DNA of 64,000 nt from Choricystis sp. odSpoLacu1 (lineage: Eukaryota > Chlorophyta > Trebouxiophyceae). The position numbers and the translations under genes are program-made. Below, in pieces: positions 1-64,000 of the stretch. The stretch is from assembly GCA_958009055.1 (NCBI GenBank), contig OY253660.1, positions 620,001-684,000 on the forward strand, in the 5' to 3' direction. The number at the start of each line of letters is the position of its first letter. Within the stretch, counting starts at the first letter, position 1. The notes under the pieces are model-generated. The model did no database searches and was not told the origin of the DNA. It saw nothing but the letters and a program-made list of their open reading frames with translations.

Positions 1-2365
<2,365 letters not shown>

Positions 2366-3088
2366 TGGAAAAAGGTAAAAGGTTTTGTTGGTTTGGTTGT
2401 CAAACTGTTTAAAAGAAGTGGATCGACACACACAAAGCACGGGGAGCGTGACACAGCGAGAGAGACAGGGGGAGGCGTGGTTTGGGGAGGGAAAAAAGCG
2501 TCCAGTCACACATCCCGTCGCACTTTTGTTGCCGCCTCTGCCGTCCAGGTGAGTGTTGTGTGTGTCCCTGCCTTGTCGTGGCGCCCAGAGTTGTCAGTGT
2601 TTTCGTGTGGCCACGTTGCGTGCACGGGATCGGGCGCTCGGCGGGCGTCCAGGAGGGGAGGGCGGGCGCGGCATGCGACCAACCGTGCCCGCGACGGCGA
2701 CGGCACACACGCGCCTGGGGGGCGAGTGATCACTGGCCACCCGCACACACCGTTGACAGGGCACGCACCAGCGGCAGTTGTGGGAGTGGAGGCGCCAATC
2801 GAGGGCGCGTGCCGCGGGGGAGGCTGGTTTGGGGGCGGCATGTCGGCCGAAACGAAAAAAAAACGCCACCTCACTCCCCTCCGACTGCTCAAACGCCCGG
2901 CGGTTGCGCCCCAACCTCGCCCGCCCCCCCACACTCTGCTCCTTGGGACACCCAGGAACGTGTTGCTGTGTGTCGCTTTGAAAAACCACGCACCGCCTAC
3001 CGACCTTTTGATTTCCCTTTTTCTCTTTCCCCAACAGACGCGCCAAAGAAAAAAAACGTTTCCCCTTCCTCCACACCCCCAAACAACC
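2366..3088. other. Intergenic region, METTL1 3' end to aquaporin 5' end
   Basis: About 720 bp with no supported gene. Open frames run across it on both strands, but they are Arg/His/Pro-rich frame shadows with no family signature. It presumably holds the METTL1 3' UTR and the aquaporin promoter and 5' UTR. The last 100 bp are C/T-rich before the aquaporin ATG. Confidence 0.6.
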
Positions 3089-4215
3089 ATGGACACCGCC
3101 CAACTGCAGGCGCAGGCCGCCGAAGCCGCCCGCCGCGCCCAGAGCGCCGCCACCAACGCCGCTTCCCAGATGGCCAACCAGATCAACAGCTGGTCGACGA
3201 TGGACACGCCGCCGTCGCCCTTTGAAAAGTTTGTCCCCGAAAAGCTGAAAGGCCAGTGGAACGTGTTCCCCTTCATCTACCCGCGCATCGGGGAGCCCAT
3301 CAACTCCAACTTTTTGAAGGCGATGGGGGCCGAGTTCCTGGGCACGTGCCTTTTCCTCTTCATCCTGGTTTCCCAGATTGTGTTCTCCTGCCTGCTGCGC
3401 GACAACGTGAATGAACTCGGCAAGGCGACCTGCCTGCTCAACCCTGTGCGCGTCATGCCCATCGCCGTCACCGCCGGCTTCGCCATCTTTGCCCTCGTAT
3501 ACTGCACCGCCTCCTACTCGGGCGGCCACCTCAACCCCGCCGTCACGCTGGGCGCCCTCGCCGCGGGCAAGATCACCGTCATGCGCGCCGTCGCCTACAT
3601 CATCGCTCAAATCGGGGGCGCCTGCACCGGCACCGCCTTTGTGTGGACCGTGCGGTCGGTGGGCGGCGCCGCCAACCAGGTCAACGCCGACGGCGGGTAC
3701 GCTGCCGCCTTCATGGCTGAATTCCTGCTCACCTTCATCCTCATGTTTGTGATCCTGTGTGCCACCGATGCCTCCCGCTACCGCTCCATCGCCCACCTGC
3801 CCGTGCTGGCGCCGTTTGCGATTGGGGTCACTGTGTTGATTGCGCACCTGGCTGCCATTCCGCTCGACGGCTGCTCCATCAACCCGGCGCGCTCGTTGGC
3901 CACCATGATGCTGTCTGGGGTGGCGTTCTGGCAGCAGTGGGTGTTTGTGAGTGTTTGGTTTTTTTGTTGGGCGCTGTGGAGGGAGAAAGAGAGGACACAC
4001 AAAACAACGCTCACCCCCCACTTTTCCCCCTCCCCCACCACCACCCTCAGTGGGTCGGCCCCATCCTGGGCGCCCTGGCCGCCACCTACGTCTACGAGCT
4101 GGGCTTCCGCCCCGACTACGACCCTTTTATCACGCTGGAGTCGGGCGGTGGCGCGGCCGGCGGCGCAGGCGCGGGAGCGTCGGGCGCCAAGCCGTCGCTC
4201 TACCCCACCAACTGA
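3089..4215 (+). CDS. Aquaporin / major intrinsic protein
   Basis: Channel protein for water or small neutral solutes. Exons are 3089-3946 and 4051-4215, giving 340 aa. An Ala/Gln-rich cytosolic N-terminus of about 75 residues precedes six membrane spans. Both pore half-helices are present and canonical: GGHLNPAVTLG in the first half and CSINPARSLA in the second. The second half has the usual 'FWQQWVFVW-VGPILGA' entry to the last helix, interrupted by the intron at a phase-0 site. The end is a Gly/Ala-rich tail finishing SLYPTN. Subfamily was not assigned; the extended N-terminus and the DNVNELGKATCLLNPVR extracellular loop are not those of a standard plant PIP or TIP. Its final 58 bp were copied in inverted orientation into the repeat junctions at about 16.4 and 26.0 kb. 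Confidence 0.93.
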
Positions 4216-6160
4216 AAGAGGAAAGCCCTCCTCTCTCCACCTCCAACCCCCGTGGCGGGTGTGGTGGCCCTCGCGTGAGCTGCGGTGTGTTGCCGCTGTT
4301 GTTTAGCGGCCGCCACCCTCCTTTCCGAGTGTGTCCAACCACCCGCCACCCTTTTTCCCCTCCCCGTTACACACACGCGACCCCCTTCTCCACATGCTGT
4401 GCGAACATGCGCGCGGTCCCTCCTATCCCCCAACACACACGCAACCAAGACGGAAACCAGAAAACGTTGTTTTTTCTTTGTTTTTTTTTCACCTCTTGCG
4501 GCAAAACCACTCTTTTTCTTCTCCTTTCAGGGGGAAAACAAAAAGCTCCCACCTTTTTGCCTCTCTCTCCCCACTGGTGTGTGAGGCCACAGGCACCACA
4601 AGCATGGTGCGTTGGTTTGGGCCAGCGGCGGCGGCTGAGTGGGGAGGTGCCAAAAACGCGCGACCGTGGCGGGCAGTTACGCGGGCGCTGGCACCCGCAT
4701 GCCGCGCTCCCGGCGGCATGTTTCCGCCCGTTCAGCAAGACCGAAGTGACTGCGTGCGCGCGCGGCAAGGATATTTGCAAGGAGGAGGCGGGGAGGGGCA
4801 GGGAGGCCACCCCCAATGCGCGGGCGCATGCCCAACCACATGCGGCCCACCCCCACACCCACAGCCCGGCCGCCTCGCGGTCGCCACGGCCCTGCTGCTG
4901 GCCGTCACCGCAGTCGCTGCCACCGCCGCGACGGTCGACGACGAGGCCAGCCTGCTGCTCGAAGCGACCGCCGCGGTCGACGCGGCCGCGGCGCGCGCGG
5001 ACGCCGCCTTCTTTGACGCCGCGGCGCCCGTCGTGTCGTGGGCGGAGCAGGGGGGGGATGCTCTTAGTGACAGTGACGATGAAAATGCTGCAGACGGCGA
5101 CGATGAATCGTCGCCCGACGCGGCGGCAGGCGCGCCCGCGCCCACGCTCTCCGAAGCCCCTGCCCCCGCCCCGTCCCAGGCGCCCGCTCCCGCGCCCACG
5201 GTGACCGCCACCCCTCCCACCTACGATGCAGCCACACTGGCCCTGGCGGGCGAGCTGGGGGTGGATGCAGCCGCCGCAGCCGCACTGCAACGCGCTGCCG
5301 CAGCTGACGGCGTGTCGCCGCGCACGCTGGCGGTCGCGCTGGCGATGGCGGTGGAGGCGCTGGATGATGCAGAGAATGTGATGGAGGCGGCAGCGGCCGT
5401 GCCCAGCGCGGCGGTCGCGCCGCCGACGCCCGCCCCTGCGCCGACCGACGGCGACGACGCGGAGCCTGACGCACCCCCACCGCCGCCGCCGCCGCGGGTA
5501 GTGACTGCTTCATCGTCTCCTGGCGCCGCAGGCTTGCTGCAAGCGATCGGGGGCGCGATTGGGGGGAGTGGCGGTGCCTCAACCGCCACCCCGTCACAAT
5601 CCACCCTGGGCGCCGCTTTAGGCCTCGCCCCTCCCTCCCCCATCGCGTACACGGGTGCATACGCGCCGTACCTGGCGTCCGCGCTGGGGAGTGGTGGTAA
5701 TGCAGCCCCCACGGCCGACACGGCTGCCCGCGCCGCCGACGACGCGGCCCTGCTGGCCGCCGTGTCGGCCGCCCTCAACAATGCACAAGCGTCCGCGCCC
5801 GCGACAGCGGCATCACTGGCTGCCGCGGCGGCGGCGGCGGCGGGGGCGCCGGCTGCGGGGCACGCGGCGGCGCCTGCACCCTCCAGCGAACGGGGGTTGC
5901 GCCTCGCGGACGCGCTGGCCGCCGCGTCCGCACTCGCAGCCGACGCGCGCGCCGCCAACGTGACGCTGCCTCCCGGGCGGTCGGCCCTGGGGCGGGCGGC
6001 GTCCCGGCTGGCGGCAGCCGCGGCGGCCGTCGCGGCGGCGGCCGCGCCGTCGCCGTCGTCGGCGCCCGTGGAGTTGACGTTTGGTGGGGGCAGGCTGGGA
6101 GGGCCGCTGCCACCGTCCCCTGGTGCCTCACCCGACCGCTACGACGCGGCGCGCGCGACC
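4158..6160 (+). repeat. Segment P: ancestral copy of the inverted insert
   Basis: This 2.0-kb segment (last 58 bp of aquaporin, the intergenic region, and gene A up to the codons for DRYDAARAT) reappears in reverse complement at 14473-16475 and 24095-26097. Coordinates map as x to 20633-x and x to 30255-x. Identity is near complete; I noticed single-base differences only (for example a Cys/Tyr-region base at about 4328 and a D to N change in the second inverted copy). The original lies outside the tandem period, so it is the donor. Confidence 0.92.
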
Positions 6161-6439
6161 GCGGCCGCGGGCGGCGCCGTGTCGCCGGGGGACATCACAT
6201 TTTTTGATGCCGCCCGCGCCTACGTGGGCGCCCGCCTGGGGGCGGCCACTCGAGGAGGAGGCGGCGCGGCAGCTCGCGCACTGGGACTGCCGCTGCTGGG
6301 CAGTGGGCCGGTCGTTATTGAGAGCGGCAGTGGTGGTGGCGAAAGCGCTGACGAGTTGTTTGTGCAGCAGCAGCCGTCGACCCCGCTGGACGGGCGGCCG
6401 CCGCCGCTGCCGCACGAGCCGCCGCCGCCCAGGAGGTAG
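4604..6439 (+). CDS. Gene A: secreted Ala-rich protein of unknown function
   Basis: Unrecognised protein, about 525 aa. The best model has exon 1 as only the ATG (4604-4606). It is followed at once by a GTGCGT donor, a 258-bp intron ending in ccccacacccacag, and exon 2 at 4865-6439. Spliced this way the protein starts MPGRLAVATALLLAV, a clean signal peptide. Unspliced, the frame also stays open and the hydrophobic stretch would sit about 90 residues in, which is unlikely for a secreted protein. The mature part holds an acidic stretch (DSDDENAADGDDESS), Pro/Ala-rich linkers, long Ala-rich helical segments, and a Pro-rich end (PPPLPHEPPPPRR). There are no Cys-rich or catalytic motifs. It may be a cell-wall or extracellular-matrix protein; that is inference from composition only. 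Confidence 0.6.
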   Translation: MVRWFGPAAAAEWGGAKNARPWRAVTRALAPACRAPGGMFPPVQQDRSDCVRARQGYLQGGGGEGQGGHPQCAGACPTTCGPPPHPQPGRLAVATALLLAVTAVAATAATVDDEASLLLEATAAVDAAAARADAAFFDAAAPVVSWAEQGGDALSDSDDENAADGDDESSPDAAAGAPAPTLSEAPAPAPSQAPAPAPTVTATPPTYDAATLALAGELGVDAAAAAALQRAAAADGVSPRTLAVALAMAVEALDDAENVMEAAAAVPSAAVAPPTPAPAPTDGDDAEPDAPPPPPPPRVVTASSSPGAAGLLQAIGGAIGGSGGASTATPSQSTLGAALGLAPPSPIAYTGAYAPYLASALGSGGNAAPTADTAARAADDAALLAAVSAALNNAQASAPATAASLAAAAAAAAGAPAAGHAAAPAPSSERGLRLADALAAASALAADARAANVTLPPGRSALGRAASRLAAAAAAVAAAAAPSPSSAPVELTFGGGRLGGPLPPSPGASPDRYDAARATAAAGGAVSPGDITFFDAARAYVGARLGAATRGGGGAAARALGLPLLGSGPVVIESGSGGGESADELFVQQQPSTPLDGRPPPLPHEPPPPRR

Positions 6440-6589
6440 AATCTTGGAGAGAGAGGTGGTGTTTTGTTTTCGTGTGTGTGTGAAAAGACCGCCCTGCTCG
6501 GGCTTGATTTTTCGTTTCATCGTCGCCACAACGCGGCCGCATTTTGCCCCTCTGCGCCGTGCGCTACCCTCTCCCGCGCCTTCCAGCGC

Positions 6590-8460
6590 ATGCCGCGCCG
6601 CCCCCTGCTGACAGCGCTCACCACCACGCTCGCCCGCTGCCTGGCTCTGAAAACACCGCCCCCACACCCCACAATGCGCGTCCCGACGTCGTTGGCTCAG
6701 TCCGCTCCCTCCGCCCCCTCCCCCGCCCCTCCCTCCTGCCGCGCGTCCACGCTGACACCGCGTGCCACGCCCCCTGGGTCGGCAGGGGCAGCAGCGGCGC
6801 CAGCTGTGGCCACCCCCCCTCCACCGCGCCCGCCGTCGGCGGCGCACGCCCCCAACTTTGCCCCCCGCGCCACCGTCAAGCAGCTGCTGTCCCCCGACGG
6901 CGGCGCCCGCCTCGTCGGCACCCAGCGCACGGTGCGCGGCTGGGTGCGCACGTGCCGCGCGCAGAAGGCGCGCGCCTTTCTGGAGGTGAGCGACGGGTCG
7001 ACCGCGACGGGGCTGCAGGTCGTGATCGAGCCCGGCACTCCAGGGTGGGGCGACGTGGAGGCAGGGCGCACGCCCACGGGTGCAGCAGTCGCCGTGGATG
7101 GCGTGGTGGTGGAGTCGAAAGGGGGGCGGCAAGCTGTGGAGTTGAAGGCCGACACGCTGACGCTCGTCGGTGGCTGCGACGCTGGCGCCTACCCGCTGCA
7201 AAAAAAGGCGCACTCGCCCGAGTACCTGCGCACCGTGGCCCACCTGCGGCCCCGCACCCGCACCCATGGCGCGTCCCTGCGGGTGAGGTCGGTGTTGGCG
7301 GCGGCGACGCACGAGTTTTACCAGGCGGCAGGGTTTGTGCACGTGCACACGCCGATCATAACTGCGGCCGACTGCGAGGGCGCGGGGGAAGCGTTTCAAG
7401 TGACGACGCTGCTGGCGGATGTGGACGCCGCCCTGGGCGCGGGTGGAGGGGCGAGCGAGGGCGAGGTGGCGGCCGCGGATGCTGCCGTGGCGGCGGCGGG
7501 CGACGCGGTGCGGTCGGCCAAGGCGAGCGGCGCGGGCGTCGGCGCCGCGCTGGCCGCGCTGGCCGAGGCCAAGGCGGCAGCCACCGCGGTGCGCGGCCGT
7601 GGCGCCGCGGCCACGGGGCCACCCCGCACGCCTGCCGGCATTGACTACACCGGCGACTTCTTTGGCGTGGCTGCCCGGTTGACTGTCTCTGGCCAGCTGC
7701 AGGCGGAGGCCGCCGCGTGCGCTCTTGGTGATGTCTACACTTTCGGCCCCACCTTTCGAGCCGAAAACTCAAACACAGCCCGCCACCTGGCCGAATTCTG
7801 GATGATCGAGCCCGAGATGGCGTTCGCGGGCCTGCCCCAAGCCATGGCGACGTGTGAAGCCCACGTGCGGGCGTGTGCGCGAGCGGTGCTCGACCGCTGC
7901 GCCGACGACGTGTCCGCCCTGGACGCTGCCTCCCCCGGCCTGGCAGACTCTTTAACGCACTTGGCAGCCACCAAATTCCACACCGTCACCTACGACGACG
8001 CCGTGGCCGCCCTGATGGCGTCTGGGCGTGACTGGGAGTTTGAGCCCGCCCCGGGGCGCGACCTGGCAGCCGAGCATGAGCGTTGGATCACAGACGTCCT
8101 GTTCGGCGGCGACCCCGTCTTTGTCACCGACTGGCCGGCCGACATCAAAGCCTTCTCTACATGCGGCTGAATGAGGATGGCCGGACGGTGGCGGCGATGG
8201 ACCTGTTGGTCCCCCGCGTCGGAGAACTGGCAGGCGGCTCTGCGCGTGAAGAACGGCCCTCCATCCTGGCCGACCGCACTGTCCGCCTCCGGCGTGGACG
8301 CCGCCCCCCTGTGGTGGTACACCGACCTGCGCGCCTATGGCAGTGTCCCCCATGCTGGCTTCGGAGTGGGGTTTGAGCGGCTCGTCCAGCTCGCGACGGG
8401 CGTCGACAACATCCGCGACACCACCCTGTTCCTCGCTACCCGGGCCACGCCGAGTTTTGA
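6590..8460 (+). CDS. Asparaginyl-tRNA synthetase, copy 1 (full 5' end, three indels near 3' end)
   Basis: Class II synthetase charging tRNA-Asn. The Ser/Pro/Ala-rich first 85 residues look like an organellar transit peptide. Then come the OB-fold anticodon-binding domain ([23 protein letters not shown]), motif 1 ([15 protein letters not shown]), an Ala-rich WHEP-like helical insertion of about 50 residues, motif 2 ([27 protein letters not shown]) and motif 3 ([11 protein letters not shown]). Relative to copies 2 and 3 this copy has +2 bp at about 8155, +1 at about 8274 and -1 at about 8431. The frame therefore stops at 8170, is restored after the second indel, and loses the final [10 protein letters not shown]. 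With these corrected it is 622 aa. This is the only copy with a promoter and a start codon. Confidence 0.88.
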
Positions 8461-8805
8461 AAGAGAGATGGTGTGTGTGAGAGAGAGAGAGAGGCGGCGT
8501 GTGTGTTTGGTGGTGATATGTGATTGAAAAAAAAAGAAGATTGCGGTTTTTTTCTTTCTGTCTTGCACGCCAAAAAAAATGGTTTGTGTGTTGGTAAAGA
8601 AAAGGAAAGGACACGATTCTCCGCAGCAGGAGACGCCGTGTTGAATTGTGGGGGAATGCATTGAGGGGTTGAGGGGGGGGCGGGGGAAGTGCACAAGCAC
8701 TTTTTGCTTTGGGGGGGAGGAAAAAAATCCTTCAAACAGGAAAACGTCATAGGAAAACCCAGAACTCTCTCTCTCTCTCTCCACACACACCACCACCACA
8801 CCACC
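8461..8805. other. Convergent 3' UTR region between AsnRS and E1
   Basis: 345 bp between two genes that end toward each other. It contains GA and CT microsatellites and A/T homopolymers but no coding signal. The corresponding regions at 18083-18429 and 27705-28051 are near identical apart from A-run lengths. Confidence 0.7.
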
Positions 8806-11800
8806 TCACTTGTTGTCGCAAAACCCTGCGGTCGCCTTGTTGGCCCAGTTGAGCTGCAACAAAAAGTCGCGCGCCCCGATTTTTGAGTTGGCGTAGCCGC
8901 CCCCTTTCGCCGCGTACACGCTGCCAAACTGCCACGCACACTTGTCCGCGTTCTCCATGCCCGCATCATCAAACCAGGCATCCAGCTCGGGGTCGCTCGT
9001 CGTCTCGGTCAGCTCGTGGGCGATGATGGAGGCCATCGCGTCGGCCTCCACGTTGCCATTGGGAGACGCGTTGGACTGGGCGGCACAGGCGGAGGGGCAG
9101 CGGGAGGCGGAGCCGACAAAGCCAAACTTGAACATGCGGCCAGAGTAGTCGTAGCTGAAGTGTGGCAGGGATGGGGGGGTGGGGAGGTGAGTGAAACAGA
9201 AAAACACGGCCGATCAAAAACACACACCTCCCCTTTCCTCCTTCCCTGCCACACACTGACCTGTACGAGTGCCAGCCGCAGTAGTTGCCACAGAAGGCGC
9301 CCGTCGCGGACGACCCCTGCGACACGCCCGGCGCCGTCAGCACCAGGGTGACCGAGTTGGCGTTGTAGGGGATGCGCCCATCCCCAATCAGGCACGCCAC
9401 GATGGCGCCCACCGCGTTGTCTGTCAATGCGGTGCCTTGGTAACACTTGTCCGACTCCAGCACGGTGGGGGACGCGCCAAAGGTGAGCTTGTTGGAGAGG
9501 GGGGTGCCGCTTTTGGTCATGTAGGACGTCTGCACGTTGAGCCAGGGGGAGCCGCCGACGCCCGCCCCAAAGTCATTCAGAATGGTGCGCGTGGTGGACT
9601 GGAAGCCGGACCCGTAGTAGACGTAGTTCATGACGGGGACGCCCGTCATGATGTTGCCGCCCCAGTTTTTGATGCCATACTGAACAAACGGCACGGTGGA
9701 GGGGGGGGGGCGGCAGCGTCGTGGGGGGTGGCGTCGTGGGCGCAGGCGTGGGCGCAGGCGTCGGCGCAGGCGTCGGCGCAGGCGTGGGGGAAGGAGGCGG
9801 CGGCGGCGGCTTGGTGGTCGGCGGCGGCGTGGTCGTCGTCGGTGGCGGCGGCGGCGGCGCCGTCGTCGGCGGAGGCGGCGGCGGCGGCGGCGGCGGCGGC
9901 TTCGTCGTGGGGGGCGGCGTGGTCGTCGTGGGCGGTGCCGACGTGGGCGGCGGCGTAGGCGGCCGCGTCGTGGGGGGCGGCGTGGTCGTCGTGGGCGGTG
10001 CCGTCGTGGGCGGCGGCGTCGGCGGCCGCGTCGTGGGGGGCGGCGTCGTCGTGGTCGGCGGCGGCGGCGGCGGCGGCGCCACGTACGCGGTCACCCGGCC
10101 CGGCCCCCACACATACACCACAAACGCGCCCGCGTCCGTGTTGTCTTTGCCCGTGGTCACCAGGTAGTAGGGCGTGTTGGCTTGGATGCCGGACACGACA
10201 AAGCCGGCGCGCCCGATCGAGGGGTAGTTGTCGTTGGCGGCGATCAGGTTGGTCAGCGGCGACGCCGGGTTGAACCCCCCCTTGTACAGCAGGGCAAAGT
10301 TATTCCACGCGGTTGTCGACCCCTGGCTGCGGAACTCGTAGGTGCCGGTCTCGGACACGGTGACCGGGGTGACGACGTAGCGGACGGCGATGGCAGCGCT
10401 GTCCAACGCCGTGCGCGCCTCCGTCGGCAGCCTAAACGTGGGCGCCCCCGCCGTCGTCCCCGACGTCGAGTAGCGCACCGCCATGGCGGTGCCCAGGTAG
10501 AAGCCGCCTGGGCCGGACGCGGTGACGGTGTAGGGGCCGACCGCGGCGTTGGACGACCCAGTGACGACGAGCGTATAGATCACGTTGCGGTTGAGAGACA
10601 CCTGGAAGCCGGCAGTTCCCACGCTGGGGTAGTCATCATTGGCGGCGATCAGGTTGGCCAGGGGGGAGGAGGGCGCGAAAGGGTAGGCGTAGAGGAGGGC
10701 AAAGTTGTTCCAGTTGCCGCCCGCCACGACGCGCAGGTCGTACACGCCCGCCGTGTCGACCACGAAATTGGCGGCCACATAGCGGACAGCGTTGGCCGAT
10801 GTCGGCCCCGCCGTGCGAGACGTGGAGGGACGGGAAAAGGTGGGGGCGCCCACCGTGGTGCCGGTCCAGGTGGCGCGAACCGTAAACGCTTGGAGCAGCG
10901 CGCGGCGAATGGATGACACCGACAGCAGGCGCCTGCGGGCGCCGCCTGTCGGGGTGGGCGCCGTCACCGACCCACCCTCACTGTCGCTGCCCATCGGCGG
11001 CAGGCCGGGGGGCGGCGCCAGCCCCAGCGTGATCGCAGCCGCTTGGGGGCCGTCCGTCGCGACCGCCAGCTCCGACGCGACGAGCAGCACGGTCGACTGC
11101 GCGGGGTCGTGAGTGAAGTTGGGGGCCAGCCCTGGCACTGAAGTCGCCGCCTCCCCCGTGGCCCAGTACAGGTTGGGGCCGGTGCCGTTGGGGCCAGACA
11201 CGGTGGACCAGGGGGCGGTGGGGGTGAGCGGAGCCAGGTGGGCGGGCGCGGGCGGTCGCGACCCTGCGCGCCCTTTCAGGGGGGCCACCGCGGCGAACGA
11301 GAAAGGGGCGCACGCGCAGCCACCGGGTTGGGCGCACGGGTCGAGGGCCAGCCAGGATGGAGACGCAGACACCGGGGTGCCGGCCGAGCCGCCGACAACT
11401 GTGGTCTTGGCCGCGGCCGCGCCCAGCGCGGCGGCCTTGTTGGCGTCCTTCTTCAGCAGCGGGGCCAGCTTGGCGGCGGCGGCCGCCAGCTTGGCGGTCA
11501 CGTTGACCGACTTGTAGAGGGAGGGGAGGAGGGGGGCGTCCTCGGGCTGGGCAAACTGCGGTTGGTGAGGAGGGAGGGGAATGGGGTCAAACAAGCCGTA
11601 ACGGCGTGCGCGCTCGTGGGGGGTGCGTAGACGCACACCAGCCTTGGCCACACCCTCTCCGCGGCCCGCCGTAAACCATGTGCAGTGTGTGTCGTGGCCG
11701 TTGGTGGAGGCGCGGGCGTTTGGGGCGCGGAGGCCGGACGGTTACGCCGGCGCACGCTCGCTGCGTGCGCGTCGCGGCGGGCGCGTGGCAATCCTCAAAC

Positions 11801-12073
11801 CACCCCCCCGCCTCCCCTCCTCCACCTCGTCCTACCCGCCCACCCCGCCCCACGCACCTGCTCCACAGCCAGTTCAGACGCTTGGGGATCCGAGGCGGAG
11901 ACGGCCTGTGTGGGGTGAGTGTTTTGGGGGGTGAGGCTCTCGCGGCCGTGGCGCGCGAATGCGGGGAAGCCGCCGCCGAACCGTCTGCCTGCCCCACGCT
12001 TGGCTCCACCATGCTCTCTCACCTGAGACGTCATCGCCAGGGCGACCAGCGCCAGCAGGGAGACGCGGCGCAT
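8806..12073 (-). CDS. E1 copy 1: EXORDIUM/PHI-1-domain secreted protein with PPC-like repeats
   Basis: Exons in order: 12073-12023, 11905-11858, 11555-9261, 9154-8806. Exon 1 encodes the signal peptide MRRVSLLALVALAMTSQ. The mature protein has two tandem beta-rich repeats of about 125 residues sharing 'WNNFALLY...PLxNLIAANDxYPSxGxAGF', resembling bacterial pre-peptidase C-terminal domains. A Pro/Thr linker of about 110 residues follows, likely hydroxyproline-type O-glycosylated. The C-terminal 250 residues are a phosphate-induced protein 1/EXORDIUM domain: VMNYVYYGSGF, a CGNYCGWHSY cysteine block, NASPNGNVEADAMASIIAHELTE, and the DKCAWQFGSVY end. Expected length is 913 aa. In this copy a G10 run at 9701-9710 (G9 in copies 2 and 3) breaks the frame between linker and EXORDIUM domain. 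Plant homologues act in the wall during growth. Confidence 0.88.
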
Positions 12074-12376
12074 GGCGCTGAAGGAGGGAGGGGTGGGGGG
12101 AGGGCAAGGTGAGGGCCTGCGCGCGCGGCGCATGCCGCAACACCCAAACACACACAAGACCTGCCTCCCTCCCACCAACGCCAGCCTCGACACCTTAGCA
12201 TGGCTGCCTCGACACCGCTGGTGGGGGGTGACGGAAGGAAAGGACGAGAGGGAGGGAGGGAGAGAACGCGAAAGGAAAAAGCGGCAGTGGCGACATGGAG
12301 AAACACAATTCGCCCACAAAACAACGCGTTCGCGCGCCGTTTCCCTCTCCCCACATACGCACACACGCACACCAAA
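12074..12376. promoter_or_regulatory. Divergent promoter between E1 and the thioredoxin-like gene
   Basis: 303 bp separating two start codons on opposite strands, repeated at about 21.70-22.00 and 31.32-31.62 kb. There is no clear TATA box. G/A-rich and CA-rich stretches are present. Shared regulation of the two secretory-pathway genes is inference. Confidence 0.45.
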
Positions 12377-13153
12377 ATGAAACGCCACATTGTCGCCCTG
12401 CTGCTGGCCGCCACCGCCCTGCTGGCGACCTGCGCGGTCGCCAAGCGCAAAGCGGACGCAGACCCCAAGCCAGACAAAGCGTTGGGCTGGTTGACGCCCA
12501 AACAGTTCGAGGTGGGTTGGTGGAGGAGGGGTGGGGGAGGCAGCATGTTGAAGGAGAGGGAGGGGAGAGCAGGTGGGGAGGCAGGGAGGGGGGGGGCGCA
12601 GCACGGCGCGCGCGTCTGGGTGCACCACGACGACGCCACAACCTTCCCACCCCTCCCACCCTCTCAGAAACTGGACCTCGCCACCAACACCAAGCCCATC
12701 ATGTTTGTCTTCACCCGACCCGGCTGCTCCGCCTGCTCCGCTCTAAAAGCCCAGCTCGCCCCCGCCCCGCAAGCCACGTCCGCCCTCTCCCGCATGTTCA
12801 CCGTCGTCCACGTGGATGGCGACGCCATGACGCACAGCGCGTGGGGGGGCAAACACCCGGAACACGCGCCCGTGGGCAAACACTACGTGCCGAGGGCCGT
12901 GTTTGCTGATGCCAAGGGGAGGGTGCGCCCCGACTTGAAGGCCCCGGGGGGCGACGCCGAGTTCCCGCACTACTACTCGTCCACCAGCCAGCTGGAGCGC
13001 GGCATGCGGGCCGCCTACATCTCAATTGTGGGGGGTGGGAAGGGGGTAAAGGCGGGGGCGGCGTCTGGGGTGAGCGAAACCAAAGCGACGCGGCGCGCGC
13101 GGCGGGCGGAGAAGAAGAAGCAGCAGGCGACGGTGGGCAAGGACGAGGTGTGA
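12377..13153 (+). CDS. ER thioredoxin-fold protein, TXNDC12/ERp18-like, copy 1
   Basis: Exons are 12377-12511 and 12668-13153, giving 206 aa. Residues 1-22 are a signal peptide (MKRHIVALLLAATALLATC). The thioredoxin fold follows, with active-site-like FTRPGCSACSALK, matching the TXNDC12/AGR2 pattern of WCGACKALK but with Trp replaced by Pro-Gly context. The cis-Pro region is YVPRAVFADAKGRV, as in ERp18. The basic tail ends KDEV, one residue away from the ER-retrieval signal KDEL. The likely role is disulfide formation or isomerisation on secreted proteins; its Cys-rich neighbours E1 and E2 are plausible clients (inference). The intron has complementary ends (GAGGGGTGGG with CCCACCCCTC). Confidence 0.85.
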   Translation: MKRHIVALLLAATALLATCAVAKRKADADPKPDKALGWLTPKQFEVGWWRRGGGGSMLKEREGRAGGEAGRGGAQHGARVWVHHDDATTFPPLPPSQKLDLATNTKPIMFVFTRPGCSACSALKAQLAPAPQATSALSRMFTVVHVDGDAMTHSAWGGKHPEHAPVGKHYVPRAVFADAKGRVRPDLKAPGGDAEFPHYYSSTSQLERGMRAAYISIVGGGKGVKAGAASGVSETKATRRARRAEKKKQQATVGKDEV

Positions 13154-13242
13154 GAGAGTGATGATGGTGTAAAGCAACAACAAAGGAAACGCGAGAACCA
13201 ACAAAACAACAAAAACCAGGTCTTCTCTCCCCACCTTCATTT

Positions 13243-14461
13243 TCAGACACACTTGCCCGCTGTCGGCGACCACACGCTCTGCAGCAGCATCGCGTCCCCT
13301 CCCACCTCCGCGTTGGTCACCCCTTCACCCGAGCGTGCCGGTTTGACGGCCGGCCCAAAGCTCCACGCGCACCGCGACGCCGCGTCGCGGCCCGAAGAGT
13401 CGTGCCACGCCCCTCCTTCAGCGTCGGTGGCCGCCCCCACGACGACAGCGGCCAGCGCGTTGACCAGGGCGGCGGCGGACGCGTCTCCACCAGGGGCGGC
13501 TGGCCACTGGGAGGCGCAGGCGCGGGGGCAGCGGGACGGGGCGCCGATGAAGGCAGCAGCCACGCGCGCTGCCGCGTCGCCGCCATCCGCATCGTCCGCT
13601 CGCGCGGTGGCGTGCCAGCCACAGTGGTCGGTGCACAGGGACCCCAGGGCGGTGGCGGCGGGGGAGGCGGGGGTGGTACCACCACCCGCCGGCGTTTGAT
13701 CTGTGCCCGCGTCTCCCAACACAACCACCAGCTGCCGGCTGGCGTTCAAAGGAGACCGTCCCGCCCCCATCGCACACCCGGCGACTGCAGCCACAGCGCC
13801 CGGGGACAGGGCGTGGCCACGCCAGCAGCCGTCGGCGGAGTCGGCGACGGTGACCGGGGTGAGCGCGTCAACTCGAGGAGACCCCCCATACGGCCCCAAC
13901 GCGGTCGTCAACCACGCCGAGTCTCCCAACGCTTTCGCAAACTTGGTCACAGCCGCCCTCGTGGCCCGCGGCCAGGCGGGGCCGTAGAAGACGAGGGTGA
14001 GGGCCACTCCGTCGGACAGTGTGCGGCCGCCGCCGTTGGTGAGGGGGGGGGGACGGCGGCTTGGCGGACGCGGCATCGCCCTCGGACGCGGCCTGGAGGT
14101 CGTTGTCGGACACGGGGGCGCCGTCCGCGTCAAAGGCGCCCAAGTCTGCTGCCGCCCAGGGCGCGACAGGGAGGATGGGGCCAGAGGCTGCAGAGGCCGA
14201 CGCATTGGCGCACGCTAGTCCACAAGCAGCCGCAGCTGCCCGAGCTTGAGCCAATGTAAACACTGGGACGGCGGCCATGGCGGCGGCGGGGCCGGCAGCA
14301 GCCGACTTGCGCGGTCCGCGAGGGCGCGCGGGCGTCGCCGGTGGCACCTGCGTCGGTTGGGACGGCAACGCGGCCGCCGCAGCCGCAGCCGCCGCCCCGG
14401 CAGCCGCCTCCAGCGCTGCCGGGCGGGGGGGCACCACGTCCCCCACCCGCGCCAGGGGCGG
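13243..14461 (-). pseudogene. E2 copy 1: EXORDIUM-like paralogue, 5'-truncated at the repeat junction
   Basis: C-terminal about 405 residues of E2 (full form in the third copy, 32488-33881). The signal peptide and about the first 55 residues are missing, because sequence upstream of 14461 switches to inverted gene A. A G10 run at 14043-14052 (G9 in copy 2) breaks the frame between the Ala-rich N-terminal part and the EXORDIUM-like domain. The domain keeps the CTDHCGWHA and SRCPRACASQW cysteine blocks, DAASRCAWSFG and the final TAGKCV. It lacks the AHELTE motif of E1 (VNALAAVVVGA at that place). Transcription, if any, would come from the gene A promoter in P'. Confidence 0.75.
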
Positions 14462-14472
14462 GGTGGCCCCCC

Positions 14473-16029
14473 GGTCGCGCGCGCCGCGTCGTAGCGGTCG
14501 GGTGAGGCACCAGGGGACGGTGGCAGCGGCCCTCCCAGCCTGCCCCCACCAAACGTCAACTCCACGGGCGCCGACGACGGCGACGGCGCGGCCGCCGCCG
14601 CGACGGCCGCCGCGGCTGCCGCCAGCCGGGACGCCGCCCGCCCCAGGGCCGACCGCCCGGGAGGCAGCGTCACGTTGGCGGCGCGCGCGTCGGCTGCGAG
14701 TGCGGACGCGGCGGCCAGCGCGTCCGCGAGGCGCAACCCCCGTTCGCTGGAGGGTGCAGGCGCCGCCGCGTGCCCCGCAGCCGGCGCCCCCGCCGCCGCC
14801 GCCGCCGCGGCAGCCAGTGATGCCGCTGTCGCGGGCGCGGACGCTTGTGCATTGTTGAGGGCGGCCGACACGGCGGCCAGCAGGGCCGCGTCGTCGGCGG
14901 CGCGGGCAGCCGTGTCGGCCGTGGGGGCTGCATTACCACCACTCCCCAGCGCGGACGCCAGGTACGGCGCGTATGCACCCGTGTACGCGATGGGGGAGGG
15001 AGGGGCGAGGCCTAAAGCGGCGCCCAGGGTGGATTGTGACGGGGTGGCGGTTGAGGCACCGCCACTCCCCCCAATCGCGCCCCCGATCGCTTGCAGCAAG
15101 CCTGCGGCGCCAGGAGACGATGAAGCAGTCACTACCCGCGGCGGCGGCGGCGGTGGGGGTGCGTCAGGCTCCGCGTCGTCGCCGTCGGTCGGCGCAGGGG
15201 CGGGCGTCGGCGGCGCGACCGCCGCGCTGGGCACGGCCGCTGCCGCCTCCATCACATTCTCTGCATCATCCAGCGCCTCCACCGCCATCGCCAGCGCGAC
15301 CGCCAGCGTGCGCGGCGACACGCCGTCAGCTGCGGCAGCGCGTTGCAGTGCGGCTGCGGCGGCTGCATCCACCCCCAGCTCGCCCGCCAGGGCCAGTGTG
15401 GCTGCATCGTAGGTGGGAGGGGTGGCGGTCACCGTGGGCGCGGGAGCGGGCGCCTGGGACGGGGCGGGGGCAGGGGCTTCGGAGAGCGTGGGCGCGGGCG
15501 CGCCTGCCGCCGCGTCGGGCGACGATTCATCGTCGCCGTCTGCAGCATTTTCATCGTCACTGTCACTAAGAGCATCCCCCCCCTGCTCCGCCCACGACAC
15601 GACGGGCGCCGCGGCGTCAAAGAAGGCGGCGTCCGCGCGCGCCGCGGCCGCGTCGACCGCGGCGGTCGCTTCGAGCAGCAGGCTGGCCTCGTCGTCGACC
15701 GTCGCGGCGGTGGCAGCGACTGCGGTGACGGCCAGCAGCAGGGCCGTGGCGACCGCGAGGCGGCCGGGCTGTGGGTGTGGGGGTGGGCCGCATGTGGTTG
15801 GGCATGCGCCCGCGCATTGGGGGTGGCCTCCCTGCCCCTCCCCGCCTCCTCCTTGCAAATATCCTTGCCGCGCGCGCACGCAGTCACTTCGGTCTTGCTG
15901 AACGGGCGGAAACATGCCGCCGGGAGCGCGGCATGCGGGTGCCAGCGCCCGCGTAACTGCCCGCCACGGTCGCGCGTTTTTGGCACCTCCCCACTCAGCC
16001 GCCGCCGCTGGCCCAAACCAACGCACCAT
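14473..16029 (-). pseudogene. Gene A', inverted 3'-truncated copy 1
   Basis: Reverse-complement copy of gene A with its whole upstream region. The start codon corresponds to 16029-16027 and exon 2 starts at 15768. It is intact through the signal peptide, the acidic stretch and the Ala-rich core, then is cut after DRYDAARAT at 14473. Reading on, the frame enters E2 DNA on the same strand but in the wrong frame and stops at 14215 after about 85 unrelated residues. The last about 90 residues of gene A are lost. One more base in the G-run at the junction would join A' to E2 in frame. Confidence 0.75.
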
Positions 16030-16417
16030 GCTTGTGGTGCCTGTGGCCTCACACACCAGTGGGGAGAGAGAGGCAAAAAGGTGGGAGCTTTTTGTTTTCC
16101 CCCTGAAAGGAGAAGAAAAAGAGTGGTTTTGCCGCAAGAGGTGAAAAAAAAACAAAGAAAAAACAACGTTTTCTGGTTTCCGTCTTGGTTGCGTGTGTGT
16201 TGGGGGATAGGAGGGACCGCGCGCATGTTCGCACAGCATGTGGAGAAGGGGGTCGCGTGTGTGTAACGGGGAGGGGAAAAAGGGTGGCGGGTGGTTGGAC
16301 ACACGCGGAAAGGAGGGTGGCGGCCGCTAAACAACAGCGGCAACACACCGCAGCTCACGCGAGGGCCACCACACCCGCCACGGGGGTTGGAGGTGGAGAG
16401 AGGAGGGCTTTCCTCTT

Positions 16418-16475
16418 TCAGTTGGTGGGGTAGAGCGACGGCTTGGCGCCCGACGCTCCCGCGCCTGCGCCGCCG
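16418..16475 (-). pseudogene. Aquaporin 3'-end fragment (first inverted copy)
   Basis: 58 bp encoding the aquaporin C-terminus (GAGASGAKPSLYPTN and stop) in reverse orientation, abutting AsnRS sequence at 16476. A passenger fragment marking the repeat junction; not a gene. Confidence 0.9.
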
Positions 16476-18082
16476 CCAACTTTGCCCCCCGCGCCACCGT
16501 CAAGCAGCTGCTGTCCCCCGACGGCGGCGCCCGCCTCGTCGGCACCCAGCGCACGGTGCGCGGCTTGGTGCGCACGTGCCGCGCGCAGAAGGCGCGCGCC
16601 TTTCTGGAGGTGAGCGACGGGTCGACCGCGACGGGGCTGCAGGTCGTGATCGAGCCCGGCACTCCAGGGTGGGGCGACGTGGAGGCAGGGCGCACGCCCA
16701 CGGGTGCAGCAGTCGCCGTGGATGGCGTGGTGGTGGAGTCGAAAGGGGGGCGGCAAGCTGTGGAGTTGAAGGCCGACACGCTGACGCTCGTCGGTGGCTG
16801 CGACGCTGGCGCCTACCCGCTGCAAAAAAAGGCGCACTCGCCCGAGTACCTGCGCACCGTGGCCCACCTGCGGCCCCGCACCCGCACCCATGGCGCGTCC
16901 CTGCGGGTGAGGTCGGTGTTGGCGGCGGCGACGCACGAGTTTTACCAGGCGGCAGGGTTTGTGCACGTGCACACGCCGATCATAACTGCGGCCGACTGCG
17001 AGGGCGCGGGGGAAGCGTTTCAAGTGACGACGCTGCTGGCGGATGTGGACGCCGCCCTGGGCGCGGGTGGAGGGGCGAGCGAGGGCGAGGTGGCGGCCGC
17101 GGATGCTGCCGTGGCGGCGGCGGGCGACGCGGTGCGGTCGGCCAAGGCGAGCGGCGCGGGCGTCGGCGCCGCGCTGGCCGCGCTGGCCGAGGCCAAGGCG
17201 GCAGCCACCGCGGTGCGCGGCCGTGGCGCCGCGGCCACGGGGCCACCCCGCACGCCTGCCGGCATTGACTACACCGGCGACTTCTTTGGCGTGGCTGCCC
17301 GGTTGACTGTCTCTGGCCAGCTGCAGGCGGAGGCCGCCGCGTGCGCTCTTGGTGATGTCTACACTTTCGGCCCCACCTTTCGAGCCGAAAACTCAAACAC
17401 AGCCCGCCACCTGGCCGAATTCTGGATGATCGAGCCCGAGATGGCGTTCGCGGGCCTGCCCCAAGCCATGGCGACGTGTGAAGCCCACGTGCGGGCGTGT
17501 GCGCGAGCGGTGCTCGACCGCTGCGCCGACGACGTGTCCGCCCTGGACGCTGCCTCCCCCGGCCTGGCAGACTCTTTAACGCACTTGGCAGCCACCAAAT
17601 TCCACACCGTCACCTACGACGACGCCGTGGCCGCCCTGATGGCGTCTGGGCGTGACTGGGAGTTTGAGCCCGCCCCGGGGCGCGACCTGGCAGCCGAGCA
17701 TGAGCGTTGGATCACAGACGTCCTGTTCGGCGGCGACCCCGTCTTTGTCACCGACTGGCCGGCCGACATCAAAGCCTTCTACATGCGGCTGAATGAGGAT
17801 GGCCGGACGGTGGCGGCGATGGACCTGTTGGTCCCCCGCGTCGGAGAACTGGCAGGCGGCTCTGCGCGTGAAGAACGGCCCTCCATCCTGGCCGACCGCA
17901 TGTCCGCCTCCGGCGTGGACGCCGCCCCCCTGTGGTGGTACACCGACCTGCGCGCCTATGGCAGTGTCCCCCATGCTGGCTTCGGAGTGGGGTTTGAGCG
18001 GCTCGTCCAGCTCGCGACGGGCGTCGACAACATCCGCGACACCACCCTGTTCCCTCGCTACCCGGGCCACGCCGAGTTTTGA
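16476..18082 (+). pseudogene. AsnRS copy 2: beheaded, otherwise open frame
   Basis: Begins at the codons for [12 protein letters not shown], directly behind the inverted aquaporin tail. Transit peptide, start codon and promoter are absent. In this frame the first ATG is the one in FWMIEPEM, past the anticodon-binding domain, and an in-frame TAA lies upstream at about 16328. The rest is open to the normal end ([18 protein letters not shown]), so it gives the reference for the three indels of copy 1. One visible change from copy 1 is GWVRT to GLVRT in the OB fold, replacing a conserved Trp. Confidence 0.82.
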
Positions 18083-18429
18083 AAGAGAGATGGTGTGTGT
18101 GAGAGAGAGAGAGAGGCGGCGTGTGTGTTTGGTGGTGATATGTGATTGAAAAAAAAAAGAAGATTGCGGTTTTTTTCTTTCTGTCTTGCACGCCCAAAAA
18201 AAATGGTTTGTGTGTTGGTAAAGAAAAGGAAAGGACACGATTCTCCGCAGCAGGAGACGCCGTGTTGAATTGTGGGGGAATGCATTGAGGGGTTGAGGGG
18301 GGGGCGGGGGAAGTGCACAAGCACTTTTTGCTTTGGGGGGGAGGAAAAAAATCCTTCAAACAGGAAAACGTCATAGGAAAACCCAGAACTCTCTCTCTCT
18401 CTCTCCACACACACCACCACCACACCACC

Positions 18430-21400
18430 TCACTTGTTGTCGCAAAACCCTGCGGTCGCCTTGTTGGCCCAGTTGAGCTGCAACAAAAAGTCGCGCGCCC
18501 CGATTTTTGAGTTGGCGTAGCCGCCCCCTTTCGCCGCGTACACGCTGCCAAACTGCCACGCACACTTGTCCGCGTTCTCCATGCCCGCATCATCAAACCA
18601 GGCATCCAGCTCGGGGTCGCTCGTCGTCTCGGTCAGCTCGTGGGCGATGATGGAGGCCATCGCGTCGGCCTCCACGTTGCCATTGGGAGACGCGTTGGAC
18701 TGGGCGGCACAGGCGGAGGGGCAGCGGGAGGCGGAGCCGACAAAGCCAAACTTGAACATGCGGCCAGAGTAGTCGTAGCTGAAGTGTGGCAGGGATGGGG
18801 GGGTGGGGAGGTGAGTGAAACAGAAAAACACGGCCGATCAAAAACACACACCTCCCCTTTCCTCCTTCCCTGCCACACACTGACCTGTACGAGTGCCAGC
18901 CGCAGTAGTTGCCACAGAAGGCGCCCGTCGCGGACGACCCCTGCGACACGCCCGGCGCCGTCAGCACCAGGGTGACCGAGTTGGCGTTGTAGGGGATGCG
19001 CCCATCCCCAATCAGGCACGCCACGATGGCGCCCACCGCGTTGTCTGTCAATGCGGTGCCTTGGTAACACTTGTCCGACTCCAGCACGGTGGGGGACGCG
19101 CCAAAGGTGAGCTTGTTGGAGAGGGGGGTGCCGCTTTTGGTCATGTAGGACGTCTGCACGTTGAGCCAGGGGGAGCCGCCGACGCCCGCCCCAAAGTCAT
19201 TCAGAATGGTGCGCGTGGTGGACTGGAAGCCGGACCCGTAGTAGACGTAGTTCATGACGGGGACGCCCGTCATGATGTTGCCGCCCCAGTTTTTGATGCC
19301 ATACTGAACAAACGGCACGGTGGAGGGGGGGGGCGGCAGCGTCGTGGGGGGTGGCGTCGTGGGCGCAGGCGTGGGCGCAGGCGTCGGCGCAGGCGTCGGC
19401 GCAGGCGTGGGGGAAGGAGGCGGCGGCGGCGGCTTGGTGGTCGGCGGCGGCGTGGTCGTCGTCGGTGGCGGCGGCGGCGGCGCCGTCGTCGGCGGAGGCG
19501 GCGGCGGCGGCGGCGGCGGCGGCTTCGTCGTGGGGGGCGGCGTGGTCGTCGTGGGCGGTGCCGACGTGGGCGGCGGCGTAGGCGGCCGCGTCGTGGGGGG
19601 CGGCGTGGTCGTCGTGGGCGGTGCCGTCGTGGGCGGCGGCGTCGGCGGCCGCGTCGTGGGGGGCGGCGTCGTCGTGGTCGGCGGCGGCGGCGGCGGCGGC
19701 GCCACGTACGCGGTCACCCGGCCCGGCCCCCACACATACACCACAAACGCGCCCGCGTCCGTGTTGTCTTTGCCCGTGGTCACCAGGTAGTAGGGCGTGT
19801 TGGCTTGGATGCCGGACACGACAAAGCCGGCGCGCCCGATCGAGGGGTAGTTGTCGTTGGCGGCGATCAGGTTGGTCAGCGGCGACGCCGGGTTGAACCC
19901 CCCCTTGTACAGCAGGGCAAAGTTATTCCACGCGGTTGTCGACCCCTGGCTGCGGAACTCGTAGGTGCCGGTCTCGGACACGGTGACCGGGGTGACGACG
20001 TAGCGGACGGCGATGGCAGCGCTGTCCAACGCCGTGCGCGCCTCCGTCGGCAGCCTAAACGTGGGCGCCCCCGCCGTCGTCCCCGACGTCGAGTAGCGCA
20101 CCGCCATGGCGGTGCCCAGGTAGAAGCCGCCTGGGCCGGACGCGGTGACGGTGTAGGGGCCGACCGCGGCGTTGGACGACCCAGTGACGACGAGCGTATA
20201 GATCACGTTGCGGTTGAGAGACACCTGGAAGCCGGCAGTTCCCACGCTGGGGTAGTCATCATTGGCGGCGATCAGGTTGGCCAGGGGGGAGGAGGGCGCG
20301 AAAGGGTAGGCGTAGAGGAGGGCAAAGTTGTTCCAGTTGCCGCCCGCCACGACGCGCAGGTCGTACACGCCCGCCGTGTCGACCACGAAATTGGCGGCCA
20401 CATAGCGGACAGCGTTGGCCGATGTCGGCCCCGCCGTGCGAGACGTGGAGGGACGGGAAAAGGTGGGGGCGCCCACCGTGGTGCCGGTCCAGGTGGCGCG
20501 AACCGTAAACGCTTGGAGCAGCGCGCGGCGAATGGATGACACCGACAGCAGGCGCCTGCGGGCGCCGCCTGTCGGGGTGGGCGCCGTCACCGACCCACCC
20601 TCACTGTCGCTGCCCATCGGCGGCAGGCCGGGGGGCGGCGCCAGCCCCAGCGTGATCGCAGCCGCTTGGGGGCCGTCCGTCGCGACCGCCAGCTCCGACG
20701 CGACGAGCAGCACGGTCGACTGCGCGGGGTCGTGAGTGAAGTTGGGGGCCAGCCCTGGCACTGAAGTCGCCGCCTCCCCCGTGGCCCAGTACAGGTTGGG
20801 GCCGGTGCCGTTGGGGCCAGACACGGTGGACCAGGGGGCGGTGGGGGTGAGCGGAGCCAGGTGGGCGGGCGCGGGCGGTCGCGACCCTGCGCGCCCTTTC
20901 AGGGGGGCCACCGCGGCGAACGAGAAAGGGGCGCACGCGCAGCCACCGGGTTGGGCGCACGGGTCGAGGGCCAGCCAGGATGGAGACGCAGACACCGGGG
21001 TGCCGGCCGAGCCGCCGACAACTGTGGTCTTGGCCGCGGCCGCGCCCAGCGCGGCGGCCTTGTTGGCGTCCTTCTTCAGCAGCGGGGCCAGCTTGGCGGC
21101 GGCGGCCGCCAGCTTGGCGGTCACGTTGACCGACTTGTAGAGGGAGGGGAGGAGGGGGGCGTCCTCGGGCTGGGCAAACTGCGGTTGGTGAGGAGGGAGG
21201 GGAATGGGGTCAAACAAGCCGTAACGGCGTGCGCGCTCGTGGGGGGTGCGTAGACGCACACCAGCCTTGGCCACACCCTCTCCGCGGCCCGCCGTAAACC
21301 ATGTGCAGTGTGTGTCGTGGCCGTTGGTGGAGGCGCGGGCGTTTGGGGCGCGGAGGCCGGACGGTTACGCCGGCGCACGCTCGCTGCGTGCGCGTCGCGG

Positions 21401-21696
21401 CGGGCGCGTGGCAATCCTCAAACCACCCCCCCGCCTCCCCTCCTCCACCTCGTCCTACCCGCCCACCCCGCCCCACGCACCTGCTCCACAGCCAGTTCAG
21501 ACGCTTGGGGATCCGAGGCGGAGACGGCCTGTGTGGGGTGAGTGTTTTGGGGGGTGAGGCTCTCGCGGCCGTGGCGCGCGAATGCGGGGAAGCCGCCGCC
21601 GAACCGTCTGCCTGCCCCACGCTTGGCTCCACCATGCTCTCTCACCTGAGACGTCATCGCCAGGGCGACCAGCGCCAGCAGGGAGACGCGGCGCAT
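18430..21696 (-). CDS. E1 copy 2: EXORDIUM/PHI-1-domain secreted protein, intact frame
   Basis: Exons 21696-21646, 21528-21481, 21178-18885, 18778-18430, giving 913 aa. Same architecture as copy 1: signal peptide, two PPC-like repeats, Pro/Thr linker, EXORDIUM domain with IIAHELTE. The G-run at 19325-19333 is nine bases, so linker and EXORDIUM domain stay in one frame, which confirms the intended reading. The last intron (18779-18884) carries a 12-bp perfect inverted repeat at its ends. Promoter and start lie inside the repeated block, so this copy should be expressible. Confidence 0.9.
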
Positions 21697-21999
21697 GGCG
21701 CTGAAGGAGGGAGGGGTGGGGGGAGGGCAAGGTGAGGGCCTGCGCGCGCGGCGCATGCCGCAACACCCAAACACACACAAGACCTGCCTCCCTCCCACCA
21801 ACGCCAGCCTCGACACCTTAGCATGGCTGCCTCGACACCGCTGGTGGGGGGTGACGGAAGGAAAGGACGAGAGGGAGGGAGGGAGAGAACGCGAAAGGAA
21901 AAAGCGGCAGTGGCGACATGGAGAAACACAATTCGCCCACAAAACAACGCGTTCGCGCGCCGTTTCCCTCTCCCCACATACGCACACACGCACACCAAA

Positions 22000-22776
22000 A
22001 TGAAACGCCACATTGTCGCCCTGCTGCTGGCCGCCACCGCCCTGCTGGCGACCTGCGCGGTCGCCAAGCGCAAAGCGGACGCAGACCCCAAGCCAGACAA
22101 AGCGTTGGGCTGGTTGACGCCCAAACAGTTCGAGGTGGGTTGGTGGAGGAGGGGTGGGGGAGGCAGCATGTTGAAGGAGAGGGAGGGGAGAGCAGGTGGG
22201 GAGGCAGGGAGGGGGGGGGCGCAGCACGGCGCGCGCGTCTGGGTGCACCACGACGACGCCACAACCTTCCCACCCCTCCCACCCTCTCAGAAACTGGACC
22301 TCGCCACCAACACCAAGCCCATCATGTTTGTCTTCACCCGACCCGGCTGCTCCGCCTGCTCCGCTCTAAAAGCCCAGCTCGCCCCCGCCCCGCAAGCCAC
22401 GTCCGCCCTCTCCCGCATGTTCACCGTCGTCCACGTGGATGGCGACGCCATGACGCACAGCGCGTGGGGGGGCAAACACCCGGAACACGCGCCCGTGGGC
22501 AAACACTACGTGCCGAGGGCCGTGTTTGCTGATGCCAAGGGGAGGGTGCGCCCCGACTTGAAGGCCCCGGGGGGCGACGCCGAGTTCCCGCACTACTACT
22601 CGTCCACCAGCCAGCTGGAGCGCGGCATGCGGGCCGCCTACATCTCAATTGTGGGGGGTGGGAAGGGGGTAAAGGCGGGGGCGGCGTCTGGGGTGAGCGA
22701 AACCAAAGCGACGCGGCGCGCGCGGCGGGCGGAGAAGAAGAAGCAGCAGGCGACGGTGGGCAAGGACGAGGTGTGA
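22000..22776 (+). CDS. ER thioredoxin-fold protein, TXNDC12/ERp18-like, copy 2
   Basis: Exons 22000-22134 and 22291-22776, giving 206 aa. No coding difference from copy 1 was seen. Signal peptide, GCSAC active-site motif and KDEV end are all present, and the divergent promoter with E1 is included in the repeat, so the copy is complete. Confidence 0.85.
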   Translation: MKRHIVALLLAATALLATCAVAKRKADADPKPDKALGWLTPKQFEVGWWRRGGGGSMLKEREGRAGGEAGRGGAQHGARVWVHHDDATTFPPLPPSQKLDLATNTKPIMFVFTRPGCSACSALKAQLAPAPQATSALSRMFTVVHVDGDAMTHSAWGGKHPEHAPVGKHYVPRAVFADAKGRVRPDLKAPGGDAEFPHYYSSTSQLERGMRAAYISIVGGGKGVKAGAASGVSETKATRRARRAEKKKQQATVGKDEV

Positions 22777-22865
22777 GAGAGTGATGATGGTGTAAAGCAA
22801 CAACAAAGGAAACGCGAGAACCAACAAAACAACAAAAACCAGGTCTTCTCTCCCCACCTTCATTT

Positions 22866-24083
22866 TCAGACACACTTGCCCGCTGTCGGCGACCACACGC
22901 TCTGCAGCAGCATCGCGTCCCCTCCCACCTCCGCGTTGGTCACCCCTTCACCCGAGCGTGCCGGTTTGACGGCCGGCCCAAAGCTCCACGCGCACCGCGA
23001 CGCCGCGTCGCGGCCCGAAGAGTCGTGCCACGCCCCTCCTTCAGCGTCGGTGGCCGCCCCCACGACGACAGCGGCCAGCGCGTTGACCAGGGCGGCGGCG
23101 GACGCGTCTCCACCAGGGGCGGCTGGCCACTGGGAGGCGCAGGCGCGGGGGCAGCGGGACGGGGCGCCGATGAAGGCAGCAGCCACGCGCGCTGCCGCGT
23201 CGCCGCCATCCGCATCGTCCGCTCGCGCGGTGGCGTGCCAGCCACAGTGGTCGGTGCACAGGGACCCCAGGGCGGTGGCGGCGGGGGAGGCGGGGGTGGT
23301 ACCACCACCCGCCGGCGTTTGATCTGTGCCCGCGTCTCCCAACACAACCACCAGCTGCCGGCTGGCGTTCAAAGGAGACCGTCCCGCCCCCATCGCACAC
23401 CCGGCGACTGCAGCCACAGCGCCCGGGGACAGGGCGTGGCCACGCCAGCAGCCGTCGGCGGAGTCGGCGACGGTGACCGGGGTGAGCGCGTCAACTCGAG
23501 GAGACCCCCCATACGGCCCCAACGCGGTCGTCAACCACGCCGAGTCTCCCAACGCTTTCGCAAACTTGGTCACAGCCGCCCTCGTGGCCCGCGGCCAGGC
23601 GGGGCCGTAGAAGACGAGGGTGAGGGCCACTCCGTCGGACAGTGTGCGGCCGCCGCCGTTGGTGAGGGGGGGGGACGGCGGCTTGGCGGACGCGGCATCG
23701 CCCTCGGACGCGGCCTGGAGGTCGTTGTCGGACACGGGGGCGCCGTCCGCGTCAAAGGCGCCCAAGTCTGCTGCCGCCCAGGGCGCGACAGGGAGGATGG
23801 GGCCAGAGGCTGCAGAGGCCGACGCATTGGCGCACGCTAGTCCACAAGCAGCCGCAGCTGCCCGAGCTTGAGCCAATGTAAACACTGGGACGGCGGCCAT
23901 GGCGGCGGCGGGGCCGGCAGCAGCCGACTTGCGCGGTCCGCGAGGGCGCGCGGGCGTCGCCGGTGGCACCTGCGTCGGTTGGGACGGCAACGCGGCCGCC
24001 GCAGCCGCAGCCGCCGCCCCGGCAGCCGCCTCCAGCGCTGCCGGGCGGGGGGGCACCACGTCCCCCACCCGCGCCAGGGGCGG
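22866..24083 (-). pseudogene. E2 copy 2: 5'-truncated, frame otherwise open
   Basis: As copy 1, but the G-run at 23666-23674 has nine bases. The Ala-rich region (VGDVVPPRPAAL onward) and the EXORDIUM-like domain therefore read through as one frame of about 400 residues to KCV. This shows the correct frame for all three copies. The signal peptide is missing and A' lies directly upstream on the same strand. Confidence 0.75.
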
Positions 24084-24094
24084 GGTGGCCCCCC

Positions 24095-25651
24095 GGTCGC
24101 GCGCGCCGCGTTGTAGCGGTCGGGTGAGGCACCAGGGGACGGTGGCAGCGGCCCTCCCAGCCTGCCCCCACCAAACGTCAACTCCACGGGCGCCGACGAC
24201 GGCGACGGCGCGGCCGCCGCCGCGACGGCCGCCGCGGCTGCCGCCAGCCGGGACGCCGCCCGCCCCAGGGCCGACCGCCCGGGAGGCAGCGTCACGTTGG
24301 CGGCGCGCGCGTCGGCTGCGAGTGCGGACGCGGCGGCCAGCGCGTCCGCGAGGCGCAACCCCCGTTCGCTGGAGGGTGCAGGCGCCGCCGCGTGCCCCGC
24401 AGCCGGCGCCCCCGCCGCCGCCGCCGCCGCGGCAGCCAGTGATGCCGCTGTCGCGGGCGCGGACGCTTGTGCATTGTTGAGGGCGGCCGACACGGCGGCC
24501 AGCAGGGCCGCGTCGTCGGCGGCGCGGGCAGCCGTGTCGGCCGTGGGGGCTGCATTACCACCACTCCCCAGCGCGGACGCCAGGTACGGCGCGTATGCAC
24601 CCGTGTACGCGATGGGGGAGGGAGGGGCGAGGCCTAAAGCGGCGCCCAGGGTGGATTGTGACGGGGTGGCGGTTGAGGCACCGCCACTCCCCCCAATCGC
24701 GCCCCCGATCGCTTGCAGCAAGCCTGCGGCGCCAGGAGACGATGAAGCAGTCACTACCCGCGGCGGCGGCGGCGGTGGGGGTGCGTCAGGCTCCGCGTCG
24801 TCGCCGTCGGTCGGCGCAGGGGCGGGCGTCGGCGGCGCGACCGCCGCGCTGGGCACGGCCGCTGCCGCCTCCATCACATTCTCTGCATCATCCAGCGCCT
24901 CCACCGCCATCGCCAGCGCGACCGCCAGCGTGCGCGGCGACACGCCGTCAGCTGCGGCAGCGCGTTGCAGTGCGGCTGCGGCGGCTGCATCCACCCCCAG
25001 CTCGCCCGCCAGGGCCAGTGTGGCTGCATCGTAGGTGGGAGGGGTGGCGGTCACCGTGGGCGCGGGAGCGGGCGCCTGGGACGGGGCGGGGGCAGGGGCT
25101 TCGGAGAGCGTGGGCGCGGGCGCGCCTGCCGCCGCGTCGGGCGACGATTCATCGTCGCCGTCTGCAGCATTTTCATCGTCACTGTCACTAAGAGCATCCC
25201 CCCCCTGCTCCGCCCACGACACGACGGGCGCCGCGGCGTCAAAGAAGGCGGCGTCCGCGCGCGCCGCGGCCGCGTCGACCGCGGCGGTCGCTTCGAGCAG
25301 CAGGCTGGCCTCGTCGTCGACCGTCGCGGCGGTGGCAGCGACTGCGGTGACGGCCAGCAGCAGGGCCGTGGCGACCGCGAGGCGGCCGGGCTGTGGGTGT
25401 GGGGGTGGGCCGCATGTGGTTGGGCATGCGCCCGCGCATTGGGGGTGGCCTCCCTGCCCCTCCCCGCCTCCTCCTTGCAAATATCCTTGCCGCGCGCGCA
25501 CGCAGTCACTTCGGTCTTGCTGAACGGGCGGAAACATGCCGCCGGGAGCGCGGCATGCGGGTGCCAGCGCCCGCGTAACTGCCCGCCACGGTCGCGCGTT
25601 TTTGGCACCTCCCCACTCAGCCGCCGCCGCTGGCCCAAACCAACGCACCAT
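24095..25651 (-). pseudogene. Gene A', inverted 3'-truncated copy 2
   Basis: Second inverted copy: start 25651-25649, exon 2 from 25390, cut at 24095 and running out of frame into E2 to a stop at 23837. It differs from the first inverted copy by at least one base (DRYD to DRYN next to the junction). Confidence 0.75.
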
Positions 25652-26039
25652 GCTTGTGGTGCCTGTGGCCTCACACACCAGTGGGGAGAGAGAGGCAAAA
25701 AGGTGGGAGCTTTTTGTTTTCCCCCTGAAAGGAGAAGAAAAAGAGTGGTTTTGCCGCAAGAGGTGAAAAAAAAACAAAGAAAAAACAACGTTTTCTGGTT
25801 TCCGTCTTGGTTGCGTGTGTGTTGGGGGATAGGAGGGACCGCGCGCATGTTCGCACAGCATGTGGAGAAGGGGGTCGCGTGTGTGTAACGGGGAGGGGAA
25901 AAAGGGTGGCGGGTGGTTGGACACACGCGGAAAGGAGGGTGGCGGCCGCTAAACAACAGCGGCAACACACCGCAGCTCACGCGAGGGCCACCACACCCGC
26001 CACGGGGGTTGGAGGTGGAGAGAGGAGGGCTTTCCTCTT

Positions 26040-26097
26040 TCAGTTGGTGGGGTAGAGCGACGGCTTGGCGCCCGACGCTCCCGCGCCTGCGCCGCCG
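26040..26097 (-). pseudogene. Aquaporin 3'-end fragment (second inverted copy)
   Basis: Same 58-bp aquaporin tail as at 16418-16475, abutting AsnRS at 26098. Confidence 0.9.
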
Positions 26098-27704
26098 CCA
26101 ACTTTGCCCCCCGCGCCACCGTCAAGCAGCTGCTGTCCCCCGACGGCGGCGCCCGCCTCGTCGGCACCCAGCGCACGGTGCGCGGCTTGGTGCGCACGTG
26201 CCGCGCGCAGAAGGCGCGCGCCTTTCTGGAGGTGAGCGACGGGTCGACCGCGACGGGGCTGCAGGTCGTGATCGAGCCCGGCACTCCAGGGTGGGGCGAC
26301 GTGGAGGCAGGGCGCACGCCCACGGGTGCAGCAGTCGCCGTGGATGGCGTGGTGGTGGAGTCGAAAGGGGGGCGGCAAGCTGTGGAGTTGAAGGCCGACA
26401 CGCTGACGCTCGTCGGTGGCTGCGACGCTGGCGCCTACCCGCTGCAAAAAAAGGCGCACTCGCCCGAGTACCTGCGCACCGTGGCCCACCTGCGGCCCCG
26501 CACCCGCACCCATGGCGCGTCCCTGCGGGTGAGGTCGGTGTTGGCGGCGGCGACGCACGAGTTTTACCAGGCGGCAGGGTTTGTGCACGTGCACACGCCG
26601 ATCATAACTGCGGCCGACTGCGAGGGCGCGGGGGAAGCGTTTCAAGTGACGACGCTGCTGGCGGATGTGGACGCCGCCCTGGGCGCGGGTGGAGGGGCGA
26701 GCGAGGGCGAGGTGGCGGCCGCGGATGCTGCCGTGGCGGCGGCGGGCGACGCGGTGCGGTCGGCCAAGGCGAGCGGCGCGGGCGTCGGCGCCGCGCTGGC
26801 CGCGCTGGCCGAGGCCAAGGCGGCAGCCACCGCGGTGCGCGGCCGTGGCGCCGCGGCCACGGGGCCACCCCGCACGCCTGCCGGCATTGACTACACCGGC
26901 GACTTCTTTGGCGTGGCTGCCCGGTTGACTGTCTCTGGCCAGCTGCAGGCGGAGGCCGCCGCGTGCGCTCTTGGTGATGTCTACACTTTCGGCCCCACCT
27001 TTCGAGCCGAAAACTCAAACACAGCCCGCCACCTGGCCGAATTCTGGATGATCGAGCCCGAGATGGCGTTCGCGGGCCTGCCCCAAGCCATGGCGACGTG
27101 TGAAGCCCACGTGCGGGCGTGTGCGCGAGCGGTGCTCGACCGCTGCGCCGACGACGTGTCCGCCCTGGACGCTGCCTCCCCCGGCCTGGCAGACTCTTTA
27201 ACGCACTTGGCAGCCACCAAATTCCACACCGTCACCTACGACGACGCCGTGGCCGCCCTGATGGCGTCTGGGCGTGACTGGGAGTTTGAGCCCGCCCCGG
27301 GGCGCGACCTGGCAGCCGAGCATGAGCGTTGGATCACAGACGTCCTGTTCGGCGGCGACCCCGTCTTTGTCACCGACTGGCCGGCCGACATCAAAGCCTT
27401 CTACATGCGGCTGAATGAGGATGGCCGGACGGTGGCGGCGATGGACCTGTTGGTCCCCCGCGTCGGAGAACTGGCAGGCGGCTCTGCGCGTGAAGAACGG
27501 CCCTCCATCCTGGCCGACCGCATGTCCGCCTCCGGCGTGGACGCCGCCCCCCTGTGGTGGTACACCGACCTGCGCGCCTATGGCAGTGTCCCCCATGCTG
27601 GCTTCGGAGTGGGGTTTGAGCGGCTCGTCCAGCTCGCGACGGGCGTCGACAACATCCGCGACACCACCCTGTTCCCTCGCTACCCGGGCCACGCCGAGTT
27701 TTGA
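26098..27704 (+). pseudogene. AsnRS copy 3: beheaded, otherwise open frame
   Basis: Same truncation as copy 2: no transit peptide, no start codon, Trp to Leu in the OB fold, open to GHAEF. Copies 2 and 3 are identical as far as could be compared by eye. Confidence 0.82.
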
Positions 27705-28051
27705 AAGAGAGATGGTGTGTGTGAGAGAGAGAGAGAGGCGGCGTGTGTGTTTGGTGGTGATATGTGATTGAAAAAAAAAAGAAGATTGCGGTTTTTTTCT
27801 TTCTGTCTTGCACGCCCAAAAAAAATGGTTTGTGTGTTGGTAAAGAAAAGGAAAGGACACGATTCTCCGCAGCAGGAGACGCCGTGTTGAATTGTGGGGG
27901 AATGCATTGAGGGGTTGAGGGGGGGGCGGGGGAAGTGCACAAGCACTTTTTGCTTTGGGGGGGAGGAAAAAAATCCTTCAAACAGGAAAACGTCATAGGA
28001 AAACCCAGAACTCTCTCTCTCTCTCTCCACACACACCACCACCACACCACC

Positions 28052-31000
28052 TCACTTGTTGTCGCAAAACCCTGCGGTCGCCTTGTTGGCCCAGTTGAGC
28101 TGCAACAAAAAGTCGCGCGCCCCGATTTTTGAGTTGGCGTAGCCGCCCCCTTTCGCCGCGTACACGCTGCCAAACTGCCACGCACACTTGTCCGCGTTCT
28201 CCATGCCCGCATCATCAAACCAGGCATCCAGCTCGGGGTCGCTCGTCGTCTCGGTCAGCTCGTGGGCGATGATGGAGGCCATCGCGTCGGCCTCCACGTT
28301 GCCATTGGGAGACGCGTTGGACTGGGCGGCACAGGCGGAGGGGCAGCGGGAGGCGGAGCCGACAAAGCCAAACTTGAACATGCGGCCAGAGTAGTCGTAG
28401 CTGAAGTGTGGCAGGGATGGGGGGGTGGGGAGGTGAGTGAAACAGAAAAACACGGCCGATCAAAAACACACACCTCCCCTTTCCTCCTTCCCTGCCACAC
28501 ACTGACCTGTACGAGTGCCAGCCGCAGTAGTTGCCACAGAAGGCGCCCGTCGCGGACGACCCCTGCGACACGCCCGGCGCCGTCAGCACCAGGGTGACCG
28601 AGTTGGCGTTGTAGGGGATGCGCCCATCCCCAATCAGGCACGCCACGATGGCGCCCACCGCGTTGTCTGTCAATGCGGTGCCTTGGTAACACTTGTCCGA
28701 CTCCAGCACGGTGGGGGACGCGCCAAAGGTGAGCTTGTTGGAGAGGGGGGTGCCGCTTTTGGTCATGTAGGACGTCTGCACGTTGAGCCAGGGGGAGCCG
28801 CCGACGCCCGCCCCAAAGTCATTCAGAATGGTGCGCGTGGTGGACTGGAAGCCGGACCCGTAGTAGACGTAGTTCATGACGGGGACGCCCGTCATGATGT
28901 TGCCGCCCCAGTTTTTGATGCCATACTGAACAAACGGCACGGTGGAGGGGGGGGGCGGCAGCGTCGTGGGGGGTGGCGTCGTGGGCGCAGGCGTGGGCGC
29001 AGGCGTCGGCGCAGGCGTCGGCGCAGGCGTGGGGGAAGGAGGCGGCGGCGGCGGCTTGGTGGTCGGCGGCGGCGTGGTCGTCGTCGGTGGCGGCGGCGGC
29101 GGCGCCGTCGTCGGCGGAGGCGGCGGCGGCGGCGGCGGCGGCGGCTTCGTCGTGGGGGGCGGCGTGGTCGTCGTGGGCGGTGCCGACGTGGGCGGCGGCG
29201 TAGGCGGCCGCGTCGTGGGGGGCGGCGTGGTCGTCGTGGGCGGTGCCGTCGTGGGCGGCGGCGTCGGCGGCCGCGTCGTGGGGGGCGGCGTCGTCGTGGT
29301 CGGCGGCGGCGGCGGCGGCGGCGCCACGTACGCGGTCACCCGGCCCGGCCCCCACACATACACCACAAACGCGCCCGCGTCCGTGTTGTCTTTGCCCGTG
29401 GTCACCAGGTAGTAGGGCGTGTTGGCTTGGATGCCGGACACGACAAAGCCGGCGTGCCCGATCGAGGGGTAGTTGTCGTTGGCGGCGATCAGGTTGGTCA
29501 GCGGCGACGCCGGGTTGAACCCCCCCTTGTACAGCAGGGCAAAGTTATTCCACGCGGTTGTCGACCCCTGGCTGCGGAACTCGTAGGTGCCGGTCTCGGA
29601 CACGGTGACCGGGGTGACGACGTAGCGGACGGCGATGGCAGCGCTGTCCAACGCCGTGCGCGCCTCCGTCGGCAGCCTAAACGTGGGCGCCCCCGCCGTC
29701 GTCCCCGACGTCGAGTAGCGCACCGCCATGGCGGTGCCCAGGTAGAAGCCGCCTGGGCCGGACGCGGTGACGGTGTAGGGGCCGACCGCGGCGTTGGACG
29801 ACCCAGTGACGACGAGCGTATAGATCACGTTGCGGTTGAGAGACACCTGGAAGCCGGCAGTTCCCACGCTGGGGTAGTCATCATTGGCGGCGATCAGGTT
29901 GGCCAGGGGGGAGGAGGGCGCGAAAGGGTAGGCGTAGAGGAGGGCAAAGTTGTTCCAGTTGCCGCCCGCCACGACGCGCAGGTCGTACACGCCCGCCGTG
30001 TCGACCACGAAATTGGCGGCCACATAGCGGACAGCGTTGGCCGATGTCGGCCCCGCCGTGCGAGACGTGGAGGGACGGGAAAAGGTGGGGGCGCCCACCG
30101 TGGTGCCGGTCCAGGTGGCGCGAACCGTAAACGCTTGGAGCAGCGCGCGGCGAATGGATGACACCGACAGCAGGCGCCTGCGGGCGCCGCCTGTCGGGGT
30201 GGGCGCCGTCACCGACCCACCCTCACTGTCGCTGCCCATCGGCGGCAGGCCGGGGGGCGGCGCCAGCCCCAGCGTGATCGCAGCCGCTTGGGGGCCGTCC
30301 GTCGCGACCGCCAGCTCCGACGCGACGAGCAGCACGGTCGACTGCGCGGGGTCGTGAGTGAAGTTGGGGGCCAGCCCTGGCACTGAAGTCGCCGCCTCCC
30401 CCGTGGCCCAGTACAGGTTGGGGCCGGTGCCGTTGGGGCCAGACACGGTGGACCAGGGGGCGGTGGGGGTGAGCGGAGCCAGGTGGGCGGGCGCGGGCGG
30501 TCGCGACCCTGCGCGCCCTTTCAGGGGGGCCACCGCGGCGAACGAGAAAGGGGCGCACGCGCAGCCACCGGGTTGGGCGCACGGGTCGAGGGCCAGCCAG
30601 GATGGAGACGCAGACACCGGGGTGCCGGCCGAGCCGCCGACAACTGTGGTCTTGGCCGCGGCCGCGCCCAGCGCGGCGGCCTTGTTGGCGTCCTTCTTCA
30701 GCAGCGGGGCCAGCTTGGCGGCGGCGGCCGCCAGCTTGGCGGTCACGTTGACCGACTTGTAGAGGGAGGGGAGGAGGGGGGCGTCCTCGGGCTGGGCAAA
30801 CTGCGGTTGGTGAGGAGGGAGGGGAATGGGGTCAAACAAGCCGTAACGGCGTGCGCGCTCGTGGGGGGTGCGTAGACGCACACCAGCCTTGGCCACACCC
30901 TCTCCGCGGCCCGCCGTAAACCATGTGCAGTGTGTGTCGTGGCCGTTGGTGGAGGCGCGGGCGTTTGGGGCGCGGAGGCCGGACGGTTACGCCGGCGCAC

Positions 31001-31318
31001 GCTCGCTGCGTGCGCGTCGCGGCGGGCGCGTGGCAATCCTCAAACCACCCCCCCGCCTCCCCTCCTCCACCTCGTCCTACCCGCCCACCCCGCCCCACGC
31101 ACCTGCTCCACAGCCAGTTCAGACGCTTGGGGATCCGAGGCGGAGACGGCCTGTGTGGGGTGAGTGTTTTGGGGGGTGAGGCTCTCGCGGCCGTGGCGCG
31201 CGAATGCGGGGAAGCCGCCGCCGAACCGTCTGCCTGCCCCACGCTTGGCTCCACCATGCTCTCTCACCTGAGACGTCATCGCCAGGGCGACCAGCGCCAG
31301 CAGGGAGACGCGGCGCAT
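28052..31318 (-). CDS. E1 copy 3: EXORDIUM/PHI-1-domain secreted protein, intact frame
   Basis: Exons 31318-31268, 31150-31103, 30800-28507, 28400-28052, giving 913 aa. The frame is intact (G9 at 28947-28955). One amino-acid change from copies 1 and 2 is visible: SIGRAGF becomes SIGHAGF in the second PPC-like repeat (about 29455). Confidence 0.9.
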
Positions 31319-31621
31319 GGCGCTGAAGGAGGGAGGGGTGGGGGGAGGGCAAGGTGAGGGCCTGCGCGCGCGGCGCATGCCGCAACACCCAAACACACAC
31401 AAGACCTGCCTCCCTCCCACCAACGCCAGCCTCGACACCTTAGCATGGCTGCCTCGACACCGCTGGTGGGGGGTGACGGAAGGAAAGGACGAGAGGGAGG
31501 GAGGGAGAGAACGCGAAAGGAAAAAGCGGCAGTGGCGACATGGAGAAACACAATTCGCCCACAAAACAACGCGTTCGCGCGCCGTTTCCCTCTCCCCACA
31601 TACGCACACACGCACACCAAA

Positions 31622-32398
31622 ATGAAACGCCACATTGTCGCCCTGCTGCTGGCCGCCACCGCCCTGCTGGCGACCTGCGCGGTCGCCAAGCGCAAAGCGG
31701 ACGCAGACCCCAAGCCAGACAAAGCGTTGGGCTGGTTGACGCCCAAACAGTTCGAGGTGGGTTGGTGGAGGAGGGGTGGGGGAGGCAGCATGTTGAAGGA
31801 GAGGGAGGGGAGAGCAGGTGGGGAGGCAGGGAGGGGGGGGGCGCAGCACGGCGCGCGCGTCTGGGTGCACCACGACGACGCCACAACCTTCCCACCCCTC
31901 CCACCCTCTCAGAAACTGGACCTCGCCACCAACACCAAGCCCATCATGTTTGTCTTCACCCGACCCGGCTGCTCCGCCTGCTCCGCTCTAAAAGCCCAGC
32001 TCGCCCCCGCCCCGCAAGCCACGTCCGCCCTCTCCCGCATGTTCACCGTCGTCCACGTGGATGGCGACGCCATGACGCACAGCGCGTGGGGGGGCAAACA
32101 CCCGGAACACGCGCCCGTGGGCAAACACTACGTGCCGAGGGCCGTGTTTGCTGATGCCAAGGGGAGGGTGCGCCCCGACTTGAAGGCCCCGGGGGGCGAC
32201 GCCGAGTTCCCGCACTACTACTCGTCCACCAGCCAGCTGGAGCGCGGCATGCGGGCCGCCTACATCTCAATTGTGGGGGGTGGGAAGGGGGTAAAGGCGG
32301 GGGCGGCGTCTGGGGTGAGCGAAACCAAAGCGACGCGGCGCGCGCGGCGGGCGGAGAAGAAGAAGCAGCAGGCGACGGTGGGCAAGGACGAGGTGTGA
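31622..32398 (+). CDS. ER thioredoxin-fold protein, TXNDC12/ERp18-like, copy 3
   Basis: Exons 31622-31756 and 31913-32398, 206 aa, with the same features as copies 1 and 2. It ends 89 bp before the convergent end of E2. Confidence 0.85.
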   Translation: MKRHIVALLLAATALLATCAVAKRKADADPKPDKALGWLTPKQFEVGWWRRGGGGSMLKEREGRAGGEAGRGGAQHGARVWVHHDDATTFPPLPPSQKLDLATNTKPIMFVFTRPGCSACSALKAQLAPAPQATSALSRMFTVVHVDGDAMTHSAWGGKHPEHAPVGKHYVPRAVFADAKGRVRPDLKAPGGDAEFPHYYSSTSQLERGMRAAYISIVGGGKGVKAGAASGVSETKATRRARRAEKKKQQATVGKDEV

Positions 32399-32487
32399 GA
32401 GAGTGATGATGGTGTAAAGCAACAACAAAGGAAACGCGAGAACCAACAAAACAACAAAAACCAGGTCTTCTCTCCCCACCTTCATTT

Positions 32488-33881
32488 TCAGACACACTTG
32501 CCCGCTGTCGGCGACCACACGCTCTGCAGCAGCATCGCGTCCCCTCCCACCTCCGCGTTGGTCACCCCTTCACCCGAGCGTGCCGGTTTGACGGCCGGCC
32601 CAAAGCTCCACGCGCACCGCGACGCCGCGTCGCGGCCCGAAGAGTCGTGCCACGCCCCTCCTTCAGCGTCGGTGGCCGCCCCCACGACGACAGCGGCCAG
32701 CGCGTTGACCAGGGCGGCGGCGGACGCGTCTCCACCAGGGGCGGCTGGCCACTGGGAGGCGCAGGCGCGGGGGCAGCGGGACGGGGCGCCGATGAAGGCA
32801 GCAGCCACGCGCGCTGCCGCGTCGCCGCCATCCGCATCGTCCGCTCGCGCGGTGGCGTGCCAGCCACAGTGGTCGGTGCACAGGGACCCCAGGGCGGTGG
32901 CGGCGGGGGAGGCGGGGGTGGTACCACCACCCGCCGGCGTTTGATCTGTGCCCGCGTCTCCCAACACAACCACCAGCTGCCGGCTGGCGTTCAAAGGAGA
33001 CCGTCCCGCCCCCATCGCACACCCGGCGACTGCAGCCACAGCGCCCGGGGACAGGGCGTGGCCACGCCAGCAGCCGTCGGCGGAGTCGGCGACGGTGACC
33101 GGGGTGAGCGCGTCAACTCGAGGAGACCCCCCATACGGCCCCAACGCGGTCGTCAACCACGCCGAGTCTCCCAACGCTTTCGCAAACTTGGTCACAGCCG
33201 CCCTCGTGGCCCGCGGCCAGGCGGGGCCGTAGAAGACGAGGGTGAGGGCCACTCCGTCGGACAGTGTGCGGCCGCCGCCGTTGGTGAGGGGGGGGGGACG
33301 GCGGCTTGGCGGACGCGGCATCGCCCTCGGACGCGGCCTGGAGGTCGTTGTCGGACACGGGGGCGCCGTCCGCGTCAAAGGCGCCCAAGTCTGCTGCCGC
33401 CCAGGGCGCGACAGGGAGGATGGGGCCAGAGGCTGCAGAGGCCGACGCATTGGCGCACGCTAGTCCACAAGCAGCCGCAGCTGCCCGAGCTTGAGCCAAT
33501 GTAAACACTGGGACGGCGGCCATGGCGGCGGCGGGGCCGGCAGCAGCCGACTTGCGCGGTCCGCGAGGGCGCGCGGGCGTCGCCGGTGGCACCTGCGTCG
33601 GTTGGGACGGCAACGCGGCCGCCGCAGCCGCAGCCGCCGCCCCGGCAGCCGCCTCCAGCGCTGCCGGGCGGGGGGGCACCACGTCCCCCACCCGCGCCAG
33701 GGGCGGCGCGCCGCCCCCCCCCCTGCGGCGCGGCCGACGCGGCCACGTCGGACGCGGCCGTCAGGGCGGCGTCCCGCACGGCGCCCAGGGTGCCTCGCAG
33801 CTCGGCGCCTGCGCCGGTGCGTTGGGCGAGGGCAAGCGGCAGCAGGAGGAGGAGGAGGAGGAGGAGGGAGGGAATTCGCAT
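32488..33881 (-). CDS. E2 copy 3: full-length EXORDIUM-like paralogue (two homopolymer frame breaks)
   Basis: The only copy with its own 5' end. ATG at 33881, then signal peptide MRIPSLLLLLLLLLPLALA, a short helical region, an Ala/Pro-rich stretch, and a degenerate EXORDIUM domain (VALTLVFYGPAW, CTDHCGWHA, SRCPRACASQW, RCAWSFG, KCV end). C10 at 33714-33723 and G10 at 33288-33297 each break the frame by one base. Removing one base at each gives exactly 464 codons (463 aa), and copy 2 carries the nine-base form of the second run. Compared with E1 it has no PPC repeats and no Pro/Thr linker, and the HE of the AHELTE motif is gone, so any metal or enzymatic role is doubtful. Confidence 0.75.
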
Positions 33882-34124
33882 GGTGTGGTGGCGTGCGCGG
33901 AACGCGCGTGCCGCGGCTGGTGCGCCCATGGCGCCTTCCAACGTCCGGCTGAGAGGAAGGATAGTGGCGTGTATGTGGCGAGGCGGGGGGGCGGGAGGGG
34001 TGGGGACGCGGCGAGAGAAAGAAAACGGAAGCGGAAGGCGTGTGCGTCGCAAAAGCTCACTCGCGCACTCCCTCGCTCTCTGCTTTTGGTTTTCGCTGTC
34101 CTTGGGTTGACACGACGACCGACC

Positions 34125-34157
<33 letters not shown>
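34125..34157. repeat. (CA)n microsatellite
   Basis: About 16 CA dinucleotides between the E2 5' flank and the eIF3m stop. This 285-bp intergenic stretch (33882-34165) otherwise holds the presumed E2 promoter; no gene is seen. Confidence 0.85.
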
Positions 34158-34159
<2 letters not shown>

Positions 34160-34165
34160 CTCCAT

Positions 34166-35798
34166 TCACGACCGCACCGCCGCCACCGCCGCCGCTGCAG
34201 CGGCCGCCACTCCGGTGCCGCCAGAGTGGCCGCCCGACAGAACACCGACGACTGTCTCTGCCGCGTCCGCCACCGCAGACAGGCGGGCCGCCAGGGCGCC
34301 ATACTCGGCGCGCGAGGTGGGCGGCATGGGCGCCCGGCGCGCGACGAACGCGGTCCCGGCAGCGGCGTCGATGCGGACGGACGCGCCGCCGCCGCCCGCG
34401 GCCGCGACGAGGGCGCGCTCGGCGCCCCCCGCCGGCAACGACAGCGCCGCCTCGACGTCTTTGAACGCCAGGGTGGCGTCGGGGGCAGCGTCCGCGGCGG
34501 CCAGCAGGGCGATGAGCCGGGCTTTGGCTTCCACGGCGGCGGGGGGGACGCCAGGGGTCGGCGGCAGCGCGGCCGCAGCAGCAGCAGCAGCCGCGACGTC
34601 CCCCCGCGACGCCGCGTCGACGGCCAAAGCCAACGCCTTCTGGCCTGCATCCGCAGACGCCGCCAGCCCACGGACGGCGGCGGTGCCGCCCAGCTCAAAG
34701 GCGGTGGCATCGCCCGACCGCAGAAAGTCGGCGGCCGCGGCCGCGGCGGCCGCGCGCGCGGCGGGCGTGGCGCGCGCCGCGTCGGACGCGCCCTCCAGCG
34801 CGGTCAGGCCCGCCGCCTCCAGGCGGGACGCGTCCCGGGAGGCCGCCTTCTTGCCGGCCCCCGCCCGGCGCACGGCGGCCGCCAGGGCGAAGAGAAGGTC
34901 GGCACGCGCGGCCGCGTCGCCGCCCGCCGCGTCGGCAGCCCACGCCTCGCCGCGCGCGCGCGCGGCGGCGGCCAGCCCCGCCCCCGCGGACGCGTCGGGG
35001 GCCGCCACCGCGGCGGCCAGGGTGGCGCGCAGGGCGACGGCCCGGGCGGGCGCGTCGCGGCAGGAGGAGTGGAGGGTGGCGAGCGCGGCCAGGCGCGGGG
35101 GCGCGGGCGCGGCGGAGGCGGCCGGCGACGTCAGGGCGGCGGCCAAGCGGGTGACGGAAGGCAGGCCGGCACCGCCGGCAGTCTGGGCGAGCACGGTGAG
35201 GACAAAGTCGATGTCTGGAGGGGGGTGGGGAAGGGGGGTTGAGCAAACAAGAAGGAAAAAAACACAGACGCCCTACGTCTCACAACCACCACACACAAAC
35301 TCCAACACTCACCGCGCGCGTCCGCTTTGGCCAGCACGGTGTCCAGGCCGGCGGCGACGGCGGCGACGTAGGCGTCCAGGTCGCCCGACGAGAGGGCGGC
35401 TTCCGCGGGGGTGGGGGGGGCGTCGGCCGGGGGGGCGGTGGATGGGTCCTGTTGGAGTGTGGTGTAAGGGTGTGTGGGAGAGAGAGAGGGAGGGAGAGAG
35501 GCGCGGGGCGAGGGTGGCCGCGTGCGATCGAGTGGAGAATGAGGCGGGCGAAGGAAATCGGGTCGGTGCCCCCGCGCGCGCGCGGTAGCCCGCTGCGCCT
35601 CCTGCCCAGACCACGTGCAGCAGCGCGAAACATCCCTGCAGCATGTCACGCACACACGCGTCGGAGGCGTGGCGTGCACAACACGCCCAGCCGGCGCACA
35701 AAAAACAAACGCACCTGGCCCGCCGCGACGGACGCCACGTAGCGTGCAGCGAGGGCGCGCGACGAGTCCTCCGTCGTCTCAATCAGGGAGGGCGGCAT
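34166..35798 (-). CDS. EIF3M: Translation initiation factor eIF3 subunit M (PCI domain)
   Basis: Non-catalytic PCI subunit of the eIF3 complex on the 40S ribosome. Exons are 35798-35715, 35448-35313 and 35214-34166, giving 422 aa. The start reads MPPSLIETTEDSSRALAARYV. The middle is an Ala-rich helical solenoid. The C-terminal PCI winged helix is the best match: LRLIALL-type helix, TLAFKDVEAAL, GAERALVAAA...VRIDAAAGTAFV, and the closing helix YGALAARLSAVADAAETVVGVL, which parallel 'ISFDTMQQELQI', 'DDVEAFVIDAVRTKMVYCKIDQ' and 'LYDTLNAWKQNL' in animal eIF3m. Ala substitution is extreme, so another PCI protein (COP9 subunit 7) is a less likely alternative; length and end favour eIF3m. Confidence 0.72.
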
Positions 35799-35998
35799 GG
35801 TGTGTGAGAGTGTGGGTGTGGGGGGCGTGTCGATCGGGGGAGCACCGCGCCCACTCTCTTTTTTTTTGCAGTGTGAGAGAAAGCGAGAGAGAGAGCCGGC
35901 CGGACGCTGCGGGCTGCGGACGCTGCGGACGAGCGGGCACTCTTCGCACCGCCGTCGTTGTCGCCCCCGCTCTTCTCCCCGCACGCCACCCCGCCTCC
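35799..35998. promoter_or_regulatory. Divergent promoter, eIF3m and small unknown gene
   Basis: 200 bp between opposite start codons, with a T9-type tract and GA/CT runs. It must serve both genes if both start sites are right. Confidence 0.45.
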
Positions 35999-36577
35999 AT
36001 GGCCGCCTCCGCCGCCGCCGCGACCGCCGCGTCCAGCTTGGTGCGTGTGTGGGGGTCGGGTGTGTGTGTGTGTGAAGAAGAGAGGGGGGAGAGAGAGCCC
36101 TCGGCCAGTAACTGCCGCACCCACCTCTCCTCTCCCCCCAAACACACAGGCCGACTTTGAGCGCCGCGCGGGAGCCTCCGCCACCACCCCTGAAGCCGCC
36201 TCCCTGCTGGCCGAGCTGCGCGCCCACGTGGCCAAGCTGGAAGCGACCGCGCGCGACGAGGACCCGCGCCTGTCCTTCTCCACGCCCGAGTTCAAGGAGG
36301 CGCAGCGCGCGTTCACTGAGGGGTTTAAGGTGAGTGGGGGAAGGGGTGGGAAGAGAAAGAGGAGAGAGAGGTGGGAAGGAGGAGGGACGACGCCCCCCCC
36401 CCCACCCACCACCGCCACCCACCCCCACTACAGAAAAACTTCGGCCGCCCCGTCGAGTGGGGCCTCGTCCAGGACCACGCGTGGTCCACCCCGCAGCTGC
36501 GCCAGCTGGAGGTGGCGCTGGACGTGGATGGCAAGCCGTGGCCGTTGGGGGCGGACGGCAAGCCGGTGGTCAAGTGA
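35999..36577 (+). CDS. Small conserved-looking protein of unknown function
   Basis: Exons 35999-36040, 36150-36329, 36434-36577, giving 121 aa. All three splice junctions keep phase 0 and both introns show complementary ends (GGGGGGAGAG/CTCTCCCCCC and AGTGGGGG/CCCCCACT), which supports the model. Sequence: Ala-rich start, a helical segment (LADFERRAGASATTPEAAS to EATARDEDPRL), then FSTPEFKEAQRAFTEGF and a Trp-containing end (RPVEWGLVQDHAWSTPQL, LDVDGKPWPL). It is acidic-soluble with no signal peptide or membrane span. I do not recognise the family. Confidence 0.7.
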
Positions 36578-37007
36578 AGTGAGAGAGAGGGAGGAGAGGT
36601 TTTTTTTTTCGCCTTTTTATTGCAACACCCAAATCTTTTTTGTGCAGATTTATGGTTTCGCAGGCGAGAGAGGGTTTTTTTACACGCGCGAACAAAAAGG
36701 GGGAGAGCACAACAGGGGAAAAGGCGGGGGCCGCGATGAAAAGGGCTATCAAAATCTCGCGGTCCCTTAGAGAGGTGGGGGTCACGCCCCTCCAGGCGGC
36801 GTCAGCGTCGCGTTGCGCGCGCACGCGACGCGCCTTCGTTTCTTTGGGTGGCCAAACTGTTAAAACAAAAGGGAGCGTCAAAAAGGGGGGCGCAGGTCGC
36901 CAGAACGCCGAGAAACAAAACGCACACCCGTGTGTGTTGCCGAAAGTGCGTTTGTGTTTTTCTCGGGCGCGCACGTGTGCGTGATTTCAAGACAATGCTT
37001 TCTGCCT
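36578..37007. other. Convergent intergenic region
   Basis: 430 bp between the 3' ends of the 121-aa gene and the acetate transporter. It is T- and A-run-rich compared with surroundings, as expected for 3' UTRs. No gene seen. Confidence 0.65.
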
Positions 37008-38558
37008 TCAGGCGGCCGCCGCCCCAGTCGGGTGGTTGGACGGCGTCAGCGCGGGCGCCGCGGGTTTCTTCATCTGCCCCAGCGGCAGCACGACGCGCCC
37101 GTGCGTCTCTGCCCACAGCTCCGCCGCCTCCGTGTAAAACGCGATGCCAGCCACCATGATGCCCCACCACCCCACGATCTTGGTGACAATGGGGAAAGAC
37201 AGGCCGATGGCGAGCAGGAAGAACAGGGCGGCGAGCGTCGCAAACAGGACTTGGAGCGCGCGGTTGATTTTCAGCGTGCCGACAAAGAAGATGCTGGTCA
37301 AAATCCCGTACAAGCACAGCATCATTTGGTCGGCGCGCACAAACACGAACTTGGTGACCTCACCCTGGGCTTGGGACGCGCCAGACCAGACACCTGCCGC
37401 GTTGAGAATGGTGAACAGGGCGAGCCCCATCCAGAACGCGCCATACGTCATGAAAGCGGTGGCCCCAAACGTGGACCCCTTCTTCATGTCGAAGATGCCG
37501 ACCAGGAGTTGGGCGAGGCCGCCGTAAAACATGCCAAAGCAGGCGGTCATGTTTTTGGTGGCAGAGGGTTCGGTGATGGCGGTGGTGGCGCCCTGGAGGA
37601 GGGGAGGGGAGAAAGGGTGGTGGTTGGTGGAAGAGACAGGGTGGTGGCGGGGTGGGCGTGTGTGTTAGAGGGCACACAAGGGGAAGGGTGGGGGGAGGGT
37701 GTGGAGGCGGGGGGGGGGGGGGGCGGGAGAGGACAAAAGAGACAGGCACGCACGCGCCAGCAGCGTTTGTCGAGCGACGCGCGGGCTCGTCGGGGGCGAC
37801 GGCGCGCAATGGGGGCCGCCCCCCTCTCCCCGCCCCCGACCCCCTCTCCCCGACCCTGCCGGGCCCCCTGCCCCGTCGTCCGCTGCCCCTGCCGCCACTC
37901 GACACTCGCAGTGGTGTGTGTGCGCGGGAGGCGGGGAGAGGCGGTGGGGGGAAGCGACCACACGGCGGCGCGAGACGCGCGTTCGGTTCAGGGCGAAACC
38001 GACCCGTCCGCTGCGCCGTTCAATGTCGGCACGAGCGTTTTTGCCCGGCCGCCAGCGGGCCCCCCGCGCCCCCCAGTCCTCCCATGATCTCCCACCGGGA
38101 TGAGTCTTCATTCTCACCTGAAGCAGCGCCGTGGTCAGAGCAAGACCAAACAGGCCCAGGGGGCCGGGGTTGGCGACTGTCGAGAGGGGTGGGGTCGTTT
38201 TAGACGCGCGTCGTCACCCGACACATCGCGTCATTGCATTGGCGGCTCGCCCCGAGGACGGCGCGCCGGCGCCTCTCCCGCCCCCCGCTTCCCCTTGGAC
38301 GTCAAAAATCGAGCGTAGTCGATGTTTAGTGGCGGCTGCTGCGATTAACTGGGCCGGCAAAAGGCTCGGCGGGCGCGACTCGCCCATCCGCCTCGTCGCA
38401 CATGCGTCCAAACACAGCGCCCCCCCCCCACAACAATCCAACTCACCAGCCTCCCGGTACATGATCGAACCGCGCTGAGGCGCAGCAGCAAAGGGGTCGT
38501 CCGAGCCATCGACGGGCTTGGAGATGACGAGGGAGGGGAGGGTCTGCAGGGGAGGCAT
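37008..38558 (-). CDS. GPR1/FUN34/YaaH (SatP) family acetate/succinate transporter
   Basis: Six-span membrane protein that moves acetate or succinate with protons. Exons are 38558-38447, 38176-38118 and 37592-37008, giving 251 aa. A 38-residue cytosolic start is followed by the family signature VANPGPLGLFGLALTTALL, which the middle 59-bp exon supplies exactly. Then come MTACFGMFYGGLAQLLVGIFDMKKGSTFGATAFMTYGAFW (written in parts: FGMFYGG, KGSTFGATAF, YGAFWMGLA) and four further hydrophobic spans. All junction phases fit (1/2, 0). Algal relatives function in acetate assimilation. Confidence 0.93.
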
Positions 38559-38900
38559 AATGATGAGAGAGCGAGAGAGTTGCGAAAGCAAGAGGCAACA
38601 CAAACTACGAGTCGGTTGTGTGATGACCTGACGTGTGGTTTTTTCTGTTTCTGTGTTTCGCTCTGCTCCTGCTCTGTTTGTCACTGCGCCCTGCGTTGTG
38701 GGGGGAGGGGGGCTACAAAGGGGAAGGGGAAGGGGATCACCGCACACACACACACACCAAAAAATAAAAAATAAACTCTCTCAACTCTGGCGACACCCAG
38801 CCGCCGCGTCGGCCGACGCGCCGTCGTCAAACCCCTCTCCTGCCGCCGCCGCCGCCGGCCCAGGGGACGACACCACAACCACGGCCGGCGGCGGGGGGGG
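38559..38900. other. Intergenic region upstream of the SatP-family gene
   Basis: 342 bp on the 5' side of the transporter and the 3' side of the ARF-GEF. An AT-rich patch (aaaaataaaaaataaa, about 38,759-38,775) stands out against the GC-rich background; it may be a terminator/polyadenylation region for the neighbouring transcript. Confidence 0.5.
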
Positions 38901-41900
38901 TTAGTCGCTGGCGGTGGACAACGGCGACGTGGGGGCAGGTGGACCCGCTGCCGGCACGGCGTCGGCTTGGCCGCCGACGGGGGCGGGCGCAACCACCGCC
39001 CCCCCTGCGACCGCGACGCCACCCTCCACGCCTTCGACCCCAGGCCCCGTCACCGTGGCGGCGGCTGCGCCGGCGAGCACGGCGGGTGTGAGGTCAGCCG
39101 ACACAGCCGCTGCACGGCGCCAGGTGTGAGCCCACAAGTCGGTGGCACCGTCGACCGTCGTCCACCCGGGGGCGAGCGCGCCCGCGGCGGCCGCCACCAG
39201 CAACGCGTTCTTGGCGGCTTCAGGCGCCGCATCCTCCAGGTCGGGCGCACCCGACCTCGCTGCAGTCGCCAGCGCAGCCAGCGCTGCATCCCACGCCGCC
39301 GCAAACGCGGGCGACGCGGGCGGCGGCGGCGACGTCGAGTCGGGCGGCGCGCCGCGCGGCAGCCCCGCCAGCACGCCCTTCACCATGGCGCGCGCCGCGG
39401 TGGCGGCGGCGCGGCCGGCGCCCGGGTCGCGGCCGCCTCCCCGGGCGCAGGCTGCGAGGCGGGCGACGGCGGGGGCGACGCCGTCGGCGATGGGGGCCAG
39501 CGCGACGGAGGGCGGCAACGCGAGCGCGTCGGCGCCACCCACGCAAACAGCGAGCGCCGCCACCGCGCCATCGCGAGCAGCGGGGGACAGGGAGCCGTCA
39601 GCCGCCAGGCGGCAGGCGGCGGCCACGGTGGCGGTCCAGCAGTCGGACGGGGAGGGGTCGGCATCGTCGGCGTCGGCGTCGGGTGCGCGGCGCGGGGGCG
39701 GGGGAGGGGGAGGGGGCACACCAGTGCCAACCCCCGGACGCATCGGGCTGGCGGTGGCCGTAGCAGCTGCTGTCGCAGCAGCCGCCGCGTCGCCCGGGGG
39801 GACGGCGTGCGTGGTGACGAGCCAGGTGGCGGCGCGCTCGAGAGAAGCGGCCGCGCGTTCTGCCGAGGCAGCGGGCGCGCCCTTGGCCCGCCCCTCCGCC
39901 ACCGCCGCCACCGCCACAATGACGTGCGGGTAGGCAGCCAACGACAGAGCTTCCGGGGAGGCTGCTGCCAGGATGCCGTCGACTGCGGTGGCGCCAGCGT
40001 GGGGGTGCAGGGCAGCGCCACATAAAAGAGAAAGAAGCGCTCTTGCCGCGCGCCCGCGCCGCGACACGGCCGGCCCCGCCGCTGCCAACGCCGCCGCCCC
40101 CGTCGCCAGCGCGGGCGCCAGCTCCCAGGCGTGAGGAGGGGGCAGCCGAGTCAACAGCCCCACCGTGCGCAGGATGGCGTCCGCGGCGGCCGCGTCGGGG
40201 GGGGGCTGCGCGCCAGTGGTGCCGTCGGCCGGGCGCGGGCCGGCCGCGAGAAGGGAGGCCGCCGTGCGCAGCGTCCCCGCCACTGCACGCGCCACCACGG
40301 GGGGTGGCGCGAGCGGAGGAGCCGCCCCACCTCTCCCATCACCCGCCGCCAACGCGGCCGCCACCAGGGCGTGGACGGGGGGCCAGGCGAGGGCGAGGCG
40401 GTCGCGGTTGCGGGCGGCGAGGCCGAGGACTAGCTCGACACACACCTCTGCGCCGACCGCGTCGCGCGCATCGGCGCCCGCCGCCTCCAGCTCGGCGGCC
40501 CCCGCGGCTGCCACGGCGGCCGCCAAGTCGGCCAGGGCTTCCGCTTTGAGGAACTTGGAGTCGGCGACCACGTCGCCGACGCGGCAGGCGTCGACAGTGA
40601 CGACCGCGGCCGCGGTGGCCGCCGCCTCAGCACCCGGCGGCAACGGCGGCAGGCCACCCGCGCCACCCCCTCCCGCCAACGGGTCCACCGAGATCAGGGA
40701 TGACAGCGCACGCGAGAAGAGGGAGCCGCCGGCATTGCCGCCGCGGCGGGGGCGGGGTGGGGGGAGCGGGTCGCCCGAGCCGAGCGCGTCGGCAGGCACC
40801 AACCCCGCGCCGTGCAGCCGCAGCAGCGCGTCCACCAGGGACCGCCACCCGGCGCGCAGGGAGTCGCCGTAGCGGGCGGCGACCCCGAACAAGGCTTCTG
40901 CGGCGGCGCGGGCTCTGTCGTCGGCGCCAAAGGCGGCGGCCGCGGTGGCGGGGAGGGTGCCGATCGCGGCGGCTGCGTCCAGGGGGGCGACTGCATGCCC
41001 CGCCAGGCACGCCGCCACAGCGTCCACGGCTTCGTCCACGCGGTGGTGGGCGGCGACGCGGGCTAGGAGCAGGAGGCCGTCGACCGCGGCGGCGGCGGCG
41101 GGGGCGGCAGCGCGGCCGGTGGCGCCGTCGAGGGCTGTCGCCAGCGCGGCCACTGCTGGCGCCCACACCGCGCGCAGGGCGGCCGCGTCCACCGCCCTGC
41201 ACCGCGCGCCACGCGCGTCAACGCGGACGCCGCGAGGCGCACGGGCTTCGTCCGCCAGGCGGGCCCACAGGCCGGGTGGAGGGGGCGCGTGGCGCGCGCG
41301 CACGGTGGGCGTGGCGGCGGCGGCCACGTCGCCGCCCGAGGCAGAGGGAGTCAGGCCACCCGCCGACCCGGCACCACCCCCACCCTCCCCCGGCATGGCC
41401 ACCGCCAGCGGCACCGCCACAATGGACGCGTACAGAGTCTGCAAGAAATCGGAGGGGAGGTCGGCCCCCCCATTGATCCCCCGGTTGTTGCGCACAAACT
41501 CGTCCGCCGTCATTTTCTTTTTAACCTGCGCATTGTGCGCGTCCGTGTGCAGCATGATCGCAGAGTAGGCCAGCACATAGGCTGCGTCTGCATTGACAAA
41601 CAACGAGGGGTGGGCAGCATGGAAGCGGGCGCCAAACGCCTCCATGACGCGTGAGATTTTTTGGGCTTCCCCCGGCAACCGAAACGCGGCCAAAAACGCG
41701 CGCAGCGCGCCGTCAAACGTCGTCCCCCGAAAGTCAAACGTGTGAGCAAACGCGTCCAGGGTGGCCACCGCAAATTCGTCAGCATCGCCCAGCAGGTCGC
41801 CCGCCGCGTCGCGCGAGACGGCGGGGCAGTGGCGCAGCAGGGCGGCCGCGTCGTGGGGGGTCGGGGGGGAAGGTGCAAGCCCCGCCGCTGCCAACCTCTC

Positions 41901-44425
41901 CAGGCCGCGTTCGGGGGATCTGTTGAAGGCGTCTGCGACAATGGCCAGCCGGGCTTTGACGGCGCGCTCCGCCAGCGCGGCGCGCAGGGCGCCGCGCGCG
42001 GCGGCACGCGCGGCCAGGCGCGCGGCCGCGCCGGGTGACGGCGCGCGCGCGCGCGCGGGCGCGCGCGGGCACGCGGCGGCCGCCCCGCGGGCGGCGGCGT
42101 GGGCACGCCCGCCGTGACGGCGGCCCACACGGCGGCCGCGTCGGCGGGGGCGAGGCCGTCGTCGGGGGGGAGGCGGGGGGAGGACGCGGCGCCGTCGAGT
42201 GAGGTGTACGGGGGCGGGGCGCCCGCGCCACCACCACCACCCCCGGCCACATCGTCGTCATCGTCCTCGCTGGACGAGTCGGCGCCCCGGTCGCCATGGT
42301 GGTGGGCGTCCAGCTCGGTGAGGACGGCCAGGACGGCATCCAGCGCCAGGTCATGGGAGGGGGCGCGCGCGCCGCCGGCTGGCGTGGCGGCGCGAGCCGC
42401 GACGCCTGCGACCGTCTCCAGCAGGTCCGGCCTCTCGATGCGGCAGTCGCCATTGACAAACGCGTCTCGAGCAAAGCCAGGCTGGCGGAGCAGGTCGAGG
42501 AGGCCTTCCAAAGCGGCTTGCTGCCGGTGGGCTGCCGTGGGGGGGGCGCCAGACGCGGGGGACAGCGCGGCCCCGCCCCCGGGCGGCCCCGCCGCTTCAG
42601 GCAGAAGCACGGACGCCGCAAACGCGCCCACCTGAAGGAAGAGGGAGGACCCCAGGTGCACGTAGGCCAGCAGGGCGGCGTGCGCAGCGCCCGCCAGGGC
42701 GGACGCATCAGCCGACGCGGCGGCCGCGAGGGCAGCCCACGCGTCATCAGCCAACAGGGCGGCCAGGGGGGGGTGGCGCCCAAAGGACCGCCCCCCGGCA
42801 TCCAGGGCGCGGCCCAGCAGGCGTACGCCCAGGGGGCCGAGGCCGGCGCGCGGTTCGGAGGGTGCGCGCCCGGCCGGGGGCGCGGGGGGCGCCCCCGCCA
42901 GGGAGATGGCAAAGGCCAGCACCTCCACCAGGGCGGCCACCCCGTACCCGTGGGCGGGGGGGGCGGGCGGCGGGGAGGGCGGGGGGGTGGGGGCGTCGGC
43001 CGGGGGGAGGGCGTCGCCACCCGCGGGAGCGAGCGCGTGCGCAGACGGCGACCGCGGCGGCGCGGCCACCAGCGCGCGCGGGGGGGGCGCCTTGGCGGCG
43101 GCCACGGCGGCAGCGGCAGCAGCGACTGGTGCGTCGTTGGCGTCGCCATCGCCATCGCTGCTGGACTTGGCGGGCGGCGTGCCTGGGGCGGCCGGCGTGT
43201 CGACCACCGCCCCGATCCGCGGCGACGGCGCGCGCGCGGCCGCGGCGGCCGCGTCACCACCACCATCCGCTTCGCTGGCTCCAGGCGGTGGGGACGGCGC
43301 ATCCACGGCCACCGGCGTGGGCGGCAGGTCGGGCAGGGTGGCGAAGACGGCGCCGACCAGGGCGTCCAGCGCGTCCCACGCCGCCGCGGCGAGCGGGCCG
43401 CCGCCCACCCCCGCGCCGCCGTCGCCGCCGCCGTCGCGGGAGGCGGCATGCTGTCCGATGCGGAAGGCGGCTTGGAAGGCGTCGATGACGTCGTCGTCGG
43501 ACAGGGCGGCGGAGGCGCCGGGCGCGGTGGCGCAGGCGCGCAGGAGCTGTGAAACGGGGTGCACAGAGGGGGAGGGGTCGGGTGTTTCGTCATCGACCTG
43601 GCGTGCCACCTCCCACACCTCCCCACACCTCCTCCCCCCAATCCCACCTGCAGAATCTTGGCCAGCACCGCGTCATCCCCCGCGCCGCCGCCCGCTTCAA
43701 AACGGCAGCGCGCGGCGGCGCCCGCGGCGGCGCGCAGCGCGGCGGCGCCCGCGGGCGTGCCCGCGGGCAGCAGCCCTCCCGCCACAACGCGAGTCAACGC
43801 GTCCAGGGCGGCCGCCGTGACGGCGGCCCCGGCGTTGGTCTCGCGGGCGGCGGCGGCAAAGGGGGCGACCGCGGCGACGGGATCAGGGTGAGGTGGCGCA
43901 GTGGCTGCAAAGACAGACGTGCGCAGGGACCGCAGACCGGCGAGCAGGGGGTCGTTGTCGGCGGCGGCGTCGATGGGGCGCTGTGTTTGGATGGGTTGGG
44001 GGTGGGAGGGAGGGGTCGGTCAAAAAAAGAAACGCGCGCGATGACCCCCCGATCGGGGGGGGGGGGGGGGGGGGGGGGGCAGCGCGCGTGCTCGGGCGCG
44101 CTTTTTTGCCATTCTGAGCGCGCAGACAGCTGACTCGCCCATTTTCAATCCAGTGCGCAGGGTGGCAACAGCATGCGCGTGGCGCGGTCGGCGGGGCGCC
44201 TTGCAATTTTTTTTTTCCCGACGCGCATCGACCATCAGGAAACACACGCTGCCGCTCTCTCCCCCCCCCCCCCCTTCACACACTCACCGACGAGTACCGT
44301 CCCGCCTGCCACTTGGCCGCCGCCTGCGCCCTAAGCGCTGACGCGACGGCGGCCGCCTCGCCCGCCAGCAGCATCGCGGCACGCGACGCGGCGGGCGGGG
44401 CGGACGGCGTGGGGGCGGCGTCCAT
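38901..44425 (-). CDS. Large ARF guanine-nucleotide exchange factor, Sec7 domain (GBF1/GNOM type)
   Basis: Activates ARF GTPases at Golgi/ER-Golgi membranes. Exons are 44425-44288, 43980-43648 and 43546-38901, giving about 1,705 aa. The N-terminal half is Ala-rich and would contain the DCB/HUS regions (FVNGDCRIERPDLLETVAGV matches the 'YVNYDCDVYRSNLFE' block). Sec7 lies at about 41.99-41.39 kb: KARLAIVADAFNRSPERGLERL, then FRLPGEAQKISRVMEAF with the catalytic Glu, ADAAYVLAYSAIMLHTDAHN, and VKKKMTADEFVRNNRGI. The C-terminal HDS-type region is low complexity. The frame shifts near 42,040-42,070 inside an alternating GC run; one added or two removed bases restore it. The first intron contains a G25 tract. 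Confidence 0.9.
44055..44079 (+). repeat. G25 homopolymer in ARF-GEF intron 1
   Basis: 25 consecutive G, preceded by CCCCCCGATC so that the left end is palindromic (CCCCCCGATCGGGGGG). On the coding strand of the gene it is C25 within the 307-bp intron. A second G/C run (C12) lies near 44,262. Confidence 0.95.
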
Positions 44426-44666
44426 TGGGGAGGGAGGGCTGGCGAGACTGGGTGCGTCAGCGCTCGCACAGGGGAGAGCTGGTGTTGTATTGAATCGCGC
44501 GAGGCCCCGGGCGCGGGCCGGGAAAGAAGAGTGGTTCCCTGTTTGTCGGATGGACTCGTTCACACTCTGCCCCCCCCCCAAAAAAAACAGCGGCAAGGGC
44601 ATCGCTCCACCTGCGCTTCTGCCGGCGTCCCCGCCCCCCATTCACACGGCCCGCCTTCCCTCCGCA
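44426..44666. promoter_or_regulatory. Divergent promoter, ARF-GEF and SixA-like gene
   Basis: 241 bp between opposite starts, with a C10/A8 composite run at 44,571-44,587. No clear core element. Confidence 0.4.
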
Positions 44667-45596
44667 ATGCGGGTGACGTCTGGAGCGCGCCCGCCGCGTG
44701 CCGCGCCCCGCCCCACGCGCGCGGCGAGCGCCCCCGATCCTGCACCCACCAACACGGGCGCCGGGGCGGCCAGCCGGTGCGTTGGGAGGAGGAGTGTGTG
44801 TGACAGAGTGTGGCGACGGCACGGAAGTCAAAAGAGGGGGCGCCGCGTGGTGCTGGTCCAACAGCGGACAGCGCGCCCCCCCCCCCCCGTCCTTCTCACC
44901 AACCCTCTCTCCACCTCCTTCCACACACACACCACCCCTAGCCGCCTCATCCTCATGCGCCACGCCGACTCGGCGGAAGCCTCCCCCAGCATCCGCGACC
45001 ACGGCAGGCCGATCACGCCGGCGGGCGCCGCGGCCGCGGCGTCCGTGGCGCGCGCGCTCGCGGCGCGCGAGTGGGTGCCCGACCTGATCGTGGCGTCTGA
45101 CTCGGAACGGTGAGAGAAAGTGGGAGGGATGTGTGGGAGAGGTGTCGGTGAAAGCCAGAAAGACGCGTGTTTGCGTTTTTCACCTCTCAACACCTTCCCC
45201 CTCGTTTCCTCCACCACTCCCCACACCCACAGCACCAAACAAACCCTGGCCGCCATGGCGGACGCCGTCCCCGCCCTGGCCGCCGCCCCCGCTCGCTACG
45301 CGGGGTCCCTTTATGCCGCCGCCGCCACTGATGGCGCCACCGCGGCCGCCCTGGCCGCCGAACTGGAGAAAGCGGGGGCCGACACAGGCGCTGGCACAAA
45401 CACCGTGCTGGCGGTGGGCCACAACCGGGGGTGGGAGGAGGCGGCGTCCGCACTGGCAGGGGCGCCAGTGCGGCTGGAGACGGCGACGGCGGCCCTGTTT
45501 GAGGAGGCGGTCAAGGCGGCGGCATCGTGGCCGGACGCGTTGACTGCGGGGGATGAGGGCGCGTGGACGCTGGTGGGGTTGGTGGAGGGTGGGTGA
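44667..45596 (+). CDS. SixA-like phosphohistidine phosphatase (histidine phosphatase superfamily)
   Basis: Hydrolyses phosphohistidine or small phosphoesters through a phospho-His intermediate. Exons are 44667-44776, 44942-45109 and 45233-45596, giving 213 aa. The catalytic motif LILMRHADSAEA follows a 36-residue Arg/Pro/Ala-rich start that could be an organellar transit peptide. DHGRPITPAGAAAA and PDLIVASDSERTKQTLAAM match SixA order, and the second catalytic His is in VLAVGHNRGWEEAA (GHNPG in bacteria). All splice phases agree (2/1, 2/1). Plant homologues are plastid-targeted; targeting here is inference. Confidence 0.88.
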
Positions 45597-46431
45597 TTGT
45601 TTGGATCGTGTCTCTCTGCCCTCCTGCTGTATCATCAAAACAAAAACAAAATCATTCCTCCCTTCCAACCGCACTCTCTCTCTCTCTCCACTGTGTGTGT
45701 TTTATTGTGCGCAACGCATGCACAGGGAAAGAAGACTTTGGATTTTTTACACGGCGTGAAAACGCGAGGAGAAAGGGAGAGACGGTGGCGACGCCGCTCG
45801 AGGGTCGCCCCCACTCGCCCTGTCCCCCCCACGCGCACACGCGCTCCGTGGCAAAAAAGAATTGTGGGACGAAAAAAAAAAAAACTGGCGGCGTTCGCCA
45901 CCTTGGTAGGCAAAAAAGGCAAAACTTGAGGGAGTGGTGGTCCCCCTTTTGGTTCAAAAAAGATGTTGGGGGGGGGAGGGGCTGCTGCGCTGGGTCGGGG
46001 GGGATCTGCCGTGGTGGGAAGAGGGGGGAGGGGACCTGCCATAGAAAAAAAAAGGGGGCGTGTTTGAAAATGAGAGCCACTCCAGGGGCCCGGTGGGGAG
46101 GGATCTGCACGTGTGTGATTCAAGGGTGTGTGTGTGTGGACAGAACCTTCGGGGGGCTCGCTTTGGGGGGAGGGGGCCAAGAAGCATCCCAAGGAGGTGG
46201 GGGAAAAGAGAAAGGGGATGCGACGGGGTGTGCTTGTTGTTTGTCAGCCCGAAAAAAAGAAGAAGTGGGATTGTGTCACCTGGGGTCCCGGCCGCACGGA
46301 CAGCATGAGAGCAGTCTCGTTGTGCGTGTGCGCGTGTGTTGTTGGGAGGAAACGGGGGATGAAGAGCTTTGTTGGGAGGAACACCGTGGCGCAGCAGGGG
46401 GTGGGCAAAAAAGAGAGAAATGCTTTTTTTC
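45597..46431. other. Intergenic region (convergent 3' ends)
   Basis: 835 bp with no supported gene. It is unusually rich in G and A homopolymers (A12 near 45,871; G runs near 45,970-46,030). Long open frames cross it but have no family features. It probably holds two long 3' UTRs. Confidence 0.55.
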
Positions 46432-47478
46432 TCATTCCAGCTCGGCCGCTTTCAGCGCGGCCGCAATCTCTCTCGACACAAACCGCCCCCCCACCCTCGG
46501 CCTCGAGTCGGCGTTGGCTTTGCGCCGCACGTACAGAATGGGCAGCGCGCGCAGCGACAGGCGCTTGGCCCGCTTGGCCCTGTAGATGGCGATCGCCTCC
46601 TCCCGCGACCGGGAGGGAGCGATGGTGGTGGCGGCGGCCGGCGGGCGGGCGGTGGGCGGGCGCGCGGGCGCGGCGCGCCGCGCGCGCGGCGCGTGCGGCG
46701 CGCACGGCCGCCAATGACGACGCGGCGCCGCCGCCTTGGTGGCGGCCGCCGCCACGCCCTCCAGCACCAGGGCGCAGTCGGTGCCGCCGACGCCCCCGTT
46801 GAGGGCGGCCAGCACGGCGTCGGTGTGGAGGTCAAGAAACGTGGTGGTGGCGGGGGTGGTGATCGCACAGTCGGCGTCGTGGCGATGGTGCACCGAGTCG
46901 GGGGACGCGGGCGGGGACGCGGGCGGGGCGTAGGGGGACAGATTGTTGACAAACGCGTCCGACGACAGCAGGGAGGCGGCGGTGGACTGGGGGGTGGGGG
47001 GCCGGGAGAAAGGATCATCAGTACCATCGCCGCCACCCGGGCGCGTCGGGCCCCGGCCGGTATCCGCAGTAGAGTCTCGGCACCCCCCCCCGCCCCTCCC
47101 CGCCCCCCCTGATCCTGCCTCCCTCTCCCATGATCCATGCGCACCAACGTTAAGCTGTGTTCATGGTCCATGAGGTGCGTGTCGGCGCCTGTTTTGGGGG
47201 CCAATGCAGCGGGAGTTTGGTGAAAAAGAAATGCGGCTGCGTCGTCAGCGTGTCGGCAGCCACCGATCGGCCGGCGGTTGGCGAGCCGCGGGCCACCTGC
47301 CCCGGCACAGCTGCTAGGCTGTGACCAGGTGCTCTGGGGGTGGAAGTAAGGCTGCAGCAGCCACCAAGAGCCGCCACTGCTCCCCAAAACACGCCCAAAA
47401 AAAGCGGCCAACATTTCCCGACGCACCCGTCAACGACCCGCTCGCGGCGGCCTCCTCGAACAGCAGGGCGCACGACAT
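46432..47478 (-). CDS. CCT-domain protein (CONSTANS/TOC1-type motif)
   Basis: Likely nuclear transcriptional regulator. The last exon (46986-46432, 184 codons plus stop) holds the CCT motif near its C-terminus: SREEAIAIYRAKRAKRLSLRALPILYVRRKANADSRPRVGGRFVSR (in parts: REEAIAIYRAKR, RKANADSRPRVGGRF), with the invariant R-x-K-x-R and RPRxxGRF. It is preceded by a His/Asp stretch and an Arg/Pro-rich low-complexity segment. No B-box or response-regulator domain is present. Exon 1 is uncertain: ATG at 47478 (MSCALLFEEAAASGSL) with a good GTGCGT donor gives the wrong phase, while a weaker GTTGGC donor at 47413/47412 keeps phase 0. The 3' exon is secure. Confidence 0.75.
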
Positions 47479-47877
47479 GGATGGGCAGGTGTGCGCGAGT
47501 GGGGAGCGTCTATCGAGGGCAGGAGGGGCGCCGAGGGAGGGGGCGGGAGGAGGCGAGAGGGGGGCGGCCCGCGGGAACTCGAAGCGAGAAGTGTCCAAAG
47601 TGTCAGGAGCCAAAAAAGTATCGCCCTGCTCCTCCCATATCAAGGGCACGCCCTCAGAAAAAGCCACGCCCTTTTTCAGTGCACTTTTTTGATTCATCCT
47701 TGATTCACTTTCTCGGGGGGTCCAGTGTGCCCCCGCCTCTCCCACCACACTGCCACCACACACTGCCCTCCGCCTTCCCACCCCTCCCCTAGCCAGCTCC
47801 TGAGAGACAGTGCGACAAACGTGCGTGTGTGTGTGTTGCAGACAGGCAGACAAAAAAAAAAAACCACTCATCTTTCC
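47479..47877. other. Intergenic region, CCT gene 5' flank and OSCA gene 3' end
   Basis: About 400 bp; presumed promoter of the CCT gene and 3' UTR of the channel gene. It contains A10-A11 and CA runs; no gene seen. Confidence 0.5.
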
Positions 47878-50800
47878 TCACCCGGGAAAAAAGGGCGGCG
47901 CCTTCCACCCACTCCACCCGCACCCCGTGCTCGCCCCCCGCCACCCCGCCGCCCTGGGCCTCAGCGCGGGCGGCGTGTAGGCTCGCGGATCCACCCGGGC
48001 GCGGGGCGCGGTGGCGGCCAGCAGGGCGGGCGGCGCCGCCGCGCGCGCGCCGTAGCGGCGCGCAGCGCGCGAGTGGGCGACAGCACACGCGATGGGTCCA
48101 ACCACAGCCAACGCTCCACCCGCCGTGAATGCGCCACACGCCACCAGCACGCACCCCGTGAAGAATGAGTGTGCGGCCAGGATAGTCGCGGTGCCGGCTG
48201 CCGCCTCAAAGAAGATCGCCCCCCCCCCCTCGTACACCCTCTCAAACACGTACAGCAGCTGGTACCGCCACACGGTCCATGCAATGCAAGCCCAGAGCGC
48301 GGCGAACGGGAGGGCGAGGGGGGCGACGACTCCCGCTGCCGCGGCTGAGACGTAGACACCCGCCACGACGGCGCCCAACTCTCGCCCCGCGCGCAGGGAC
48401 ACGTGGGGCAGGGCGGCCGCGCCCGCGATGTCGGCTGCGGCGGGGGAGGTGGTGCGAGGGCGGGGGTGGCGGCCACAGCAGGAGGCGCAGCCGCGGGCGG
48501 CGGCGGACAGCACGTGTGCCAGGGGCGCGGAGCACGGCCACAGCAGGCGGAAGGGGGCCATCAGCAGGGCTTGCTGCACCAGAAAGTTGACGAAAAAGTT
48601 GCTGGCGGCCGCCAGGGAGCGCCCGATGAACTTGTAGGCGGTGGCGGGGTCGCGCAGGAGGGAGGGCAGGACGAGGAGGGCGGAGCCGCCGAGCACAGCG
48701 CTGGACGAGGGAGAGGGGGGGGGGGGGGGAAGGCGGGGTGGTGTGAGGCTGCTTCGACCGGGCGCCGACCCACCCCCCACCCCCCACCCCCCCCACACAC
48801 TCACCCCAGATTCACCGTCACCAGCGTCCACGCCAGCGCCGCCCAAAACACGCGCCTGTCCACGCCCGACAGCGAAGCATCGGGCACGCCCAGCATCAGC
48901 ACGCCGCGGTACAACGCTTTCGGCATGACGAGGCACGACCACATGGCGACGAGGAGGGGGGGCAGGGTGCCCGTGATGAGGGAGCGGAGAAAGGAGGAGC
49001 GGTCGCAAAAGGCGGCCCGCACGCGGGGGGGGACGCGGCCGACGCCGGAGGGGGCGCACGCAAAGTGTTCGATGTTGGACAGAGCGCCGGCGAAGAAACC
49101 GATCGGAAACAGGCAGAAGGCGGCCAACCAGGCGACGCCAACCACTTTGGAGCGGCCGCGCGCGGCGGGCGTCTGCCACAGAGCTTGCCAGCACACTTCG
49201 TCAGGGCCCGGGGCGCGCAGCACGCGGAAGGAGCGGCGCCAGCCTTGGGGGAAGGGGGGGGACGGCGGCCGCGGCCGCGGCCGCGGTCTGGGCCGCGAAA
49301 AAAGCGATGTAGGAGGGGGAGGGCGCGTCGGCCGCGGCTGCAGCGGCCGCTTGGGCGGTCGCCACATCATCCTCTGCGACCCGCACGCGGGTGGCGGCAG
49401 CGTCAACCGCGTCCATGGATGGTGGGGGTGGCGAGGCCAGCCTGCCCAGCAGCTGGTGCCACCAGCGCGGTCCACCGACGCGCGGGCGCGGGGAGCCGAC
49501 CGCAACCGCCGCCAGGGCCGCCGTCTCCGCTGCAGCCAGCTCCGCACGGGCCGCCTCCCACCGGCACAGGGCGCGGTGGGCGGGGCGGACGTCGACGATG
49601 GGCATGGCGCCGTGGTAGTCGCCCGGGGCGAGGCGCGAAAAAACGGCATCAACCAGCGCCGCGCCTCCCAAGTGGGCGGCCCCGCGAAACCAGGCGCGCG
49701 GTGGCAAGTGTGGGGGGAGGGCAGAGGTGGGTGCAGAGCTCGATGCAGCCCTGTCCATCCTGTCCGGCTTGGGCTGCTGAGCGGGGGGCGTCGACGCGGT
49801 GTCGTCGCCACCACCGCCGGGTGCCATCAGTCTGGGTGCGGCCGGGTCGGCAGCCCCCGCCTCCGTGTCCCTCACCCGCCGCACCGCCGCCGTGCGCCGC
49901 CGCACGGCAGCAGCCGCCGACCCAGGGGCCAGGCGCACACTGGAGCCCGCCCGCCCCGCGCCCTGCAGGGAGGGCGCGAGCGTGGCGTCGTCGTCGCCGT
50001 CAAAGCCGGAGGCAGCAAACGACACGAGGGGGCCCGCGCACAGTGCGCCCGCGCCCGCGACAGAAGGTGGCAACACGCGCGCGCACGCAAGGGCGGCAGC
50101 CCCCAGCACGTTGCGCGCGGTGCGGGTGGCGTGGGACGGGGGGGGAGGCACGTCCATGGCCAGGGCACAGTACAGTTCTGCTGCGACCGACGGGGGCGCG
50201 TCGGTGGGGGTGGCAGCAGCCCCGCGCGCAGCCGGCGCTCCCGCCGCGCGCGCAGCCTTGACCAACGCCACAGGGGGCAGCCGCACACCGCGCCCGTCGG
50301 CCGCCCCCGTCCACCAGGGGTCGAGGCGGGAGGGGCGGGGGGAGGGAGTGGTCTCCAGGGTGGAGACGGGCGCGTGGGAAGGCGGCAGTGTGGGAGAGGC
50401 GGGGGCAGGGCCACCACCGTCCAGCGTGAGGGGTGGCGTGTGGTTTGGGTCGTCCTCGTACTCGTCCTCGTCACCCTCACGACCATCACCCTCCACCACC
50501 GGCAGTCTCCGCTGGCGCGCCGCCAGGTCACTCTCCCTCGCCGCGCGCGGCGCCCCCGTCGCGGCCGCCGCGAGCGCGTCTGGCGGCGCAAACGCGCCCG
50601 CCAAGGCAGCATCCCCGGCCGCCAGGTAGGCTTGCCGCAGCAGCACAAACTCGACCATGAACGCGTTGATGAGCCAGAGGCCGTACGCGACGCCGGCAGC
50701 GGTGACGAGCGCGGGAATCAAGAGAAAGGGCGAACCCGTGGGAAGGGCCCCCACCACAAACCGATTTAACGGAGACGCGGTGTCCGGGCCGTCAGTGGCG

Positions 50801-51452
50801 AGGATGGTGGTGTCCTTGACCATGCCATAGGTGCCGTTGGGCAGGGACGCAGCCGCCAGCTCGGACGGCGCGCGCGGCCACGTCGACCCAGCCGCGTACA
50901 GAGGGAGGAGGATCGCACAGCACAGCGCCGCGTACGGCACCAGCCACAGCACGCCATACCCCAGGGCACGGTGCACCATGAGGGCGTCCAGCCCCGCGGT
51001 GCGGACGAGGTCGGCGTCGGACACGGTGAAGACAGGGGTGAGCCAGGCGAGGCACGCGCGCACACCGCGCGTCGCGAGGGGGGGGGGGGCGCACCAGCAC
51101 GCCGCGCAGGCGGGTGCGCCCCGTGTAGAAGGGGATGAAGGTGCGCCCCAGGATGAAGCCCAGGATGCAGAGGGCGCCCAGGACGGCGGACGTGTAGACG
51201 CTGTGGGTGGTGTGGAGGGGTGGTTGCCGTGGGTAGACCGAAAGGAAAAACAGGCCGCCACACACCCCTCCCCCACACACTCTCTCACCCATTGATCACT
51301 TGGTGGTCGGTCACACTGTCCGTCTTGTACAGCACCAGGGGCGGGGGGCCGGCGCCGGTGTCGCCCAGGGCGGCCACCACTGCGCGAGGCGCGTTGCCCG
51401 GGGTGGATGTGGCGAGTGCGTCGTCGACGCGTCCCAGGAGGCGGTCTGACAT
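47878..51452 (-). CDS. OSCA/CSC1 (TMEM63)-type mechano-/osmosensitive cation channel
   Basis: Plasma-membrane or endomembrane calcium-permeable channel opened by membrane tension. Exons are 51452-51289, 51200-48805 and 48700-47878, about 1,126 aa after removing one base from each of two C-runs (C12 at 51078-51089; C8 at 49254-49261). Order: short N-terminus, first span (AVLGALCILGFILG), WLTPVFTVSDADLVRTAGLDALMVHRALGYG (split: WLTPVFTVSD, TAGLDALMVHRALG), spans 2-3, a very long cytosolic loop of about 500 residues with a QALW segment, then the channel core with spans such as SNFFVNFLVQQALLM and the WRYQLLYVFERVYEGGG signature near the end. The loop is far longer than in plant OSCAs. Confidence 0.85.
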
Positions 51453-51672
51453 GGCTGGGGGGAGCGGGTGTTGAAGAGGCACACACACCCGTGGCCCCGC
51501 GCCACTAAACACCGATGTGATCAGAAAGAGTTCGCAGACCGACGGCTTCTCTGCACTCTGTTTTGTTTTCGGGGGGGGGGGGGCATTCGAAACCCCCCAC
51601 AAACCTCGCCCGCGTGAGGAGCGCGTGCACCGCGTGCCACACAAGACACACACAGTCACAAAGACATCACCA
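51453..51672. promoter_or_regulatory. Divergent promoter, OSCA-type channel and FUSC-like gene
   Basis: 220 bp between two membrane-protein start codons, with a G13-type run near 51,572. Co-regulation is possible but unproven. Confidence 0.4.
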
Positions 51673-54600
51673 ATGTCCCAACCCCCACCCTCGACAATCA
51701 ACGGCGACGGCCGCCACGCCGCGCGCCACGCGCTGGCGGGCGGCGGGCGCTCCACCCACGCCTATGCCGCCCTGCTGGAGCGGGCGGCGTCAGGCACGCT
51801 GGCATCTGTGCTGGAGCGGGTGGCCCCTGTGCCACCGACTGCTGACGAGGCCGGCGGCCCGTCCCTGCACCCCGCGCGCGCGGCCGCGACCGTGCCCCTG
51901 ACACACCGCACTGGCGCGAGCATCCACCCCGGCCTCCAACTCGGCGCCCAGGTGGCGTTCGCAGTCGGCTTTGCCTCCCTCTTTGTCCTGGTGGACGCTG
52001 TCTCTTTTCGCACTGCATGCAACGGGGTGACGTACGCCCTGGTTGTGTGCGTCATGGCGTCCCCCTCGCCACACGTCGGGTCCCGCCTGCGCGCGCTGGC
52101 CGCCTTCCCACTGCCTTTGGCTTACGGGTCGCTAGTAGCTGGTGCGTGTGCGTCTGCGTCCCTGGCGGCCACGCGTGGACAGGAGCCCTGGTATTCAATC
52201 ATGCTGGCTGTGCTGGTGTCGCTTTCTGCCCTGGCCCCCGCTTCCTACGTCCGCGTCATGCAGTCGCCCCCCTACGCGGTGGGCATGGGCCTCATCACCG
52301 CCCTGGGCGCGGGTACGACGTCACTGGCGGCGGCAGCCTCTGTGTCTGTCGCACACGCGACGGGGACACCCCTGCTGCACGGCCACTGGAGTGTGATCGT
52401 CGCGCCCACGCTGTGTGCAGGTGCAGTCGCCATCGTCGCCGTCCTCCTGGCCACTCTCCTCGTCTTCCCCACCATCGCGTCTGAGGCGGTGGAATCCGCC
52501 ACCGCGGCCGCTCTGCGCGGCGTCGGCACCTCCCTCTCCTCCACCGCGGCCCGCCTCTTCCAAGCCCGCCCCGCCCCCATCGCGCCCGCGCACGCGGCCA
52601 TGTTGATGGACCCTGTGCGCATCGCGCCCCACGTGTACATGGCGCGCGAGCCGCAGGAGGGGGAGGGGTTTGCCGCGTGGTGGGACCGCGTGTGTGCGCC
52701 GGTTGACACCCCTGTGGACGCGCCCGCCGCGTCCACGGCTGCCGGCCTCGACACCGATGGGTCCAGAATCAGGCGCCGCCTGGCGGCCGCGCTGTCTTCT
52801 TTAACCAGCAGCAAGTTTGGTGAGGCAGAGACGTCTGCCTCTTCCACCATCACCACCAAACCACCACGCCTGGACGCAGCAGCCCCCGGCCCCCCCGCCG
52901 CCGCCCTGCGCCCCCTGCTGGCTGCTGCCCGGGCGGGCGTGTCCGCGGCAGCGGCAGAGCCGGCGTGCCTGCGGCCGTGGGGAGGGCGCGCGTTTGACCC
53001 GGGCGCGTGGGCGCGCCTGCTCGCGGCACTAGACACCCTGGTTACCCGCGTCGCCGCCCTGGATGCAGCCGCAGCCCTTGGAGGCGGCTCCCTGGGCGAC
53101 GGTGCCGCCGCCTTGTGGGGCCCGGGCGTCGCGTGGGACCCCGAGGTGCGGCGCGGCGTGCGGTCCGCGCTCGCGCGCGCGGCTGCGGCCTGTGCCGCTC
53201 TCTCCGCCCATGCCACCTCGCAAGGGCGCGCCCCTTTGACTCCTCTCTGCGGCTCCGCCGCCCCCTCCTGGCGGGGTGGGTGGGCCGCCGCCGACGAAGA
53301 GTTGAGGCGGGGGCTGAGACGCCAGGTGGCCGCGTACGTGGAGGCGGTCCGGAGCGCTGCAGCGGTAGGCGCCCCCGCCGTCCGCCCAGACGCCGACGTC
53401 GGCACGCCGCGCGCCGAACTCTCGTTTGACGTTGCGTTTGATGAGACCACACCACCCACAGCCGCCACCTCCCTGCGCCGAGACGGTGAACTGCTGCTGC
53501 CTTCTGCTTTCCAAGCGCGCGTCAGGTTCTACACGTTTTCCCTCGCGACCGCCGTCGTGGAAGCGATGGAGCGGGTGGACGCAGCAGCAGAGCGAGCGCT
53601 GTGTCCGTTGAGTGCACAGCCACCCCCTGCCTCCAGCTGGTTCGCACACCTGGCGGGCGTGGCGGTGTGCGCGCCCGCTTGGTGGCCTGCTGTGCAACGG
53701 TGTCTGCGTGCATCCGACGACGACTCCACCGCCCCCGACGCGTCGCCCGAGGCCGTCGCAGCGGCCGCACGCACCACTGCGCGCGTGCGCGTCGCTGGCA
53801 TCAAGTACTGGGGTGTCGCCACCACCGCGCTGGCAGCGACGCTCGCGTTGATCGCGGCTTCCCCCGCGGCTGCCCGCCTCCTCCCAATGTACGGTTTTGC
53901 AGCAGCCGCCCTAAGCACGTCGGAGAAGGTAGAAGCGACCGCCGTCAAGGTCACGTCCTGGCTCGTCGCCACAGTCGTGGGCGCCGTCGCTGGTGCCGCC
54001 CTCCTCACACGCGGTGCGCTGCCTTCCCACCCAGCAGCGTTGGGGGTGGCCATCGCGGCACTGGCAGGCACGTGCGCCCTTGCGGGCGTCACACGCTGGC
54101 GCCTCGTCGTCACCCTGTTCCCCCTCACCCTGTGCTCCGTCGCGCTGTGTCAATACGATGCCACCTGTCGCTCCGTGTATGGCACAGGCTTGCGGGCCCC
54201 GCCCCGTGTCACCGCGGGCGCGTGCTCGCTGATGGGCACGGTGGCTGTTGCCGCCACACGCGCCGCTTCTGTTGTTGTCGGCGTCCTCCTCGCCCAATCA
54301 GTCTGCGTCTGCATCCACCCCTGGTACGTGTCCGACTGGTCCCTGGACGCCCTGGCCAGCGCGCTGCGCGATGGCGCGGCCCCGTTGATGGAGCAACAGT
54401 ATGCCGTGTTTGTCGAAGGGTCGCGCGCGGCGGCTGTGGCCGCAAGGCGCACCGACGATGCACCCGTGGTGCGATCGCCACCACGCCGCAAACCAGGCAT
54501 GTCGCCGGCTTCGTCCCTGGCGTCCGCGCTGTCGTCGCTTGTGTCGTCTCGCGCGTCGGCGCGCGCAGCGTCCACGGAGCGCACACTGTCCGCGTCTTTA

Positions 54601-55266
54601 GCCGCGGTCGAAGCCCCTCCCCCCCCACCCGCCCTGTTCCCTGTCCCCGCCCGCCCCCTGTCCCTGCAGCGTGACGTGGCAGACAGGCTGGTGGAAGTCC
54701 AAGCCAGCCTGGCGCGCGACGCGACCGCCTGGTCGCGCGGCGTGCTGGCCACGCCGCACGCTGTGACGTCTGTTTTAAAATCGTCGCTCGCGCTGATGGA
54801 CGCGTTGGCCGCGTTGCAAGTCGCTGCCCGCTCCCAGTCGCCCGCGGGCGGCATCTGCAATGGCGTGCTGTATAATGCCTATGTCACGCCCGCCGCGCCT
54901 GCAGCGAGGCGCGTGTTTGACTGCCTGGCCGCGTGTGCCGACGCGGCGGCGGCTCACCTGGAGACGGTGGCCGCCACGCGGCACATGTTTCCGGTGCCGG
55001 GGGGCAAGGCGCGTAGAAAGGCGGTGCGTGCTGCCACGCGGGCTCGGCTGCGCGACGCGCTGGCTGCGCTGGTGGAGGCACGGCTGGTCGCCATCCAAGC
55101 CCAAGCTGGCGCGCGGCGTGCCTACATGACCTCCCTGGCTGCCGCGCCGGACGCTCAGCCCTACGTCTGCCCCGACGACACCGTGCGTTTCCTCGCGTTT
55201 GCGTGTGCTCAGATCACGACGGTGAATAGGTTTGTTGGGGGTTGTCGCGCTGCGCTGACGACGTGA
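51673..55266 (+). CDS. FUSC/ALMT-like (aromatic acid exporter-type) membrane protein
   Basis: Single-exon gene of 1,197 aa. Two membrane bundles are visible: residues about 100-260 (FAVGFASLFVLVDAVSF, YALVVCVMASPSPHVGSRLRALAAF, YSIMLAVLVSLSALAPASYV, VIVAPTLCAGAVAIVAVLLATLLVFP) and about 710-900 (GVATTALAATLALIAAS, VTSWLVATVVGAVAGAALL, LVVTLFPLTLCSVALCQY, VVVGVLLAQSVCVCIHPWYVSDW). A long cytosolic helical region follows each bundle. This double bundle-plus-domain layout is that of the FUSC/ArAE superfamily, which exports aromatic and organic acids. The substrate is unknown. It is the longest uninterrupted reading frame in the window, with no homopolymer breaks, so an intact gene is likely. Confidence 0.75.
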   Translation: MSQPPPSTINGDGRHAARHALAGGGRSTHAYAALLERAASGTLASVLERVAPVPPTADEAGGPSLHPARAAATVPLTHRTGASIHPGLQLGAQVAFAVGFASLFVLVDAVSFRTACNGVTYALVVCVMASPSPHVGSRLRALAAFPLPLAYGSLVAGACASASLAATRGQEPWYSIMLAVLVSLSALAPASYVRVMQSPPYAVGMGLITALGAGTTSLAAAASVSVAHATGTPLLHGHWSVIVAPTLCAGAVAIVAVLLATLLVFPTIASEAVESATAAALRGVGTSLSSTAARLFQARPAPIAPAHAAMLMDPVRIAPHVYMAREPQEGEGFAAWWDRVCAPVDTPVDAPAASTAAGLDTDGSRIRRRLAAALSSLTSSKFGEAETSASSTITTKPPRLDAAAPGPPAAALRPLLAAARAGVSAAAAEPACLRPWGGRAFDPGAWARLLAALDTLVTRVAALDAAAALGGGSLGDGAAALWGPGVAWDPEVRRGVRSALARAAAACAALSAHATSQGRAPLTPLCGSAAPSWRGGWAAADEELRRGLRRQVAAYVEAVRSAAAVGAPAVRPDADVGTPRAELSFDVAFDETTPPTAATSLRRDGELLLPSAFQARVRFYTFSLATAVVEAMERVDAAAERALCPLSAQPPPASSWFAHLAGVAVCAPAWWPAVQRCLRASDDDSTAPDASPEAVAAAARTTARVRVAGIKYWGVATTALAATLALIAASPAAARLLPMYGFAAAALSTSEKVEATAVKVTSWLVATVVGAVAGAALLTRGALPSHPAALGVAIAALAGTCALAGVTRWRLVVTLFPLTLCSVALCQYDATCRSVYGTGLRAPPRVTAGACSLMGTVAVAATRAASVVVGVLLAQSVCVCIHPWYVSDWSLDALASALRDGAAPLMEQQYAVFVEGSRAAAVAARRTDDAPVVRSPPRRKPGMSPASSLASALSSLVSSRASARAASTERTLSASLAAVEAPPPPPALFPVPARPLSLQRDVADRLVEVQASLARDATAWSRGVLATPHAVTSVLKSSLALMDALAALQVAARSQSPAGGICNGVLYNAYVTPAAPAARRVFDCLAACADAAAAHLETVAATRHMFPVPGGKARRKAVRAATRARLRDALAALVEARLVAIQAQAGARRAYMTSLAAAPDAQPYVCPDDTVRFLAFACAQITTVNRFVGGCRAALTT

Positions 55267-55484
55267 CGACTCCGAGACTCCGACGCCTCCGCTGCTGCTG
55301 CTGCCGCGGTGGAGGATGACGGGTGTCGCTCGAGGTGACGTGAGAGCGTTTTTTTTCAAGTTGTTTTTTTTTCAGCACCCGCATCATGACTGCTTGCTTT
55401 TGCTTTTACCCCTGCGTTCGTTTTTACTTGTTGTTTCGATTGTCACATAACCTGGTTTTTTGTTCATGACACATTCACTTTTCA
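55267..55484. other. Convergent intergenic region
   Basis: 218 bp between the 3' ends of the FUSC-like gene and mS35, T-rich (T8-T9 runs near 55,350-55,375). 3' UTRs only. Confidence 0.6.
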
Positions 55485-56198
55485 TCACCCGGGAAACCGC
55501 CGCCTCCCCTCCCGCACCAGCTCACTCAGCGTCTCCCGCAGCGCGGCCGCGTTGTCCTCCCGCTCCGCGTGCCGGTCCTCCGTCAGTCGTAGCACCCCGG
55601 TGCGCGGGTTGTATCGGGGCCCGGCGACGAGGGCCACGTGTTTGACGGCGTCGGGGGAGAGGCCTGCCTCGGACGCCAGGTCCGCCAAATGCACCGACGC
55701 CGCCACCTTGGCAGCCGACGGGTGCCTGGCAGACGCCGGCCCCGCGTGCAACACCGCCGTCGTCTCCCACCGCACCACGCGCCGCGCGCCCGGCCGCGGC
55801 GGCGGCGGGTCGTGCGCGCAGCCCGCGCCACCGCGCACCGCGTCCCGCACCACGTCCCCGCCCTGGGGGGCGAAGAAGTAGGGAAACGTGGCTTGGAGAT
55901 CGTAAATGTTGGCGCCGGGAGGCACGGGGGCGCCTTCCAGCTCCTGGGTCAGTTCCTCAGAGTCGGCCCACGAACCGCGGACGCGGCGCGGCGCGCGCCG
56001 CGTGCGCGTGCGGGGCGGTGGGTCGTCGCCCCCGCCGCCGCCGTCAGATGTGGAGGGTGTGTCTCCTCCTTCAGACGTGGGAGGTGGGTCGTCGGAGGTG
56101 GCGTAGCGGCGGGTGAGCCAGGCGGCCGCAGCGGATGCGGGCGCCCGCGGCCCGGTGGTGGCGGCGGCGGCGGCCGCAGATGCGGCGGCGCGCAGCAT
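55485..56198 (-). CDS. Mitochondrial small-subunit ribosomal protein mS35 (MRP-S28-type domain)
   Basis: Single exon, 237 aa. The first 30 residues (MLRAAASAAAAAATT to AWLTRRYAT) are a typical mitochondrial presequence with Arg and no acidic residues. An acidic/Ser-rich linker and an Arg-rich patch follow, then the conserved C-terminal domain: VAASVHLADLASEAGLSPDAVKHVALVAGPRYNPRTGVLRLTEDRHAEREDN (in parts: KHVALVAGPRYNP, LTEDRHAEREDNAAAL). These match the family's 'GPRYNPxTxxLKLxxDRFPxREENK' block. It belongs to the mitoribosome small subunit. Confidence 0.85.
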   Translation of the reverse strand: MLRAAASAAAAAATTGPRAPASAAAAWLTRRYATSDDPPPTSEGGDTPSTSDGGGGGDDPPPRTRTRRAPRRVRGSWADSEELTQELEGAPVPPGANIYDLQATFPYFFAPQGGDVVRDAVRGGAGCAHDPPPPRPGARRVVRWETTAVLHAGPASARHPSAAKVAASVHLADLASEAGLSPDAVKHVALVAGPRYNPRTGVLRLTEDRHAEREDNAAALRETLSELVREGRRRFPG

Positions 56199-56299
56199 GT
56201 GGGGACAGAGTGCAAGGAGAGGGGAGGGCGAATGTGTGCAGGAGAAAGGCGCAGAGACGCGGGCGCCAAACACAAAAACGCGCCGGCAGAGTGGCCACC

Positions 56300-56761
56300 T
56301 CAAGGCACGCCCACGGTCAAGACCACGGCCGACACGCGCGCCCCCCTCACCACCCGCGCCGCACTGGCCACCCCGTCCGCCCCCATCCCCTCCCACAGGC
56401 ACCGTGCTGCCGTGCCCCAGGTGCCACCATCGTCTTGGTCCACCGCCACGTGGGCGATCAGCTTGGCGCGGCGCGGCAGCAGGGGGGCGCACGCGTCGCG
56501 CAGCGCCGCGGCGTCGTCTGCGGCGACTGAGGCGGCGGTGTTCGGGTCATACGCAGGCCCTGCCGCCAGGCGGGCGTCCAGCACGGCGTCCAGTGTGGCC
56601 TGCAGCGCGTCGCGTCCAGGGTGGGAGGGGGCGGGCGGTGGGGGCGGTGCGGTGGTGGTTGGAGGCGCCGCCGCCGACGGTGGAGCCTGAGGCGGGGGCG
56701 GGGCTGCCGCTGGGGTGGTCGCCTTGGGCATGCGCTTGCGTGGTGGGGGGAGGGGGGGCAT
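56300..56761 (-). CDS. Dynein light chain, Tctex1 type
   Basis: Single exon, 153 aa. A Pro/Ala-rich N-terminus of about 70 residues precedes a Tctex-1 domain: helix (LRDACAPLLPRRAKLIAHVAVDQDD), then the strands GTWGTAARCLWEGMGADGVASAARV and SAVVLTVGVP, paralleling 'KYIVTCVIMQK...GLHTASSCFWD...DGSCTVRW...YCIVTVFGL'. It cannot be told from sequence whether this is a cytoplasmic, ciliary or IFT-dynein light chain. An internal Met at codon 11 is an alternative start. Its start codon faces the kinesin gene across 186 bp. Confidence 0.82.
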   Translation of the reverse strand: MPPLPPPRKRMPKATTPAAAPPPPQAPPSAAAPPTTTAPPPPPAPSHPGRDALQATLDAVLDARLAAGPAYDPNTAASVAADDAAALRDACAPLLPRRAKLIAHVAVDQDDGGTWGTAARCLWEGMGADGVASAARVVRGARVSAVVLTVGVP

Positions 56762-56947
56762 GATGTTTTTGTGTGGGTCGCTGTGTGTGGGGACGGGAAG
56801 ACGAACAGCGCGGCCTGCAAAGCGTGGTCGTCACTCTCAGGGTGGTCGCAATTCGGAACGCCCCGCGCGCCCCTCTCCTCCGCCCCTGCTCTCCATCCGC
56901 CACACACACACACGCGCGCGCGCACACGCACACACAGTCCTGCCCAC
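56762..56947. promoter_or_regulatory. Divergent promoter, Tctex dynein light chain and kinesin
   Basis: 186 bp between the starts of two microtubule-motor genes on opposite strands; ends in a CA/GC alternating tract. A bidirectional promoter for a joint ciliary or cytoskeletal programme is a reasonable inference. Confidence 0.5.
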
Positions 56948-59117
56948 ATGGACGGCGACACCTTCCCCGCGCGCGCCCCCCTGCCGCGCGCGGCGGCGCG
57001 GTCGCCGCAGCGCGAAGCGCCGGCGCGGCGCGTGGGGCCGACGCCGCCCCCCGCCGAAGGCCCGGGCGCCAACTTCAAGGTGGGTGGTAGGGTTCGACAG
57101 TGGGAGAGATAGAGGGCGTGTGCGAACGGGCGACAGGCGCCGGCCCAATGCGCGCCGCGCGCGCGCCGCGGCGCGTGCCCATGCGACACGAAAAAAACAC
57201 GCGCCGCCGCCGCCACCTCTCTCCCCATTCCAACACACAACCCCCTTCGCACAGGTTGTCGTCCGTGTCCGCCCCCCCCTGCGCCGCGAGACCGCCCACC
57301 CGCGCGTCTACGCGCCCGCCGTCGCGTGCGCGCCGTGCGGCCGCTCGCTCACGCTCACCGAGGACGCGTCCCTGGCGGCGGGTGGGCCCCCGTCTGATGA
57401 CCCGGCCTTGTTGTACGCCACTCACAGGTTCACTTTCGACGCCGTGCACGGGCCGGATGACGACCAGGAGGATGTTTATGCGGCGTCCGCGCGCCCCAGC
57501 GTCGCGGCCGCCCTGGCCGGCTACAACGCCGCCATCATTGCCTACGGCCAAACAGGGGCCGGCAAAACGCACACCATGGAGGGAGCGCCGTCTGGTCCCG
57601 CACGCGGCATCGTGCCGCGCGCGGTGGAGGACGCGTTTGCTGGAATCGAAGCAGACGCGGCCGCCGCGTCGCGCTTCCTGGTGCGCGCGTCCTACTTGCA
57701 GATCTACAATGAAGTCGTGTCTGACCTCTTGCGCCCGGAACGCACCAACCTGTTGATTCGGGAGGATGCCAGGCGGGGGGTGTATGTGGAGGGCCTGTCC
57801 GAGTGGGTCGTGCGGTCGCCCGCTGAAGTGGCCGCCCTGATGGAGAGGGGGCGCTCTGTGCGGGCCACGGGGGCCACCAAGATGAATGAATTGTCTTCCC
57901 GGTCGCACGCGGTGCTGACCATCGTCATTGAGCGGTGTGCGGGGGGCAGTGGCGACGGCGCGTCGGCATCACGCCCGCCTTCCGGGCACACCACCACAAC
58001 CCCTCCCTCCCGCGCCGTCAAAGTGGGCAAGCTCCACCTGGTCGACCTGGCGGGCAGTGAGCGTGTCGCCATCACGGGGGCCACGGGTCAACGCCTGGCC
58101 GAATCAAAACGCATCAACGCGTCGCTGTCTGCCCTGGGAAACGTCATCGCTGCTCTGACGTCGCGCGGCCCACGCCCCCACATCCCCTACCGCGACTCCA
58201 AGCTGACCCGCCTGCTGGAAGACTCGTTGGGCGGCAACTGCGTGACGACGCTGGTGGCGACGGTGTCGCCGTCGGCGTGCGCGTTTCCTGAATCATTGTC
58301 CACCCTCAAGTTTGCGACGCGCGCCAAGACGGTGGTCAACGCGCCCCGCGTCAACGAGGATGCCGACTCCCGCACCCTGTTGCGCCGGTATGAGGCTGAA
58401 CTGAGGCGGTTGCGTGCAGAGTTGCGCGAGCGCGCGCGCACGCTCGTCGACAAGCGAGCCCTGCTGGCCGCTGAAGAGGAGCGCCGCCGCGCTGAAGCGG
58501 ACAAGCTGGCCGCTATTACTGCGTTGGAGGCGCGGTCTGCTGAAGTGGTGGCCGCCAAGGAGGAGAAGCGGGCGCTTGAAGCGCGGATCGCGGCCATGGC
58601 GTCCCAAGTGCTGGTGGGCGGCGAAAAAGTGGAGGACACACCCGCCTTTCGGTCCCTGCTGGCGGCAGAACACGCCCGGATCCGGGCCGAGTATGAAGCC
58701 CGGCTGCGCGACCTGGAGACGGAGCGGCAGGCGGCGGATGCTGATCGTACGGCCGCCGACAAGTATGTCGCCCTGCTCCTGCGCCAGCGCGACATCATGA
58801 CTGGACTGACTGCCCGCCTGGCTGAACGCGATGGCCAGCTTTTGGCCCTGCAGGAAGAGGTGGAAGCCTACGACGGCAGGATCCAGAGGCTGGAGGACGC
58901 GCTAGACGCCAAGACGACGGAAGTGTTGGCGTTGAAGCGCGTGGCGGCCGAGGCGGAAGCGAGGGGAGGGGTGGTGACGCCGCGGCCGCCACCGGTCGCT
59001 GTCGCCAAACCCGGCCCCTCGGTCGTGGACGTGACCGCCATGGCGGCTGCGCCGACGCCGGTGGCGGACGACGTGGCCGCGTCGGACGTGTTGCGGCGGT
59101 TGCTGGGGGAGGGATGA
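56948..59117 (+). CDS. N-terminal motor kinesin (orphan subfamily)
   Basis: Plus-end-type microtubule motor, 664 aa. Exons are 56948-57079 and 57255-59117. After a 41-residue Pro/Arg-rich start, the motor begins NFKVVVRVRPPLRRE, with the intron lying exactly after NFK. All nucleotide motifs are present: P-loop AYGQTGAGKTHTMEG, switch I NELSSRSHAVLTI, switch II LHLVDLAGSERVAITGATGQRLAESKRINASLSALGNVI (in parts: LVDLAGSER, INASLSALGNVI), and HIPYRDSKLTRLLEDSLGGN. A coiled coil of about 230 residues follows, with a VLVGGEKVEDTPAFRSLL break. I could not place the subfamily; it resembles protist orphan kinesins. Confidence 0.92.
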
Positions 59118-59486
59118 GTGAGTTTTTTGGTTTTCATTTCCATTTTCCAGGACTGCGCACGCCAGTCCTCCATCCTCCCATCACACCGAACCTGCCCGCG
59201 TTCTCCAGACTTGCACGTTTGACGCAGCGCGGGTGGGAGGATGGGGGGAGAGCGACGAGTTTGTATGTACCGGGTGCTGTGAAAAGCAAACACGCGTGAT
59301 TCTTTTCTCAAAACGGCAGTTTTTTTTATATCTCGACCAAACACACACACCCTCTCTCACCACAAACGGCCGCGCCCCCCACTTGACCCTGTCTTGGGCC
59401 GTGTGGGGCCTCTCTCTCCCGCTCTCATTCTCTCAAGCGCACACACAACACCATGGCCGTGTCTCCTTGAACACCCAAACAACGCC
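59118..59486. other. Intergenic region after kinesin
   Basis: 369 bp: kinesin 3' UTR and presumed promoter/5' UTR of the next gene, with a T8 tract near 59,319 and CA-rich patches. No gene seen. Confidence 0.6.
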
Positions 59487-60239
59487 ATGACACCACCGCC
59501 GCTCGCTGCACCCCCCGCCGCGCGCTGGCTGCATGGCCACGACCCTGCCTCCTGGCCCCTAGACGCACCCTCTCTGACTCGGGCTCTGGCTGCTGCCGCG
59601 GCCACCGACCCAAGTGGAAGGGGGGCGGTGTGGGCCGCTCTCGGGCGTGGCGGCGACACGAGTGCCATCGCGACGGCGGTGGGCCTGCTGGCCGCGCTGC
59701 GTTGGTCGCGGGACGCGGTGGCGGCGCTGGATGGCCTGTTTTCCAGTGTGACTGGCGCCAGTGGCGCCAGCAACCAGCCAGCGGGCGCCGCGGGCGCGGC
59801 AGTTGCCGCGCTGCGCGCTGCGGGCGCCCCAGCTGACGCGCTGGCGGCAGTGGTCGCGTTCGCGGTGCCGGCAGCGGTGACATCTTACCTTTCAACCGTG
59901 CCGGGGGCCACCGACGCCGCCTCCCCAGACGCCGCGCTGGCCGCGGCTCCCCCGCCCCCCCCTCTCGCCACCCTCACAGCCGCCTGGCCAGCCGCCGCCA
60001 CCCTCATCACCGATGACTGGGTGGCGCTGGAGCGCGCCACAGCAGCCACGCGAGGGCTGGCGGCCTGGGTTGGTGGCGGGGCTGTGCCTCCTGCCTCCAC
60101 GTTCTCCCTGCCTTGGACACACTGGGCAGACGCGCGTGAGCACGTCGTCTCCTGCCTGCTCCCCCTGCTGGAGGGTGGGGAAGCGGCTGACGGGGTGGCT
60201 GTGCTGCTGTACCGCCCGCGTCCGCGGCAGCCGCGTTGA
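59487..60239 (+). CDS. Unknown Ala-rich protein, possibly 3'-truncated at PKS breakpoint
   Basis: 250 aa from the ATG at 59487 (ttgaacacccaaacaacgccATG context, no upstream ATG in frame). Composition is coding-like, with Trp/His residues retained: RWLHGHDPASWPLD, then helices 'SRDAVAALDGLFSSVTGASGA', 'VVAFAVPAAVTSYL', 'WVALERATAATRGLAAWVGGG', and TFSLPWTHWADAREHVVSCLLPLLEGG. No family recognised. The last about 12 residues (RPRPRQPR end) are read from what appears to be PKS antisense DNA, so the true C-terminus may have been lost, or an intron at a GTGGGG donor (about 60,173) may have been missed. Confidence 0.5.
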   Translation: MTPPPLAAPPAARWLHGHDPASWPLDAPSLTRALAAAAATDPSGRGAVWAALGRGGDTSAIATAVGLLAALRWSRDAVAALDGLFSSVTGASGASNQPAGAAGAAVAALRAAGAPADALAAVVAFAVPAAVTSYLSTVPGATDAASPDAALAAAPPPPPLATLTAAWPAAATLITDDWVALERATAATRGLAAWVGGGAVPPASTFSLPWTHWADAREHVVSCLLPLLEGGEAADGVAVLLYRPRPRQPR

Positions 60240-63200
60240 CGGCATCGTTGGCGACCGCGGCGGTCGCGCGCGCCCGATGCAGATGGTGTGGGCGCGCCCG
60301 CCGCCAGCCAGCCAGACAGCTGCTAGGCTGCCCAGACCGCCCGTGCCACCAATGATGAGGTACGTGCCGATGGGAGGAGGGGAGGTGGGGGCGCTGCGTG
60401 CCGTGCGGACGACGTGCGGCCGGCGGGTGGCCTGAGCGCCGCTCTCCGCCACCCGCACGCCCGGCTCCAGGGTGGCGCACGCGGCCGACCCACGGAACGC
60501 AGACGCAGTGAAGGTGTCAGGGCAGCCTGTTGGGCCGGCGCTCAGGCCGCCATCATCATCCATCAACAGCGGCAGCGCGCGCGCGCTGGCGACCGCGCGC
60601 GCGACTGCCAGGACGCCTTCCACGGCAGCCACCTGCGTCGCGACACGGCGGCGGCGGCGGCGTGGCTGGCCACGGCGTGCAGGCACGCAGGCCACCTGCC
60701 AGTCTTCAGTGTAGATGGCGAGCGGGGGCGCGGCATCGCCGTCGTTCTTGGCTGCCGTGAGCGGCGTCGACACCAGGCCACCCACGCGCACACCACCGTG
60801 CATGCTGTAGTCGGCGTGAATGCTGCCACCGATGCTCACAGGGGCCCCTCCCACCGCCCAAGGCACGCTACCCCCGTCAAACGCGGGGGCGGGCGCCACC
60901 ACTGCGCCCGCCGCAGTCGGCACCGCGACGCGCGCGCCTGCGTCAGTGGACCGCAGGGCGCCCAGGTGGGTGGCGGCGTCCAGGAGGGCGGGGTGCAGGC
61001 AGTGGCCAGATGCGTGGTGCGTCGAAGTAGGCGGGGCCAGGGCGGCGGTGGAGGCGGCGGGAGGGGATGGGCGCGAGCCAAACCGGCGCAAACGGCGGCG
61101 ACGGCGGCTCTGTGTGCTGCTGACCGCTGCCACACGCGTCGCCACCGCCATCAACAGCGTGACGCCGCCCGCAGTCAGAGTGATGCCGCCTTCGCCGTCG
61201 ATGGACGTCGTCAATCCAGGCGCTCCTTCGCCAACTGGCAGCAGCATTGGCGTCACGATCGCGGCGTGAGTCACAGTGGCGCCACTCCCCTCCCCCGTCA
61301 CTGCCACAGCAGCCACCGCAGCCTCCAGCATTGTGGCCCCCGGCAATAGGGGCCGCCCCTTGACCACGTGCTCCCGCAGGTAGGCCAACGGACAGGTCGG
61401 TTGCAAACGTGGCGCCGCACGCCGCGCGCGCGGCCAGCCGCGCGGCAGCAGGCACAAACCACACGCGAGCGTGGCGCCAGTGACGGTGTGGCGGGATGGG
61501 CAGGCCAGCTGCTGTCCCGGCAACCACGACTGCATGCGCGTTGGTGCCTTGAAACGCAAACGCGCTGACGCCGACCGCTGTGGCGCCAGGCGTGCCGCCC
61601 TTGCCCCCGCGTCCAGCGCAGTCACCACGTGGGGACTGGGCGTCGTCATGTGGTACATCGGGGCCGCGTCACCAGTCGCTAACCTGCGCCACGCGCCCAG
61701 CAGGGCCACCCCGCCTGCCGCGGGTTCGACGTGGCCGCGCGCAGTCTTGGACGCGGCGAGAGCGAGTGGCGAGACGTCAACACCCCCATGCACACGCACA
61801 GCCGCTCCCAGTTGCCGAACTGGAGGGTGAGAGAGGGCAGGCCCTGTGGAGTGGAGAGTGGGAAGGGTTAGGAAGAAGGAAGGTCGGATGGCTGTGCGCT
61901 GCTCATTCCCTCAAACTTCTTCACCCGCCAACTATCCACTCAAAAAACTCACCATGCTCCACGCCGCCTCGCTCCAGGCGTCCAAGGAGACGTTAGCAGC
62001 CGCGTACGATGCTTGGCCGGCGCTACCGAGCATGCCAGCCACTGAGGAGAGCGCCACGACGGTGGAAGGAGTGGCGGTGGCCGCGCGCGCGAGCGCTGTC
62101 GCGGCCGCGTTTTTGGGCGCGGCTGCCGCGCGCAGGCGGGCTGGTGTCTGGGTGCGCACCAAGCCGTCGGTGGAGGCGGCGCCCGACAAAAATGTGAGGG
62201 CGGGCGGAGCCAGGGCGGCCAGGTCGGCCGCATCGGCGGCGGACGCCGCGTCGGCGGCGGCGAGAATGACCGCGGCGGCGGTCGAGGCAGGAGCGGTGGC
62301 GGTGCGCGCCGACCGCGAGGCCAGCACGAGGGTGCGGACGGACGCGTGCGCGGTGAACCACGAGCCTAAAACCCGCCCCAGGCTGCCGGTGCCCCCCACG
62401 ACGAGGGCGGTGCGGGGAGGGGGGTGAGGTGACTCGCGCGCGCGCCACGGCGGCGCGACGCGCGGCGCGCGCACAGCGCCGCCCTCGATGGCGACGCCAA
62501 ACTCGTCGGATGCAGGGTGACTAGTCAGTGGTGCCGCCGTCGCCGCGTGCCACGTCACGCTGGCGTGCGGGGCGGCGCCCTCGGAGGCGCTCGCGCCCGC
62601 CCACCCTTGCCGCCGCCACGTCCACCACCTGCCACTCTGCCACAAAGTGGATGGCCTGCAGCGCAGTCGGCCTGACATACCGGCCCTGGGCAGCCGACCT
62701 CAACCCCGCGACCACCGCCCCCGCGCCACGAGACGCGGCCGGCGAAGCGACCGCCCACGGCGTGCGCACAGTCTGCGTCACAGCCGCCACGGCCACCGGC
62801 ACGCGGGCGGTGGCGTCGCTCCGACGCACGGCTTCCAGGTGGAGAGCGGCGTCCAGGCACGCGGGGTGGGTGGCGTAGTCGGCGGCCGCGGTGGCGCGCG
62901 CGAGCCGCGCGGTCGCGGCGCAGGTGGCAGCCAGCGCGCGCTTGCGCCCCAGCCGGCGGGGTGCAATCCGCACAACGCGCACACTCTGCCTCAAGCTGCG
63001 CACAACGGCACGCATCGCGGAGTCGACGGCGATGCTGCCGTCGACCAGCGACACGCTGATGCTGAGCGTGGTGGCAGTCGCCAGAGACACAGGAGCCACG
63101 AAAGCAACCCCGGTCACCGCGGGCACAGCATCCGCCACCCGCCCGCCGTACAGCAGCATGGCTGCCGCCGCGGACGCGGCTTCCAGGGACGCGGCAGCGG

Positions 63201-63838
63201 GCAGCAGGGGGCGGCCTCGCACAACAAGGTCTCGCAACCAGGCGAGGGAGGGCGCGTCCAGGCGGGCGGACAACAGGGCGGTGACGCCACCACCCCCCTT
63301 CGTCGGCATGACCAGGCGGTGGGGGTGGGGGCCGTGCCAGGCTCGCGTGTGGCGCCACGGCAGGGACGGCGGTGCGATCGCGCTGACACCAGGCGCAGCC
63401 CCCACCACCGCGTGCGCGTTGACGCCGCTCATGCCAAAGGAGGAAGCGCCCACCAAGCAGCCTTCCATCCCCAGGCCGGGGGCGGCGGCAAGGGCGCGCG
63501 GTGCTGCAGCGCCGCCCCCGCCCCCGCTCGCGCGGCGCCAATCGTCCAGCGCGGCGGCCGCGTGGGGGTTGAGGTCCCGCACACACGCGCCGGGGGGGGC
63601 GACCCAGGCTGCTGCCGCCAGGCCGACTGCCATCAACACGCCCGCCACCCCGGCCGCGCCCTCGGTGTGGCCGTGGACGGCTTTGGTGGAGGTGAGGATG
63701 AAGGGTGATGAGACGCGCCCTTCCGCCAGCGCGCTCGCCAGCGCGCCCAGCTCCAACGGATCCCCCAGCGACGTGCCGGTGTCGTGCACTGCCACCCCGC
63801 CCACGCGGTCGGCGGTGGCGCCGTCCAACGCGCTGCGC
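60210..63838 (-). pseudogene. Type I polyketide synthase fragment (KS tail-DH-KR / KS tail-DH-KR start)
   Basis: Minus-strand remnant of a multimodular PKS, cut at both ends. Module 1: C-terminal half of KS (HDTGTSLGDPLE, KAVHGHTEGAAG, SSFGMSGVNAHAVV); DH with WLRDLVVRGRPLLPAA, whose catalytic His position is Leu, and HPACLDAALHL; KR with VVGGTGSLGRVL and SSVAGMLGSAGQASYAAAN (catalytic Ser, Tyr, Asn present). A 109-bp intron (61844-61952) follows. Next, without visible ACP or KS core, comes a second KS tail (SAFAFQGTNAHAVVV, in another frame), a DH with YLREHVVKGRPLLPGA (His present) and HPALLDAATHL, and the first 40 residues of a KR (TYLIIGGTGGLGSLAAVW). At least four frame changes occur (about 62,590; 61,805; 61,550-61,400; 60,280). 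No AT or ACP domain was found. Confidence 0.8.
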
Positions 63839-64000
63839 AGGGTTAGGGTTAGGGTTAGGGGTTGGGGTAGGGGTAGGGGTAGGGGTAGGCTTAGGGTTAG
63901 GGTTAGGGTTAGGTTTAGGGTCAGGGTTAGGGTTAGGGTTAGGGTTAGGGTTAGGGTTAGGGTTAGGGTTAGGGGTTGGGGTAGGGGTAGGGGTAGGGGT
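63839..64000 (+). repeat. Telomere-type TTAGGG repeats with TAGGGG variant blocks
   Basis: Starts at the PKS codon series with GGGTTAGGGTTAGGG and runs to the window end. Two blocks of variant units (GGTTGGGGTAGGGG, then TAGGGG repeats) at about 63,859-63,889 and from about 63,971 alternate with pure TTAGGG arrays. The G-rich strand reads 5' to 3' rightward, the correct orientation for a right-hand chromosome end. Confidence 0.93.

Follow-up and report, generated by a model that had tools for sequence, protein, structure and literature searches.

The window examined here is a stretch of 64 kb (C12:620001-684000) from an algal assembly of 14.59 Mb in 19 contigs, and positions below refer to the window unless a contig is named. 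Because contig C12 (684,245 bp) carries TTAGGG repeats at both ends, the array described below lies ca. 31-60 kb from a chromosome end. Another contig, C19 (91,072 bp), has a GC content of 38% in its first 10 kb and encodes there proteins that we take to be cysA- and accD-like, so this contig appears plastid-like. The left flank of the array contains genes for a TIP49/RuvB-like protein, a methyltransferase (PF02390) and an aquaporin. The array itself is built around a block (Q) that comprises the body of an asparaginyl-tRNA synthetase (AsnRS) and three further genes. The AsnRS gene, including its N-terminal extension, spans 6464..8460 on the plus strand (its end being predicted from the stop codon in the second copy), and is followed on the minus strand by the gene for a secreted-looking protein (approximately 8400..11741) with two similar repeats, presumably PPC-like, a Pro/Thr-rich hinge and a Phi_1 domain (PF04674). 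Next to it lie a plus-strand gene for a thioredoxin-like protein (PF13098; 12200..13153, the extent of the open frame) with a signal-peptide-like stretch and the C-terminus KDEV, and a minus-strand gene for a second Phi_1 protein, Phi_1-B (approximately 13243..14461), which is 5′-truncated in the first and second copies of the block.

Self-BLAST of the window confirmed that the assembly contains an array of the form P-spacer-Q1-filler-P′-Q2-filler-P′-Q3 at 4158..33706. According to its exact edges, the source segment P (4158..6161, plus strand) consists of the 3′ end of the aquaporin gene, intergenic DNA and ca. 87% of the ORF of gene A, counted from its 5′ end. It is followed by a single, copy-neutral spacer of 690 bp (6162..6851), likewise with exact edges, which holds the end of gene A together with the 5′ side and N-terminal extension of AsnRS. 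Q1 (6852..14461, plus strand, 7610 bp) then leads at its right edge into a 10-bp filler (GGTGGCCCCC, 14462..14471) and an inverted copy of P (P′1, 14472..16475, minus strand, 2004 bp). Q2 (16476..24083, plus strand, 7608 bp), with novel joins at both edges, is followed by an identical 10-bp filler (24084..24093) and the second inverted copy (P′2, 24094..26097, minus strand, 2004 bp), which differs from P′1 by one substitution. Finally, Q3 (26098..33706, plus strand, 7609 bp) has a novel join on its left and meets unique DNA with a signal-peptide-like frame next to Phi_1-B on its right.

The three direct copies of Q were mutually 99.8-99.9% identical, far above chance, and the two inverted copies of P showed 99.85-99.9% identity over 2007 bp; the genome-wide matches listed include neither P nor Q at full length anywhere else. 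A preliminary description of this DNA, made from the sequence alone, had proposed three copies of a Q block of ca. 7.61 kb with an inverted P between them and identical breakpoints at both junctions, which self-BLAST and the exact edges bore out. Its filler of 11 bp, said to be identical both times, proved to be identical but 10 bp long, and the segment P that it placed just left of the array does lie to the left, at 4158-6161, but is parted from Q1 by the 690 bp of single-copy DNA. Similarly, the period of 9,622 bp that it gave holds from Q2 to Q3, whereas Q1 to Q2 measures 9624 bp because of indels. The array presents two duplicated segments separated by the copy-neutral stretch 6162-6851, with P inverted and two novel inversion joins (Q-end to P-end and P-start to Q-start) that are each present twice, as in the DUP-NML-INV/DUP class. 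As P is still intact at 4158-6161, the source template was retained and copied rather than cut, and the recurrence of Q after P′ corresponds, as far as anatomy goes, to the re-replication of a host segment in a templated-insertion cycle.

The left edges of the Q copies were compared in an alignment of five AsnRS sequences, namely the Q1 and Q2 frames and the relatives P0001, P0003 and P0013. P0001, a close relative, is 83% identical and covers 92% of the query. P0013, with 54% identity, is presumably Botryococcus braunii, judging from its genome-project name, and is the best match with a recognisable name of this kind among those listed for AsnRS. P0001 matches the Q1 AsnRS on both sides of the left breakpoint, through an 11-residue stretch and then (N/D)FAPRATVK. 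The Q2 frame, by contrast, has unrelated residues ahead of NFAPRATVK and lacks any ATG on the upstream side of the breakpoint. Moreover, the W of GWVRT is kept in Q1 and the three relatives and replaced by L in the Q2 frame, and Q3 has the same base as Q2 at that site. Because P0001 continues across the Q1 breakpoint and the W of GWVRT has been lost from the Q2 frame, the sequences place Q2 and Q3 as derived at their left edge and that of Q1 as ancestral. The AsnRS copies in Q2 and Q3 are, to judge from these frames, probably non-functional.

For the other two edges, reading frames rather than relatives suggest an ancestral state. Gene A runs on in frame past the right edge of P to a stop in the P copy, and immediately beyond Q3 on the right is a signal-peptide-like start (MRIPSLLLLLLLLLPLALAQ), although in a frame different from that of Phi_1-B and with a C10 run between them. 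Of the 7989 candidates that were scored, none was a homologue of gene A at E<=0.001. The earlier view that the left edge of unit 1 and the right edge of unit 3 are still ancestral thus stands for the left edge through the alignment with the relative's AsnRS, and on the right is a reading suggested by the signal-peptide frame.

Alignment of the P/P′ and Q copies revealed four substitutions plus indels, so the copies indeed differ at only a few bases, as had been described. Two of the four substitutions are common to both derived units (6942, G in Q1 and T in Q2 and Q3; 4328, A in P and C in both P′), while the other two are confined to the last unit (10210 in Q1 numbering, C in Q1 and Q2 and T in Q3; 6143, G in P and P′1 and A in P′2). 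One indel is private to Q2 (one G fewer in a G-run at Q1 position 14043), and six are private to Q1, all within 1.55 kb (8154-9701) in which there are no substitutions. Three of these six break the AsnRS frame near its conserved C-terminus, so that the last ca. 300 bp of the gene are frame-broken in Q1, while the frame is open in Q2, Q3 is the same as Q2 there, and the region is present in the relatives. Since they come without substitutions and lie partly in homopolymers, the six indels resemble consensus errors and may be just that, although they may instead reflect real decay of Q1. At the variable sites, Q2 follows Q3 up to 9701 and Q1 at 10210, a mosaic that agrees, on the thin evidence of few markers, with what unequal exchange predicts. 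The right-hand P′ join of Q2 follows from the layout and therefore gives no independent support for the mosaic. A private change to T at 10210 in Q3 would have the same mosaic look.

Neither kind of join in the window displayed perfect microhomology: one is blunt with imperfect similarity (8/9, by eye) and the other carries the 10-bp filler. An 18-mer spanning the filler matched the genome exactly only at the two Q/P′ joins, and its four one-mismatch matches elsewhere had no visible pattern that would point to a templated origin; an 11-mer match inside AsnRS was also considered as a source and is within chance by rough estimate. A C10 run adjoins the right edge of Q. G4 motifs were absent within 100 bp of the four breakpoints, whereas 25% of the window has such a motif that close, and self-BLAST of the window (E<=1e-10) returned no inverted repeats at the breakpoints other than P/P′ themselves. 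Nothing seen at the joins supports an origin by a mobile element or by retroposition.

The layout is not a one-off, as a pair of repeated matches at C3:734791 and C3:754299 led to a 16.9-kb direct duplication on contig C3. Its copies D1 (732489-749379) and D2 (751996-768886) align over 16,893 bp with 99.97% identity, and the 2616 bp between them match C12:516054-518671 at 99-100%, with this source still intact and hence copied, not cut. Here too the host segment recurs after the insert, which in anatomy again corresponds to a templated-insertion cycle. At both C3 joins D and the source share perfect microhomology, which amounts to 15 bp in one case (TGTGCAGCGCTGTGG) and to 4 bp in the other (CCCG); among 20,000 random joins of window sequence, at least 4 bp occurred in 3.1% and at least 15 bp in none. 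The C3 insert differs from its source by 5 substitutions in 2616 bp and by three 2-base indels (the indels having been compared over 749420-751990, the 5 mismatches holding for the whole stretch), whereas over 16,891 bp D1 and D2 are set apart by a single substitution and 4 indels of one base each. This excess of substitutions in the insert (5/2616 vs 1/16,891; Fisher p=2e-4) fits what low-fidelity synthesis would give. In the window itself, the divergence of the insert did not stand out (P/P′ 1/2004 vs Q 1/7608, p=0.37), and it is C3 that accounts for the pooled excess over both cases (p=3e-4). A further reason for the low divergence of D may be gene conversion between its two copies.

Taken together, the array is best explained by recent replication-based template switching near a chromosome end followed by unequal exchange, a reading to which we assign a probability of roughly two in three. 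A polymerase would have copied through Q and left its template at the right edge of Q (33706 in Q3, beside the C10 run), would then have copied P backwards from 6161 to 4158, and would have returned to the left edge of Q (6852) and copied Q again. The resulting P-spacer-Q-P′-Q would constitute a DUP-NML-INV/DUP, or a local cycle with one inverted templated insertion, and one round of unequal exchange between Q copies would then have amplified the finished Q-P′ unit. Consistent with template switching are the same joins occurring twice, the source P still in place and the microhomology at both C3 joins, and a single template-switching process is the best supported explanation for the window and C3 cases alike. 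Both P′ share one substitution relative to P, and Q2 and Q3 share one relative to Q1, which are common derived changes. The preliminary description had already named template switching of the FoSTeS/MMBIR type with subsequent unequal exchange. The layout, the ancestral left edge of Q1 and the C3 microhomology support this reading as the best fit, but more weakly than stated, as the window's own joins lack perfect microhomology, so that we infer FoSTeS/MMBIR there rather than read it from the joins, and as the exchange rests on position 10210 and the doubtful Q1 indels. These joins, and a P/P′ divergence not above that of Q, count against template switching. A-family DNA polymerase genes occur at two loci of the genome and do not discriminate between mechanisms.

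In the main rival, end joining would create a chimeric extrachromosomal circle (Q with P′, or D with the C12 fragment), which homologous recombination would then insert into the chromosomal Q or D to give D-insert-D, with two rounds or a dimer yielding the triplication. Such a circle would be expected to leave the anatomy seen in the window and on C3 alike, the longer piece being the duplicated one (Q at 7.6 kb over P at 2.0 kb; D at 16.9 kb over 2.6 kb), the blunt and filler joins of the window suit end joining, and circular intermediates have been proposed for segmental duplications in the available text of PMC7450558. It nevertheless requires two separate steps and does not predict the excess substitutions in the C3 insert, and the 15- and 4-bp microhomologies at the C3 joins speak against it, even though microhomology-mediated end joining could also yield those; we therefore hold it to be unlikely. 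A chimeric or collapsed construct of the assembler would in turn account for the weak consensus that the substitution-free indel cluster at 8154-9701 of Q1, with its three AsnRS breaks, might indicate, and for the homopolymers that vary among the copies. Read overlap would not, however, create a filler that with its flanks is exact nowhere else, nor the private and shared substitutions among the copies, and the telomere repeats at both ends of C12 and the independent C3 case with the same layout make an artefact a distinctly improbable explanation.

Template switching can also be combined with a different second step, in which rolling or repeated re-replication made all copies at once, without later unequal exchange. 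The very low divergence and the derived substitutions common to both units would accord with this, but at a single site, 10210, Q2 agrees with Q1 and not with Q3, and we regard such a single event as rather unlikely. Going from Q-P′-Q to Q-P′-Q-P′-Q would most simply involve unequal exchange within Q.

With one further Phi_1 place in the genome, on C16, the event would have raised the number of such places from an inferred 3 to 7, and a dosage effect of the Phi_1 and thioredoxin-like genes may have followed. At the Q1 and Q2 junctions, the 5′ part of gene A in P′ lies upstream of the 5′-truncated Phi_1-B in the same direction; in the assembled sequence, the two frames are out of register by one base at a G6 run within the join.

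Both recent duplications that we met (2/2) carry a templated insert, although they were found through the window's own queries and not by a census. Because no identical pairs were seen by eye among 139 Pkinase places (122 of 156 first-look candidates scored) or 85 Helicase_C places (91 of 91 scored), recent duplications do not look abundant in this genome. Likewise, window 33707-53000 yielded no near-identical copy among the 39 of 56 candidates scored, nor did window 60001-64000 apart from short and telomere-like matches; this sampling covers a small share of the genome and leaves aside window positions 1-4157 and 53001-60000. That the recent segmental duplications of this lineage stem mostly from cyclic template switching, each junction with a low-fidelity templated insert of 2-3 kb of local or interchromosomal origin, is a tentative and doubtful generalisation. 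If true, templated-insertion cycles would be on record here in a natural genome rather than in cancer, and that genome would also give rise to new gene joins, the secretory 5′ part of gene A ahead of Phi_1-B being one example.

Among known systems, the array resembles the DUP-NML-INV/DUP rearrangements of a PLP1 cohort, for which the available part of the report gives a proximal duplicated segment inverted between two direct distal copies as one possible structure (PMC6902434); the window has the same two duplicated segments, copy-neutral gap and inverted proximal segment between distal copies. In that cohort 23.9% of 159 joins had insertions and 32.1% microhomeology, as far as its accessible sections state (PMC6902434), and the window's blunt join with imperfect similarity and its 10-bp filler are within this aggregate range. 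Unlike the cohort, the array is kilobase-scale, lies in a compact algal genome and has its unit multiplied to three. Two individuals described in the same available sections had one switch mediated by LINEs or Alus in opposite orientation (PMC6902434), whereas at the breakpoints of the array self-BLAST (E<=1e-10) returned no inverted repeat save P/P′. The cycles of templated insertions outlined in the accessible text of PMC7025897 are alike in that copied templates are strung together in a locus and the path returns to re-replicate the host segment, the C3 case being interchromosomal; those cycles are somatic cancer events, whereas the present cases reside in an algal assembly. Replication-based duplication in a small eukaryotic genome is shared with the Pol32-dependent segmental duplications of yeast (PMC2518615, as far as available).

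Closer to this organism, Medakamo hakoo, which the available text of PMC9871001 describes as likely related to B. braunii, has a genome of 15.8 Mb with 72.7% GC and TTAGGG telomeres, and is similar; the present DNA probably comes from a small green alga of the trebouxiophytes, close to Medakamo. Theta-mediated end joining in Chlamydomonas (PMC8495919, in the part available) likewise combines a green alga with microhomology and templated insertions, but the latter are usually 3-30 bp, far under the 2.0-2.6 kb seen here. Among the papers listed in a limited search of open-licence literature, none describes templated inserts of kilobase size at the junctions of algal duplications, and the papers on templated-insertion cycles and DUP-NML-INV/DUP that it found concern, in their available parts, human disease and cancer. 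This kind of rearrangement is already known. What makes it of interest here is that it recurs within an algal genome of 14.6 Mb, in that two base-resolved, very young algal cases would allow tests of mechanism, error rate and gene-making consequences in a small organism.

At both inner junctions of the array (window positions 14215–16302 and 23837–25924, minus strand), the second Phi_1 gene of block Q (Phi_1-B) is truncated and preceded by the 5′ part of gene A, the open frame lying mostly within segment P, in the same direction. The frames of gene A and Phi_1-B differ by one at a G6 run. These parts may form a chimeric gene.

The first Q copy carries six clustered indels and no substitutions at 8154–9701, which are probably consensus errors; three of the six break its asparaginyl-tRNA synthetase (AsnRS) gene. 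Another AsnRS-like gene lies outside the window, at C7:93037–94440 of the source assembly (G000).

Relatives of the subtelomeric stretch (60001–64000) were found at C2:1272872–1300970, more than 120 kb inward from the end of that contig, the two longest matches having 67–70% identity.

Contig C3 of G000 contains a 16.9-kb direct duplication (732489–768886), in both copies of which an AceTr/GPR1 region (C3:745273–745677) shows 70% identity to window 37115–37522, a little to the right of the array. Between the C3 copies lies a 2.6-kb insert (749380–751995) copied from C12:516054–518671, with microhomology of 15 and 4 bp at its joins; its own sequence shows an excess of divergence.
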